A DNA stretch of 64,000 bases from Amycolatopsis sp. EV170708-02-1 (GTDB lineage: Bacteria; Actinomycetota; Actinomycetes; Mycobacteriales; Pseudonocardiaceae), in assembly GCF_022479115.1 (NCBI RefSeq), contig NZ_CP092497.1, positions 5,580,001-5,644,000 of the forward strand, in the 5' to 3' direction. A model generated the notes under the pieces. It searched no databases. It was given only the letters and a program-made list of their open reading frames with translations, and had not been told where the DNA came from. Position numbers and translations under genes: made by a program. Shown here in pieces: positions 1 to 64,000 of this stretch; the first letter of the stretch is position 1, and the number at the start of each line of letters is the position of its first letter.

Positions 1-903
1 CTGCCCTTTTCCCACCAGTACGGCCTGTCGATGGTGCTGATCGCGTGGCTGGTGCGCTGTTCGCTCGTGGTGGCGCCGTACCGGCGGATCGACCGTGCCC
101 TGCGGATGGCGGGACAATGCGGCGTGACCGTGACCGACGGCACGCCTTCCACGTATCAGAGCATCCTCAACATCGTGAAGCGCAATCCCCGCTACGGCCT
201 CGATCTGGCGGGGGTGCGCATGTTCTGCAGCGGCGCCGCTCCGCTGGGCTCGACGCTCAGCGAAGACTACGTCGCCTGGTTCGGCCTTCCGTTGCTGGAC
301 AGCTACGGCAGCACGGAACTGGGCAACCTCGCGTTCGCGACGCCCGAGAACCCGGTCGGCTGCGGCCGCGCGCTCCCCGGGCACGAACTGCGGATCCTCG
401 ACGACGAAGGCAACGCGCTCCCCGCAGGGCAGACCGGCGAGATCGTGATGCACTGCCCCGACATGATGGCGGGTTACCTCGCCGCGGACGGCTCCCTGGA
501 GCCGGCGGAGCAGGGCTGGCGGCACACCGGCGATTTCGGTTACCTGGACGAGAACGACAACCTGTTCGTGGTGGGTCGCAAGTTCGCCGTTCACCGCAAG
601 GGACACACGCTCTATCCGGAGATCATCGAGCACAAGGTCACCGAAGCGCTGTGCCCGGTCAAGGTGATCCCGCTGCCGGACGAACGGCGCGGCTGTCAGC
701 TGGCGTTCTTCGTCGAAGACCCCCTCGGCCACGACGGCAGGCACTGGCGTACCCGCATCGCCGAGGTCCTGCCGGAGTTCGAGCGGCCGGACCGCATCCG
801 GGTCGTCGACCGTTTTCCGCTGAACCGCAACGGAAAACCCGACAAGAAGCGGATGACGGAACTCGCGCTGAACGAGCCGGCCACTTCACCGAAGGCCGGC
901 TGA
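1..903 (+). CDS. Adenylate-forming acyl/aminoacyl ligase, C-terminal part (5' end outside window)
   Basis: The frame is open from base 1, so the start lies upstream; 300 residues are visible. It belongs to the ANL (acyl-CoA synthetase/NRPS adenylation) superfamily, which activates a carboxylic acid as acyl-AMP and passes it to CoA or a carrier protein. Visible core motifs, counted from base 1: YGSTE near 102-106, TGD with its Asp at 178, the hinge region GRKFAVHRKG, and NRNGKPDK with the catalytic Lys at 279. The hinge stretch AVHRKGHTLYPE resembles, from memory, ligases that load beta-amino acids in macrolactam clusters (VinN type). The acyltransferase gene starts 5 nt after the stop, so the two are co-transcribed and probably work on one starter acid. 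Alternatives are a 4-guanidinobutyrate-type ligase or the ligase that activates the finished chain. The family is certain; the substrate is not visible. Confidence 0.85.
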   Translation: MPFSHQYGLSMVLIAWLVRCSLVVAPYRRIDRALRMAGQCGVTVTDGTPSTYQSILNIVKRNPRYGLDLAGVRMFCSGAAPLGSTLSEDYVAWFGLPLLDSYGSTELGNLAFATPENPVGCGRALPGHELRILDDEGNALPAGQTGEIVMHCPDMMAGYLAADGSLEPAEQGWRHTGDFGYLDENDNLFVVGRKFAVHRKGHTLYPEIIEHKVTEALCPVKVIPLPDERRGCQLAFFVEDPLGHDGRHWRTRIAEVLPEFERPDRIRVVDRFPLNRNGKPDKKRMTELALNEPATSPKAG

Positions 904-908
904 GCGAC

Positions 909-1832
909 GTGACCGACGAACGCACCGCCCTGGTCTTCCCGGGAATGGCCCCCACGAGAGCCGGGGACGTGAGCCGTTTCCTGATGATCAACCGGAATGC
1001 CCGGGAACGGCTCGCGACGGCCGAGGACGTCCTCGGCCGTCGCCTGCTCGGCCCGGCCCGCGAAGACGGCGATGTGTACGACGAGGCCGCGCAGGTCGTC
1101 TTCATGCTGACGTGTCTTTCCCTCGCGGAGTGGGCCGAAGACGCCCTCGGGGTGAAACCCGAGATCTGCGCCGGTCCCAGCTTCGGCCAGAAGGCGCTGA
1201 CCGCGTACACGGGCGTGCTGTCGTTCGAGGAGACCGTCCGGCTCACCGCGGAGCTCTCGCGGTGCGAAGTGTCCTACTTCGAAAGCGACTATTCCGACGT
1301 CGTGACCCACTGTTTCGTCCGGACTCCGGAAGAGGGTTTCGCCGAGGTCCTTGCCGAACTGAAGGACGAGTTCCACGACGTATCGGGCGTCATCGACAAG
1401 GGCTTCTACCTGCTTTCGGTGCGGGAGAAGGCTTTGGAGCGGGTGAAGGCGCGAGTGCGGGCGATCGGCGGCTACTCGATGCACACCATGCGGCCGCCCG
1501 TGCACTCCACCTTCTTCAGCGGTTTGCGCCGACGCGCCGAGGAGGAAGTGCTCTCCGGTTTCACCCTTCGCGACCCCGAACTGCCGGTGGTCGCGGACCA
1601 GGACGGCGCGCTCCTGGACTCCGCGGCAGGGGTGCGCCGGATGCTGCTCGACACCTTCGACCGGCCGATCGACTGGCCGTCGATGGTCGCGACCTTGCGG
1701 GCGCAGGGGGTGACGTCGTTGTGCTTCTCCGGACCGGACAATCTGTTCCACCGGGTGGACAGCACGGTGGCGAACTTCGCGGTGCGGACGGTGACTCCGG
1801 AAATGGCTTTGAAGCCGCGGAGCCGCGCTTAG
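909..1832 (+). CDS. Discrete VinK-type acyltransferase for starter transfer
   Basis: This 307-residue protein has the FabD/malonyl-transferase fold signature VFPGM at its N-terminus, and GPSFG with nucleophile Ser91 instead of the usual GHSxG. The partner His199 lies in PPVHS. The start is GTG 909, with GAAGG at 891-895 as ribosome binding site and a 5-nt gap from the ligase stop; the frame is also open upstream but is then only a shadow of the ligase. VinK of vicenistatin moves an aminoacyl starter between two carrier proteins. With a constant shift of 15, the VinK Ser106, His214, Arg153 and Met206 that I remember match Ser91, His199, Arg138 and Met191 here, and Arg299 matches Arg282 within two residues. 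That supports carrier-to-carrier transfer rather than malonyl-CoA loading. It likely primes the loading carrier of the PKS gene that begins right of the window. Confidence 0.82.
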   Translation: MTDERTALVFPGMAPTRAGDVSRFLMINRNARERLATAEDVLGRRLLGPAREDGDVYDEAAQVVFMLTCLSLAEWAEDALGVKPEICAGPSFGQKALTAYTGVLSFEETVRLTAELSRCEVSYFESDYSDVVTHCFVRTPEEGFAEVLAELKDEFHDVSGVIDKGFYLLSVREKALERVKARVRAIGGYSMHTMRPPVHSTFFSGLRRRAEEEVLSGFTLRDPELPVVADQDGALLDSAAGVRRMLLDTFDRPIDWPSMVATLRAQGVTSLCFSGPDNLFHRVDSTVANFAVRTVTPEMALKPRSRA

Positions 1833-1999
1833 TACTTGGTGAGCGGGGAGGTGGCGTGATCGTCAGCTGGGCTGAAGGGGACTTTCGCTGCGTCTGATGC
1901 GGTGATGGGCCCCTTCGCGTCTTGCTGGGCGCGTCGGGGTGCCGCCGATCATGACGCCACCCTTGTCTTACGGTCAATAATACTTGGTGAGTGGGGAGG
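1833..1999 (+). repeat. 19-bp direct repeat pair flanking a 129-bp segment
   Basis: The sequence tacttggtgagYggggagg occurs at 1833-1851, directly after the acyltransferase stop codon, and again at 1981-1999, where it forms the left arm of a hairpin. The copies differ at one base. The segment between them carries one diverged ATCAGAC-loop palindrome. Confidence 0.75.
1874..1916 (-). repeat. ATCAGAC-loop palindrome, diverged inverted copy
   Basis: The arms are 1874-1891 and 1899-1916. The 7-nt loop reads ATCAGAC on the minus strand. The arms match the other copies only in part (outer GAAGGGG, inner GCGGTG/GCTGC), but the loop is identical to those at 33329-33335 and 33448-33454. Confidence 0.6.
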
Positions 2000-2036
2000 A
2001 TTTCGGACGTTCAGCGTCCGGAATCCTCCCCACTCA
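1988..2036 (+). terminator. Strong stem-loop, possible bidirectional terminator
   Basis: The arms 1988-2009 and 2015-2036 form a 22-bp stem with one mismatch around a 5-nt loop. It lies 155 nt after the acyltransferase stop. There is no U-tract, as is common in high-GC actinobacteria, so termination is inferred from structure and position only. Confidence 0.55.
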
Positions 2037-2110
2037 GCAGGCACCCCCGTACCGTTCGTCCCGATCCGCTCCGACCCGAACGCCACTCACGACCTGTATC
2101 CGACCGCGCC

Positions 2111-2153
2111 GAAGGCTCCTTTCCTCGCATAAGACGCGGCGAAGGGAGCCTTC
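2111..2153 (+). repeat. ATCAGAC-loop palindrome, copy with ATAAGAC loop
   Basis: The arms GAAGGCTCCTTTCCTCGC (2111-2128) and 2136-2153 pair with three mismatches; the loop is ATAAGAC. Flanks tatccgaccg before and agcccacg after are shared with the copy at 33311-33353, so the repeated unit is longer than the palindrome. Confidence 0.75.
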
Positions 2154-2186
2154 AGCCCACGCACCCCACGAACCCGACACAAGCGC

Positions 2187-2245
2187 CGGTCCGTGAAGGC
2201 CTCCTTGAGGGACTCTGGGTCCCTCAAGGAGGCCTTCACGGACCG
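2187..2245 (-). terminator. Perfect 27-bp inverted repeat behind the last PKS gene
   Basis: The arms 2187-2213 and 2219-2245 are perfectly complementary around the 5-nt loop tctgg. The repeat sits 4 nt beyond the TAG stop of the thioesterase-bearing PKS gene, which is the position expected of an operon terminator. The arm core GAAGGCCTCCTTGAGGGAC is of a kind that, from memory, recurs in Amycolatopsis intergenic DNA, so it may also be a dispersed repeat. Confidence 0.7.
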
Positions 2246-2249
2246 ACCA

Positions 2250-5200
2250 CTACGACAGCCGCCCCAGCCACTCCCGGACGGCGTCGGCGGTCGTCGCCGC
2301 ATGCTTCTCCAGCATGGTGAAGTGATCCCCCTCGACGTCGACCGTGTCATGCGGCAACGCCCAGCCGGACCGCCATCCGGCCCGGTCGCGCCAAGCTTCC
2401 AGCGGCTCCGAGGCCCGCACCAGCAAGGTCGGCACAGCGGTCGGCGCGGGCACGTAGTCGGCGAAAAGGCGCAGGTAGGCCCCCATCGCGGTGAGCCGCG
2501 CGTCGTCACCGAGGCCGGTTTCGGCGCCGGTGAGCCGGTCGCGGATGCCGTCCAGCGCGTGTTCGTCCTGCGGGTAGACGTCGATCAGCACGAGCGCGCG
2601 GGGCGCGGGGCCCGCTTCCTCCAGATGCCTCGCCAGCGCGTGGGCGAGCGGGCCGCCCGAGGAGTGGGCCACCAGCACCACCGGGTCACCGGCTTCGCGG
2701 AGGATCGCGTCCGCCTGCGCGTGGAGGACCGCCTCGATCGAGTCCGGCAGCGGCTGCCCGTGCCCGAATCCGGGCACCGGGACGACGGAGACGTCCTGCA
2801 CGTCCCGGAACGACGCGGCGAAGCGCGCGTACTCGTGCGCGCCCGAGCCTGCCAGCAGGGAAGGGACGCAGACCAGTTCGGGACCAGACGGCCCTTTCGC
2901 GAGCCGGACCGGTTGCAGGTTCTGGTCCGGCGCGGTGTCGACGGTGAACGACGGCCGGTAGCGCGACGCCTGCGCGGCCAGCGCGACGAACTGCGCGACC
3001 TCGTCGAGTTCGACAGCGCGGGCGAACATCGCGCCGAACACGCCCGTGGCCGCGGGTGGCGCCTCGGGCTGCCGGTCGGAGGCCGAGAAGTCACCGGAGA
3101 TCCGGTCCGCGACGGCGAGCGGCGTCGGGTGGTCGAAGACCAGCGACGGCGGGAGCCGCAGGCCGGTCGAGGACGCCAGCCGGTTGCGCAGGTCGACGGC
3201 GGTGAGCGAGTCGAAGCCGAGTTCGAGGAAGGCGGCCCCGGCATCGATGGCGCCGGCACCGTCGTGGCCGAGGACGGCCGCGACCTGACCGCGCACCAGC
3301 TCCAGGATCTCCGCGTCGCGGGCGTCCGTGTCCAGTCCGGCGAGCCGTGCGCGGAACGCGCCGCCGCCGTCGGGCGCGCGCCGGGCACGGGCGCGGACGA
3401 GCCCGCGCAGCAACGGCGGGATCTCCTCGGCGTGGAGCGCGGTGAGGTCGAGCCGCATCGGGACGGTCAGCGTCCGCCCGGTGGCGAGCGCGGCGTCGAA
3501 CAGGTCCAGACCCTCCTCTGTGGACAGTCCGGTGAGCCCGGCCCTCGCCATCCGGTCGACGTCGGCGGAATCGGTCATGGCGCTGGTGGTCGCCCACAGG
3601 CCCCACGCCAGCGACGTCGCGGCGGCGCCGTCCGCCCGGCGGCGTTCCACCAGCGCGTCCACGAACGCGTTGGCCGCGGCGTACCCGGACTGCCCCGGAT
3701 TGCCGAAGACCCCGGCCGCCGAGGAGAACATCACGAAGGGCGCGGCGCCGGGCAGGAGTTCGTGCAGGTTCACCGCGGCGTCCACCTTCGGCGCGAGCAC
3801 CCGGTCGAGCCGCTCGGGGGTCTGCGCGGTGATCAGCCCGTCGTCGAGGACGCCGGCGGCGTGCACCACACCGGTCACCGGATGCGCGGCCAGCACCTGG
3901 CTCAGCGCCTCGCGGTCGGCCGCGTCGCACGCCAGGATCCGGACCTCGGCGCCCAGCCCGGCGAGTTCGTCCGCCAGCTCCGCCGCGCCGGGCGCGGACG
4001 CGCCGGAACGGCTCAGCAGCACCAGCGAACGGACGCCGTGCGTCACCACGAGATGCTTCGCGACGGCCGCGCCGAGAAGGCCGGTGCCGCCGGTGATCAG
4101 CACGACGTCGCCGTCGCTCCACGGCCGCGCGGGGCCGGGCTCGGGGACCCGGACGAGCCTCGGGACGAAGCTGACCCCGTCGCGAACCACGACCTGGGCT
4201 TCCCCGGCGGGCAGCGCCGCGGGGACGGCTCCGTCCACGAGCACGAACCGGCCGGGGTGCTCGGACTGCGCCGAGCGCACGAGGCCCCACACCGCGGCCG
4301 CCACCGGATCCGGGCGTTCGGTGGCGATCCCGCCTCGGGTGGCCACCACGAGCGGCCCGTCCCCGGGTTCGTCGAGCCATGTCCGGACGCGTTCGAGCGC
4401 CGCACCCAGCACGGTGCGGAGATCCCCGGACTCGCAGTGCCACACCGCCGCGTCGTGCGGCTCGGTCGCGCCCGCGGGCACCCAGTCCAGGCCGAACAAG
4501 GACTCGCGATACCCGCCGAGGCCGGACACCGACACCGGCCGCAGCAGCAGGCCGTCCACGTCGGCGACCGGCAGGCCTTCGGCGTCGGCCACGGTCAGCG
4601 CGACGCCGTCCGCCGACGGCCGCAGCCGCACCCGCAGGGCCGTCGCACCCCGCGACCACAGCCGGACCCCGGAGAACGCGAACGGGAGCCGAAGCCCCTC
4701 CTCGTCCTCGGGAAGCACCCCCAGCGCGATCCCGTGGAGCGCGCCGTCCAGCAACGCGGGATGCAGGCCGAAGGCCGGGGCGTCGCCGGTCTGGGCTTCG
4801 GGCAGGTCGATTTCGGCGAAGACCTCGTTCTCGCGGCGCCAGGCGGAGCGAAGTCCTTGGAACGCCGGGCCGTATTCGAGGCCCGCGTTCGCGAGTTCGT
4901 CGTACAGCGTCTCGACGCCGACGCGTTCCGCCCCGGACGGCGGCCACTCCGCGAGCGGGGTCGGCACGCCGTCCGTTTCGGGCAGCAGTACGCCGTGGGC
5001 ATGCCGGGTCCAGGGTTCGTCGCCGCGGCGGGAGTACACGCCGACCTCGCGGCGGCCGTCGATGTCCGCGTCGCCGAGTTCGACCGAGAGCCGGACGTCA
5101 GTGCCTTCTTCGAGCACGAGCGGGGCTTCGAGGGTCAGTTCGTCGAGTACCGCGCAGTCCACCAGGGTGCCGGCGGCCAGCACGAGTTCCACGAAAGCGG

Positions 5201-8030
5201 TGCCGGGCACCAGCACCGTCCCGGACACGGCGTGATCGGCGAGCCAGGGATGGGTTTCCAGCGAGATCCGGCCGGTGTACAGCAGGCCACCGGCCCCGGG
5301 GACCGCGACGACGGCGCCGAGCAGCGGATGGTCCACCACCGTCTGCCCGAACGCCGACGCGTCCCCGGCGACGGCGCCCGCTTCGAGCCAGAACCGCTTG
5401 CGCTGGAACGGATACGTCGGCAGATCGACCCATTCCGCCGCCGGGAGGATCGACGACCACTCCGGGCTCAGGCCGTGCACGTGGGCTTCGGCGAGCGACA
5501 GAACGAACCGCTCCGCGCCACCCTCGCCCCGACGCAAACTCCCCAACGCCACAACGTCTTCACTGATACCAGGCACCAGCACCGGATGCGGACTCGCCTC
5601 CACGAAAAACCGGAAACCATCCTCCCGCAACCGATCCACCGTCTTCGAGAACTGAACCGTCCCCCGCAGATTCCGGAACCAATACCCAGCATCCAACTCC
5701 AGAGGCTCATCGGTCACCGTCGAATAAAACGGAATCACCGGCTCCCGCGGCGAAATACCCGCCAACGCCGACACCACATCTTGCTCGATCGCATCCACAT
5801 GCGCCGAATGCGACGCGTAATCCACCGGAATCCGCTTCGCCCGCACATCCAGCAGCTCACACCGCTTGACCAACGCATCCAACCCAGCGACATCACCCGA
5901 CACCACCACCGACGCGGCACCGTTCACCGCCGCCACCGACACACCCTCCGGCAACAACTCCCGCACCCGGTCCTCAGCAGCGGCCACCGACACCATGCCA
6001 CCGAGACCCGACAACGCCAGAATCGCCTTACTCCGCAAACACACAACCCGCGCCGCATCCTGAAGCGACAACGCACCAGCCACACACGCCGCAGCGATCT
6101 CACCCTGCGAATGACCCACCACCGCAGCAGGCTCCACCCCACACGCCCGCCACAACCGCGCCAACGACACCATCACCGCGAACAACACCGGCTGCACCAC
6201 ATCAACCCGCTCCAACGCAACCGCGTCGGACAACACCTCGGACAACCGCCAGTCCACAAAGGACGAAAGCGCCGATTCACACTCGGCCATCGACTCCGCG
6301 AACACCGGAGCAGCCGACAACAGCTCCTCCGCCATCCCCACCCACTGCGAACCCTGACCCGGGAACACGAAAACGGCCTTGCCCTGCTGCGCGACGCCTT
6401 CGACCAGGAGGCTCGACGGCTCTCCGGCGGCGAGCGCGTCCAGCGCGGGGCGCGGATCACCGACGATGGCCGCCCGGTGCCCGAACAGTGGTCGCGCGGC
6501 GAGCGTGGCGGCCGCACCCGGGAGATCCACAACGGACCGAAGCTGGGCCGCCCTGGTACGCAAGGCTTCCGGTGTCCGGGCCGACAGCAGCCACGGCGTC
6601 GCACCGGTCACCACCGGCGGCCGGGGTTCGGCCTCCTCGGCGGCCGGGGCGGCTTCGAGGACGACGTGCGCGTTCGTGCCGCTGATACCGAACGACGACA
6701 CCGCGGCCCGGCGAGGACGGTCGAGTTCGGGCCACGGCCGCGCCTCGGCCAGCAGGGAGACCGCGCCCGCGCTCCAGTCCACATGCGACGACGGGGTCTC
6801 CGCGTGGAGGCTGCGCGGCAGAGTCCCGCTTCGCAATGCCTGCACCATTTTGATGATCCCGGCGACCCCGGCCGCGGCCTGCGTGTGGCCGAGGTTCGAC
6901 TTGATCGACCCGAGCCACAACGGCCGATCGGCCGGCCTGCCCTTGCCGTAGGTCGCGAGCAACGCCTGCGCCTCGATCGGGTCGCCCAGGGTGGTGCCGG
7001 TGCCGTGCGCCTCGACGACGTCGACGTCCGCCGTCGTCAGCCGGGCGTCGGCGAGCGCCTCGCGGATCACCCGCTGCTGGGACGGGCCGTTCGGGGCGGT
7101 CAGGCCGTTCGACGCGCCGTCCTGGTTCACCGCCGATCCGCGCAGGACCGCGAGAACCGGATGGCCGTTGCGCCGCGCGTCGGAAAGCCGTTCCACCAGC
7201 AGCATCCCGGCGCCCTCGGCCCAGCCCGTGCCGTCCGCCTCCTCGGCGAAGGGTTTGCAGCGGCCGTCCGGGGCCATTCCGCGCTGACGGCTGAACTCGA
7301 CGAACGTTCCGGGGGTGAACATCACCGTCACCCCGCCGGACAGCGCGAGGTCGCATTCGCCCCGGCGCAGCGCCTGGGCGGCGAGGTGCAGGGTCACCAG
7401 CGAAGACGAGCACGCGGTGTCCACGGTGAGCGCCGGGCCTTCGAACCCGAAGGTGTAGGACACCCGGCCGGAGGCGATGCTGCCGGAGTTCCCGGTGCCG
7501 AGGTAGCCGCCGACCTCGTCGGGGATCTCGGTCAGCCCGGAGACGTAGTCGTGGTACATCAGCCCGGCGAACACCCCGGTCCGGCTGCCCTTCAGCGAGC
7601 CGGGATCGATCCCCGCCCGCTCGATGGCCTCCCACGACGTCTCCAGCAGGAGCCGCTGCTGCGGATCCATCGCCAGCGCCTCGCGCGGCGAGATCCCGAA
7701 GAACGCCGGGTCGAACTCGGCGACGTCGTGCAGGAAACCGCCCTGCGAAACGTAACTCGTGCCCTGCTTGTCCGGGTCCGGGTCGTACAGCGCTTCGAGG
7801 TCCCAGCCACGGTCGACCGGGAATCCGCTGATCCCGTCGCCGCCGGTTTCGACCATCCGCCACAGGTCCTCCGGCGAGGTGACCCCGCCGGGATAGCGGC
7901 AGGCCATCCCGACGATGGCGATCGGTTCGCTGCCCGCGGCTTCGGTCTCCTTCAGGCGTTTGCGGGTTTCGTGGAGATCCGCGGTGACCTGCTTGAGGAA
8001 GTACCGGAGTTTGTCCTCGGTGTCTTTCAT
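2250..8030 (-). CDS. Type I PKS gene F: terminal module KS-AT(mm)-DH-KR-ACP-TE
   Basis: This 1926-residue protein performs the last extension and releases the chain. Order of domains: N-terminal docking helix 1-33; KS 35-460 with Cys207 in TACSSS; AT with Ser641 (GHSQG) and YASH ending at His741, the methylmalonyl signature; DH with intact HxxxGxxxxP at His933; KR about 1308-1490 with an LDD motif (B-type); ACP Ser1608; TE about 1685-1926 with Ser1790, Asp1817 and His1903. DH plus B-type KR predicts an E 2-methyl-2-enoyl end. The TE nucleophile motif is AHSSG instead of GHSxG. Start ATG 8030 follows GGGGGCGGAA and lies 13 nt after the stop of gene E, so the two are one operon. The AT core is nearly identical in DNA to that of gene C. 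Hydrolysis or macrolactam formation cannot be told from sequence alone. Confidence 0.95.
5521..6380 (-). repeat. 860-bp AT-domain repeat, copy in gene F
   Basis: This tract aligns without gaps to 36321-37180 (constant shift 30800). The core 5680-6239 has one difference in about 560 bp. Codons in the tract often end in T or use TTG, AGT and GAT, unlike the C-ending codons on both sides. It covers the methylmalonyl AT from near VFPGQGSQW to past YASH. Confidence 0.85.
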
Positions 8031-8043
8031 TTCCGCCCCCAAG

Positions 8044-11000
8044 TCAGGAGATCCCGAGTTCCTTGCCGATGAATTCGAACATTTCGTCGTCCGAGGCGTC
8101 TTCGAGCCGATCCGCCACGGATTCGGTGCCCTCGCCCGGATCGCAGGCCGCGAGCAGGGCACGCAGCCGGTCCTTGACCTTGCCGCGGATCGCGTCGTCC
8201 GGGCTTCCCCCGGCGAACGCCGCCTCCAGCCGGTCGAGTTCCGCCAGCACCCCCAGCGGCGGTGGCGCGTCGTCCACGACGATCTCCGCGCCGACCAGTT
8301 CCGCCACCGCGGTGGTGGTCGGATGGTCGAAGACCAGCGTCGCGGGCAGCCGCAGGCCGGTGGCCTCGTTGACCCGGTTGCGCAGTTCGACCGCGGCGAG
8401 CGAGTCGAACCCGAGTTCCGTGAACGCCTTGGCCGGATCGACCTGTTCGGGGCCGGCGTGCCCGAGGACCGCGGCGACATGCGTGGCGACGAGGTTCAGC
8501 AGTGCCGCGGCGCGTTCCTCCCCGGTCATCCCGGCCAGCTCGGCCTTGAGCGCGTCCCCGGTCGGCGAACCGGCGGTCTCGGCGCGTTTGCCGGTACCGC
8601 GGATCAGGCCGCGCAGCAGGGGCGGGACGTCGGCGCCGAGGCCGGCCCGCAGGGTGGCGAGGTCCAGCCGCATCGGCAACAGGACCGGTTCGGCCGCCGT
8701 CACCGCGAGGTCGAACAGCGCCAGTCCCTCCTCTGTGGACAGTGCGCCCGCGCCGGAGGCCGTCATCCGGTCCAGGTCGCGTCCGGACATGCCGCCCGCC
8801 ATCCCGTCACCGGCCCAGAGGCCCCAGGCGAGCGACGTCGCGGGCAGCCCCTGCGCACGGCGATGCCGGGCGAGCGCGTCGAGGAACGCGTTGGCCGCCG
8901 CGTAGTTCGCCTGTCCCGGATTGCCGAAGGTGCCCGCCGCGGAGGAGAACAGCACGAACTCGTCGACGTCGCCCGCCAGTTCGTGCAGGTTCACCGCGGC
9001 GTCGACCTTCGGCCGCAGGACGGCGTCGAGCCGTTCCGGGGTGAGGCCGTCGAGGACGACGTCGTCGAGCACACCGGCGGCGTGGACGACGCCGGTCACC
9101 GGGTGCTCGGCCAGAAGTCGTTGCAGCGCTTCACGATCGGCCGCGTCGCAAGCGACCACCGCGACCTCGGCGCCCAGATCGCGCAGTTCGCCGGCCAGCT
9201 CGCCCGCGCCCGGCGCGTCCGGGCCGCGGCGGCCGGCGAGCACCAGCCGCGTCTTCCCGTGCGCGGTGACCAGATGCCGGGCCAGTGCCGCGCCGAGCGC
9301 GCCGGTGCCGCCGGTGATCAGCACGGCCCCGTCCGTCGGCGCCTTGTCTTCCGCGGCCGTCACGGCCGGTTTGATCAGCCGCGGCGCCTTCACCGTGCCC
9401 TCGCGCAACTCCAGCTGCGGTTCGCCGGAGGCGAGGGCGGGCAGCAGCACGCGATACGACGCGTCCTGTTCGTCGAGGTCGACCAGTACGAACCGGCCGG
9501 GGTGCTCGGATTGCGCCGAGCGGACCAGGCCCCAGATCACCGCCTGCGCCGGTTCGTCGACGGCACCACCGGTGACCAGCACCAGCCGGGAACCGGCGAA
9601 CCGGTCCTCGGCCAGCCACGCACGGACCAGGTCCAGCGTTCGGTGGGCGGCGGTGTGCGCGGCGGCGGCCAGGCCTTGGCTGTGGTCCGGCGCGCAAGAC
9701 ACGAAGACCAGCTCTGGCACCCGATCGGTCACGTCGGCCAGATTCGCGTGAGCCTGCCCGCGATAGCCGGCGGCGGTGAGCGCGGCGTCGAGTTTGTAGT
9801 CGTCCACACCGACGACGGCCCAGCTCGCGGCCACCGGGGCGGTGGGATCGAGCGGGACCGGCGCCCAGGCCAGGCCGAACAGCGACTCGTGGCTGCCCTG
9901 CCGCCCGCCGATCTGCTCCAGCGAGACCGGACGCAGCGTCAGGGCGTCCACTGTGGCCACCAGCCTGCCGGTCTCGTCGGCGGCGACCAGCGAGACCGCG
10001 TTCTCCCCCGCCGGGGACAGCCGGACCCGCAGGGCGCGCGCACCGGAGGCGTGAAGCCGGACGCCGGACCAGGCGAACGGCAGGCGCACACGGCCGGCCG
10101 CCACGTCGGCCTCCTGCTCGCCTCCTCCGGCGAAGCCCAGGGCATGCAAGGCGGCGTCGAGCAACGCCGGATGCAGGCCGAAGCCCTCGGTCGTGGTGTC
10201 CTCGGGTAGGTCGACCTCGGCCCAGATGTCGTCCCCGCGCCGCTGGGCGGAGCGGAGTCCCTGGAAGACCGGGCCGTACTCGAGACCGGCGGCGGCCAAG
10301 CCGTCGTAGAGGCCGTCGGTTTCGACGGTCTCGGCGTCGGCGGCCGCCCATGCCGACAGATCGAACGGCGCGCTCGCCGCCAGAGGTGACACGGTGCCGG
10401 TGGCGTGGCGGATCCAGTCGCCCTCCTCGGGGCGGGAGTAGACGTCCAACGCGCGCCTGCCGGACTCGTCCGGTGCGGCGGCGACGATCCGCAGCGCCGT
10501 ACCGCCGTGGTCCGGCAGCACCAGCGGCGCTTCCAGGGTCAGTTCGTCGATGGCCGCGCAACCGGTCAGCTCACCGGCTCGCAGCGCGAGTTCGACGAAC
10601 GCCGTACCCGGCAGGAGGGTCGTCCCGGCGACGACGTGGTCGGCCAGCCACGGCTGCTCCTGCACCGACAGCCTGCCGGTAAACAGCACCGCATCGCTGT
10701 CCGGCGCCTCGACCGCCGCACCGAGCAGCGGATGCCCGGCGGGCGACTGCCCCAGTCCGGTGACGTCGCCGACCGCGGGCGCGGCGGGCCGCAGCCAGAA
10801 CCGCTCGTGCTGGAAGGCATAGGTGGGCAGATCGATCTTCCGGCCGGGGAGCGCCTTCGCCCAGTCGACCCGGGCACCGTCGACGTGCAGCCGCGCGAGC
10901 GCGACGACGAACGACTCGACATCCGACCGGCCGGCGCGCAGCGACGGCACGAACAGCGGGGCGTCCACAGTGGACTCGTCCGTGACGCAGTGCTCGCCGA

Positions 11001-13386
11001 GGGCGGTCAGCGGCGCGTCCGGGCCGAGTTCCAGGTAACGCCGGACGCCGTGCGCCTCCAGCGTCCGGACCGCGTCACAGAATCGCACCGCGTCCCGCAC
11101 GTGCCGGACCCAATACTCGCTCGACCGTGCTTCGTCGCCGGTCAGCGGCTCGCCGGTCAGTGTGGACACCAGCGGGATCCGCGGTTCGGCGGCCGAAATC
11201 CCGTCGAGCACGGCGCGGAACTCGCCGAGCATCCCGTCCATGAGCGGCGAGTGGAACGCGTGGCTCACGGTGAGCCGTTTGGTCTTGCGGCCGCGTTCGG
11301 CGAACCCGGCGGCCAGCGCGGTCACGGCGGCCTCTTCGCCGGAGACGACCACCGACACCGGGCCGTTGATCGCGGCGATCGACACGGTCTCGTCGTCGAC
11401 CAGCGGCCGGATCTCCTCCTCGGTGGCCTGGACGGCGATCATCGCACCGCCCGGCGGTAGCGCCTGCATGAGCCTGCCTCGCGCGGCGACCACGGTGCAG
11501 GCGTCCTCCAGCGACCAGACCCCGGCGACGTGGGCCGCCGCCAGTTCCCCGATCGAATGCCCGGCCAGGAAGTCCGGCCGGATGCCCCGGCCCTCGGCGA
11601 GCCGGAACAGCGCGACCTCGAAGGCGAACATCGCGCACTGGGTGTATTCGGTGCGGTCGACCAGGTCACCGGCGAGCGCCTCGCGCAGCGGGCGGTCCAG
11701 CAGGGCGTCGAAACGCGCGCAGATCTCGTCGAAGACTTGAGCGAAGACGGGGCAGGCAGCCGAGAGCTCGTCGGCCATCCCGGCGCGCTGGCTGCCCTGG
11801 CCGGTGAAGAGGAACGCGAGTTTCCCGCCCGGTTTCGCCACACCGGTGACGAAGTCGCCCGGTTCTCCCCCGGCCAGCGCGGCCAGCGCGTCGAGCAGCC
11901 CGTCGCGGTCACCGGCGGTGACCACCGCCCGGTGCTCGAAAAGTCCCCGTGTCGCGAGGGTGTGCGCGACGTCGGCGAGCTCGGGCGCGTCTCCGGTCAG
12001 CAACCGGGCACGCGTCCTGGCCGCCTGCCCGCGCAAAGCGTCCTGGGTCTTGGCGGACAACGGGAAGGCGAGTACGTCCGGCTGACCGGCCGGTGCCGCG
12101 TCCCCGGAGCCGTCCGCTTCGAGGACGGCGTGCGCGTTGGTCCCGCTGATCCCGAACGACGAAACCCCGGCGCGCCGAGGACGTCCGGTGTCCGGCCACT
12201 CACGTGCTTCGCTGAGCAGGGAGACCGCGCCTTCGGACCAGTCCACATGGGACGATGGTTCTTCGGCGTGCAGGGTGCGCGGCAGGATCCCGTGGCGCAT
12301 GGCCTCGATCATCTTGATCACCCCCGCCACCCCGGCGGCGGCCTGTGTGTGACCGAGGTTGGACTTCACCGAGCCGAGCCACAACGGCTCCTCCCGATCC
12401 TGCCCATAGGTGGCCAGCAGAGCCTGCGCCTCGATCGGGTCACCGAGTGTCGTCCCGGTCCCGTGCGCCTCGACGGCGTCCACATCGGACGGACGCAAGC
12501 CCGCCTGTGCCAGTGCCTGACGGATCACGCGTTGCTGCGACGGCCCGTTCGGCGCGGTGAGCCCGTTCGACGCGCCGTCCTGGTTCACCGCCGTGCCCCG
12601 CAGGACGGCCAGCACCCGCCTGCCGTTGCGGCGGGCGTCCGAAAGCCGTTCCAGCAGCAGCATGCCGACGCCCTCGCCCCAGGCCGTGCCGTCCGCGGTC
12701 TCGGAGAACGCCTTGATCCGGCCGTCGGGCGCCATCCCGCGCTGGCGGCTGAACTCGATGAAAGTGTCCGGAGTGGACATCACCGCGACACCGCCGGCCA
12801 GCGCCAGGCCGCATTCGCCCTGCCGCAGCGCCTGCGCCGCCAGATGCATCGCGACCAGCGAGGACGAACACGCCGTGTCGATGCTGACCGCCGGGCCTTC
12901 CAGCCCGAAGGCGTAGGCGAGACGTCCCGAGATCACGCTGCCCGAGTTCCCCGTGCCGAGGTAGCCCTCCAGATCCGCCGGGATCTCGGTGAGTCGCGAA
13001 ACGTAGTCGTGGTACATCGCCCCGGCGAACACACCGGTCGCGGAGCCGCGCAGGGTGGCCGGGTCGATCCCGGCGCGTTCGAAGGCCTCCCAGGACGTCT
13101 CCAGCAGCAACCGCTGCTGCGGGTCCATCGCCAGCGCCTCACGCGGCGAGATCCCGAAGAACCCGGGGTCGAAGTCCCCGGCGTCGTGCAGGAATCCGCC
13201 GTAGCGGGTGCAGGAGGTGCCCGGCCTGCTGACCTCGGGGTCGTACAGGCCTTCGACGTCCCAGCCCCGGTCCGCCGGGAACGGGGTGATGCCGTCACGG
13301 CCTTCGCTGACCAGACGCCAGAGGTCTTCCGGGGACCGGACACCGCCGGGGAACCGGCAGGCCATGCCGACGATGGCGATCGGTTC
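8044..13386 (-). other. PKS module E3: KS-AT(malonyl)-DH-KR(B)-ACP plus C-terminal docking tail
   Basis: KS from 3321 (Cys3493), AT Ser3931 (GHSIG, HAFH), DH His4237 with intact [12 protein letters not shown] about 4673-4850 with LDD, ACP Ser4982, docking region about 5020-5100. The AT is a divergent malonyl type ([13 protein letters not shown]) not belonging to the near-identical AT group of E1, E2, B1 and B2. Confidence 0.9.
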
Positions 13387-16300
13387 GTCGACCGGTGCCG
13401 TGGTGACGGCGGCGGCCGCCGCCGCGCCGCCGGACAGTTCCTCCCGCAGGCGGGAGACCACCGCGTCGGAGCTCGGGTGATCGAACACGAGGGTGGCGGG
13501 CAGGCGCAGGCCGGTCGCCGAGTTCAGCCGGTTCCGCAGGTCCACCGACGTGAGCGAATCGAAGCCGAGTTCGGTGAACGCCCGGTCCGACGGCACGTCC
13601 TCCGGGCCGGAGTAGCCCAGCACCGCGGCGACCTGTGTCCGCACGAGTTCGAGCAGGCGCGCGTCACGGTCCTCTTCGGACAGTCCCGCGAGCTGCCGCT
13701 TCCACGCCGACGCCCCGGCGGAGCGCCGCGCGGGCGCCTTGATCAGCCCGCGCAGCAGGGACGGCACGTCGGAGCCGAGTTCGGCGCGGAGCGCGGCGAC
13801 GTCGAGCTTCATCGGCAGGACGACGCCGTCGGCCGCGGTGTCGAACAGGCGCAGCCCTTCTTCGGTGGTGAGGCCGGAACCGGTGAGCCTCGCGACGGCG
13901 GCGGAAGCGTCCATCCCGTCGTCGGTGTCCCACAGGCCCCAGGCCAGTGACCGGGCCGGGAGCCCGTTGGCCACCCGGTGCTGTGCCAGCGCGTCCAGGA
14001 AGGCGTTCGCCGCGGCGTAGTTCGCCTGCCCGGCGTTGCCGAACGTTCCCGCCGCCGACGAGAACAGCACGAACTCGTCGACGTCGCCCGCCAGTTCGTG
14101 CAGGTTCAGCGCCGCGTCGGCCTTGGGCCGTAGGACGGCGTCGAACCGTTCGGGGGTCAGGCTGCCGACCAAGCCGTCGTCGAGGACGCCGGCCGCGTGC
14201 ACCACGGCGGTGAGCGGATGTCCGGGGTCGATCCCGGCCAGCAGCCGCGCGAGGGCTTCCCGGTCGGCGACGTCGCAGGACTCCAGGACCGCGGAGGCGC
14301 CGAGCCCGGTCAGTTCGGCCAGCAGGTCCTCGGCGCCGGGGGCGGTCGCGCCGCTGCGGCTGACCAGGAGCAGGTGCCGCACGCCGTGTCCGGAGACCAG
14401 GTGCCGGGCCAGCGATCGGCCCAGCGCGCCGGTGGCCCCGGTGAGCAGGACGGTCCCGGCCGGGTCGAAACGCGGTGTGGCACTGGAGGGCGCGCCCTTC
14501 GCCAGACGCGGCGCCCAGAGCTTCCCGTCGCGGATGGCCAACTGTGACTCGCCGGTGGCGACGGCCCCGGCCAGGTCCGCTGTGTCGGTGTCGGTGTCGG
14601 TGTCGGTGTCGACGAGCACGATCCGGCCCGGGTGCTCGGACTGCGCCGACCGCACCAGCCCCCAGACGGCGGCGCGGGCGAGATCACGCGTGTCCTCTCC
14701 CGCCACCGACACGGCGCCGCTGGTCAGCACGACCAAGGTGGCGTCGCTTTCGTCGGCGAGCCAGGATTGGAGCGCCGCAAGCGTTTGCGCCGTCGCCTCG
14801 TGCACGTCCGTCACACTGTCCACTTCGGACCGGACGACATATGCGACGTCCGCGGCACGGGCACGGACCGGGACCCACTCCACCCGGAACAGCGAGTCGG
14901 CGCCGCCACCGAACGCGGCGGGGTCGACCCGGCGGACGGTCAGCCCGGCGACGGTCGCCACCGGCGCCCCCGCCCCGTCCGCGATCGTCAGGGAGAGCGT
15001 GTCGTCCTTCGCGGTGAGCCGGACGCGCAGGCTCGTGGCGCCGAGGCCGGTGAACGAGACACCCGACCACAGGAAGGGCAGCCGGGCCCCGCCTTCGGTG
15101 CTCAGCGCGCCGAGCCCGGCGGTGTGCAGGGCAGCGTCCAGCAGCGCCGGGTGCAGGCCGAACCGGGCGGCGTCGCCGTGGTGACGTTCGTCGAGATCGA
15201 TCTCGGCGTACACCGTCGTGCCGTCGCGCCAGGCGGCGCGGACACCTTGGAACACCGGGCCGTAGTTCAGGCCCGCGTCGGCGAGCGCGTCGTACAGGCC
15301 GTCGACGTCGGTCTCGTCGGCGGCGGGCGGCCACGACGTCAGGTCGGCGGGGGCGGCGCCGGTGTCCTCGGTCAGCGTCCCGACCGCGTGGCGGATCCAG
15401 GGTTCGTCGTCGTCGGCGCGGGAATGCACGCTGACCGCGCACGCGCCGGTGTCGTCCGGTTCGCGGACCCACACGCGCAGCTCGACACCGCCGTGCTCCG
15501 GCAGGACCAGCGGGCTCTCCAGGGTGAGTTCGTCGAGGACGACGTGGCCGTGCCGCCGTCCGGCGGCGAGCGCCAGATCGACGAACGCGGTTCCGGGCAG
15601 GAGCACGGTCTCCCCGACGGCATGGTCGGCGAGCCAGGGCTGGGCCGAGAGCGACAGCCTGCCAGTGAAGACGGTCCCGCCGGAATCCGGCAGGGTCACC
15701 GCGCCACCGAGCAGCGGATGCCCGGCGTCGGCCAGTCCCGCCGCGGTCAGATCGCCGGCCGCGGCACCCGCGTCGAGCCAGAACTCCGTGCGCTGGAAGG
15801 CATACGTGGGCAGATCCACCCGGCGGGCACCGGCGCACCACGGGCCCCAGTCGACGTCGGCGCCGTGGACGTGCAGTCCGGCCACCGCCGTCAGCAGGGT
15901 CGTCACCTCGGGTTTGTCGCGTCGCAGGGCGGGGACGACGACCGCGTCCTCCAGGCTGTCCTGGGCCATCGCGGTCAGCACGCCGTCCGGACCGATCTCC
16001 AGGAACCGCGTGACACCTTCGGCTTCCAGGAACTTCACCGAATCGTGGAACCGCACCGCGTCACGGACGTGACGGACCCAATAGTCCGAAGTGGACACAT
16101 CCGCCAGACCACCCGACACGATCGGAATCCGCGGCGCCGCATACGACAGGCCGTCGGCGACCGCGCGGAACTCCTCCAGCATCGGCTCCATCAACGGCGA
16201 ATGGAAGGCGTGGCTGACCACGAGCCGCTTGTGCTTGCGGTCCTCGAACCGAGAGACCACAGCGGCGACGGCGTCTTCGTCACCCGAGACGACCACCGAT

Positions 16301-19300
16301 TCCGGGCCGTTGACGGCGGCGATCGACACCCGATCGGTCAGCAGCGGGGTCACCTCGGCTTCCGTCGCCCTCAGCGCCACCATCGCGCCGCCCGTGGGCA
16401 GCGCCTGCATCAACCGACCACGAGCAGACACCAAAGTCACCGCGTCGTCGAGGGACAGCACACCCGCGACATGCGCGGCGGCGATCTCACCGACCGAATG
16501 CCCCGCCAGGAAGTCCGGCCGGACACTCCAGCTCTCCACCAACCGGAACAGCGCCACCTCAAGAGCGAACAACGCACACTGCGTGTTCGCGGTCTGGTTC
16601 AGTTCGTCGGCCGTCAAGTCCTTGATCGGCTGCTCGAACCGGGAACACACCTCGTCGTAAGCCTCGGCGAACACCGGGAAGCGCTCAGCCAGCTCAATAC
16701 CCATCCCGAGCCGCTGGCTGCCCTGACCGGTGAACAGGAACGCCGTCCGGCCGGTGTGCCGGGCCGTTCCCCGGACGATCCCCTCGGCGGTCTCGCCGTG
16801 CGCGAGCGCGTCCAGTGCGGCCAGGAGACCGTCGCGGTCACCGGCCACGAGCGCGGCCCGGTGCTCCAGATCCGCCCGAGCCGTAAGGGAGAACGCGACG
16901 TCCGTCGCGCTCAGGCCGGGATTGGCCAGCAGATGGTCGTGGAGGCGGGCCGCCTGCGCGCGCAACGCTTCCTCGGTCTTGCCGGACAGCGGCCACGGCG
17001 CGACATCCTGGCTTCCGGACGCGGCGGCTTCCGGCTCGACGGCCTCGATGATCGTGTGCGCGTTGGTCCCGCTGATCCCGAACGACGACACCCCGGCGCG
17101 TCGCGGACGTCCGGTGTCCGGCCACTCCCTCGTCTCGGTGAGCAGGGAGACCGCGCCATCGGACCAGTCCACATGGGACGAAGGCTCATCGACATGCAAC
17201 GTCCTGGGCAGCACGCCGTGCCGCATCGCCTCGACCATCTTGATCACACCCGCGACACCGGCGGCCGCCTGCGTGTGCCCGAGGTTCGACTTCACCGAAC
17301 CCAGCCACAACGGCTCCTCACGATCCTGCCCGTACGTGGCCAGCAAAGCCTGCGCCTCGATCGGATCGCCAAGAGTCGTTCCCGTACCGTGCGCTTCCAC
17401 GGCGTCCACATCGGACGGACGCAAGCCCGCCTGCGCCAAAGCCTGACGGATCACGCGCTGCTGCGACGGCCCGTTCGGCGCCGTCAAGCCGTTCGACGCG
17501 CCGTCCTGGTTCACCGCCGAACCGCGGACCACGGCCAGCACCCGGTGGCCGTTGCGGCGGGCGTCCGAAAGGCGCTCCAGCAGGAGCATGCCGACGCCTT
17601 CGCCCCAGCCGGTGCCGTCCGCGGCCTCGGCGAAGGATTTGCACCGGCCGTCGGTGGCCATCCCACGCTGTCGGCTGAACTCGACGAAGGTGTTCGGCGT
17701 CGCCATCACGGTCACGCCCCCGGCGAGCGCGAGCGAACATTCGCCCTGCCGCAAAGCCTGTCCGGCGAGGTGCATCGCGACCAGCGAGGACGAACAGGCC
17801 GTGTCGATGCTCACCGCGGGGCCTTCCAGCCCGAACGTGTAGGCCAGCCGTCCCGAGATCACGCTGCCCGAGTTGCCCGTGCCGAGATAGCCCTCGACGT
17901 CCTCCGGCACGGAGTTCAGCCGCGCCGCGTAGTCGTGGTACATCACCCCGGCGAAGACGCCGGTCTTGCTTCCCCGCACCCCGTGCGGATCGATCCCGGC
18001 GCGTTCGAAGACCTCCCACGACGTCTCCAGCAGCAACCGCTGCTGCGGATCCATCGCCAGCGCCTCGCGCGGCGAGATCCCGAAGAACGCCGCGTCGAAT
18101 TCGCCCGCGTCGTGCAGGAAACCGCCCTCGCGGGCGTAACTCTTGCCTGCCTTGCCGGGGTCCGCGTCGTAGACGTCGTCCCAGCCCCGGTTGACCGGGA
18201 ACGACGAGACCCCGTCACGGCCGGTGGCCACGAGATCCCACAGCTCTTCCGGAGAAGTGACACCGCCTGGATAGCGGCAGGCCATGCCGATGATCGCGAT
18301 CGGCTCGTCGACCGGACTCGTGCGCACCGGCGTTTCCGGTGCTTCCGCGAGCCCGCTCCCGGCGAGCCCCTCCAGCAGGTGTTCGGCGAGCACGAGCGGT
18401 GTCGGGTAGTCGAAGACGAGGGTCGCGGCCAGCCGCAGGCCGGTGGCCTCGGTCAGCCGGTTGCGCAGTTCGACCGCCGCCAGCGAGTCGAAGCCGAGCT
18501 CCTGGAACGGTTTCCCGGCGTCGATCGCCGCCGAGCCGAGGTGGCCCAGCACGATGGCGACATGTGTCCGCACGATCTCCAGCAGTTCCCGGCTCCGTTC
18601 GGCAGGGGCGAGCGCGGCCAGCCGGTCGGCGAGCGCACCGGCCGAACCGGTGACGGCGGCGCGGCGGGTGGGCCGGATCAGGCCGCGCAGCAACGGCGGC
18701 ACGTCGCCGCCGAGCCGCGCACGCAGCGCGGGCAGATCGAGCCGGATCGGGACGAGCGCGGCGTCGCCGAGCGCCGTCGCGGCGTCGAAGAGCGCCATGC
18801 CGTCCTCTGTGGACAGAGCAGGGAAGCCGGGGCGGGAGCCGAGCGAGTCGCCCATTCCGGCGGCCCACATCCCCCACGCCAGTGCCGTGCCGGGCAGGCC
18901 GTTCGCGTGCCGATGCCGGGCGAGGGCGTCGAGGAAGGCGTTCGCGGCGGCGTAGTTCGCCTGTCCTTCGTTGCCGAACACTCCGGCGGCGGAGGAGAAC
19001 AGGACGAGTTCGGTGTCGCCGAGCAGCTCGTGCAGATGTACGGCGGCGTCCACTTTGGACTTCAGGACGGCGGTGAGCCGCTCCGGCGTCAGGTCACCGA
19101 GGAGGCCGTCGTCCAGCACACCCGCCGCGTGCACGGCGAGGGCGATCGGCTGATCGGCGAGCAGGGCGGCGAGCGCGTCCCGGTCGGCGGCGTCGCAGGC
19201 TTCGATCCGGACGTCGGCGCCGAGCGCGGTCAGCTCACGGAGGAGGATGTCCGCACCGGGGGCCGCCGCACCGCGACGGCTGGTGAGCAGCAGCCGCCGC

Positions 19301-22300
19301 ACACCGCGCGACCGCACCAGATGCCGGGCGAGGTCCGCGCCGAGCGCGCCGGTGCCGCCGGTGACCAGCACCGTCCCCGCGATGTCGCCGGGTTCGGCGG
19401 AGGCACGCGAGGCGCGAACGAGCCGGGCACCGGACAGGACGCCTTCGCGGAGCATGAGTTCGGGTTCGCCGGTGGCGACGGCGGCCGCGACGAGTTCGCT
19501 CGTGGGCTCGATGTCGGTGTCGAGGAGCACGAACCGGTCCGGGAACTCTTCCTGCGCCGTGCGCACGAGGCCCCAGACGGTGGCCTGCGCCGGATGCGGC
19601 ACGGCCTCCCCGACGGCACCACTGGTCAGGAAGACGAGTTTCGGGCCGCCTTGATCGGCACGCACCAGTTCGAGCGCGCGGACCGCGGCCGCGTGGGCGT
19701 CGCCGAGCAGGTCACCGGTGTACCCGGTGAACGAGGCCACGACGTGCTCAGCGGATTCGGCGGGCATGGCGAGCGGCTGCCAGTCCACCCGGAACAACGC
19801 GTCGCGCACCGGGTTCCGGGAGGTGAGAGCGCCCGACGGGACCGCGCGGACGAGGAGGCCGTCGGCGGTGAACACCGGCCGCCCCTCCGGATCCGCGACG
19901 GCCAGCGCGATCGTGTCCGGCCCCGCGGGGGTCAGCCGCACGCGGATCGCCTTCGCTCCGAAGGCCCTCAGGCTCACGCCGGACCACGAGAACGGGAGCC
20001 GGGCTTCGGTGGCGTCCAGTGCGCCGAGTCCGGCGGCGTGCAGGGCCGAGTCGAGCAGGGCCGGGTGGATCCCGAAGCGGGCCGCGTCGGCCTTCTCGGC
20101 GTCGGCCAGCTCGATTTCGGCGTAGACGGCCGATTCATGGGTCCAGGCGGCGCGGACGCCTTGGAAGGCGGGCCCGTAGTCGAGGCCGACCTCGGCGAGC
20201 GCGCCGTACAGGCCGTCGATCGCGACCGGCTCGGCGCCTTCGGGCGGCCACGCGGCGAGGCTGAAGTCGGTGTCGGGGAAGCCGGGGGCGAGGACACCGG
20301 TGGCGTGGCACGACCATTCGGCGTCGGCGGCCTCGGGGCGGGAGTGGACGCCGACCGTGCGCCTGCCGGTCTCGTCCGGCGCGCCGACGACGAGTTGCAG
20401 GCTGAGCGCGTCGTGTTCGGGCAGGACGAGGGGTTCGCGCAGGGTCAGTTCCTCCACGATCCCGCAGTCGACCTTGTCCCCGGCGTGCAGGACGAGGTCG
20501 ACGAACGCGGTGCCCGGCAGCAGGACGTGTCCCGCGACCACGTGCCCGGCCAGCCACGGCTGCGCGGCGAGGGAAAGCCGCCCGGTGAGCAGCACACCGT
20601 GCGCGTCGGCCATCGTGACGACGGCTCCGAGCAGCGGGTGATCGGTGGCGCCCAGGCCGAGGCTCGCCGCGTCACCCTCGGCGTTCAGCGGGCCGTCCAG
20701 CCAGAACCGGCGGTGCTGGAAGGCATAGGTGGGCAGGTCGACGCGGCGGGCACCGGCGAGCAGCGGCGTCCAGTCGACGGCCGCCCCGTGGACGTGCAGC
20801 GTGGAGACCGCGGCGAGCAGCGTGACGTCTTCCGCGCGGTTGCGGCGCGTGGCCGCGACGACGACCGCGTCCCCCGCGCTTTCCTTGGCCATCGCGGTCA
20901 GGACGGCGTCCGGACCGATCTCCAGGAACCGGGTGACGCCCTCGGCTGCCAGGAACTTGACCGAATCGTGGAATCGCACCGCATCACGGACGTGCCGGAC
21001 CCAATAGTCCGAAGTGGACACATCGACCTTGCCACCGGACACGATCGGAATCCGCGGCGCTGCGTACGACAGGCTTTCGGCGACCGCGCGGAACTCGTCG
21101 AGCATCGGTTCCATCAGCGGAGAATGGAACGCGTGACTCACGGCGAGCCGCTTGTGCTTGCGGTCCCCGAACCGGGACACCACGGCGGCGACAGCGTCTT
21201 CGTCGCCGGAAAGGACCACGGACTCCGGGCCGTTGATCGCCGCCAGCGAAACCCGGTCCGTCAGCAGCGGGACGACCTCGGCCTCGGTCGCCTGCAACGC
21301 CACCATCGCGCCGCCGGTGGGCAAGGCCTGCATCAGGCGGCCTCGCGCCGACACCAGCTTCACGGCGTCATCGAGACTGAACACGCCCGCGACATGGGCC
21401 GCCGCGATCTCGCCGATCGAGTGGCCCGCCAGGAGATCGGGCTTGACGCCCCAGCTCTCCACCAGCCGGAACAGCGCCACCTCGAAGGCGAACAACGCGC
21501 ACTGCGTGTTCGCCGTCTGGTCCAGCTCCTCGGTGGACAGTTCGCCGACCGGCAGCTCGAACCGGGCACACAGCTCGCGGAAGGCCTCGGCGAACACCGG
21601 GAACCGCTCGGCCAGTTCCCGGCCCATCCCGCGCCGCTGGCTGCCCTGACCGGTGAACAGGAACGCCGTCCGGCCGTCGGCCGCGACGCCGTGGGTGACC
21701 CCGGCGGTGGTGGCGCCGGCGGCGAGGATGTCCAGTCCGGCGAGCAGCTGGTCCCGGTCGGCCGCGACGATCGCACCCCGGTGCTCGTGCAGCACGCGGG
21801 TGGTGGCGAGCGACGCGGCGATGTCGGCGACGCTCAGCTCCGGCCGGGCGAGGACGTGCGAGCGCAGCCGCGTGACCTGGTCGCGCAGCGCTTCCGCGGT
21901 CTTGGCGGACAGGACCGCGGGCACGGCGCCGGTGGGCGGCACGCCCGCGACGTCTTCGCTCTCGGGAGCCTGCTCGATGATGGTGTGCGCGTTGGTGCCG
22001 CTGACCCCGAACGAGGAAACGCCGGCGCGGCGGGGCTGCCCGGTCTCGGGCCACTCACGTGCTTCGGTGAGCAGTTCGACGGCACCGGCCGACCAGTCCA
22101 CTTTGGACGAAGGATCGTCCGCGTGCAGGGTGCGCGGCAGGACACCGTGCCGGATCGCCTGCACCATCTTGATCACGCCGCCGACGCCGGCGGCGGACTG
22201 GGAATGCCCGATGTTCGACTTCAGCGAGCCCAGCCACAGCGGCCGGTCCGCGGACTTCTCCCGGCCGTAGGTGGCCAGCAGCGCCTGCGCCTCGATCGGG

Positions 22301-23346
22301 TCGCCCAGGGTGGTCCCGGTGCCGTGGCCCTCCACGACGTCGACCTGCCCGGCCGAAAGCCGCGCGTTCTCCAGGGCCTGCCGGATGACCCGCTGCTGCG
22401 ACGGGCCGTTCGGCACACTGAGACCGCTGCTCGCCCCGTCCTGGTTGACAGCGCTGCCGCTGACGACGGCGAGCACCGGGTGGCCGAGCCGCTGCGCGTC
22501 GGAAAGCTTCTCCACCAGGAGCATCCCGACGCCCTCGGCCCACGACGTGCCGTCCGCTCCGTCCGAATAGGACTTGCAGCGGCCGTCCGCGGCGAGCCCC
22601 CGCTGGCGGCTGAAGTCGACGAAAGTGTCCGGTGTGGACATCACCGCGACACCGCCGGCGAGCGCCATCGTGCATTCGCCCTGCCGCAGCGCCTGCGCCG
22701 CCAGATGCAGTGCAACCAGCGAAGACGAGCACGCGGTGTCGATCGTCACCGCCGGGCCCTCCAGCCCGAAGGTGTAGGCGACCCGCCCGGAAACGACGCT
22801 GCCCGAGTTCCCGGTGCCGAGGTAGCCCTCGAGCTCCTCCGGGATGGCGGCGAGCCGGGAGACGTAGTCGTGGTACATCACCCCGGCGAACACTCCGGTC
22901 CGGCTGCCCCGCAGGGACCCGGGGTCGATACCCGCGCGTTCGAAGGTCTCCCAGGAGATCTCCAGCAGCAGCCGCTGCTGCGGGTCCATGGCGAGTGCTT
23001 CCCTCGGCGAGATCCCGAAGAAGGCCGGGTCGAATTCGCCCGCTCCGTCGAGGAAACCGCCCTCGCGGCAGTACGAGGTGCCGGGCTTCTCCCCCGTCGG
23101 GTCGTACAGCGCGGACAGGTCCCAGCCCCGGTCGGCCGGGAACCCGGAGATCCCGTCGCGACCCTCGGCGACCAGCTCCCACAGATCCTCCGGCGACCGC
23201 ACGCCACCGGGGAACCGGCAGGCCATCCCGATGATGGCGATCGGCTCGTGGCCGCGGTCCTCGGCCTCCTTCAGCCGTCGCCGGGTCTCCCGCAGGTCGG
23301 CGGTCGCGCGCTTGAGGTAGTCGAGGTACTTGTCTTCGTTCGCCAC
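8044..23346 (-). CDS. Type I PKS gene E: three modules (E1-E3), each KS-AT(mal)-DH-KR-ACP
   Basis: A 5100-residue protein with three malonyl-specific, DH-KR modules, so it adds three conjugated double bonds. The N-terminal coiled docking helix ([18 protein letters not shown]) fits the C-terminal tail of gene D ([12 protein letters not shown]); its own C-terminal tail ([13 protein letters not shown]) leads to gene F. I chose GTG 23346: it is preceded by GGGAGA and starts exactly at the docking helix. The open frame runs on to 24936, but that part overlaps gene D and has no PKS homology. The gap to the gene D stop is 26 nt. Catalytic residues are listed under the modules. Oddities: E2 has an altered DH motif and a run of Asp-Thr pairs, and E2 and E3 share nearly the same second half of the KS. 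Confidence 0.96.
13387..18306 (-). other. PKS module E2: KS-AT(malonyl)-DH(altered motif)-KR(B)-ACP
   Basis: KS from 1681 (Cys1851), AT Ser2284 (GHSVG, HAFH), DH His2575 in [10 protein letters not shown] where the conserved Gly is Glu2579 (codon 15610-15612), KR about 2962-3140 with LDD, ACP Ser3264. The rest of the DH, including [10 protein letters not shown], is intact. A five-fold GACACC repeat encodes [10 protein letters not shown] near residue 2915 in the structural half of the KR. Confidence 0.9.
14582..14611 (-). repeat. Hexanucleotide tandem repeat, five copies, inside the E2 coding region
   Basis: On the plus strand gtgtcg occurs five times in a row without error. It encodes alternating Asp-Thr after VLV, in a loop that reads VDTDIEP in module E1 and VDADDP in module B1. 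Its length is a multiple of 6, so copy-number change keeps the frame. Confidence 0.9.
18307..23346 (-). other. PKS module E1: KS-AT(malonyl)-DH-KR(B)-ACP
   Basis: KS residues 34-460 (Cys206), AT Ser643 in GHSIG with HAFH (malonyl), DH His935 in a complete HxxxGxxxxP, KR about 1322-1500 with LDD and [10 protein letters not shown] Ser1621. Predicted to add an E CH=CH unit. Confidence 0.9.
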
Positions 23347-23372
23347 GGAAGGGTCTCCCAGTATCAGGCGGG

Positions 23373-26300
23373 TCAGGACGCGCCGAGTTCGTGATCGAGC
23401 AGGTCGAACAGTTCGTCCGCGGTGGCCGACTCCAGCGAGTCGTCCGCCTCCGCGGCGGGCTCGCCGGTCCACGCCGCCAGCAGCGTGCGCAGGCGCGCGG
23501 TGACCCCGGCGCGGTCCCCGTTCGCCGGGGCCGCGGTGGCCAGCAACGCTTCGAGCCGGTCGAGCCCGGCGTGCACCGACGCGGTGGTGGCCACCCCTTC
23601 GGCGGGCAGTTCGGCCGCGAGGTGCCCGGCGAGCGCGGCCGGGTTGGGGTGGTCGAACACCACCGTCGTCGAGAGCTTCAGGCCGCTCAACGCGCACAGC
23701 TGGTTGCGGAGTTCGACCGCGCTGAGCGAGTCCATTCCAAGTTCGACGAAACCCTTGCCCGGATCGATCGCGCCGGCGCCCGGATGACCGAGCGCGGCGG
23801 CGACCTGCTCGCGCACCACTTCCAGCACCGCGTCGTCGCGTTCGGCGCCGGTCAGGCCCGCAAGCCTGTCCTGCAACGCCGGACCGGTGGGGGCGGACGC
23901 GGCACGCCGGGACGTCGTCCGCACCAGACCGCGCAGCAACGGGGGCAGCATCGCGGGTTCCACGTCGCGGAGCGAGGACGGCGTCAACGCCATCGGCAGC
24001 ACCACCGGACCGGCGCCGGAGGCCGCGTCGAACAGGGCGAGCCCGGCTTCCGGGGTCAGCGCGGCGATACCGGTGCGGCCCATCCTGGCCAGGTCGGTGT
24101 CGCTCAGTTTGCCCGTCATGCCGCCGTCGGTCGCCCACAGACCCCAGGCGAGCGACGTGGCCGGAAGCCCCTGGGCGTGGCGGTGCCGGGCGAGCGCGTC
24201 GAGGAACGCGTTGGCCGCCGCGTAGTTCGCCTGCCCGGGATTGCCGAACGTGGCCGACGCCGACGAGAACAGGACGAACTCCTCGACGTCGCCGGCGAGT
24301 TCGTGCAGGTTCAGCGCCGCGTCGACCTTCGGCCGCAGCACCTTCGCCAGCCGCTCCGGAGTCAGCGAACCGACCAGACCGTCGTCGAGCACGCCGGCCG
24401 TGTGCACGACGGCGGTCAGCTCGTGCCCGGCGACGGCCGCTTCCAGCGCCGCGCGGTCGGCGACGTCGCAGGCTTCGACGGTGACGTCGGCACCCGCGGC
24501 CGTCAGGTCGGCCACCAGATCCTTGGCGCCCTCGGCTTCCAGCCCGCGCCGGGACACCAGCAGCAGTTTGGTCACGCCGCGCGCGGCCACGAGATGCCGG
24601 GCCACCAGCGCGCCCAGCGCGCCCGTGCCGCCGGTGACCAGCACCGTTTTGGCGGGATCGAGCGCGATCGGAGCGGCCGCGGCGGTCTTGCGGACCAGCC
24701 TCGGCGCGTACGCGACACCGTTCTCCAGCCGCAGTTCGGGATCGTCGGCCGACACCCGCACCGGCTCCCCGGCGGTCTCGGCGATACCGAACCGGCCGGG
24801 GTGTTCGGACGAGGCCGACCGGAACAGTCCCCGCACCGCGGCCTGGGCCAGATCGGTGCCGTCGGTCAGCAGGACGAGCCGGTGCGCGTCGAGGCGTTCG
24901 TCGGCGAGCCAGTCCCGCACCTGGCGCAGCGCCCAAGTGGTCGCGTCATGCACCGCCTCGGCGGTCTCGCCGGACGGGCAGACCAGCAGCGCGACTTCGG
25001 GTGTCCTGGCGGCAAGCAGCGTCGCGACGTCCGCATAGGACTCTCCCGCGCCAACCCGGACGTCCTCTGTGGACACTTCGTCGGCGGGCACCTCGGTCCA
25101 CTCGACGTGGAAGAGCGAGCTGCTCCCCTGCCGGTTTCCGAGCTGCTCCGGCGAAACCCGCCGGAACACCAAGGAATCCACGGTGGCCACCGGGGAGCCT
25201 TCACCGTCGGCGAGCAGCAGCGAAATCGTTTCCGGGGCGGGCGAGGACAGCCGCACCCGCAGCGTCCGGGCACCGGTCGCGGCCAGCGAGACACCCTTCC
25301 ACGTGAACGGCAGGAAAGGTCCCTCGCTGTCACCGTCCAGCCGCAGCTTCGAAGCGTGCAGCGTGGCGTCCAGCAGCGCGGGGTGGACGCCGAAACCTTC
25401 GGCGTCACGGAAACGGTCCTCAGGCAACGAAACTTCGGCGTAGACGTCGTCCCCGGCCTTCCACGCCGCGCGCAGGCCCTGGAACAACGGCCCGTACTCG
25501 AAACCGGTGCCGTCGAGCCGGTCGTAGAAGTCCTCGACCGGGATCTCGGTGCCTTCCGGCGGCCAGCTGTCCAGATTCCCCTTGTCGGCGGGGGTTCGGG
25601 CGGCCAGGAGACCGGTGGCGTGCCGCGTCCACGGCTCGTCGTCCGCGGCGTTCCCGGCGCGGGAGTGGATCTCGACCGTGCGCTCGCCGTCCTTGCCGGG
25701 CTCGCCGACGGTGACGTGCAGCCGGACGTCGCCACTTTCCGGCAACGCCAGCGGGGCTTCCAGGGTCAGCTCGGCGACGATTCCGCAGCCGGCGCGGTCA
25801 CCCGCGTGCAACGCGAGATCGACGAACGCGGTGCCGGGCAGCAAGGCCGTTCCGAGCACGACGTGCTCCGCGAGCCACGGCTGAGCCCGCAGGGAAAGCC
25901 TTCCGGTGAAAGAGATCCCGCTCCCGCCGGGAACCGGGACAGCCGCGCCGAGCAGCGCGTGTCCGGCCTCGCCGAGCCCGAACGCGGCCGCGTCACCAGC
26001 CGCCGCGCCGGTGCTCGCCAGCCAGAAGTGCTGATGCTCGAACGGATACGTGGGCAGGGTGACCCGGTTCGCCGGGACGCCGTCGAACACGCCGGTCCAG
26101 TCGATCCCGACGCCGTGGACGTGCAGGCGGCCGAGTGTGGTGGCCAGCGCGGCGACCTCCGGACGTTCCCCGCGCAGGGTCGGGATCAGCACGGTGTCGT
26201 CGTCGAGGAAGTCCCGGGCCATGGCGGACAGGACACCCTCGGGGCCGAGTTCGACGAAGGCGCGCACGCCCTCGGCTTCGGCGAACCGGATCGCGTCGTG

Positions 26301-28583
26301 GAACCGCACGGCCTCGCGCACGTGCCGCACCCAGTACCCGGGTGAGGCGATCTCGGGATCGGGACGGCCGGTGACCGTGGACACGACCGGGATCCGCGGC
26401 TCGGCGAAGGAAAGCCCGGACACGACACGGCGGAAGTCGGCCAGCATCGGCTCCATCAACGGCGAGTGGAACGCGTGGCTGACCACGAGCCGTTTGTGCT
26501 TGCGGTCCGCGAACCGGTCCACCACGGCGGTGACGGCGTCCTCGTCCCCGGACAGCACCACCGCTTCCGGGCCGTTGACGGCGGCGAGCGAGACGCGCTC
26601 GGTGAGCAGCGGGGACACCTCGGCTTCGGTGGCCTGCAAGGCGATCATCACGCCGCGGGAGGGCAGAGCGCCCATGAGCCTGCCGCGTGCCTCGACGAGC
26701 GTGGCGGCGTCCGGCAGCGACAGGACCCCGGCGACATGCGCGGCCGCGATCTCGCCGACCGAATGCCCGAGCACCAGTCCCGGCCGGACTCCCCAGCTCT
26801 CCAGCAGCCGGAACAGCGCGACCTCGACGGCGAACAGGGCACACTGCGCGAACGCCGTATCGTGCACCCGCTCGGTTTCGAGGACTTCGCGCAGCGGGAG
26901 TTCGAGGTGCGGGTCCAGATGGGCGCACACCTCGTCGAACGCGGCGGCGAACACCGGGAAACGGGCCGCGAGTTCCCGGCCCATCCCGGGTTTCTGGCTG
27001 CCCTGCCCGGTGAACAGGAACCCCGGCGCCCCGGCCGTGAGCGCGCCGCGCAGCACGGCCGCGCTCGGCGTCCCCTCGGCGAGGAGGGCCAGTTCGCGCA
27101 GACGGTCCGCGCCGGTCACCGCTGCCCGGAACTCCAGCCCCGCGCGGGCGGTCGCCAGCGTGTAGGCGACGCCGGAATCGTCCTCGGGGTGCTCCTCCAA
27201 GTGCGCGTGCAGCCGGGAAGCCTGGGCCCGCAACGCTTCCTCGGTCTTGGCCGAGAGCACCCACGGAATCCACGTGTCTCCGGCGGCGGGCGGTGCCGCG
27301 CTCTCCGGGACCTCTTCGATCAGCGTGTGCACGTTGGTCCCGCTGACGCCGAAGGAGGAGACGCCCGCCCGGCGCGGACGGCCGGTGTCCGGCCAGTCCA
27401 CCGGTTCGATGAGCAGCCGGACGTCGCCCGCCGTCCAGTCCACCTCCGTGGTCGGCGCGTCGACGTGCAGGGTCGGCGGCAGGACGCCGTGCCGGATCGC
27501 CTGCACCATCTTGATCACGCCCGCCACGCCCGACGCCGACTGCGTGTGCCCCAGGTTCGACTTGACCGAACCGAGCCACAGCGGATGATCGCGTTCCCCG
27601 CCGTACGCGGCGAGCAGGGCCTGTGCCTCGATCGGATCGCCGAGACTGGTACCGGTCCCATGTGCCTCGACGGCGTCCACATCGGACGGTGCCAGGCCGG
27701 CGTTCGCCAATGCCTGCCCGATCACCCGCTGCTGCGACGGCCCGTTCGGCGCGCTCAGCCCGTTCGAGGCGCCGTCCTGGTTCACCGCGGAACCGCGCAC
27801 CAGCGCCAGCACGGGGTGGCCGAGGCGACGCGCGTCGGAAAGCCGTTCCACCAGAAGGATCCCGGCGCCCTCGGACCACGCGGTGCCGTCGGCGGCGTCG
27901 GCGAACGCCTTGCAGCGTCCGTCCGGCGCGAGCCCGCGCTGACGGCTGAACTCCACGAACGCCGCCGGGTTGGCCATCACGGTCACCCCGCCCGCCAGCG
28001 CCAGCGAACATTCGCCGCGCCGCAGCGCCTGCGCCGCGAGATGCAGCGCCACCAGCGACGACGAACAGGCCGTGTCGATCGTCACCGCCGGGCCTTCCAG
28101 CCCGAAGGTGTAGGAGAGACGGCCGGAAACGACGGCGGTGGCGGTTCCGGTGAGGAAGTAGCCCTCGGTGCCTTCGGGCGCGTCGGCGGCGTCCAGCCCG
28201 TAGTTCTGGAAGGAGGCGCCGACGAACACGCCGGTCGCGCTCCCCCGCAGGGTCGCCGGGTCGATGCCTGCCCGCTCGAACGCCTCCCACGACGTCTCCA
28301 GCAGCAGCCGCTGCTGCGGATCCATCGCCAGCGCCTCACGCGGCGAGATCCCGAAGAACGCCGCGTCGAAACCGCCCGCGTCGTCGAGGAAGCCGCCTTC
28401 ACGGGCGTAGGTGGTGCCGAGATGCGCGGGGTCCGGGTCGTACAGCGCGTCGAGGTCCCAGCCGCGGTCGTCCGGGAACGCGGCCATCGCGTCCCCGCCG
28501 CCTGCGACGAACTCCCAGAACTTCTCCGGATCCGTGATCCCGCCGGGGAACCGGCAGCTCATCGCGACGATCGCGATCGGCTC
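23373..28583 (-). other. PKS module D2: KS-AT(malonyl)-DH-KR(B)-ACP plus C-terminal docking tail
   Basis: KS from 1525 (Cys1697), AT Ser2132 (GHSVG, HAFH), DH His2431 in intact [12 protein letters not shown] about 2835-3011 with LDD, ACP Ser3143 in GMDSL. The KS carries [19 protein letters not shown] and GASFQNYG, which depart from the MYHDY type used by most KS domains here. Confidence 0.9.
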
Positions 28584-31500
28584 GTCGTCGGTCACCGCGA
28601 CGGCCGGGGCGGCCGGGGCGCCGGTGACGTCGCCGGTGAGTTCGGCGACGAGGTGCCCGGCGAGCGCCGAGGCGGAGGGGTGGTCGAAGACCAGGGTCGC
28701 GGGCAGCCGCAGGCCGGTGGCGGCGGCCAGCCGGTCGCGGACCTCGACCGCGGTCAGGGAATCGAAACCGAGGTCGCGGAAAGCCCGGTCCGGCTCGACG
28801 GCGGCTGCGCCACCGTGGCCGAGGACGGCGGCGGCCTGCGCGCGGACCAGGTCGAGCACGATCCGGGCCCGGTCGGCCTCGGGGGCGGCCAGCAGTCCGG
28901 CGGCGAATTCGGAACCGCCTTGTCCGGCGGTGTCGGCGGACAGGGCCTCGCGGACCTCGGGCAGCGCGTCCAGCAGCGGCCGGGGCCGGGCGAGGGCGAA
29001 TCCGGGGGCGAAGCGCGCCCAGTCGACGTCGGCGACCGCGACGAAGGTCTCATCGTGCGAAACGGCCTGGACGAGCGCGGAGACGGCGAGCGCCGGGTCC
29101 ATCGCGGCCAGCCCGAGCCGGCGCAGCCGGTCGACGTCGTCCTGACCGGCCAGCCCGCTGCCACCGCCCCACAGGCCCCACGCCACCGAGGTGGCGGGCA
29201 GTCCCCGGGCACGACGACGTTCGGCGAGCGCGTCCAACGCGGCGTTCGCGGCGCCATAGGCCCCCTGCCCTGCGCCGCCCCAGACACCCGCGTTGGAGGA
29301 GAAGAGCACGAAGGCGTCCAGTTCGGTGCCTTCGAGAAGTTCGTCGAGGTGGATGGCGCCGCCGGTCTTGGCGGCGAGCGCGTCGGCGAGTTCCGCCGGG
29401 CCGGTCTCGGCGAGCGACGCGGTGGTCCCGACCCCCGCCGCGTGCACGACGGCGTTCGGCGGGTACTCGGCCAGCACCACGGCCAGTGCCTCGCGATCGG
29501 CGACGTCACAGGCGGCGAACGTCACCTTGGCACCGAGCCCGGCGAGTTCTTCGCGCAACTCCGCCGCGCCTTCGGCCGCCGCCCCGCGCCTGCTGGTGAG
29601 CACCAGGTGTTCGGCGCCGTTCCCGGCGAGCCATCGCGCGACGTGGGCGGCCACCGCCCCGGTGCCGCCGGTGACCAGCACGGTTCCGCGCGGCCGCCAG
29701 TCCGGCGCGACCGCGTCCCCGAGCGGCGCCCGTACGAGCCGCCGCAGGTAAACCCCGGACGATCGCACGGCGACCTGGTCCTCGTCGCCGGTGGCGAGCA
29801 CTCCGGCAAGCCTGGCCGCTGCGCGTTCGTCGAGTTCCGCGGGAAGGTCGACGAGGCCGCCCCAGCGTTCGGGGTGTTCGAGACCGACGGCCCGGCCGAG
29901 CCCCCAGACCGCGGCCTGCGTGTTCGGCACTTCCGACCGGCCGACGGCGACCGCGCCGGAGGTGGCGATCCACAGTGGAGCGTCGAGCCCGTCGAGCTTT
30001 CGGACGAGGTCGGCGGTCGCGGCGAGCCCGGCGGGGACCACCGGATGCTGCCGTTCGTCCAGCGCCAGCAGGGAAAGCACGCCGTCGACCGGCTCGCTCG
30101 GCAGTTCGTCATCGGCGCCTGCGACCAGGACACGGGCACCGAGGCGGGTGAGCACCTCCGCGACGGGCGGCACCGGACTGGACGGGACCACCAGCAGCCA
30201 CGTCCCGTCGAGAGTGGCCGCGGTGGCCCCGGTGGCCGGGACCCAGTCGATCCGGTATCGCCAGCTGTCCACTGTGGACTTTTCGAGGCCGGAGCGGCGC
30301 CAGGCCGAAAGCGCGGGAAGCACCGCGTCCCAGGCTCCTTCCCCGGCGGGGACGGCGGCGTCCAGCGCTTCGGTGTCTGCCTGGTCGACGGCTGCCCAGA
30401 AGCGCAGTTCGGCCGCCGTCCCGCCCTGCCGGGCGACGACGGCGTCGAGCCAGTACGGCACCCGTTGGAAGGCATACGTGGGCAGGTCGACCCTGGTGGC
30501 ACCGGGCCACAACGCGGCCCAGTCCGGGCGGAGGCCGCGCACATGCGCCTCGGCCAGCGAGGTCAGGAACCGTCGGACGCCACCCTCGTCGCGACGCAGC
30601 GAACCGAGCGCGACCGCGTGGGCGCCGCGTTCCTCGATGGTTTCGGTGACGCTGCCGGTCAGCACCGGATGCGCGCTGGCTTCGACGAAGAACCGGTGGC
30701 CGTCGTCGAGCAGCCGCCGGACGGCACGGTCGAACCGGACGGTGGCCCGCAGGTTCCGGAACCAGTACTCCGGGGTGAGACCGCCCGTGTCGAGGGGTTC
30801 GCCGGTGACCGCCGAGTAGAACGGCACCGTGGACGCGTGGTGCTCGACGCCGGCGAGCAGGCCGAGCAGCTCCTCGCGCAGGACGTCCACCTGCGGCGAA
30901 TGCGAGGCGTAGTCCACCGGGATCCGGCGGGCGCGCACGCCGTCCGCTTCGCAGGCGGCGATGAGACCGTCGAGCGCCTCGGGGTCGCCGGAGACGACGA
31001 CCGACGCGGGTCCGTTGACCGCGGCCACGGCGGCCCGGTCGCCCCATGCCGTCAGCCGAGGGAGCACGTCGTCGCGACCGAGCGCGACCGCGACCATGCC
31101 TCCGTCCCCGGACAGCGCGAGGATGGCCTTGGCCCGCAAGGCGACGACCTTCGCGGCGTCGGCCAGCGACAGCGCGCCGGACACGTACGCGGCGGCGATC
31201 TCGCCCTGGCTGTGCCCTGTCACCGCGTCGGGTTCGACCCCGCACGCCCGCCACAGCGCCGCCAGCGACACGTTGACCGCGAAGAGCGCGGGCTGGACGA
31301 CGTCGACGCGCTCCAGCGCCTTCGCGTCGCCGAGCACGTCGGTGAGCTTCCAGTCCACAAAGGACGAAAGAGCGCGCTCGCAGTCGAGCAGCGCGGCCCG
31401 GAAGACCGGCGAGGAGTCTTTGAGCGACAGAGCCATCCCGGCCCATTGCGATCCCTGCCCGGGGAAGACGAACGCGACCTTGCCCGGCGGCAAAGCGATG

Positions 31501-33155
31501 CCTTCGACCAGCCCCGCCGCAGGCGTCCCGGCGGCCAGCGCGTCGAGCGAGGCGCCCGCTTCGGCCACGACCACGGCGCGGTGCTCCAGCGCGGCACGGG
31601 TCGTCGCGAGCGAGAAAGCGATGTCGGTCAGCGATTCCGTCCGGCGAAGGTGCTCACGCAGCCGGGCGGACTGCGCGCGCAAGGCCTCGGCGCTCCGGGC
31701 GGACAGGACCAGCGGTGTCACCCCGTCGCCGACCGGTGATTCGCCGTCGCGCTCGGCGGGCTCGACCTCCGGCGCCTGTTCGACGATCACGTGCGCGTTG
31801 GTGCCGCTGACCCCGAACGACGAGATCCCGGCGCGACGTGCTTCACCGGTTTCCGGCCACGGGCGGGCCTCGGTAAGCAGTTCGACCGCACCGGCTTCCC
31901 AGTCCACTTTGGACGTCGGAGTGTCGATGTGCAGGGTCTTCGGCGCGATCCCGTGCCGGATCGCCTGCACCATCTTGATCACGCCGCCGACCCCGGCGGC
32001 CGCCTGGGTGTGCCCGACGTTCGACTTCAGCGAACCGAGCCACAGTGGACGGACGCGCTCCTGCCCGTAGGCGGCGATCAGGGCCTGCGCTTCGATCGGA
32101 TCGCCCAGCGTCGTCCCTGTGCCGTGCGCCTCGACGACGTCGACCTGGTGCGGCGCGAGCCCGGCGCTGTCGAGCGCCTGCCGGATCACCCGCTGCTGCG
32201 ACGGGCCGTTCGGCGCGGTGAGCCCGCTGCTCGCGCCGTCCTGGTTGACCGCGGTGCCGCGGACCACGGCGAGTACCGGATGCCCGTTGCGACGGGCGTC
32301 GGAGAGCCGTTCGAGCAGCAGGATCCCGGCGCCCTCGGCCCATCCGGTGCCGTCGGCCGCGTCGGCGAAGGGTTTGCAGCGGCCGTCGGGCGCCATCCCG
32401 CGCTGACGGCTGAACTCCACGAAGGTCTCCGGTGAGGCCATCACGGTCACCCCGCCCGCCAGCGCGAGCGTGGATTCCCCGCGCCGGAGCGACTCGGCGG
32501 CGAGATGCAGCGCGACCAGCGAAGACGAACAGGCGGTGTCGATGGTGACGGCGGGGCCTTCGAGGCCGAAGGTGTAGGCGACGCGGCCGGAGGCGACGCT
32601 CCCGGCGCTGCCGTTGCCGAGGTAGCCCTCGAACTCACGCAGTTCCTCGGCGCGGGGGTCGAGCCTGGAGCCGTAGTCGTTGTACATCACCCCGGCGAAC
32701 ACGCCGGTCCGGCTGCCGCGCACCGAAAGCGGGTCGATCCCGGCGCGTTCGAAGACCTCCCAGGCGGTCTCCAGCAGGAGGCGCTGCTGCGGGTCGACGG
32801 TGAGCGCTTCACGCGGGCTGATGCCGAAGAACGCGGCGTCGAACTCGTGCGCGTCGTAGAGGAAGCCACCTTCGCGCGTGTAGGTCTTGCCGTGCCGGGC
32901 TGGGTCGGGGTCGTACAGGGCCTCGACGTCCCAGCCCCGGTCGGCGGGGAAACCGCCCACCGCGTCGGTGCCCGCGGCCACGAGGTCCCACAGCTGCTCC
33001 GGGCCGCGGACCCCGCCCGGGTACCGGCAGGCCATCCCGATGATCGCGATCGGCTCGTGGTCCCGAGCCTCGGCTTCCCGCAACTGGGCACGAGTCCGAT
33101 GCAGGTCGGCCGACACCCGCTTGAGGTAGTCGCGCAGCTTCTCCTCGTTCAGCAT
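23373..33155 (-). CDS. Type I PKS gene D: two modules (D1 KS-AT(mm)-KR; D2 KS-AT(mal)-DH-KR)
   Basis: A 3260-residue protein. Module D1 lacks DH and ER and has the only A-type KR of the window, so it leaves a hydroxyl next to a methyl branch; D2 starts the run of conjugated double bonds finished by genes E and F. The docking helix [18 protein letters not shown] at the N-terminus and [12 protein letters not shown] at the C-terminus fit neighbours C and E. Start ATG 33155 follows GAAGAGG at a spacing of 10 nt. Unlike the other PKS genes, D is separated from its upstream neighbour by 491 bp with hairpins and a putative promoter, so it may head its own transcript D-E-F. The D2 carrier motif is GMDSL rather than GFDSL. 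Confidence 0.96.
28584..33155 (-). other. PKS module D1: KS-AT(methylmalonyl)-KR(A-type)-ACP
   Basis: KS 34-460 (Cys209), AT Ser649 (GHSQG) with YASH (methylmalonyl), no DH or ER, KR about 1155-1345, ACP Ser1466. The KR lacks LDD ([11 protein letters not shown]) and carries Trp in SSNAGVWGG before the catalytic Tyr of QGAYGAANA; both are A-type marks predicting the L-hydroxyl. The post-AT linker ([11 protein letters not shown]) is the type found in DH-less modules. Confidence 0.92.
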
Positions 33156-33204
33156 CAGTAGCCAACCTCTTCGCGCCGGGAAAAACGAAATGCCACTCGA
33201 AGAA

Positions 33205-33234
33205 AAGCTAGGTGAGCTGCGAAGAGGCGGACAA
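33205..33234 (-). promoter_or_regulatory. Putative housekeeping-sigma promoter of gene D
   Basis: On the minus strand TTGTCC (33234-33229) is followed after 18 nt by TAGCTT (33210-33205), an acceptable -35/-10 pair for an actinobacterial housekeeping sigma factor. A start about 7 nt beyond would give a leader of roughly 40 nt to ATG 33155. Prediction by eye only. Confidence 0.4.
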
Positions 33235-33264
33235 CCCCTAGCCGCCCCTAGGTCCCCTTGGGGA
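33235..33264. promoter_or_regulatory. Operator-like repeats directly upstream of the gene D promoter
   Basis: CCCCTAG occurs at 33235-33241 and 33245-33251, one turn of helix apart, followed by the palindrome TCCCCTTGGGGA at 33253-33264. The array abuts the putative -35 box. CTAGGGG-type half-sites resemble those I remember for LuxR-type pathway regulators of polyene clusters (PimM family); the regulator itself is not in the window. Confidence 0.35.
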
Positions 33265-33310
33265 ATAGGCGACGGACAGGGGCACTTTCGAGACCGTATC
33301 CGACCGGGGC

Positions 33311-33353
33311 GAAGGCTCCTTTCACCGCATCAGACGCGGTGAAGGGAGCCTTC
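33311..33353 (+). repeat. ATCAGAC-loop palindrome, best-paired copy
   Basis: The arms GAAGGCTCCTTTCACCGC (33311-33328) and 33336-33353 pair over 18 bp with one mismatch around the loop ATCAGAC. Flanks gtatccgaccg and cagcccacg are shared with the copy at 2111-2153, more than 31 kb away. Confidence 0.85.
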
Positions 33354-33429
33354 AGCCCACGCGCGTCCGGTCGAGCCTCCGCCTGAGCGGGTATCGCGAA
33401 AGCCACTTTCGACCCGATCCGGCCGGTAC

Positions 33430-33472
33430 GAAGGCTCCTTTCACCGCATCAGACGCGGCGATGGGAGCCTTC
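33430..33472 (+). repeat. ATCAGAC-loop palindrome, third plus-strand copy
   Basis: The arms 33430-33447 and 33455-33472 pair with three mismatches around ATCAGAC. It follows the copy at 33311 after 76 bp, and both are preceded by CACTTTCGA plus an imperfect gatccg/gtatccg motif, so about 119 bp has been duplicated in tandem. Confidence 0.8.
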
Positions 33473-33515
33473 AGCCCACGTACGGCGGGTTCTGCCCACC
33501 TGCGGCGGGGCTCGG

Positions 33516-33548
33516 TCTGCCACCTTGGGTTCGCTCTGCCACCTTGGG
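33516..33548 (+). repeat. Short tandem direct repeat (tctgccaccttggg, twice)
   Basis: Two identical 14-bp copies at 33516-33529 and 33535-33548, period 19 bp. No function is evident. Confidence 0.7.
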
Positions 33549-33570
33549 CTGAGCCGACGGCCGGGGCGGG

Positions 33571-33625
33571 TGTCGCGAAAGCCACTTTCGAGACATGTGA
33601 CGTCCCGAAAGTGGCTTTCGCGACA
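33571..33625 (-). terminator. Perfect 20-bp inverted repeat behind PKS gene C
   Basis: The arms tgtcgcgaaagccactttcg (33571-33590) and 33606-33625 are perfectly complementary around a 15-nt loop. It begins 21 nt after the gene C stop and could end or attenuate the A-B-C transcript. A half copy (tcgcgaaagccactttcga) lies at 33394-33412. Confidence 0.6.
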
Positions 33626-33646
33626 GGTCGAAACCATTCTTACCAC

Positions 33647-36600
33647 TCAGCCGGGTTTCAGCACATTGTCGATGAAGGCGAACATTTCCTCGTCGTCCGC
33701 CGATTCGAGTTTTCCGTCGATTTCCGCGGCCGTGTCCTCACCCCCTTGGAGCGTGCCGAGAAGGGCGCGCAGCCGGGCGGTGAGCCGGGCCCGTTCGGCC
33801 TCTCCGGGGTCGGCCGCGGTCAGCGCGGCGGCGAACCGGTCGAGTTCGGCGTCGAGGCCCGGGCCGGCGGACTCGGTGCCCAGTTCGGCCGCCAGGTAGG
33901 CGGCGAGCGCTCCGGCGTTGGGCCGGTCGAAGACGAGCGTGGGCGGCAACCGCAGTCCGGTCGCCTCGGCGAGCCGGTTGCGCAGTTCCACGGCGGTCAG
34001 CGAGTCGAAGCCCAGTTCGAGGAACCCGCGGTCTTCGGCGATCGCGTCGGCCGACTCGTGCCCGAGCACGGCCGCCACCCGCGTCCGCACCACCTCCAGC
34101 AGCAGCCGGACGCGTTCGGCCTCCGGTTTCCCGGCGAGGTCGCGGGCCAGCGCCTCGGCCGTGCCCGACGCCTCCCCCGCCCGTCGCGCGGGGACTCGCA
34201 CCAGGCCGCGCAGCAGGGCGGGGATCTCGGCGGCCGCGCGGCCCCGGAACGCGGTCAGGTCGATCTTGGCGGGGACGAGCAGGCCGTCCCGGCCGGACAC
34301 GGCGGCGTCGAACAGCGCCAGTCCGTCCTCCGTGGATAGCGCGGTGACGCCCGCGCGGGCCATCCGGCGGACGTCGGTGTCGTCGAGTTCGCCGGTCAGC
34401 TTGCTGCGTTCCGCCCAGAAACCCCAGGCGAGGGACACGCCCGGCAGCCCCTCGGCGCGGCGCCGGAGCATGAGGGCGTCGGCGTAGGCGTTGGCCGCGG
34501 CGTAGCCCGCTTGCCCAGGGTTGCCGAAGACCCCGGCAGCCGAGGAGAACACGACGAACTTGCGGACCGGCCCGGCGAGTTCGTGCAGCACGCGGGCGCC
34601 GTCGGCCTTCGGGGCCAGCACGGTGCCGAGCCGGTCCGGGGTCAGGCCGTCGACGAGCCCGTCGTCGAGTACGGCCGCGGCGTGCACCACCGCGGTCACC
34701 GGATGGTCGGCCAGCAGCGCGCGCACCGCCGCCGGGTCCGCGACGTCGCAGGCCGCGACGGTGACCTGGGTGCCGTGGTCCGCCAGCTCCGCGACGAGGT
34801 CTTCCGCACCGGCGCCCGTCCGCCCGGTCAGCACCAGTCCGCGCACGCCGTGCCGGACGGCGAGGTGCCGGGCCAACGCCTGCCCGAGCCGTCCGGTGCC
34901 GCCGGTGATCAGCACGACGTCGTCGGGCGTCCAGTCCGGTTCGCCCGCGTCGGCGGCCGCCACCCGCGCGAGGCGGGGTACCAGCGGTTTGCCGTCGTGG
35001 ACGGCGACCTGCGCCTCCCCGGTCGCCAGCGCGGTGCGGACCTCGTCCTCGGTCCGCGCGTCGATCAGCACGAACCGGCCCGGATTCTCGGACTGGGCCG
35101 ACCGCACCAGGCCCCAGACCGCGGTCGCCACCGGATCCGGCGACGCGCTCGCCACCGCGCCCGACGTGAACACCACGGTGGTGGCCGTCGAATCCGCCTG
35201 GATCCGCTTCAGGACCTCCTCCAGGACCGGCCGCAGTTCACCTTCGGGGCAGCGCCACACCACCGGCTCTTCCGGCGCCGACCCCACCGGCGCAGGGACC
35301 CAGTCGAGCCGGAACAGCGAATCCCGGTGGCGTCCGAGCTGGGCCGGGGAGATCGGACGCAGCCCCAGTTCCCCGACGGTCAGCACCGGGGCGCCGGTGT
35401 CGTCGGCCACGGTGAGCGAGCCGCCGTCGGCGGTCGGGGTGAGCCGGACCCGGAGTTTCGACGCGCCCGTGGCGTGGAGGGTCACGCCGGACCAGGTGAA
35501 CGGCAGGCGGACGGTTTCGTCCCGGGCTCCGAGGCCGAGGGTGTGCAGGGCCGCGTCGAGCAGGGCCGGGTGCACGCCGAAGCGGTCCGCCTCCTCGCCC
35601 GCGGGCAGGTCGACCTCGGCGAACACGTCGTCACCCTGGCGCCACGCGGCACGCAGTCCTTGGAACACCGGACCGTAGGCGAGGCCGAGTTCGGCGAAAC
35701 GGTCGTAGAGATCGGCCACCGGCACCTCGGCGGCACCGGGAGGCGGCCACTCGGCGAGCGACACCGTCGAGGGAATGCCCGCGGACAGCGTGCCCTGGGC
35801 GTTGCGGGTCCACGGTTCGGCGGAGTCCTCCGGCCGCGAGTGCACGGACACGACGCGGTGGCCGCGCTCGTCGGGCTCCCCGACCACGACCTGCAGCGCC
35901 ACAGGCCCGTCGACGAGGAGCGGGGCTTCCAGGGTCAGTTCGCCGATGCCGTCGCAGCCGGCCTCGCGCCCCGCGCGCAGGACGAGTTCGACGAACGCCG
36001 TACCCGGCAGGAGCACGGTGTCCAGGACGGCGTGGTCGGCAAGCCAGGGATGGGTCTCCGGCGAGATCCGGCCGGTGAGGACGAGGCCGTCGCCGTCCGC
36101 GAGCGGCAAGGCGGCACCGAGCAGCGGATGGTCCACCACCGTCTGCCCGAACGCCGACGCGTCCCCGCTCGCGGTGCCCGCTTCGAGCCAGAACCGCTTG
36201 TGCTGGAAGGCATACGTCGGCAGGTCGACCCGTTCCGCAGGCGGCAGCACGGCGGACCACGAGGGACTCAGGCCCTGCGCGTGGGCTTCGGCCAGCGACG
36301 CGACGAACCGCTCCGGCCCGCCCTCGCCCCGGCGCAAACTCCCCAACGCCACAACGTCTTCACTGATACCAGGCACCAGAACCGGATGCGGACTCGCCTC
36401 CACGAAAAACCGGAAACCATCCTCCAGCAACCGATCCACCGTCCGCGCGAACTGCACCGTCCCGCGCAAATTCCGGAACCAATACCCAGCATCCAACTCC
36501 AGAGGCTCATCGGTCACCGTCGAATAAAACGGAATCACCGGCTCCCGCGGCGAAATACCCGCCAACGCCGACACCACATCTTGCTCGATCGCATCCACAT

Positions 36601-38854
36601 GCGCCGAATGCGACGCGTAATCCACCGGAATCCGCTTCGCCCGCACGTCCAGCAGCTCACACCGCTTGACCAACGCATCCAACCCAGCGACATCACCCGA
36701 CACCACCACCGACGCGGCACCGTTCACCGCCGCCACCGACACACCCTCCGGCAACAACTCCCGCACCCGGTCCTCAGCAGCGGCCACCGACACCATGCCA
36801 CCGAGACCCGACAACGCCAGAATCGCCTTACTCCGCAAACACACAACCCGCGCCGCATCCTGAAGCGACAACGCACCAGCCACACACGCCGCAGCGATCT
36901 CACCCTGCGAATGACCCACCACCGCAGCAGGCTCCACCCCACACGCCCGCCACAACCGCGCCAACGACACCATCACCGCGAACAACACCGGCTGCACCAC
37001 ATCAACCCGCTCCAACGCAACCGCGTCGGACAACACCTCAGACAACCGCCAGTCCACAAAGGACGACAAAGCCTTCTCGCACTCGGCCATCGACTCCGCG
37101 AACACCGGAACAGCCGACAACAACTCCTCCGCCATCCCCACCCACTGCGAACCCTGACCCGGGAACACGAAAACGGCCTTACCCGTCTCGGCGGCACCGG
37201 TCACGACCCGCGCGGCTGGTTCACCGTCGGAGAGGGAACGCAGGCCGCCGAGCAGCTCGACGAGGTCTTCGGCGAGTACGACCGCCCGGTGCGGCAACGC
37301 CGACCGCGTGTCGGCGAGGGCTCGCGCGACGGCCTTCGGGGATGGCTCGCTTGCCAGATGTGCCGCCAGCTTCGACGCCTGGGCGCGCAAAGCCTCCTCG
37401 CTCCGGCCGGAAAGGACGAACGGCAGAGCCGCGGATTCGAGCACCCGAGTGTCCACAAGGGACTCGGGTTCGACGGGTGGCGCCTGCTCCAGGATCACGT
37501 GCGCGTTGGTACCGCTGATCCCGAACGACGAGACCCCGGCCCGGCGTGGTTCCCCGGTCTCCGGCCACGGCTGTTCCCCGGTCAGCAGCGAGACCTCGCC
37601 CGCCGACCAGTCCACATGCGACGATGGAGCGTCGACGTGCAGGGTGCGTGGCGCGATCCCGTGCCGGATGGCCTGCACCATCTTGATCACCCCGCCGACC
37701 CCGGCGGCGGCCTGCGTGTGCCCGATGTTCGACTTGAGGGAGCCGAGCAGCAGCGGGCGTTCCCGGTCCTGGCCGTAGGTCGCCAGCAGCGCCTGCGCCT
37801 CGATCGGGTCACCGAGGGTGGTGCCGGTGCCGTGTCCCTCGACGACGTCGACCTGTCCCGGCGAGAGCCGGGCGTCCGCGAGCGCCTGACGGATGACCCG
37901 TTGCTGCGCGGGACCGTTCGGCGCGGTGAGCCCGTTCGACGCGCCGTCCTGGTTGATGGCACTGCCCCGCAGCACCGCGAGAACCTGGTGCCCGTTGCGC
38001 TGCGCGTCGGAAAGCCGCTCCACCAGCAGCATTCCGACGCCTTCGCCCCAGCCGGTGCCGTCGGCCGCTTCGGCGAAGGCCTTGCAGCGGCCGTCGGCGG
38101 CCAGCCCGCGCTGACGGCTGAAGTCGACGAACGCGGCGGGATGGGTCATCACGTTCACCCCGCCGACGAGGGCGAGGGTGCACTCCTCGCGACGCAGGGA
38201 CTGCGCGGCGAGGTGCAGTGCGACCAGTGAAGACGAGCACGCCGTGTCGACCGAGACCGCGGGTCCCTCGAGACCGAGGGTGTAGGCGATGCGGCCGGAG
38301 GCGACACTGCTGAAGTTGCCGTTGCCGAGATAGGGCTCCAGCTCCGGCGGGATGTCGGTGAGCACGCCGGTGTAGTCGTTGTGGATGACGCCGGCGAAGA
38401 CACCGGTGCGGCTGCCGCGCAGGGCCGCCGGGTCGATCCCGGCGCGTTCGAGCACCTCCCACGCCGCTTCGAGCAGCAGCCGCTGCTGCGGATCCATCGC
38501 CTGGGCCTCACGCGGCGAGATACCGAAGAACGCGGCATCGAAATCCCCGGCGTCGTAGAGGAATCCGCCTTCGGAGACGTAGGTCTTGCCGGGCGTGTCG
38601 GGGTCCGGGTCGAAGAGACCGCCCAGATCCCAGCCCCGGTCGCCGGGGAATTCTGACAGCGCGTCGGTCCCCGAGGCGACCAGTTCCCACAGCTGTTCGG
38701 GCGAGCGGACCCCGCCGGGGAAGCGGCAGCTCATCCCGACGACGGCGATCGGCTCGTGCCCGGCCTCCTCCAGCTCGACCAGCCTGCGCCGCGCGCGCCG
38801 CAGCTCACCGGTCGCCCACTTCAGGTTCTCCAGCAGTTTCTCATCGCCAGACAC
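33647..38854 (-). CDS. Type I PKS gene C: one module KS-AT(mm)-DH(altered motif)-KR-ACP
   Basis: A 1735-residue single-module synthase. Docking helix 1-30 ([18 protein letters not shown]); KS with Cys206; AT with Ser649 (GHSQG) and His749 of YASH, hence methylmalonyl; DH with His941, but the conserved Gly of HxxxGxxxxP is Asp945 ([10 protein letters not shown], codon 36020-36022); B-type KR with LDD and GYAAANA; ACP Ser1618; C-terminal docking tail ending [16 protein letters not shown]. If the DH works, it yields a trisubstituted double bond; if not, a second hydroxyl. Start GTG 38854 lies 3 nt after the gene B stop with GGAAGG inside the end of gene B, so the two are translationally coupled. 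The AT core is almost the same DNA as in gene F. Confidence 0.95.
36321..37180 (-). repeat. 860-bp AT-domain repeat, copy in gene C
   Basis: This is the partner of 5521-6380 in gene F. The flanks diverge: left of 36321 (post-AT linker) and right of 37180 (KS-AT linker) similarity falls to ordinary domain level. Same T-ending codon style as the gene F copy. Confidence 0.85.
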
Positions 38855-38857
38855 GGG

Positions 38858-41800
38858 TCACGACCTTCCGAATTCCTTGTGCAAGATGTCGAACAGCTCG
38901 TCGGCGCTGGCGTCGGCCAGATCGCCGTCGCCCTCGTCCCCGGCCGGGCCGCGGGCCTCGGTCCACCGGGCGAGCACCGCGCGCAGCCGGTCGGTGATCC
39001 GGTCCGCGGTCTCGTCGTCGGTGACCGCGGCGGCCAGCGCGGTCTCCAGCCGGTCGAGGTCGGCCAGCACCGCCACCTCGGGCTCGGCGCCCGCCGGCTC
39101 GCCCAGTTCCGTGAGCAGATGCCGGGCGAGCGCGGCCGGGCTCGGCTGATCGAAGACCAGCGTGGACGGCAGCCGCAGCCCGGTCGCCGCGCCGAGCCGG
39201 TTGCGCAGCTCGACCGCGGTCAGCGAGTCGAAGCCGAGGTCGCGGAAGGCCAGGTCCGGGCCGACCTTGGCGACCGACGCGTGGCCGAGCGCGGCCGCGG
39301 CGTGCGAGCGCACCAGGTCCAGCAGGAACGGCTCCCGGTCCGCGGCGGGCAGCGCGGCCAGCCGCTGCGCGAGCGACGGCCCAGTCGAGGCGGCCGCTCC
39401 CGCGATCCGCCTGGCCGGTGCGCCCGCGAGAACCCGCAGCAGGGCGGGCACTTCGCCGCGGAGCGCGGTGGTGTCCAGGTGCACGGGCACCAGCGCCGCG
39501 ACGTCCCGTTCCCCTGCCGCGTCGAACAGCGCCAGACCCTCCACAGAGGACAGTGGGCTGACCCCGGATCGTTTCATCCTGGCCACGTCCGCCTCGTCGA
39601 GGTGGCCGGTCATCGCGCTCCGCTCGGCCCAGAAGCCCCACGCCAGCGCCTGCCCGGCGAGCCCCTCGGCCCGGCGGTGCTGGGCGAGTGCGTCGAGGAA
39701 GGCGTTGGCCGCCGCGTAGTTCCCCTGTCCGGCGGCGCCGAACGTCGCCGCGGACGAGGAGAACAGCACGAACGCGGCCAGTCCGAGGTCGCGGGTCAGT
39801 TCGTGCAGGTGGACCGCGGCGTCGACCTTCGGCCGGAGCACGGTGTCGAGCCGGTCCGGGGTCAGCGCCGGGATCAGCCCGTCGTCGAGCACGCCCGCGG
39901 TGTGCACCACGGCGGTCAGCGGATGCTCCGGCGGCACGGAGCCGAGCAGTCCGGCGACGGCGGCGCGATCGGCGACGTCGCAGGCCACGACGGTCACCGT
40001 GGCCCCGAGGCCGGTCAGCTCCGAGACCAGGTCCTGCGCACCCTCGGCGTCGAGCCCGCGCCTGCCGGCGAGCAGCAGATGCCGGACGCCGCGCGTGGTC
40101 ACCAGATGCCGGGCGAACAGGCCGCCCAGCACGCCGGTGCCACCGGTGATCAGTACCGTGCCCTCGGGGTCGAGGACGGCGGGCGGCTCCAGCACGATCT
40201 TGCCCGTGTGCTTGGCCTGGCTGAGGAACCGGAACGCCTCGGGGGCGCGCCGGACGTCCCAAGCGGTGGTCGGCAGCGGCCGCACCACGTCCTTGTCCGC
40301 CAGTGCCAGGAGTTCGCCGAGGATCTCCTGGATCCGGTCGTGCCCGGAGTCGATCAGGTCGAACGCGCGGTAGGTGACGCCGGGATACGCGGCCGCGACC
40401 TCGTCCGCGTCGCGGATGTCGGTCTTGCCCATCTCCACGAACCGGCCGCCTTCGCGCACGAGCCGCAGTGACGCGTCGACGAACTCCCTGGCCAGCGAGT
40501 CCAGCACCAGGTCGACCCCACGGCCGCCGGTCGCTTCGCGGATCTTGTCCTCGAAATCGAGGGTCCGGCTGGACGCGATGTGGTCGTCGTCGAAGCCCAT
40601 CGCCCGCAGCGTGTCCCATTTCGCGGGGCTGGCCGTCACGTAGATCTCGGCGCCGAAGTGCCGCGCCAGCTGGACCGCGGCCATCCCGACGCCACCGGCG
40701 GCGGCGTGGATCAGCACGGTCTGCCCCGGCCGCAGCTCGCCGAGGTCGGCCAGGCCGACGTAGGCGGTCAGGAACGCGACGGGCGCCGACGCGGCCTCGG
40801 TGAACGACCAGTCGTCCGGGACGGGCGCGATCAGCTTCCGGTCGGCGACGGCGACCGGGCCGAACGACGCGTCGAACATGCCCAGCACGCGGTCTCCCGG
40901 CGCCAGATCGGTGACGCCGGGGCCGGTCTCGGTGACCACGCCCGCGCCTTCCCCGCCGATGCCTTCCTGGCCGGGGACGAGCCCGAGGGCCACCACGACG
41001 TCCCGGAAGTTGAGCCCGGCCGAGCGCACGGCGATGCGGACCTGCCCGTCGGCGAGCGGGGCCAGCAGATCGGGCCGGTCCCGCAGCACCAGGTTCTCCA
41101 GGGTGCCGCCGCCGAGGGTGTCGACCGTCCACGCCTCGCTGCCGGCGGGCGGGACGAGCGCGGTGTCTGCGGACGCCTTGACCAGCCGGGCGCCGAGCAC
41201 CGTTCCGGCCCGCACTGCGAGCTGGGGCTCGTCGAGCGCCAGCGCCTCACCCGGGACGGAACCATCGGTGTCGAGAAGACCGAACCGACCGGGGTTCTCC
41301 TCCTGTGCCGTGCGTACGAGACCCCAGACGGTCGCGGTGGCCGGGTCGGACACCGGTTCGTCCGCGGTCACCGAGACCGCGCCCGAGGTGCGGAAGACCA
41401 GCCTGGCCCCGGAGAACCGGTCGTCAGCCAGCCAGTTCTGGACGAGCGCCAGCGCGTCCCTCGCCGCGGCGCGCGCGCCCTCGGCGAGGTCGCCGGTGAC
41501 GGGTGCGCAGGTCGTGAGCACGACGTCGGGTACCGGCCTGCCCGCGTCGATATCCGCGGCGAGCTCCGCGAGATCCGCGCAGTCTTCGCCGAGCACGACG
41601 ATCGACGGCGCGACGGCGTCCTTTGTGGACAGATCCGTCCACTGGACCTGGAACAGCGACTCCGCCGGATCCCGCCGGGCACCGGCGAGCTGCGCCTCGT
41701 CCACCGGCCGGAACACCACGGAGCCGACCGAGGCGACCGGTGCCCCGGCGGAGTCGGCGAGATCCACCGTCACCGCGTCCTCCCCGGCCGGGGAAAGCCG

Positions 41801-44800
41801 GACCCGCAGGCTCGGCGCGCCGACGGCCGACAGCGAGACCTCGTTCCACGAGAACGGAAGCCGGAGCCGTCCGTCGTCGGGGAGCAGGCCGAAGCCCAGC
41901 GCGTGCAGGGCGGCGTCGAGGAGCGCGGGATGCAGGCCGAACGCGGCGGCCTCGGCGATCCGGTCCTCCGGGAGCGCGACTTCGGCGAACACGTCGTCAC
42001 CCCGGCGCCACGCGGCGCGCAGCCCTCGGAACGCCGGACCGTAGCCGTAGCCCAGTTCCGCGAGGCCTTCGTAGTGCCCTTCGAGGGAGATCGGTTCGGC
42101 TCCCGCGGGCGGCCACTGGGTCAGCTCCGCCACGGGCGTCTCCCCGTCCGCGGCGAGCAGACCGGTCGCGTGCCGGAGCCAGTCCGTGCCACCGGTTTCG
42201 TCACGGGAGTACACGGCGACCTCGCGGGTGCCGTCGTCGCCGGGTGCCCCGACGGTCATCTGCAGCCGCGCGCTCCCGGACTCCCCGAGGACGAGCGGCG
42301 CCTCGATGGTCAGTTCGGCGATCCGGCCACAACCGGTGCGTTCCCCCACCGCGAGCGCCAGGTCCACGAGTGCCGCGCCGGGCAGCAGCGGCGCGCCGCC
42401 GACGGCGTGGTCGGGCAGCCAGGTCTGGTTCCGCGCCGAGATCCGGCCGGTGGCCACCAGGCCGTCGCTGCCCGCCAGTGGGACGACGGCCCCGAGCAGC
42501 GGATGCCCGCCGTCGTCCAGACCGGCCTGCCCGGGATCGGCCGAAGACCGCGTCCTCAGCCAGTAGTGCTCGTGCTGGAAGGCGTAGGTGGGCAGGTCGA
42601 CGCGGGTGCCGGGGGCCAGCGCCGCCCAGTCCGGGCTGAGGCCGTGGACGTGGGCCTCGGCCAGCGAGGTGAGGAACCGGAGCGGCCCGCCCTCGTCCCG
42701 GCGGAGGCTGCCGACGGCGACGGCGCGTACTCCCGCGTCTTCGGCGGTGTCGGCGATCCCGGTGACCAGCACCGGATGCGGGCTCGCCTCGACGAAGAAC
42801 CGGAAGCCGTCGTCGAGCAGCCGCCGGACGGCCTGTCCGAAGTGGACGGTCCCGCGCAGATTCCGGAACCAGTACGCCGCGTCCACCACCGGATCGAGCG
42901 GCTCCCCCGCCACCGTCGAGTAGAACGGGATCTCCGGAACCCGCGGCTCGATACCGTCGAGCGCGGTCAGCACGTCCTGTTCGATGGCGTCGACGTGCGC
43001 GGAATGTGACGCGTAGTCCACCGGGATCCGCTTCGCACGCAATCCGCCTGCCTCGCAAGCGGCCATGAGCGCGTCCAGACCGGCGACGTCACCCGACACC
43101 ACCACCGACGCGGGGCCGTTCACCGCGGCGAGCGAGACACCGTCGGGCAGCAGCTCGCGGACCCGCGCTTCAGGAGCGGCGACGGAGACCATGCCGCCCC
43201 GGCCCGAAAGCGCCGTGATCGCCTTGCTGCGCAGGCAGACCACCCGCGCCGCGTCGTCGAGCGACAGCGCGCCGGCGACACACGCCGCCGCGATCTCGCC
43301 CTGGGAGTGACCGACGACGGCGGCCGGTTCGACGCCACTGGCACGCCACAGCCGCGCCAGCGACACCATCACCGCGAACAAGGCGGGCTGCACGACGTCG
43401 ACCCGCTCCAGCGCGGCCGCGTCCGAAAGCACCTCGGTCAGCTTCCAGTCCACAGAGGACAGAAGAGCCGTTTCGCATTCGGCCATCGACTCGGCGAACA
43501 CCGGCGCGGACGCCAGCAGCTCGACCGCCATCCCGGCCCACTGCGAACCCTGGCCGGGGAAGACGAACACCGGCTTCCCGCTGGTCGCGGTCCCGGTCAC
43601 CACCGAACCCGAAGGCTCACCCGCGGCCAGCGCGGCCAACCCGGCGATCGGATCCTCGCCGACGACGACCGCCCGGTGTTCCAGCGTGGTCCGCGCGGTC
43701 GCCAGCGAGTAGGCCACATCCACCGGACGTTCGCCGGTCAGGAACGACTTCAGCCGTGCGGCCTGCGCGGCCACGGCCTCGGGTTCCTTCGCCGAAAGCG
43801 GCCAGGCGACGACGTCACCGAGCAGCCCGGGCGCCGGTTCGTCCCGTGTCTCGACCGGTTCGGCCTGTTCGAGGACGACGTGCGCGTTGGTGCCGCTCAT
43901 CCCGAACGACGACACCGCCGCCCGGCGCGGGCCGCCGGTCTCCGGCCACGGGGTCGGCTCGGTCGCGAGCACCACCCGTCCCTCCGCCCAGTCGACCCGC
44001 GAAGTCGGCGCGTCGACGTGCAGCGTGCGCGGCAGCGTCCCATGCCGCATCGCGAGCACCATCTTGATCACCCCGGCGACCCCGGCGGCGGCCTGGGTGT
44101 GCCCGATGTTCGACTTGACCGAGCCGAGCAGCAACGGCCGTTCCCGGTCCTGGCCGTAGGTCGCCAGCAGCGCCTGCGCCTCGATCGGGTCACCCAGTGT
44201 GGTCCCGGTGCCGTGCGCTTCCACAGCGTCCACTTCGGACGGTTCGAGCCGCGCGTTCGCCAGGGCCTGCCGGATCACCCGCTGCTGCGAAGGACCGTTC
44301 GGCGCGGTGAGGCCGTTCGACGCGCCGTCCTGGTTGACCGCGCTGCCCCGCAGCACCGCGAGGACCGGATGCCCGTTGCGACGGGCGTCGGAAAGCCGTT
44401 CCACGAGCAGCATCCCGGCGCCTTCACCCCAGCCCGTGCCGTCGGCGCCGTCGGCGAACGCCTTGCAGCGGCCGTCGGCGGCCAGGCCGCGCTGACGGCT
44501 GAACTCGACGAACGTGCCGGGTGTGGCCATCACGGTCACCCCGCCCGCCAGCGCCAGCGTGCATTCGCCCTGCCGCAGTGCCTGGGCCGCCAGATGCAGC
44601 GCGACCAGCGACGACGAACACGCCGTGTCGACGGTGACCGCCGGGCCTTCCAGCCCGAAGGTGTAGGAAACCCGGCCCGAGGCGACACTCGCCGAGGTGC
44701 CGGTGGCCAGGTAGCCCTCGACCCCGTCGGGGACTTCCGCCGAACCGGACACGTATTCGTTGTCCATCACCCCGGCGAACACGCCGGTGCGGCTGCCGCG

Positions 44801-45135
44801 CAGGGTCGCCGGGTCGATCCCGGCGCGTTCGAACGCCTCCCACGACGTCTCCAGCAGGAGCCGCTGCTGCGGATCCATCGCCAGCGCCTCACGCGGCGAG
44901 ATCCCGAAGAAACCCGCGTCGAACTCCCCCGCGGATTCGAGGAAGGCGCCTTGGCGGGTGTAGGAGGTGCCCCGGCGGTCCGGGTCGGTGTCGAACAACC
45001 GCTCCAGGTCCCAGCCGCGGTCGGCGGGGAACTCGCCCAGCGCGTCCCGGCCCTCCGCCAGCAATGCCCAGAGCCGTTCGGGGTATCGGCGTGACCGGGG
45101 AACCGGCAGCTCATCGCGACGATCGCGATCGGTTC
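38858..45135 (-). other. PKS module B3: KS-AT(methylmalonyl)-DH-ER-KR(B)-ACP plus docking tail
   Basis: KS from 3619 (Cys3791), AT Ser4229 (GHSQG, YASH), DH His4528 ([10 protein letters not shown]), ER about 4960-5267 with [13 protein letters not shown] and Val5078 in TAYVGL, KR about 5273-5463 with LDD, ACP Ser5589, tail ending [14 protein letters not shown]. Adds a fully reduced CH2-CH(CH3). Confidence 0.9.
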
Positions 45136-48100
45136 GTCGGCCGTCACCGCCGCCTGCCCGGTCTCGGGCCCGCCCTGCGAACCCAGGACGCCGTCACCGA
45201 TATGGGCGGCGAGCGCTTCCGGGGTCGGGTAGTCGAAGATCAGCGTCGCCGGCAGCCGCAGCCCGGTGGCGGCGGTGAGCCGGTTGCGCAGTTCGACGGC
45301 GGTCAGGGAGTCGAACCCGATCTCCTGGAAGGATCGCGTGGCCTCGACCGCGTCCGCGCCGGTGTGCCCGAGCACGGTCGCGGAATGGCCGCGCACGAGG
45401 TCGACCAGCAGCGCCTCCCGGTCGGCGACGGGGACCGCGAGAAGCTTGTCTCGCAACGAGTCCGCGTCACCGGCGGTCCCGGCGGACGCGGCGCGGCGTA
45501 CCTGGCCGCGGGCGAGGCCGCGCAGCAACGGCGGGAGTCCCTCCGCGCCCATCGCGGCGACGTCCAAGCGCATCGGCACCAGGACCGGTTCCGCCAGCGC
45601 GCTCGCGGCGTCGAAGAGCTCCAGGCCGTCCTCTGTGGACAGTGCGGGGGTTCCGCTCTGGGCCATCCTGGTCAGTTCGGCCTCGCCGAGCGTGCCGCCC
45701 ATCCCGCCCGTCTCGGCCCACAGGCCCCACGCCAGCGATCGCGCGGGCAACCCCTGCACGGCACGCCGGACGCTGAGCGCGTCCAGGAAACCGTTCGCGG
45801 CGGCGTAGTTCGCCTGCCCCGCGTTGCCGAAGACACCGGCGGCCGAGGAGAACACGACGAACTCGGCGAGATCCGCGCCGCTGGTCAGTTCGTGCAGGTT
45901 CAGCGCCGCGTCGACCTTCGGCCGCAACACCTTCGCCAGCCGCTCCGGGGTCAGTGAGCCGACGAGGCCGTCGTCGAGGACACCCGCAGTGTGCACCACC
46001 CCGGTCAGCGGATGCCCGGCCGGGATCCGGGCGAGGACGGCGGCGAGCGCGTCGCGATCCGCAGCGTCGCACGCCTCGACCGTCACCGACGCGCCCGCCT
46101 CGGTGAGTTCGGCGACCAGCTCGGCTACACCCGGGGCGTCGTGGCCGCGCCTGCTGGTCAGCAGCAGCCGCCGGACGCCGCGTTCGCGCACCAGATGCCG
46201 GGCGAAGAGCGCGCCGAGCGCTCCCGTTCCCCCGGTGACGAGCACGGTGCCCTCGGGATCGAGAGCGGCGGGCATCGTCAGGACGTTCTTGCCGACGTGC
46301 TTGGCCTGGCTGAGGAAACGGAACGCGTCACGGCCGCGCCGGACGTCCCAGGCGGTGACCGGCAACGGCGTCAGCGCCCCGGCCGCGAACAGCTCCAGCA
46401 GCGCGGCGAGCATCTCGTGGATGCGCTCGGGTCCGGCGTCGATCACGTCGAAGGGGTGGTATTCGACCCCGGTCTCCCCCGGTTCGCGGATGTCGGTCTT
46501 GCCCATCTCGGCGAAGCGCCCGCCGGGAGCCAGCAGCCGCAGGGACGCGTCGACGTAGTCGCCGGCCAGCGAGTTCAGGACGACGTCGACACCGCGTCCG
46601 GCGGTGGCGGCGCGGAACTTCTCCTCGAACCCGAGGTCACGCGAGGAGGCGAGGTGGGCATCGTCGAAACCGTTGGCACGCAAGGTGTCCCACTTGCCCG
46701 GACCGGCGGTGCCGAACACCTCGGCCCCGGCGTGGCGGGCCAGCTGGGTCGCGGCCATGCCGACGCCGCCCGCCGCCGCGTGCACCAGGATCGACTCCCC
46801 CGCTTCGAGCCGCGCGAGGTCGAACAGGCCGTAGTAGGCGGTGAGGAACACGATCGGGACCGAGGCCGCCGTAGCGAACGACCAGTCCTCCGGCATCTTC
46901 GCCAGCGTCCGGTGATCGGTGACGACCTGGGGCCCGAACCCGTTCGACATCAGGCCGAACACGCGGTCGCCGACGTCGAGTCCGGTGACGCCGGGCCCGA
47001 TCTCGGTGATCACGCCCGCGCCTTCGCTGCCGAGGGTGGCCGCGCCGGGGTACATGCCCAGCGCGATCAGGACGTCGCGGAAGTTGAGCCCGGCGGCCCG
47101 CACCGCGATCCGCACCTCGCCTTCGGCCAGCGGCGCGACCGCTTCGGGCGACGGCACCAGCGTGAGATTCTCCAGGGTGCCGCGGCCGGTGGTGTCCAGC
47201 CGCCAGGCTCCCTCGGGCGGGGTGAGTTCCGTGGACGAGGCGGTGGTGGCCAGCCGCGGCGCGAGGGCCCGGCCGTCCCGCAGGGCGAGCTGCGGCTCGT
47301 CGACGGCCAGGACCCGGCCGTCGGGCGTGGTCTCGGCGTCGACGAGCACGAACCGCCCGGGGTTCTCCGACTGCGCAGCGCGCACCAGTCCCCAGACCGC
47401 GGCGTGCGCGAGGTCGGTCACCGCTTCGCCGTCGCCCGCGGCGACCGCGCCCCGGGTGTGGACGACGAGCGGGCCGCCCAGCTCGTCGTCGAGCCACCGC
47501 TGGACGGCTTCGAGGACGGCGGCCGTCGTCTCGTGGACACGCTCGGCGGAGTCGCCGCCGCGAGGCACGGAGAAAACGGATTCCAGTGCTTCGCCGGTCT
47601 CCGGGAGCGGGACCGGACGCCAGCCGACCCGGTAGAGCGAGTCGTGTCCCTTGCGCGCCAAGGCGTCGCCCGAGATCTCGCGCAGCGTCAGTTCCTCGGC
47701 CGAGACGACCGAGCGGCCGGTGCCGTCGGCGACCAGGACCGCGAACCCGTCGGGGCCGGCCGGCCGCAGCCGGACGCGGAGCCGGGTCGCGCCCGCGGCG
47801 TGCAGGCGCACTCCGGACCAGGCGAACGGAAGCCGCGTGCCGTCGTCGCCGCCCGCGAGGGCGAGAGTGTGGAGCGCGGCATCGAGCAGCGCCGGATGCA
47901 GGCCGAACCGGGCGGCGTCGGCGTGCTGGTCCTCCGGGAGGTCGACCTCCGCGAACAGGTCTTCACCCGCTCGCCACGCCGCGCGGAGGCCACGGAAAGC
48001 GGGCCCGTACTCGAGACCGGTGGCGGCGAGCCGCTCGTAGACGTCCTCCACCGAGACGGCTTCCGCGGCTTGCGGCGGCCAGGTGGTCAACCCGGCAGGT

Positions 48101-51100
48101 TCGGCGGCTCCGGCGGCCGACAGCAGCCCGGTCGCATGCCGCTGCCAGCCGTCTTCGCCCTCCTCGCGCGAGTGGATCTCGACGGTCCGGCGACCGGTGT
48201 CGTCGGCCGAGCCGACCAGCACGGACAGCTGAGTCGCACCGCGCTCGGGCAGGACGAGCGGCGCTTCGAGGGTGAGGTCTTCGAGGTGGCCGCAGCCCGC
48301 CTCGTCCCCCGCGCGCAGGGCGATCTCGACGAACGCGGTGCCGGGCAGCAGGACCACGCCGCCGACCCGGTGTTCGGCCAGCCACGGCTGGGCATGCCCG
48401 GACAACCGGCCGGTGAGCAGGAACCCGCCGTCCCCCGGCAGTGCCGCGGCCGCGCCGAGCAGCGGATGATCGGGGGTGCCGAGCCCGGCGGCGGTGACGT
48501 CGCCCGCCGCGCCGCCCGCGGAGGAGAGCCAGAAGCGGCGGTGCTGGAAAGCGTAGGTGGGCAGGTCGACGGGACGGCCACCGTCGAGCAGGGCCGTCAG
48601 ATCGACGTCCACGCCGTGGGCGTGCAGTCCGGCCGCGGCCGTCAGCAGCGTCTCCACCTCCGGCCGGTCGCGCCGGAGTGCCGGAACGACGACCGCGTCC
48701 TCGGCGCTCTCCTTGGCCATCGCGGTCAGGACACCGTCCGGCCCGATCTCCAGGAACCGCGTGACCCCTTCGGCTTCCAGGAACTTCACCGAATCGTGGA
48801 ACCGCACCGCGTCACGGACGTGACGGACCCAGTAGTCCGAAGTGGACACATCGACAAGAGCCCCCGACACGATCGGAATCCGCGGCGTCCCATACGACAA
48901 ACTGTCGGCGACCGCGCGGAACTCCTCCAGCATCGGCTCCATGAGCGGCGAGTGGAACGCGTGGCTCACCACGAGTCGTTTGTTCTTGCGTCCCTCGAAA
49001 TGCGACACCACCGCGGCGACGGCGTCTTCGTCACCCGAGACCACCACCGACTCCGGACCGTTGATCGCCGCCAGCGAAACCCGCCCGGTCAGCAGCGGCG
49101 TCACCTCGGCTTCCGTTGCCTGCAAGGCCACCATCGCGCCGCCGGTCGGCAAGGCCTGCATCAACCGGCCCCGCGCCGACACCAGCTTGGCGGCATCGTC
49201 GAGGGAAAGCACACCCGCGACATGCGCGGCCGCGATCTCACCGACCGAGTGCCCGGCCAGGAAGTCCGGCCGGACACCCCAGCTCTCCACCAACCGGAAC
49301 AGCGCCACCTCGACCGCGAACAACGCACACTGCGTGTTCGCGGTCTGATTCAGCTCCTCGGCCGTCAAGTCCTTGATCGGCTGCTCGAACCGGGAACACA
49401 CCTCGTCGTAAGCCTCGGCGAACACCGGGAAACGCTCGGCCAGCTCACGCCCCATCCCGAGCCGCTGACTGCCCTGACCCGTGAACAGGAACGCCGTCCG
49501 GCCCTCCGTCGCGCGGCCGATGACGGTGAGATTTTCCAGCCCTGCCAGCAGGGTTTCGCGGTCTCCGGCCACGACGGCGGCCCGGTGTTCGAGGGCCGCG
49601 CGGGTGGTCGCGAGCGAGAAGGCGACGTCGGCCAAGGCGGCGGGCGTCTCGGCGAAGAAGTCCCGCAACCGCAGCGCTTGGTCGCGCAGGGCCGCTTCAC
49701 TCCCGGCGTACAGGACGAACGGCATCGTGCTCTCGCCCGCTTCGGCGACCCCTACCGGTGCGGGGCCTTGCTCCAGGACGACATGCGCGTTGGTGCCGCT
49801 GATCCCGAACGACGACACAGCGGCACGCCTGGGCCGTCCGGCCTCCGGCCAGGGCCGGGCCTCGGTCAGCAGGGACACCGCTCCCGCCGTCCAGTCCACA
49901 TGGGACGACGGTTCGGTGACGTGCAGCGTCTTCGGCAGCACACCACGGCGCATCGCCTCGACCATCTTGATCACGCCCGCCACCCCGGCGGCGGCCTGAC
50001 TGTGCCCGATGTTCGACTTGATCGACCCGAGCCACAGCGCGGCGTCCTCCCGACCCTGGCCGTAGGTCGCCAGCAGGGCCTGCGCCTCGATCGGGTCGCC
50101 CAGCGTGGTCCCGGTCCCATGCGCTTCGACGGCGTCCACTTCGGACGGTTCCAGTCGTGCGTCGGCCAGGGCGCGCCGGATCACTCGCTGCTGCGAAGGA
50201 CCGTTCGGGGCGGTCAGCCCGTTCGACGCGCCGTCCTGGTTCACCGCGGAACCCCGGACGACGGCCAGGATCCGGTGCCCGTTGCGCTCGGCGTCCGAGA
50301 GCCGCTCCACGAGCAGCATGCCGACGCCTTCGGACCAGGACGTGCCGTCCGCACCGTCCGAAAAGGACTTCGAGCGGCCGTCCGGCGCCAAGCCCCGCTG
50401 ACGGCTGAAGTCGACGAAGGTCTCCGGGGTCGCCATCACGGTCACCCCGCCCGCCAGCGCGAGCGAACATTCGCCACGCCGCAGCGCCTGTGCCGCCAGA
50501 TGCAGCGCGACCAGCGACGACGAGCACGCCGTGTCCACGGTGACCGCCGGGCCTTCGAGCCCGAAGGTGTAGGAAACCCGCCCGGACAGCACGCTTCCGG
50601 AGTTGCCGGTGCCGAGGTAGCCCTCGACGTCGTCGGGGACGACCGTGGCGCCGGTGAGGTAGTCGTGGTACATCTGCCCGGCGAAGACGCCGGTGTCACT
50701 GCCCCTCAGCGTTCCGGGGTCGATCCCCGCCCGCTCGAAGGCCTCCCACGAAACCTCCAGCAACAGCCGCTGCTGTGGGTCCATGCCGAGTGCCTCACGC
50801 GGCGAGATCCCGAAGAAGCCGGCGTCGAAATCACCGGCCTCGTACAGGAATCCGCCTTCGCGCACGTAGCTCTTCCCCGCCTTGCCGGGGTCCGGGTCGT
50901 AGAGGCCGTCCAGATCCCAGCCGCGGTCCGCCGGGAAGAGCGAGATGCCGTCGCGGCCCTCCGCGACCAGCCGCCAGAGGTCCTCGGGCGAGGCGACCCC
51001 GCCGGGATAGCGGCACGCCATCCCGATGATGGCGATCGGCTCGTCGGCCGCGGTCGTGGGCGTGTGAACCGGGACGTCGGGCGCGGCGCCGAACAGTTCG

Positions 51101-54100
51101 GCGGCGAGCAGCTCCGCGAGTGCCTTCGGGGTGGGGTGGTCGAACACCGCGGTCGCGGGCAGCCGGAGCCCGGAAGCGGCGTTGAGGCCGTTGCGCAGTT
51201 CCACCGCGGTCAGCGAGTCGAAACCGAGCTCCCGGAACGGACGGGCCGGTTCGACGGACCCGGCGTCCCGGTGGCCGAGCACCTCGGCGACCTGGCCGCG
51301 GACCAGCGCGAGCAGTTCCCGGTCCCGCTCCTCGGCGGACAGGGACGCCAGCCGGTCACGCAGCTCCCGCGCGGCGGGGGCGGCCGACGCGGTCCGCCGG
51401 GACTTCCCGGCGAAGGCCCGCAGGAGCGGGACGTCCGTGACGCTCGTGCGCAGGGCGGGCACGTCGAGCCGCATCGGCACGAACAGTGCTTCCTCCGTCC
51501 CCACGGCGAAGTCGAACAGGGTCAAGGCGTCGCCTACCGGGAGCGGCAGGAGACCGGAGCCCGCCATCCGCGCGCGATCGGCCCCGGCGAGCGCTCCCGC
51601 CATCCCGTCGCCGGTCTCCCAGAGCCCCCACGCGAGCGAGGTCGCGGGCAGTCCCCGTTCCCGGCGGCGCGCCGCCACCGCGTCGAGGGCGGCGTTGGCG
51701 GCGGCGTAGTTGGCCTGCCCCGCGCTGCCGAGCACACCGGCCGCGGAGGAGAAGAACACGAGGTGGGCGTCGCCGGCCAGTTCGTCCAGCAGGAGCGCGG
51801 CGTCGACTTTGGACCGCAACACGGTCTCGAACCGGTCCGGGCTCAGGTCGGCGAGCAGTCCGTCGTCGAGGACACCGGCGGCGTGGACGACGGCGGTCAG
51901 CGGAACGCCGTCGAGCAACGCCGTCAGTTCGGCGCGGTCCGCGACGTCGCAGGCGACGATCCGGGCCTGGGCGCCGAGATCCGCCAGTTCGGCGACCAGT
52001 TCGCTCGCGCCGTCCGCGGCGGGACCGCGTCGGCCGGCGAGGATCAGGTTCCGCACACCGCGCCGGGTGACGAGGTGCCGGGCGAGTTCGGCGGCGAGCG
52101 CGCCGGTGCCACCGGTGATCAGGACGGTTCCCGCCGGATCCCAGCCCGGCCCGGTTTCGCCCTCGCGCACCGGGGTGAGCCGCGGAACGCGAACCTCGCC
52201 GTCGCGCACGAGGGCTTCGGTCTCGCCGGAAGCCACGATCCCGGCCAGCATCCCGGCCGTGAGCGCGGCGGGATCGTCGGCGTCGACGAGCACGAACCGG
52301 CCGGGATACTCCTCCCGCGCCGAGCGCACCAGCCCCCAGACCGCCGCCTGCGCCGGATCGGTGAACGCTCCGCTGGTCAGGAACACCACGGGATCCTCGC
52401 CCGGTTCCACGGCGATCTCCCTGGCGTGCGTCGTCGCATGCCGGACATCGGCGATGTCCACAAAGGACTCGACGGTCGGTTCACCGGTCCCGGCCGGCGT
52501 CGCCACCGGCGTCCAGGTGACGCGGAACAGCGAGTCGCGGGGAATCGAGGCGGCCGCGGCGGCCGGGGCCCGCAGGCTGAGCGCACCGACCGACAGCACC
52601 GGCGCTCCGGCGGGGTCGGTGGCGAAAACGGAGACCGCGCCGTCGCCCACGGGGCTGAGCCGGACCCGGAGAACGGTCGCGCCGTCGGCGTGCAGGCGGA
52701 GATCCGACCAGGCGAAGGGGATCTCCAGCCCCCGCGACTCGCCGACACCGATGGCGTGCAGGGCGGAGTCGAGCAACGCGGGGTGGATCCCGAAGGTGCC
52801 GGGAGTGTCGTCCACCTGGACTTCGGCGAACACGTCGCCGTCGCGGGTCCAGACGGCACGGACACCCTGGAAGGCAGGACCGTAGCCCAGCCCTTCGGCC
52901 GCCAGGTCCGGGTAGAAGCCGTCGATGTCGACCGGTTCCGCCCCGAAGGCGGCCACTCGGTCATCTCGTCCTGTGTGGACGGTCCGGTGCCGAGGACGCC
53001 GGAGGCGTGCCGCACCCAGACGTCGTCGTCCTCAGGCCGGGCGTGCACGGTGACCGAGCGCCTGCCCTGGTCATCGGCGGCCCCGACCGCGACCTGCAGC
53101 TGGACACCGCCGTTGCCGGGCAGCACCAGCGGCGCTTCCAGATTCAGTTCCTCGACGGCTTCGCAACCGGCCTCGTCGGCGGCCGCGAGCGCGAGTTCCG
53201 CGAACGCCGTGCCCGGCAGCAGCACGTTCCCGCCGACGACGTGGTCCGCCAGCCACGGCAGCGTGCTCAGCGAGATCCGGCCGGTCAGCAGGATCTCGTC
53301 CTCGCCCGCCGGCCGGACGGCTGCGGCGAGCAGAGCATGCGGTGACGCGTCGAGCCCGGCGGCGGAGACGTCACGATGAGCGGCACCGGATTCGAGCCAG
53401 AAGTGCTCGTACTGGAACGGATAAGTGGGCAAGTCGACACGGCGGGCCCCGGGGAACAGCGGCGCCCAGTCGACCTCGGCCCCGTGGACGTGCAATCCGG
53501 CGACCGCCGTCAGCAGGGTCGCCACCTCGGGGCGGTCCCGCCGCGACGCCGGGAACACGACCGCGTCCTCGGCGCTTTCCTTGGCCATGGCGGTCAAGAC
53601 GGCGTCGGGGCCGATCTCCAGGAACCGGGTGACACCCTCTGCTGCCAGGAACTCGACCGAATCGTGGAACCGCACCGCGTCACGGACATGACGGACCCAG
53701 TAGTCCGAAGTGGACACCTCCGCCAAGCCGCCGGACACGATCGGGATCCGTGGCTCGGCGAAGGTCAGCCCCTCCACCACCGCACGGAACTCGTCGAGCA
53801 TCGGCTCCATGAGCGGCGAGTGGAACGCGTGGCTCACCACGAGTCGTTTGTTCTTGCGTCCCTCGAAGTGCGACACCACCGCGGCGACGGCGTCCTCGTC
53901 ACCCGAGACCACCACCGACTCCGGACCGTTGATCGCCGCCAACGAAACCCGCTCGGTCAGCAGCGGCGTCACCTCGGCTTCCGTCGCCTGTAAGGCCACC
54001 ATCGCGCCGCCGGTGGGCAAGGCCTGCATCAACCGGCCCCGCGCCGACACCAACGTCACCGCGTCATCGAGAGACAGCACACCCGCGACATGAGCCGCCG

Positions 54101-55988
54101 CGATCTCCCCCACCGAATGCCCGGCCAAGAAGTCCGGCCGGATGCCCCAGCTCTCCACCAACCGGAACAACGCCACCTCGAAAGCGAACAACGCACACTG
54201 CGTATTCGCCGTCTGATTCAGCTCCTCGGCCGTCAGCTCCTTGATCGGCCGCTCGAACCGTGACGAGACATCATCGAAGACCTCGGCGAACACCGGGAAA
54301 CGCTCGGCCAGCTCACGACCCATCCCGAGCCGCTGACTGCCCTGACCTGTGAACAGGAACGCCGTCCCGCCGTCCGTCGCCCGCCCTTCCACCAAAGTGG
54401 CGGTGTGCAGGTCGTCCAGTGTGCCGACGACGGCGGCCCGATAGTCCAGCGCGGCCCGCGTGGTGGCTAGCGAGAACGCGAGATCCGCCGCGGTGACGTC
54501 CGAGTGCCGCGCGAGTTCCCGCACGCGCGCCACCTGCTCGCGCAGCGCGGCCTCGGTCTTGCCGGACAGCACGAACGGAACCGGGCCCGCGAGGGTGGAG
54601 GGCGGTTCTTCTTCGGCGGCGGGCTGTTCGAGGACGACGTGCGCGTTCGTCCCGCTGATCCCGAACGAGGACACCGCGGCCCGCCGGGGGCGATCCGCCT
54701 TCGGCCACGGCTCGGCCTCGGTCAGCAGCGAGACCGCGCCCTCGGACCAGTCCACATGGGACGTCGGCGTGTCGACGTTCAGCGTCTTCGGCAGCACGCC
54801 GTGCCGCATCGCCTCGACTAGCTTGATGATCGACGCGACCCCGGCCGCGGCCTGGCTGTGCCCGATATTGGACTTCACCGAGCCGAGCCAGAGCGGGGTG
54901 GTCCGGTCCTGGCCGTAGGTGGCCAGCAGCGCCTGCGCCTCGATCGGGTCGCCGAGCCGGGTTCCCGTGCCGTGCGCCTCCATGGCGTCCACATCGGACG
55001 GTGCGAGCCGCGCGTTCGCCAGCGCCTGCCGGATGACCCGCTGCTGCGAAAGACCGTTGGGGGCGGTGAGCCCGTTCGAGGCGCCGTCCTGGTTCACCGC
55101 GGATCCGCGCACGACGGCGAGGACGCGATGCCCGTTGCGCTTGGCGTCCGAAAGCCGCTCGACGAGCAGCATGCCCGCGCCTTCACCCCAAGCGGTGCCG
55201 TCGGCGGCTTCGGCGAACGCCTTGATCCGGCCGTCCGGCGCGAGCCCACGCTGACGGCTGAAGTCCACGAAGGCCGCCGGGTTGGCCATCACGGTCACCC
55301 CGCCCGCCAGCGCCAGCGAGCATTCGCCCTGCCGCAGCGCCTGCGCCGCCAGATGCAGCGCCACCAGCGAAGACGAACACGCCGTGTCGACGGTGACCGC
55401 AGGGCCTTCGAGCCCGAAGGTGTAGGAAACCCTGCCGGAGGCGATGCTCGCGAAACTCCCGTTGCCAAGGTACGGCTCGAGATCCGCGGGCGGCGTGCCC
55501 GCGATGGCCGAGTACTCGTTGTGGATGACCCCCGCGAACACGCCGGTCCGGCTGCCCCGCAGGGAATCCGGGGCGATCCCCGCGCGTTCGATCGCCTCCC
55601 AGGAGATCTCCAGCAGCAACCGCTGCTGCGGATCCATCGCCAGCGCCTCACGCGGCGAGATGCCGAAGAACGCCGGGTCGAACCTGGCGGCGTCGTGCAG
55701 GAAACCGCCTTCCCTGACGTAGCTCTTGCCCGGTTTGCCCTGCTCGGGGTCGTAGAGCCCGTCGAGGTCCCAGCCGCGGTCGGCCGGGAATCCGGTGAGG
55801 CCGGTGCGTTCCCCGGCGACCAGGTCCCACAGCTCCTCCGGCGAGCGGACCCCGCCCGGGTAACGGCAGGCCATGCCGATGATCGCGATGGGCTCGCCGG
55901 TCAGGCGCCGGTTCTCCCCGCGCAGGCGGTCGGCTTCCTTCAGCGCCGCCCTCAGGGCCTCGACGACCTTGTTCTCGGATGTGGACAT
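38858..55988 (-). CDS. Type I PKS gene B: three modules (B1-B3), two apparent frameshifts
   Basis: Reading starts at ATG 55988 (GGAG five bases upstream, 22 nt after the gene A stop) and ends at TGA 38858. The frame breaks near 52944 (in DH of B1) and near 45079 (at the start of KS of B3); adding one base at each site gives an uninterrupted 5710-residue protein (17131 + 2 bases = 5711 codons). PKS homology continues across both breaks without loss of residues, so sequencing or assembly errors in G runs are the likeliest cause. Modules: B1 DH-KR, B2 DH-ER-KR, B3 DH-ER-KR. The N-terminal docking helix ([25 protein letters not shown]) is of another class than those of C to F. If the breaks were real, the synthase would be dead after B1. 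Confidence 0.9.
45079..45083 (-). other. Apparent 1-base deletion at the start of KS in module B3
   Basis: The minus strand reads GATACCCCGAACGGCTCTGG. One more G gives [21 protein letters not shown], matching the KS N-terminus of all other modules; without it, the frame is lost for the rest of the gene. Confidence 0.85.
45136..51042 (-). other. PKS module B2: KS-AT(malonyl)-DH-ER-KR(B)-ACP
   Basis: KS from 1650 (Cys1822), AT Ser2248 (GHSVG, HAFH), DH His2540 ([10 protein letters not shown]), ER about 2936-3233 with [13 protein letters not shown] and Tyr3053 in TAYYGL, KR about 3247-3433 with LDD, ACP Ser3561 in EIGFDSL. A complete reductive loop: adds CH2-CH2. Confidence 0.9.
51043..55988 (-). 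other. PKS module B1: KS-AT(malonyl)-DH-KR(B)-ACP
   Basis: KS 32-460 (Cys204), AT Ser625 (GHSVG, HAFH), DH His916 with intact [10 protein letters not shown] and [12 protein letters not shown] after the frameshift, KR about 1286-1456 with LDD, ACP Ser1592 (numbers for the frame-corrected protein). The KS entry reads [11 protein letters not shown] where the others have VAGVIKM. Confidence 0.88.
52941..52944 (-). other. Apparent 1-base deletion in DH of module B1
   Basis: The minus strand reads CCTTCGGGGCGGAACCG. With one more G the protein continues [15 protein letters not shown], as in sister modules ([15 protein letters not shown] in E1); without it, the frame leaves PKS homology at once. 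Confidence 0.85.
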
Positions 55989-56010
55989 CGCAGCTCCAGG
56001 GTGTTTCGCG

Positions 56011-59000
56011 TCAGGCGGGGTCGGAAGCGTCGAAAGCGAGTTCGATCAGGCGGTCGGCGTCCATCTCGTCGATGTCCGCGCCGTCGAGCGACTCGGTGGG
56101 GCGGTAGCCGGGGTCGGCCAGCCGGGTCAGCAGGTCCAGCACGCCGGCTTCACGGAGCCGGTCGGCGGGCACCGAGGCGAGGACCGCGCCGATGCGGGCG
56201 ACCTCGTCGTCAACGGCGTCCTCGGCGGGTGCCAGCCGGTCGCCGAGGGTTTCGGCGAGCGCGGTGGGCGTCGGATGGTCGAACACGACGGTGGCGGGCA
56301 GCCGCAGGCCGGTCGCCGCGTTGAGCCGGTTGCGGAGTTCGACCGCGCTGAGCGAGTCGAACCCCAGCTCCCGGAACGCCTGCCGGACACCGACCTGCTC
56401 CGGGGAACCGAAGCCGAGCACCGCCGCGACGTTCGCGCGGATCAGGTCCAGCAGGGCCCTGCCGCGGGCTGCGGGGGCGAGCCCGGCCAGCCGGTCGGCG
56501 AATCCGGCGGTCTGTGCTCCGATGGCCGCGGCCGCCCGGCGGACCGGTGCCTTCACCAGCCCCCGCAGCAGCGGATGCACTTCCCCGCCTCGCAGGGCGG
56601 CGAGGTCGATGTGCATCGGCAGCGGCGCCGGTTCGTACCCGGCGCGGGCGGCGTCCAGCAACAGCAAACCGTCCTCAGTGGACAGCGGGCTCATCCCGGA
56701 TCGCTTGAGCCGGGCGAGATCCGCCTCGCCGAGGTGCCCGGTCATCCCGCTCAGCTGGGCCCAGAAGCCCCACGCGAGCGAGACCGCGGGCAGCCCCTCC
56801 GCACGACGGTGCCGGGCGAGGGCGTCGAGGAAGCTGTTGGCGGCGGCGTAGTTGCCTTGTCCGGCGTCGCCGAACGCACCGGCGGCCGAGGAGAACAGGA
56901 CGAACTCTGCGAGCTCCGCGTCGCGGGTCAGCTCGTGCAGGTTGACCGCGGCGTCGACCTTCGGCCGCAGCACCTTCGCCAGCCGCTCGGGGGTCAGCGT
57001 GGCGACGAGGCCGTCGTCCAGGACTCCGGCGGCGTGCACCACCCCGGTCAGCGGATGTTCGGGCGGGACGGTGGCGAGCAACGCGGCCAGCGCCGTCCGG
57101 TCCGCCGCGTCGCAGGCGGCGATGGTGACCGACGCCCCGGCGGCGGCCAGTTCCGCTTCGAGTTCCGCCATCCCGGCCGCGGCGCGGCCCCGGCGGCCGA
57201 CGAGCAACAGGTGCCGGACACCACGCTCGGCGACCAGATGCCGGGCGACCAGTGCGCCGAGTGTCCCGGTGGCACCGGTGATCAGCACCGTCCCGTTCTC
57301 GTCCATTGCGGACGGAATGGTGAGCACGTTCTTGCCGATGTGCTTGGCCTGGCTCATGAACCGGAAGACCTCGGGCGCGCGGCGCGCGTCCCACACCGTC
57401 GGCCGGGGCACGGTGAGCGACCCGGCGCCGAACAGCTCCAGCAGCTCGGCCAGGATCTCGCCGATCCTCGGCCGTCCGGCGTCGAGCAGGTCGAACGCGC
57501 GATAGGTGACGCCGGGATGCGCGGCCGCGACCTCGTCCGCGTCACGGATGTCGGTCTTGCCCATCTCCACGAACCGGCCGCCCTCGCCCAGCAGCCGCAG
57601 CGACGCGTCGACGAACTCCTTGGCGAGCGAGTCCAGGACGACGTCCATCCGGCCGAACCGGTCCTCGAAGTCCAGCGTGCGGGAGGAGGCGATGTGCTCG
57701 TCGTCGAAACCGAGGCCCCGCAGCACCTCCCACTTGCCGGGGCTCGCCGTGGCGAACACCTCGACGCCGAGGTGGCGGGCCAGCTGGACCGCGGCCATGC
57801 CGACGCCGCCGGTCGCGCCGTGGATCAGCACCTTCTCCCCCGGCCGTAGCCCGCCGAGGTCGACCAGCCCGTAGTAGGCGGTGAGGAAGACGACCGGCAG
57901 CGCCGCCGCTTCGGTGAACGTCCAGTCCGTGGGCATTCGCGTCACCGTCCGCCGGTCGGCGATCGCGACCGGGCCGAACGCGCCGTCGAACAGGCCGAAG
58001 ACCCGATCGCCCGGTTTCAGCCCGGTGACACCGGCGCCGATTTCAGTGACCACGCCCGCGCCCTCGCTGCCCATCACCGCGTTGTCCTCGGGATACATGT
58101 CGAGCGTGATGAGCACGTCGCGGAAGTTGATCCCGGCGGCCCGGACCTGGATCCGGACCTCACCGTCGGCGAGCGGCCGGGCGGCCGCGGGTGCCGGGAC
58201 GAGCGCGAGCTCTTCCAGCGTGCCACGACGGGGCGCATCGAGCACCCACGGGCCGTCGGGCGGGGTCAGCGTGCCGTCGGCGGAGACCTTGGCGAGCCTC
58301 GGCACGAGCAGTTCCCCGTCGCGCCACGCGAGCTGGGCCTCACCGGTGGCCAGTACCTCGGCGGGCAACGCCGGGGGAAGGTCCCCGTCGCTGTCGAGGA
58401 GGACGATCCGGTCGGGGTTCTCGGCCTGCGCGGACCGCACCAGGCCCCAGGCCGCCGCGGCCGACAGGTCGCTGACGTCCGCGACCGCGCCGCGGGTGTG
58501 CAGCACCAGCCGCGCGTCGGCGAACCGCTCGTCGTCGAGCCAGGTCCGGATCAGGTCCAGCACCCGGGCGGTCGTGCGATGCGTGCTTTCGGTGAGGTCG
58601 CCCGCCTCGGCTCCCACCGGCACCAGCACCACATCGGGAATCTCGGTGAGCGCGGTGAGGTCGCCGTCCGGCAGGACCGTGACGGTCGGCGTCCCGACGG
58701 CTTCCGGTGCGACCACCGGAGTCCAGCCGACGCGGAAAAGCGAGTCCGGACGCCGAGAGCCCGGCAGCGCGGCAGGCCGCGTGACCAGGCCTTCGACGGT
58801 CGCGACCGGCGCACCCGACGGGTCGGCCGCCGTCACGGCGACGGTGTCCGCCCCCACGGTGAGCCGGACCCGCAGCGCGGTGGCGCCGACGGCGTGCACG
58901 GTGACCCCGGTCCACGCGAACGGCAGTTCCGCGCCGTCGCCGGACCGGACGGTGCCGAGGGCGTGGAGGGCGGCGTCGAGCAACGCCGGATGCAGGCCGA

Positions 59001-62000
59001 ACCGGTCCGCTCCCTCGGCGCCGGGCAGGGCGACCTCGGCGAAGACGTCGGAGCCCGAGGTCCAGGCCGCCCGCAGCCCCTGGAACGCCGGGCCGTAACC
59101 GTAGCCCTGCGTCTCGGCTTCGGCGTAGAAGCCGTCGAGGTCGACGCTCGTCGCGCCGGCGGGCGGCCATTCGGTCAGCCCCTCTCCCGGGGTCTCCTCC
59201 GAAGTCAGGAAGCCGGACGCGTGCCGCACCCAGATGTCGTCACCGGATTCGGCCTGGGAGTGCACGGTGACCTCGCGGCGTCCGTCCACTTCGGACCCCA
59301 CGGCGACCTGGACGCGGACGCCACCCTGCTCGGGAAGCGGCAGCGGGGCTTCGAGGGTCAGTTCGTCGATCCGTCCGCAGCCCGCGTGGGTCCCGGCCTG
59401 CAGCGCGAGCTCCACGAACGCGGTGCCCGGCAGCAGGACGGTGCCCTGCACCGCGTGATCGGTCAGCCACGGCTGGGCGGCCGTCGAGATCCGGCCGGTG
59501 AGCAGGAGCCCGCCGGAACCCGGCAGCGCGGTCGCGGCGGTGAGCAGCGGATGCCCGGTGGCGCCGAGACCGAATCCGGCGGCGTCGCCCGGTTCCCCGG
59601 CGTCGGTGAGCCAGAACTCCTGATGCTGGAAGGCATAGGGCGGCAGATCCACCCAGCCCGCCTCGGGCAGCAGCGCGGCCCAGTCGGGGCTGAGGCCGTG
59701 GGCGTGCGCCTCGGCCAGCGACGTGACGAACCGGGTCGGCCCGCCTTCGTCGCGGCGAAGGCTCGCGAGCGCGACGGCGGGCACGGCGGCCTCTTCGACG
59801 AGTTCGGTCAGCCCGGCGACCAGCACCGGATGCGGGCTCGTCTCGACGAAGAACCGGAACCCGTCTTCGATGAGCCGCCGCACCGCCAGGTCGAACCGGA
59901 CGGTGGCCCGGAGATTGCGGAACCAGTAGGCCGCGTCGAGGGTGGTCGTGTCGATCGGTTCCCCGGTGACGGTCGAGTACATCGGCACGCCAGCTTCGCG
60001 CGGCGCGATTCCCGCCAGGGCCGTCACGACGTCCTCTTCGATCGAGTCGACGTGAGCCGAATGGGACGCGTAGTCCACCGGGACACGCTTCGCCCGCACA
60101 TCGAGCAGCTCGCACCGCTTGAGCAGCGCGTCCAGCCCGGCGACGTCACCGGACACGACGACGGAGGCGGGGCCGTTCACCGCGGCCACGGACACGCCGT
60201 CGGGCAGCAGCTCCCGGACCCGGTCCTCGGAGGCCGCGACCGACACCATCCCGCCCAGCCCGGACAGCGCCAGGATCGCCTTGCTGCGCAGGCAGACCAC
60301 CCGCGCGGCATCTTCCAGCGACAGCGCGCCCGCGACACACGCGGCCGCGATCTCGCCCTGCGAGTGCCCGGCCACGGCGGCGGGTTCGATCCCGCACGCC
60401 CGCCAGAGCCGGGCCAGCGACACCATCACCGCGAACAGCACCGGCTGGACGACGTCCACCCGCTCCAGCGCCGCCGCGTCGGACAGGACGTGCGTCAGCT
60501 TCCAGTCCACATGGGACAGCAGCGCGGTCTCGCAGTCGGCCATCGCCTCGGCGAAAACGGCCGACGAACCCAGCAGATCCACCGCCATCCCGGTCCACTG
60601 CGAACCCTGGCCGGGGAAGACGAAGACGGGCTTGCCGTTCTCGGCGACCCCGCCGACGACGTGGGGCGCGGGGACGCCGTCGGCCAGCGCGCGCAGCCCG
60701 GCGGTCAATCCGGCGCGGTCGCCCGCCACCACCACGGCACGATGGTCCAGCGCGGACCTGGTCACCGCGAGCGCGCGGGCCACCGCGGGCAGCGAGACGT
60801 CGTCACGGAGGTGCCCGGCGAGCCGGTCCGCCTGCGCGGCCAAGGCGGCGGACGTCTTTCCGGACAAGACGAACGGCAGCACGTCACCACCGAGCGGTGA
60901 TGTGTCCGAAATGGACTGTTCGACCGGCTCCGCCTGTTCCAGGACGACATGCGCGTTGGTCCCGCTGATCCCGAACGACGAGACCGCCGCGCGCCGGGGC
61001 CCTCCGTGTTCCGGCCAGGAAACGGGCTCGCTGAGCAGGGACACGTTCCCGGCCGTCCAGTCGACCTTGGTCGTCGGCGTGCCGAGGTTGAGCGTGCGCG
61101 GCAGCACACCGTGGTGCATCGCCTGCACCATCTTGATGATCCCGCCGACCCCCGCGGCGGCCTGGGTGTGGCCGAGGTTCGACTTCAGCGACCCCAGCCA
61201 CAGCGGCCGATCCCGGTCCTGGCCGTAGGTGGCGAGCACGGCTTGTGCCTCGATGGGATCGCCCAGTGGCGTCCCGGTGCCGTGCGCCTCGACGGCGTCC
61301 ACTTCGGACGGTTCGAGGCCGGCGTTCGCCAGCGCCCGGCGGATCACCCGTTGCTGCGACGGACCGCTCGGGGCGGTCAGGCCGTTGGACGCGCCGTCCT
61401 GGTTGACCGCGCTGCCCCGAACGATCGCGAGGACGCGATGGCCGTTGCGGCGGGCGTCGGAGAGGCGTTCCACCAGGAGCATTCCGACGCCTTCGCTCCA
61501 CACCGTGCCGTCGGCGTCGTCCGAAAAGGACTTGCAGCGGCCGTCGGGGGCGAGGCCCCGCTGACGGCTGAAGTCCACGAAGACCTCGGGCGTGGCCATC
61601 ACGGTCACCCCGCCCGCCAGCGCCATCGAGCATTCGCCGCGCCGCAGCGCCTGCGCGGCCAGGTGCAGCGCCACCAGCGACGACGAGCAGGCCGTGTCGA
61701 TCGTGACCGCCGGGCCTTCCAGCCCGAAGGTGTAGGCGACCCGGCCGGAGTGGATGCTGGCCGAGGTCCCGTTGCCGAGGTAACCCTCGACGTCGTCGGG
61801 CACGCGGTTCAGCCCGGTCGCGTAGTCGTGGTACATCACCCCGGCGAACACACCGGTTCCGCTGCCGCGCAAGGACTTCGGGTCGATCCCGGCCCGTTCG
61901 ACGGCTTCGTGGGAGATCTCCAGCAGGAGCCGCTGCTGGGGGTCCATGGCCAGCGCCTCGCGCGGCGAGATGCCGAAGAAGCCCGGATCGAACTGCCCGG

Positions 62001-62205
62001 CGTCGTGCAGGAAACCGCCCTCGCGCACGTAGGTGGTGCCGCGGTGGTCGGCGTCGGGGTGGTAGACGCCGGCGGTGTCCCAGCCGCGGTTCTCGGGGAA
62101 CCGGGTGACGCCGTCGTTCCCGTCGGCGACCAGGCGCCACAGGTCGTCGGGTGTGTTCACCCCGCCCGGATAGCGGCAGGCCATGCCGATGATCGCGATC
62201 GGCTC
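56011..62205 (-). other. PKS module A1: KS-AT(methylmalonyl)-DH-ER-KR(B)-ACP plus docking tail
   Basis: KS from 598 (Cys770), AT Ser1212 (GHSQG, YASH), DH His1514 ([10 protein letters not shown]), ER about 1927-2229 with [13 protein letters not shown] and Tyr2042 in TAYYGL, KR about 2232-2430 with LDD, ACP Ser2548 (numbers from codon 63996). Adds a fully reduced CH2-CH(CH3). Confidence 0.9.
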
Positions 62206-64000
62206 GTCGGTGTCGGCCGGAGCGGCCACCTCGTCGCGGACCGGAGCGGATCCGGCGGCGAGGAACGTGGCGACCGCACGCGGGTTCGGGTGATCGAACA
62301 CCAGCGTCGGCGCGATCTTCAGCCCGGTGGCCGCGATCAGCCGGTTGCGCAGTTCCACGGCGGCGAGCGAGTCGAAGCCGACCTCGGTGAACGCGCGGTC
62401 CGGGTCGATCGCGCGGGCGTCCGGGTGGCCGAGCACGGCGGCGACCGTCGTCCGGACGAGGTCGAGCAGGGCCGCCTCGTCCAGTCCGCCGCGCGGCGCG
62501 GCCGACGGCGCCGGGCGGGTGACCCGGACGAGTCCACTGAGGACGGTGGGAAGTCCGTCGGCGGTGGCGCGGGCACGCAACGCGGCACGGTCCATCCGCA
62601 TCGGCAGGAGCACCGGCCGGTCCGCCGCCAGCGCCGCGTCGAACAGCGCGAGACCGTCCACTTCGGACAGCGCGCGCTGGCCGGTGCGGGCGATCCGGCG
62701 CAGTGCCGCCTCGTCGAGCCGTCCGCCCATCCCGGCGTCCCACAGTCCCCAGCCCAGTGCCACGCCTGGGCGGCCTTCCGCGCGGCGGCGGAGGGCGAGT
62801 GCTTCGAGGAAGGCGTTGGCCGCGGCGTAGTTGGCCTGCCCGGCGCCGTCGAAGGTGGCCGCGGACGACGAGAACAGCACGAAAGCCGACAGGTCGAGGT
62901 CACGGGTGAGCTCGTCCAGGACGAGCGCGCCGGTGACCTTCGGCCGGAGGACGGCCGCCAGCCGCTCGTGGTCGAGCGTGGCGACGGTCGCGTCGTCGAG
63001 CACGCCGGCGGCGTGGACGACCGCCGACACCGGGTGTTCGGCGAGCAGTGCCGCGACGGCCTCGCGGTCGGCGATGTCGCAGGCGGCGACGGTGACGTCC
63101 GCTCCCAGCGCGGTGAGGTCGTCCACGAGCGGGCCCGCGGCGCCGCGACGGCTCACGAGAAGCAGGCTGCGGACCTCGTGCCGCTCGACCAGATGCCGGG
63201 CCAGCAGCCCGGCGAGACCGCCGGTCCCGCCGGTGATCAGCACCGTGCCACCGGTGGTGAACGAAGCCGGGGCCGGGCTCGGGACCCGCGTCAGCCTGGG
63301 GACCAGCACCACGCCGTCGCGGACGGCGAACTCGGGCTCCCCGGAAGCCAGTCCGGCGGCGAGGCCGTCTTCTCCCGTGACGTCGGCCAGCACCAGCCGG
63401 TCCGGATGCTCGGCCTGCGCGGAACGCACGAGCCCCCACGCGGCGGCCGTTGCGGGATCAGGGCTTTCGGTGGCGACGGCGCCCTCGGTCAGCAGTGCCA
63501 GCCGGGCCGGGGCGAACCGGTCGTCGGCGAGCCAGGCCTGGACGAGATCCAGCACGCCTTCAAGGGACTCACCGCAGCGGACGGCGACGACCGGCGGCAC
63601 CTCGCCGTCGACGGCGGTCAGGTCCGGGTAGAGCCGGTATTCAGCGGTACCCGGGCTTCCGGAAAGCGGAACCCAGTCGACGCCGTAGAGCGCGCCGTCC
63701 TGCGCGCGCGGCGCGGTGGCGAGCGGGCGCAGGGCCAGGGATTCCACCGACGCGACGGGCTCGCCCGCGGCGTCGGCCACCTTCAGGGACACCGAGTACG
63801 TCCCGGCTTCGGCGCCCGCGACGTGGTTCTCGAGCTTGACGCGCAGCACGTCGGCACCACTCGCGTGCAGCGTCACACCGGACCACGCGAACGGCAGCGC
63901 CGCGGGACCACCGCCCCCGGCCCCGAGTTCGAGCACGTGCAGGGCCGCGTCCAGCAGCGCCGGATGCACGCCGAACCCGCCCTGGGTCTCCGGCACGGCG
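56011..64000 (-). CDS. Type I PKS gene A, C-terminal part: end of module A0 and complete module A1 (N-terminus outside window)
   Basis: The frame is open through the right edge, so the true start and the AT of module A0 are not visible; 2663 residues can be read. A0 contributes the end of a DH, a KR and an ACP; A1 is a fully reducing methylmalonyl module. The protein ends with a docking region ([19 protein letters not shown]) that should meet the N-terminal helix of gene B, whose start lies 22 nt downstream. As the earliest visible gene product of the line, it probably also carries the starter-loading carrier in its missing part, the likely target of the discrete acyltransferase at 909-1832. 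No frame breaks are seen. Confidence 0.95.
62206..64000 (-). other. PKS module A0, partial: DH(end)-KR(B)-ACP
   Basis: Residue numbers count from the codon at 63996. [12 protein letters not shown] of the DH at about 10-21, KR about 249-430 with [10 protein letters not shown] and [10 protein letters not shown] Ser543. KS and AT lie beyond the edge, so the extender unit is unknown. DH-KR predicts a double bond. Confidence 0.85.

Follow-up and report, generated by a model that had tools for sequence, protein, structure and literature searches.

The window, the 64,000-nucleotide stretch of chromosomal DNA from the soil bacterium Amycolatopsis sp. EV170708-02-1 analysed in this study, carries a linear type I polyketide synthase (PKS) with twelve extension modules on PKS A to PKS F, and domain and motif mapping assigned malonyl-type acyltransferases (ATs) to seven modules and methylmalonyl-type ATs to five. 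Six PKS genes are present when PKS B, which lies in three frames here and is a single open gene of 5716 aa in the related genome G205, is counted as one. Two genes with proposed roles in starter supply adjoin the PKS genes (Table 1). Twelve visible modules had been predicted from the letters of the window; eleven of them, A1 to F, are complete inside it, and A0 is seen there only in part because it is cut at position 64000.

Table 1. Features of the locus; positions are those of the window unless prefixed L011 or L012 (flanks)
Feature	Position	Strand	Details
Acyl-CoA-ligase-family gene, end	1..903	+	476 aa, start L011:19473; ORF25 position; PF00501; 98% to G205
VinK-type free-standing acyltransferase	909..1832	+	ORF24 position; PF21124 VinK_C; 5czc E 2.2e-91
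PKS F	2250..8030	-	KS-AT(mmal)-DH-KR-ACP-TE, last module; TE ~2271-2879
PKS E	8044..23346	-	E1, E2, E3, each KS-AT(mal)-DH-KR-ACP; first two modules also by Pfam
PKS D	23373..33155	-	D1 KS-AT(mmal)-KR-ACP; D2 KS-AT(mal)-DH-KR-ACP; domain/motif mapping, no Pfam scan
PKS C	33647..38854	-	KS-AT(mmal)-DH-KR-ACP
PKS B, third frame segment	38858..45064	-	B3 KS-AT(mmal)-DH-ER-KR-ACP; ~first 25 KS positions out of frame
PKS B, second frame segment	44767..52956	-	B1 DH end, KR, ACP; B2 KS-AT(mal)-DH-ER-KR-ACP
PKS B, first frame segment	52377..55988	-	B1 docking, KS, AT(mal), DH start; PKS_DH_N present, PS-DH part absent
PKS A, in-window part	56011..64000	-	A0 DH end, KR, ACP; A1 KS-AT(mmal)-DH-ER-KR-ACP
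PKS A, flank part	to L012:3458		A0 KS-AT(mal) and loading ACP (L012:1-3458); Pfam
L-amino acid oxidase/monooxygenase-kind flavoenzyme	L012:15487-17148		3we0 E 2.5e-207

The ATs of A1, B3, C, D1 and F carry GHSQG plus YASH, and these are the same five modules that had been read as methylmalonyl-specific. GHS[IV]G plus HAFH was found in the seven remaining modules, including A0, whose AT was read in the flank and whose malonyl extender had originally been assumed. D1 is the sole module with a KR only (without LDD), thereby giving the single free hydroxyl that had been predicted. The DH-KR sets of D2, E1, E2, E3 and F predict a pentaene; the DH-KR sets of A0, B1 and C likewise predict three isolated double bonds. 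DH-ER-KR sets occur in A1, B2 and B3. The usual glycine is absent from the DH motifs of C and E2, and the caveat that C might not dehydrate was therefore fair.

The formula computed from this module read-out is exactly C46H68N4O10. The original prediction had given this formula for ECO-0501, correctly, and it is tabulated for that compound, as a tentative MS identification, in PMC10221244; the [M+H]+ of ECO-0501 is given as C46H69N4O10 in PMC8227522. Without the C5N unit the computed formula is C41H63N3O9, matching the reported free acid AK_1, and without the methyl group it is C45H66N4O10, matching the reported N-demethyl ECO-0501, so that three computed formulas equal the three in the table of PMC10221244. 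The match was lost when any single DH was switched off. Raw sequence can in this way yield the exact formula of a polyketide, which is then open to checking.

The genes around the PKS provide functions for the starter, the C5N unit and the sugar. The ligase ending at position 903 is proposed to be a 4-guanidinobutyrate ligase: an arginine monooxygenase lies within 150 kb in 30 of 35 places for homologues of at least 52% identity, and nearby in 0 of 35 for those below 52%. The neighbouring acyltransferase is proposed to transfer the starter to the PKS loading ACP; judged by its matches it is a true VinK relative, but one set among guanidino-starter genes. The arginine-monooxygenase-type flavoenzyme expected among the starter genes was found in the flank, and arginine as its substrate is suggested by analogy with the published ORF7. 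The expected amidohydrolase was not seen within the cluster, and this function may be supplied from outside it, by a locus lying left of the window at a distance of about 583 kb. A plasmid database search with window positions 1-1500 returned five records, each with a coverage of at most 32%.

Candidates for the C5N unit and the sugar, both anticipated in the flanks, were also detected there. They comprise a 5-aminolevulinate synthase (ALAS; TIGR01821, E 1.8e-164, above cut-off), two further acyl-CoA-ligase-family genes by Pfam, which sit beside the ALAS and are amide-synthetase candidates at the family level, a UDP-glucose dehydrogenase (TIGR03026, above cut-off) predicted to supply glucuronate, and a UDPGT-family glycosyltransferase (Pfam) predicted to transfer the glucuronyl group.

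The locus was compared with A. keratiniphila DSM 44409, G205 and later papers on ECO-0501. The PKS is about 93% identical at the nucleotide level to G205 (two blocks) and to the DSM 44409 contig over 30.6 kb; the locus is collinear with the latter over the part present, as that contig stops within PKS C. The same modules and the same AT, DH and KR motifs were read in G205, except for one non-motif residue in the DH of B3. Cluster proteins share 94-100% identity with their counterparts in the genomes G205 and G124 (ALAS, glycosyltransferase, dehydrogenase, monooxygenase and methyltransferase 97-100%; ligase beside PKS A 94-95%); the exception is the type II thioesterase next to the ligase, at 91%. 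The gene order agrees with the ORF roles listed in PMC8037709. In A. keratiniphila HCCB10007, deletions of cds13-17 (7.7 kb), cds22-23 (21.2 kb) and cds4-27 (87.5 kb) are described as abolishing ECO-0501 in PMC10020181, and the matching spans here, 7.0, 21.1 and 87.3 kb, are near those sizes; one mismatch is cds23, 12.7 kb in that paper vs 5.8 kb for PKS F here.

Gene content, domain order, AT motifs, the exact formula and synteny with A. keratiniphila thus point to the ECO-0501 biosynthetic locus in an Amycolatopsis close to A. keratiniphila, with a probability of about 0.96, and the identification first made from the window alone was borne out by the modules, motifs, flank genes and synteny as well as by the formula. 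The predicted product is therefore a known one, the already described antibacterial compound ECO-0501.

The original prediction had offered a beta-amino-acid macrolactam of the vicenistatin kind, primed by a VinN/VinK-like pair, as the alternative. Its attraction is the VinK-related acyltransferase beside an adenylate-forming enzyme. The ligase is no closer to 3wvn (E 2.1e-30), which we take to be VinN, than to 4-coumarate ligase (E 1.4e-36). An ACP profile was run over every open frame of 45 residues or more in 184 kb and gave no small free-standing ACP; outside the PKS it matched two NRPS-like genes and, with E 1.5e-5, a stretch at the end of a protein of 584 aa (L010:7076-8830). Beta-amino acid genes were not seen among the 24 non-PKS window and flank proteins scanned with Pfam, and the flanks hold C5N, UDP-glucuronate and monooxygenase genes. 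The Pfam scans gave no pointer to VinM, VinO or VinJ, and further AMP-ligases do occur beside ALAS. A macrolactam is extremely improbable and was rejected because a VinL-like ACP was not found and the ligase homologues co-locate with arginine monooxygenases. The equation of VinN/VinK with a macrolactam, a lead that may misguide annotation, is removed here; in PMC8227522, the ECO-0501 cluster is described as not located in a Streptomyces producer, and a cluster that partly resembles those of macrolactams such as vicenistatin is pointed to. A close analogue of ECO-0501, for example with another stereochemistry or sugar, is also very unlikely, albeit less so. Stereochemistry and the glycosyl donor have no certain read-out from sequence and the nucleotide identity falls short of 100%, but the near-complete agreement with G205 in modules and motifs and the high identity of the tailoring and starter proteins speak for ECO-0501 itself.

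Whether this strain could make ECO-0501 depends on how the frameshifts are read. PKS B is split, the ligase adjoining PKS A is cut short (431 vs 511 aa), and a locus with this sequence would therefore not yield the compound. Compared with G205 as well as with G124, the cluster genes here show three single-base losses, including those in PKS B near positions 45084 and 52942, as would be expected if the locus had genuinely decayed. Inside the genes called in G205, however, an alignment of 199,802 columns in the region of the locus (blocks below 1500 columns or 86% identity excluded) showed 11 single-base deletions and no single-base insertions, and the deletions lie beside runs of C or G. Such deletions also strike genes outside the cluster, and the cluster coding sequence is otherwise well conserved. 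This 11 to 0 bias, which extends beyond the cluster, favours assembly error over decay; we regard decay as unlikely, and the apparent frame breaks in PKS B and in the ligase most likely arose during assembly. The bias is weaker outside genes (20 deletions vs 10 insertions), a gene that is called in G000 alone contains one further insertion, and of the larger frame-changing gaps, counted separately, two lie inside genes of both genomes. At one of the 11 deletions (region 159792) the frame stays open in this genome, which speaks rather against the G205 sequence.

From the genes of the ECO-0501 locus we infer the following pathway; the same holds for its substrates, the order of tailoring, the sharing of C5N steps among the ligases, the origin of the hydrolase and the choice of methyltransferase. 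L-arginine would be converted by the flavoenzyme to 4-guanidinobutyramide, which would be hydrolysed, perhaps by the distant enzyme; the resulting acid would be activated by the ligase ending at position 903, and the VinK-type acyltransferase would pass it on to PKS A at the loading ACP. After extension by the modules of PKS A to F, the TE of PKS F would release the free acid. 5-Aminolevulinate from the cluster ALAS would be activated, cyclised to aminohydroxycyclopentenone and joined as an amide, and the D1 hydroxyl would be glycosylated with UDP-glucuronate from the cluster dehydrogenase. The guanidine would be N-methylated, most likely by a guanidinoacetate-methyltransferase homologue near the monooxygenase (L012:18131-18946; 1xcj, E 1.3e-25), the best candidate for this step. 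WE and DTYP, with the guanidine-binding Glu and Asp of this family, are kept in 17 of 17 aligned rows.

It is reasonably probable that this gene encodes a guanidine N-methyltransferase of creatine-pathway origin and belongs to a movable N-methyl-4-guanidinobutyryl starter cassette. The other members of this cassette would be the VinK-type acyltransferase, the ligase, a CN-hydrolase and the arginine monooxygenase, and in another genus it would serve to prime what looks like a different PKS. If so, the presence of the gene would predict N-methylated guanidino polyketides, and a large group of guanidino-starter clusters within this bacterial family would be recognisable by the same starter genes, mostly without the methyltransferase gene. 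The candidate bears on a problem left in the 2016 azalomycin paper, where guanidine methylation was ascribed to as yet unidentified enzymes (PMC5082578). A literature search for guanidinoacetate methyltransferase in polyketide gene clusters found nothing, an azalomycin-type guanidino N-methyltransferase was not named in the titles and abstract beginnings of the best 12 of 502 matches, a search for the ECO-0501 guanidine methyltransferase turned up only primycin work, and matches linking VinK to guanidino starters were unrelated by title.

Among known systems, the vicenistatin VinN/VinK system shares a free-standing VinK-family acyltransferase adjoining an adenylate-forming enzyme; a VinL-like free ACP was not found here, and the predicted product is a linear amide. 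The azalomycin and primycin systems share an arginine monooxygenase or amine oxidase, an acyltransferase dedicated to loading and a ligase for 4-guanidinobutyrate, whereas an amidohydrolase gene is described there, their products are macrolactones and the passages on them mention no C5N unit (PMC5082578, PMC7522111). Conkatamycin (ktm), likened here by its description in PMC9448795, is also a guanidino-ended polyketide with glucuronic acid, made with UDP-glucose dehydrogenase and glucuronosyltransferase genes, but its formula is C39H63N3O9. The ECO-0501 cluster of A. orientalis ATCC 43491 and A. keratiniphila differs in nucleotide sequence (G205 and DSM 44409) and by the three apparent single-base losses in the present assembly, and it agrees in the listed ORF-role order (4, 7, 13-25 and 27), the six PKS genes, the predicted formula and the starter, C5N and glucuronate genes.

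The locus is that of a known antibiotic pathway, ECO-0501, in a host closely related to a known producer species, and the original prediction, which had named this compound from the DNA alone, was correct and well reasoned. The genome of the strain (G000) is a single contig of 9.66 Mb, in which the window occupies C1:5580001-5644000; 60 kb were added on each side (positions given in L010 and L011 lie to the left, those in L012-L014 to the right), and genes were called by a simple codon-position script. Since every PKS gene lies on the minus strand, the assembly line begins to the right of the window, and PKS A extends past the window edge to L012:3458. Domains were mapped by phmmer with seeds from Pfam matches in PKS F, PKS C and two PKS B segments, active-site motifs were aligned, and extra Pfam checks covered the portion of PKS A in the flank, the second of the three PKS B segments and two PKS E modules. 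The motif DTACSSS was present in all 12 ketosynthases, and the AT specificity motifs are established for the family. The motif glycine is absent from the DHs of modules C and E2, in which the His, the Pro and the catalytic Asp region are kept; the compared genome G205 has the same two variants.

Modules and flanking genes of the ECO-0501 locus (mal, malonyl; mmal, methylmalonyl)
Feature	Location	Domains or match
Loading ACP	upstream of A0	
A0		AT(mal)-DH-KR
A1		AT(mmal)-DH-ER-KR
B1		AT(mal)-DH-KR
B2		AT(mal)-DH-ER-KR
B3		AT(mmal)-DH-ER-KR
C		AT(mmal)-DH-KR
D1		AT(mmal)-KR
D2, E1, E2, E3		each AT(mal)-DH-KR
F		AT(mmal)-DH-KR, then TE
VinK-type acyltransferase	left of PKS F	
Starter ligase	left of PKS F, ends at window 903	
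DUF5988 protein	L011:19247-19456, between type II thioesterase and starter ligase	69 residues
Type II thioesterase	left of PKS F	
Acyl-CoA ligase	L012:3802-5097	
5-Aminolevulinate synthase (ALAS)	L012:5460-6668	
AMP-ligase	L012:6665-8230	
Glycosyltransferase	L012:8235-9467	
UDP-glucose dehydrogenase	L012:9494-10834	
Thioesterase-domain protein	L012:11814-12350	
Histidine kinase	L012:12769-13908	
Response regulator	L012:14032-14706	
Flavoenzyme, L-amino acid oxidase/monooxygenase kind	L012:15487-17148	3we0, E 2.5e-207
Guanidinoacetate-methyltransferase homologue	L012:18131-18946	1xcj, E 1.3e-25; no Pfam match
LuxR-type regulator	from L012:19197	judged by sequence and position

With a 4-guanidinobutyrate starter, an N-methyl group, a glucuronide and a C5N (aminohydroxycyclopentenone) amide, the module read-out gave a computed C46H68N4O10; C41H63N3O9 resulted without C5N and C45H66N4O10 without the methyl group. 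The part of PMC10221244 consulted gives the same three formulas, identified by MS, for ECO-0501, AK_1 and N-demethyl ECO-0501, respectively. The match was lost if any single DH was turned off or if A0 was made methylmalonyl. The malonyl extender originally assumed for A0 is the one indicated by its AT motif. The free acid AK_1 fits TE release that would precede amide formation.

PKS B is one gene in G205 (5716 residues) and in G124 (5710), taken as Amycolatopsis keratiniphila DSM 44409, and lies in three segments here because single bases are missing near window 45084 and 52942; another loss removed the first 78 residues of the acyl-CoA ligase. Across 199,802 columns aligned with G205, 11 single-base losses and 0 single-base gains fell inside G205 genes, and 20 and 10 outside. 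Such losses suggest, with caveats, uncorrected assembly errors. An excess of them relative to G205, beside C/G runs, extends over 304 kb of the assembly around the locus.

The gene order fits the ORF roles in the available part of PMC8037709 (ORF7 monooxygenase, 13 dehydrogenase, 14 glycosyltransferase, 15 amide synthetase, 16 ALAS, 17 ligase, 18-23 PKS, 24 acyltransferase and 25 ligase). The corresponding part of PMC10020181 adds ORF27 as type II thioesterase and, from a reference title, ORF4 as regulator; three of its deletion sizes match spans here, and cds23 (12.7 kb) does not match PKS F. The methyltransferase could be given an ORF number from its position alone. The flanks held the expected monooxygenase-type enzyme, ALAS, ligases, glycosyltransferase and UDP-glucose dehydrogenase; a CN-hydrolase was not seen in the cluster. 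Two large NRPS-like genes (L013:13535 to L014:10813) lie about 12 kb past the cluster's regulator, the first with a weak carrier-protein match only and the second with condensation, adenylation, thioesterase and MFS transporter domains. A 584-aa protein with an ACP-like C-terminal end (E 1.5e-5) is encoded at L010:7076-8830, some 31 kb to the left of the window.

In a glycosyltransferase search of 297 family genomes, the nearest homologues besides the strain's own were in G205 and G124 (98%) and G109 (74%), and a scan of named genomes found three loci, with A. keratiniphila subsp. keratiniphila DSM 44409 at the top (98%). Two blocks, 31.3 and 34.1 kb long, align the PKS region to G205 at 93%. 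Cluster proteins share 94-100% identity with those of G205 and G124, except for the type II thioesterase next to the ligase, which has 91% to its G205 counterpart. Conservation is among the highest for the methyltransferase homologue (99% to G205, the sole protein at 100% to G124), and several others reach 99%. G109, of another genus, carries a second ECO-0501-type cluster (C1:2680001-2700000 and 2740001-2780000, L146-L148), with ALAS at 75%, ligase 72%, UDP-glucose dehydrogenase 70%, monooxygenase 69%, starter ligase 65%, VinK-type acyltransferase 44%, three glycosyltransferases at about 48% and its own CN-hydrolase; the methyltransferase homologue was not found genome-wide at E <= 1e-30. This cluster possibly makes a new C5N guanidino polyketide. 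Elsewhere in G109 (C1:1280859-1287805, L058), a single PKS gene, 67% to PKS F, directly adjoins a glycosyltransferase 73-74% to the cluster's.

The rival originally considered was a VinN/VinK-type macrolactam, on which the starter ligase bears. Searches of the 297 genomes gave 70 ligase places in 56 genomes (E <= 1e-90, five candidates scored per genome) and 74 monooxygenase places in 62 (E <= 1e-150, four scored). Among 35 ligase places of at least 52% identity, 30 shared a contig with a monooxygenase place no more than 150 kb away, and for 17 of these the distance was within 15 kb; the other five were in draft genomes with the monooxygenase place on another contig. None of 35 places below 52% had one within 150 kb. 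The rough chance is about 0.04 per place, read with a 52% cut set after the list was seen and related genomes that are non-independent. Judged by this co-location of its homologues, the window ligase is assigned to guanidino-starter chemistry.

The candidate guanidine N-methyltransferase occurs in 8 of the 297 genomes (E <= 1e-30), and six of the eight copies sit in guanidino-starter clusters; around the other two copies (G040, G246), starter genes were not found in the 36.7 and 40 kb inspected. Sampled across the class, 26 of 394 genomes had it, G000 included, 24 of them in one other family, and starter genes were absent around the three copies inspected there and around that of G492. A tree of 17 of the copies found placed the six cluster copies on one branch (100/98) and G246, G492 and the remainder outside it; the G246 and G492 copies adjoin large genes with adenylation-like similarity. 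According to PMC5082578, enzymes of a heterologous host, as yet unidentified, were able to methylate azalomycin, so a cluster gene may not be required, which counts against the role of this candidate.

Guanidino-starter PKS clusters with the methyltransferase also lie in G034 (C1:560001-700000, L090-L096) and in parts of G068:C7 and G096:C468. The apparently different G034 cluster runs acyltransferase, ligase, CN-hydrolase, methyltransferase, three other genes, monooxygenase and PKS; G096 repeats this order (hydrolase 87% to that of G034), and G068 does too, but with a 225-aa gene in the hydrolase slot. In these 140 kb of G034, homologues of ALAS, UDP-glucose dehydrogenase and the glycosyltransferase were absent at E <= 1e-15. 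After its PKS stand 3-hydroxyacyl-CoA dehydrogenase, ACP, acyl-CoA dehydrogenase and HAD-like genes, which resemble a methoxymalonyl-ACP set.

The best match of the G034 hydrolase in G000 (56%) lies at 4995838-4996530, adjoining a second monooxygenase (4994135-4995775; 63% to the cluster's), and this remote hydrolase may serve the starter pathway. A split pathway is described for azalomycin in PMC5082578, where the monooxygenase is the part outside the cluster.
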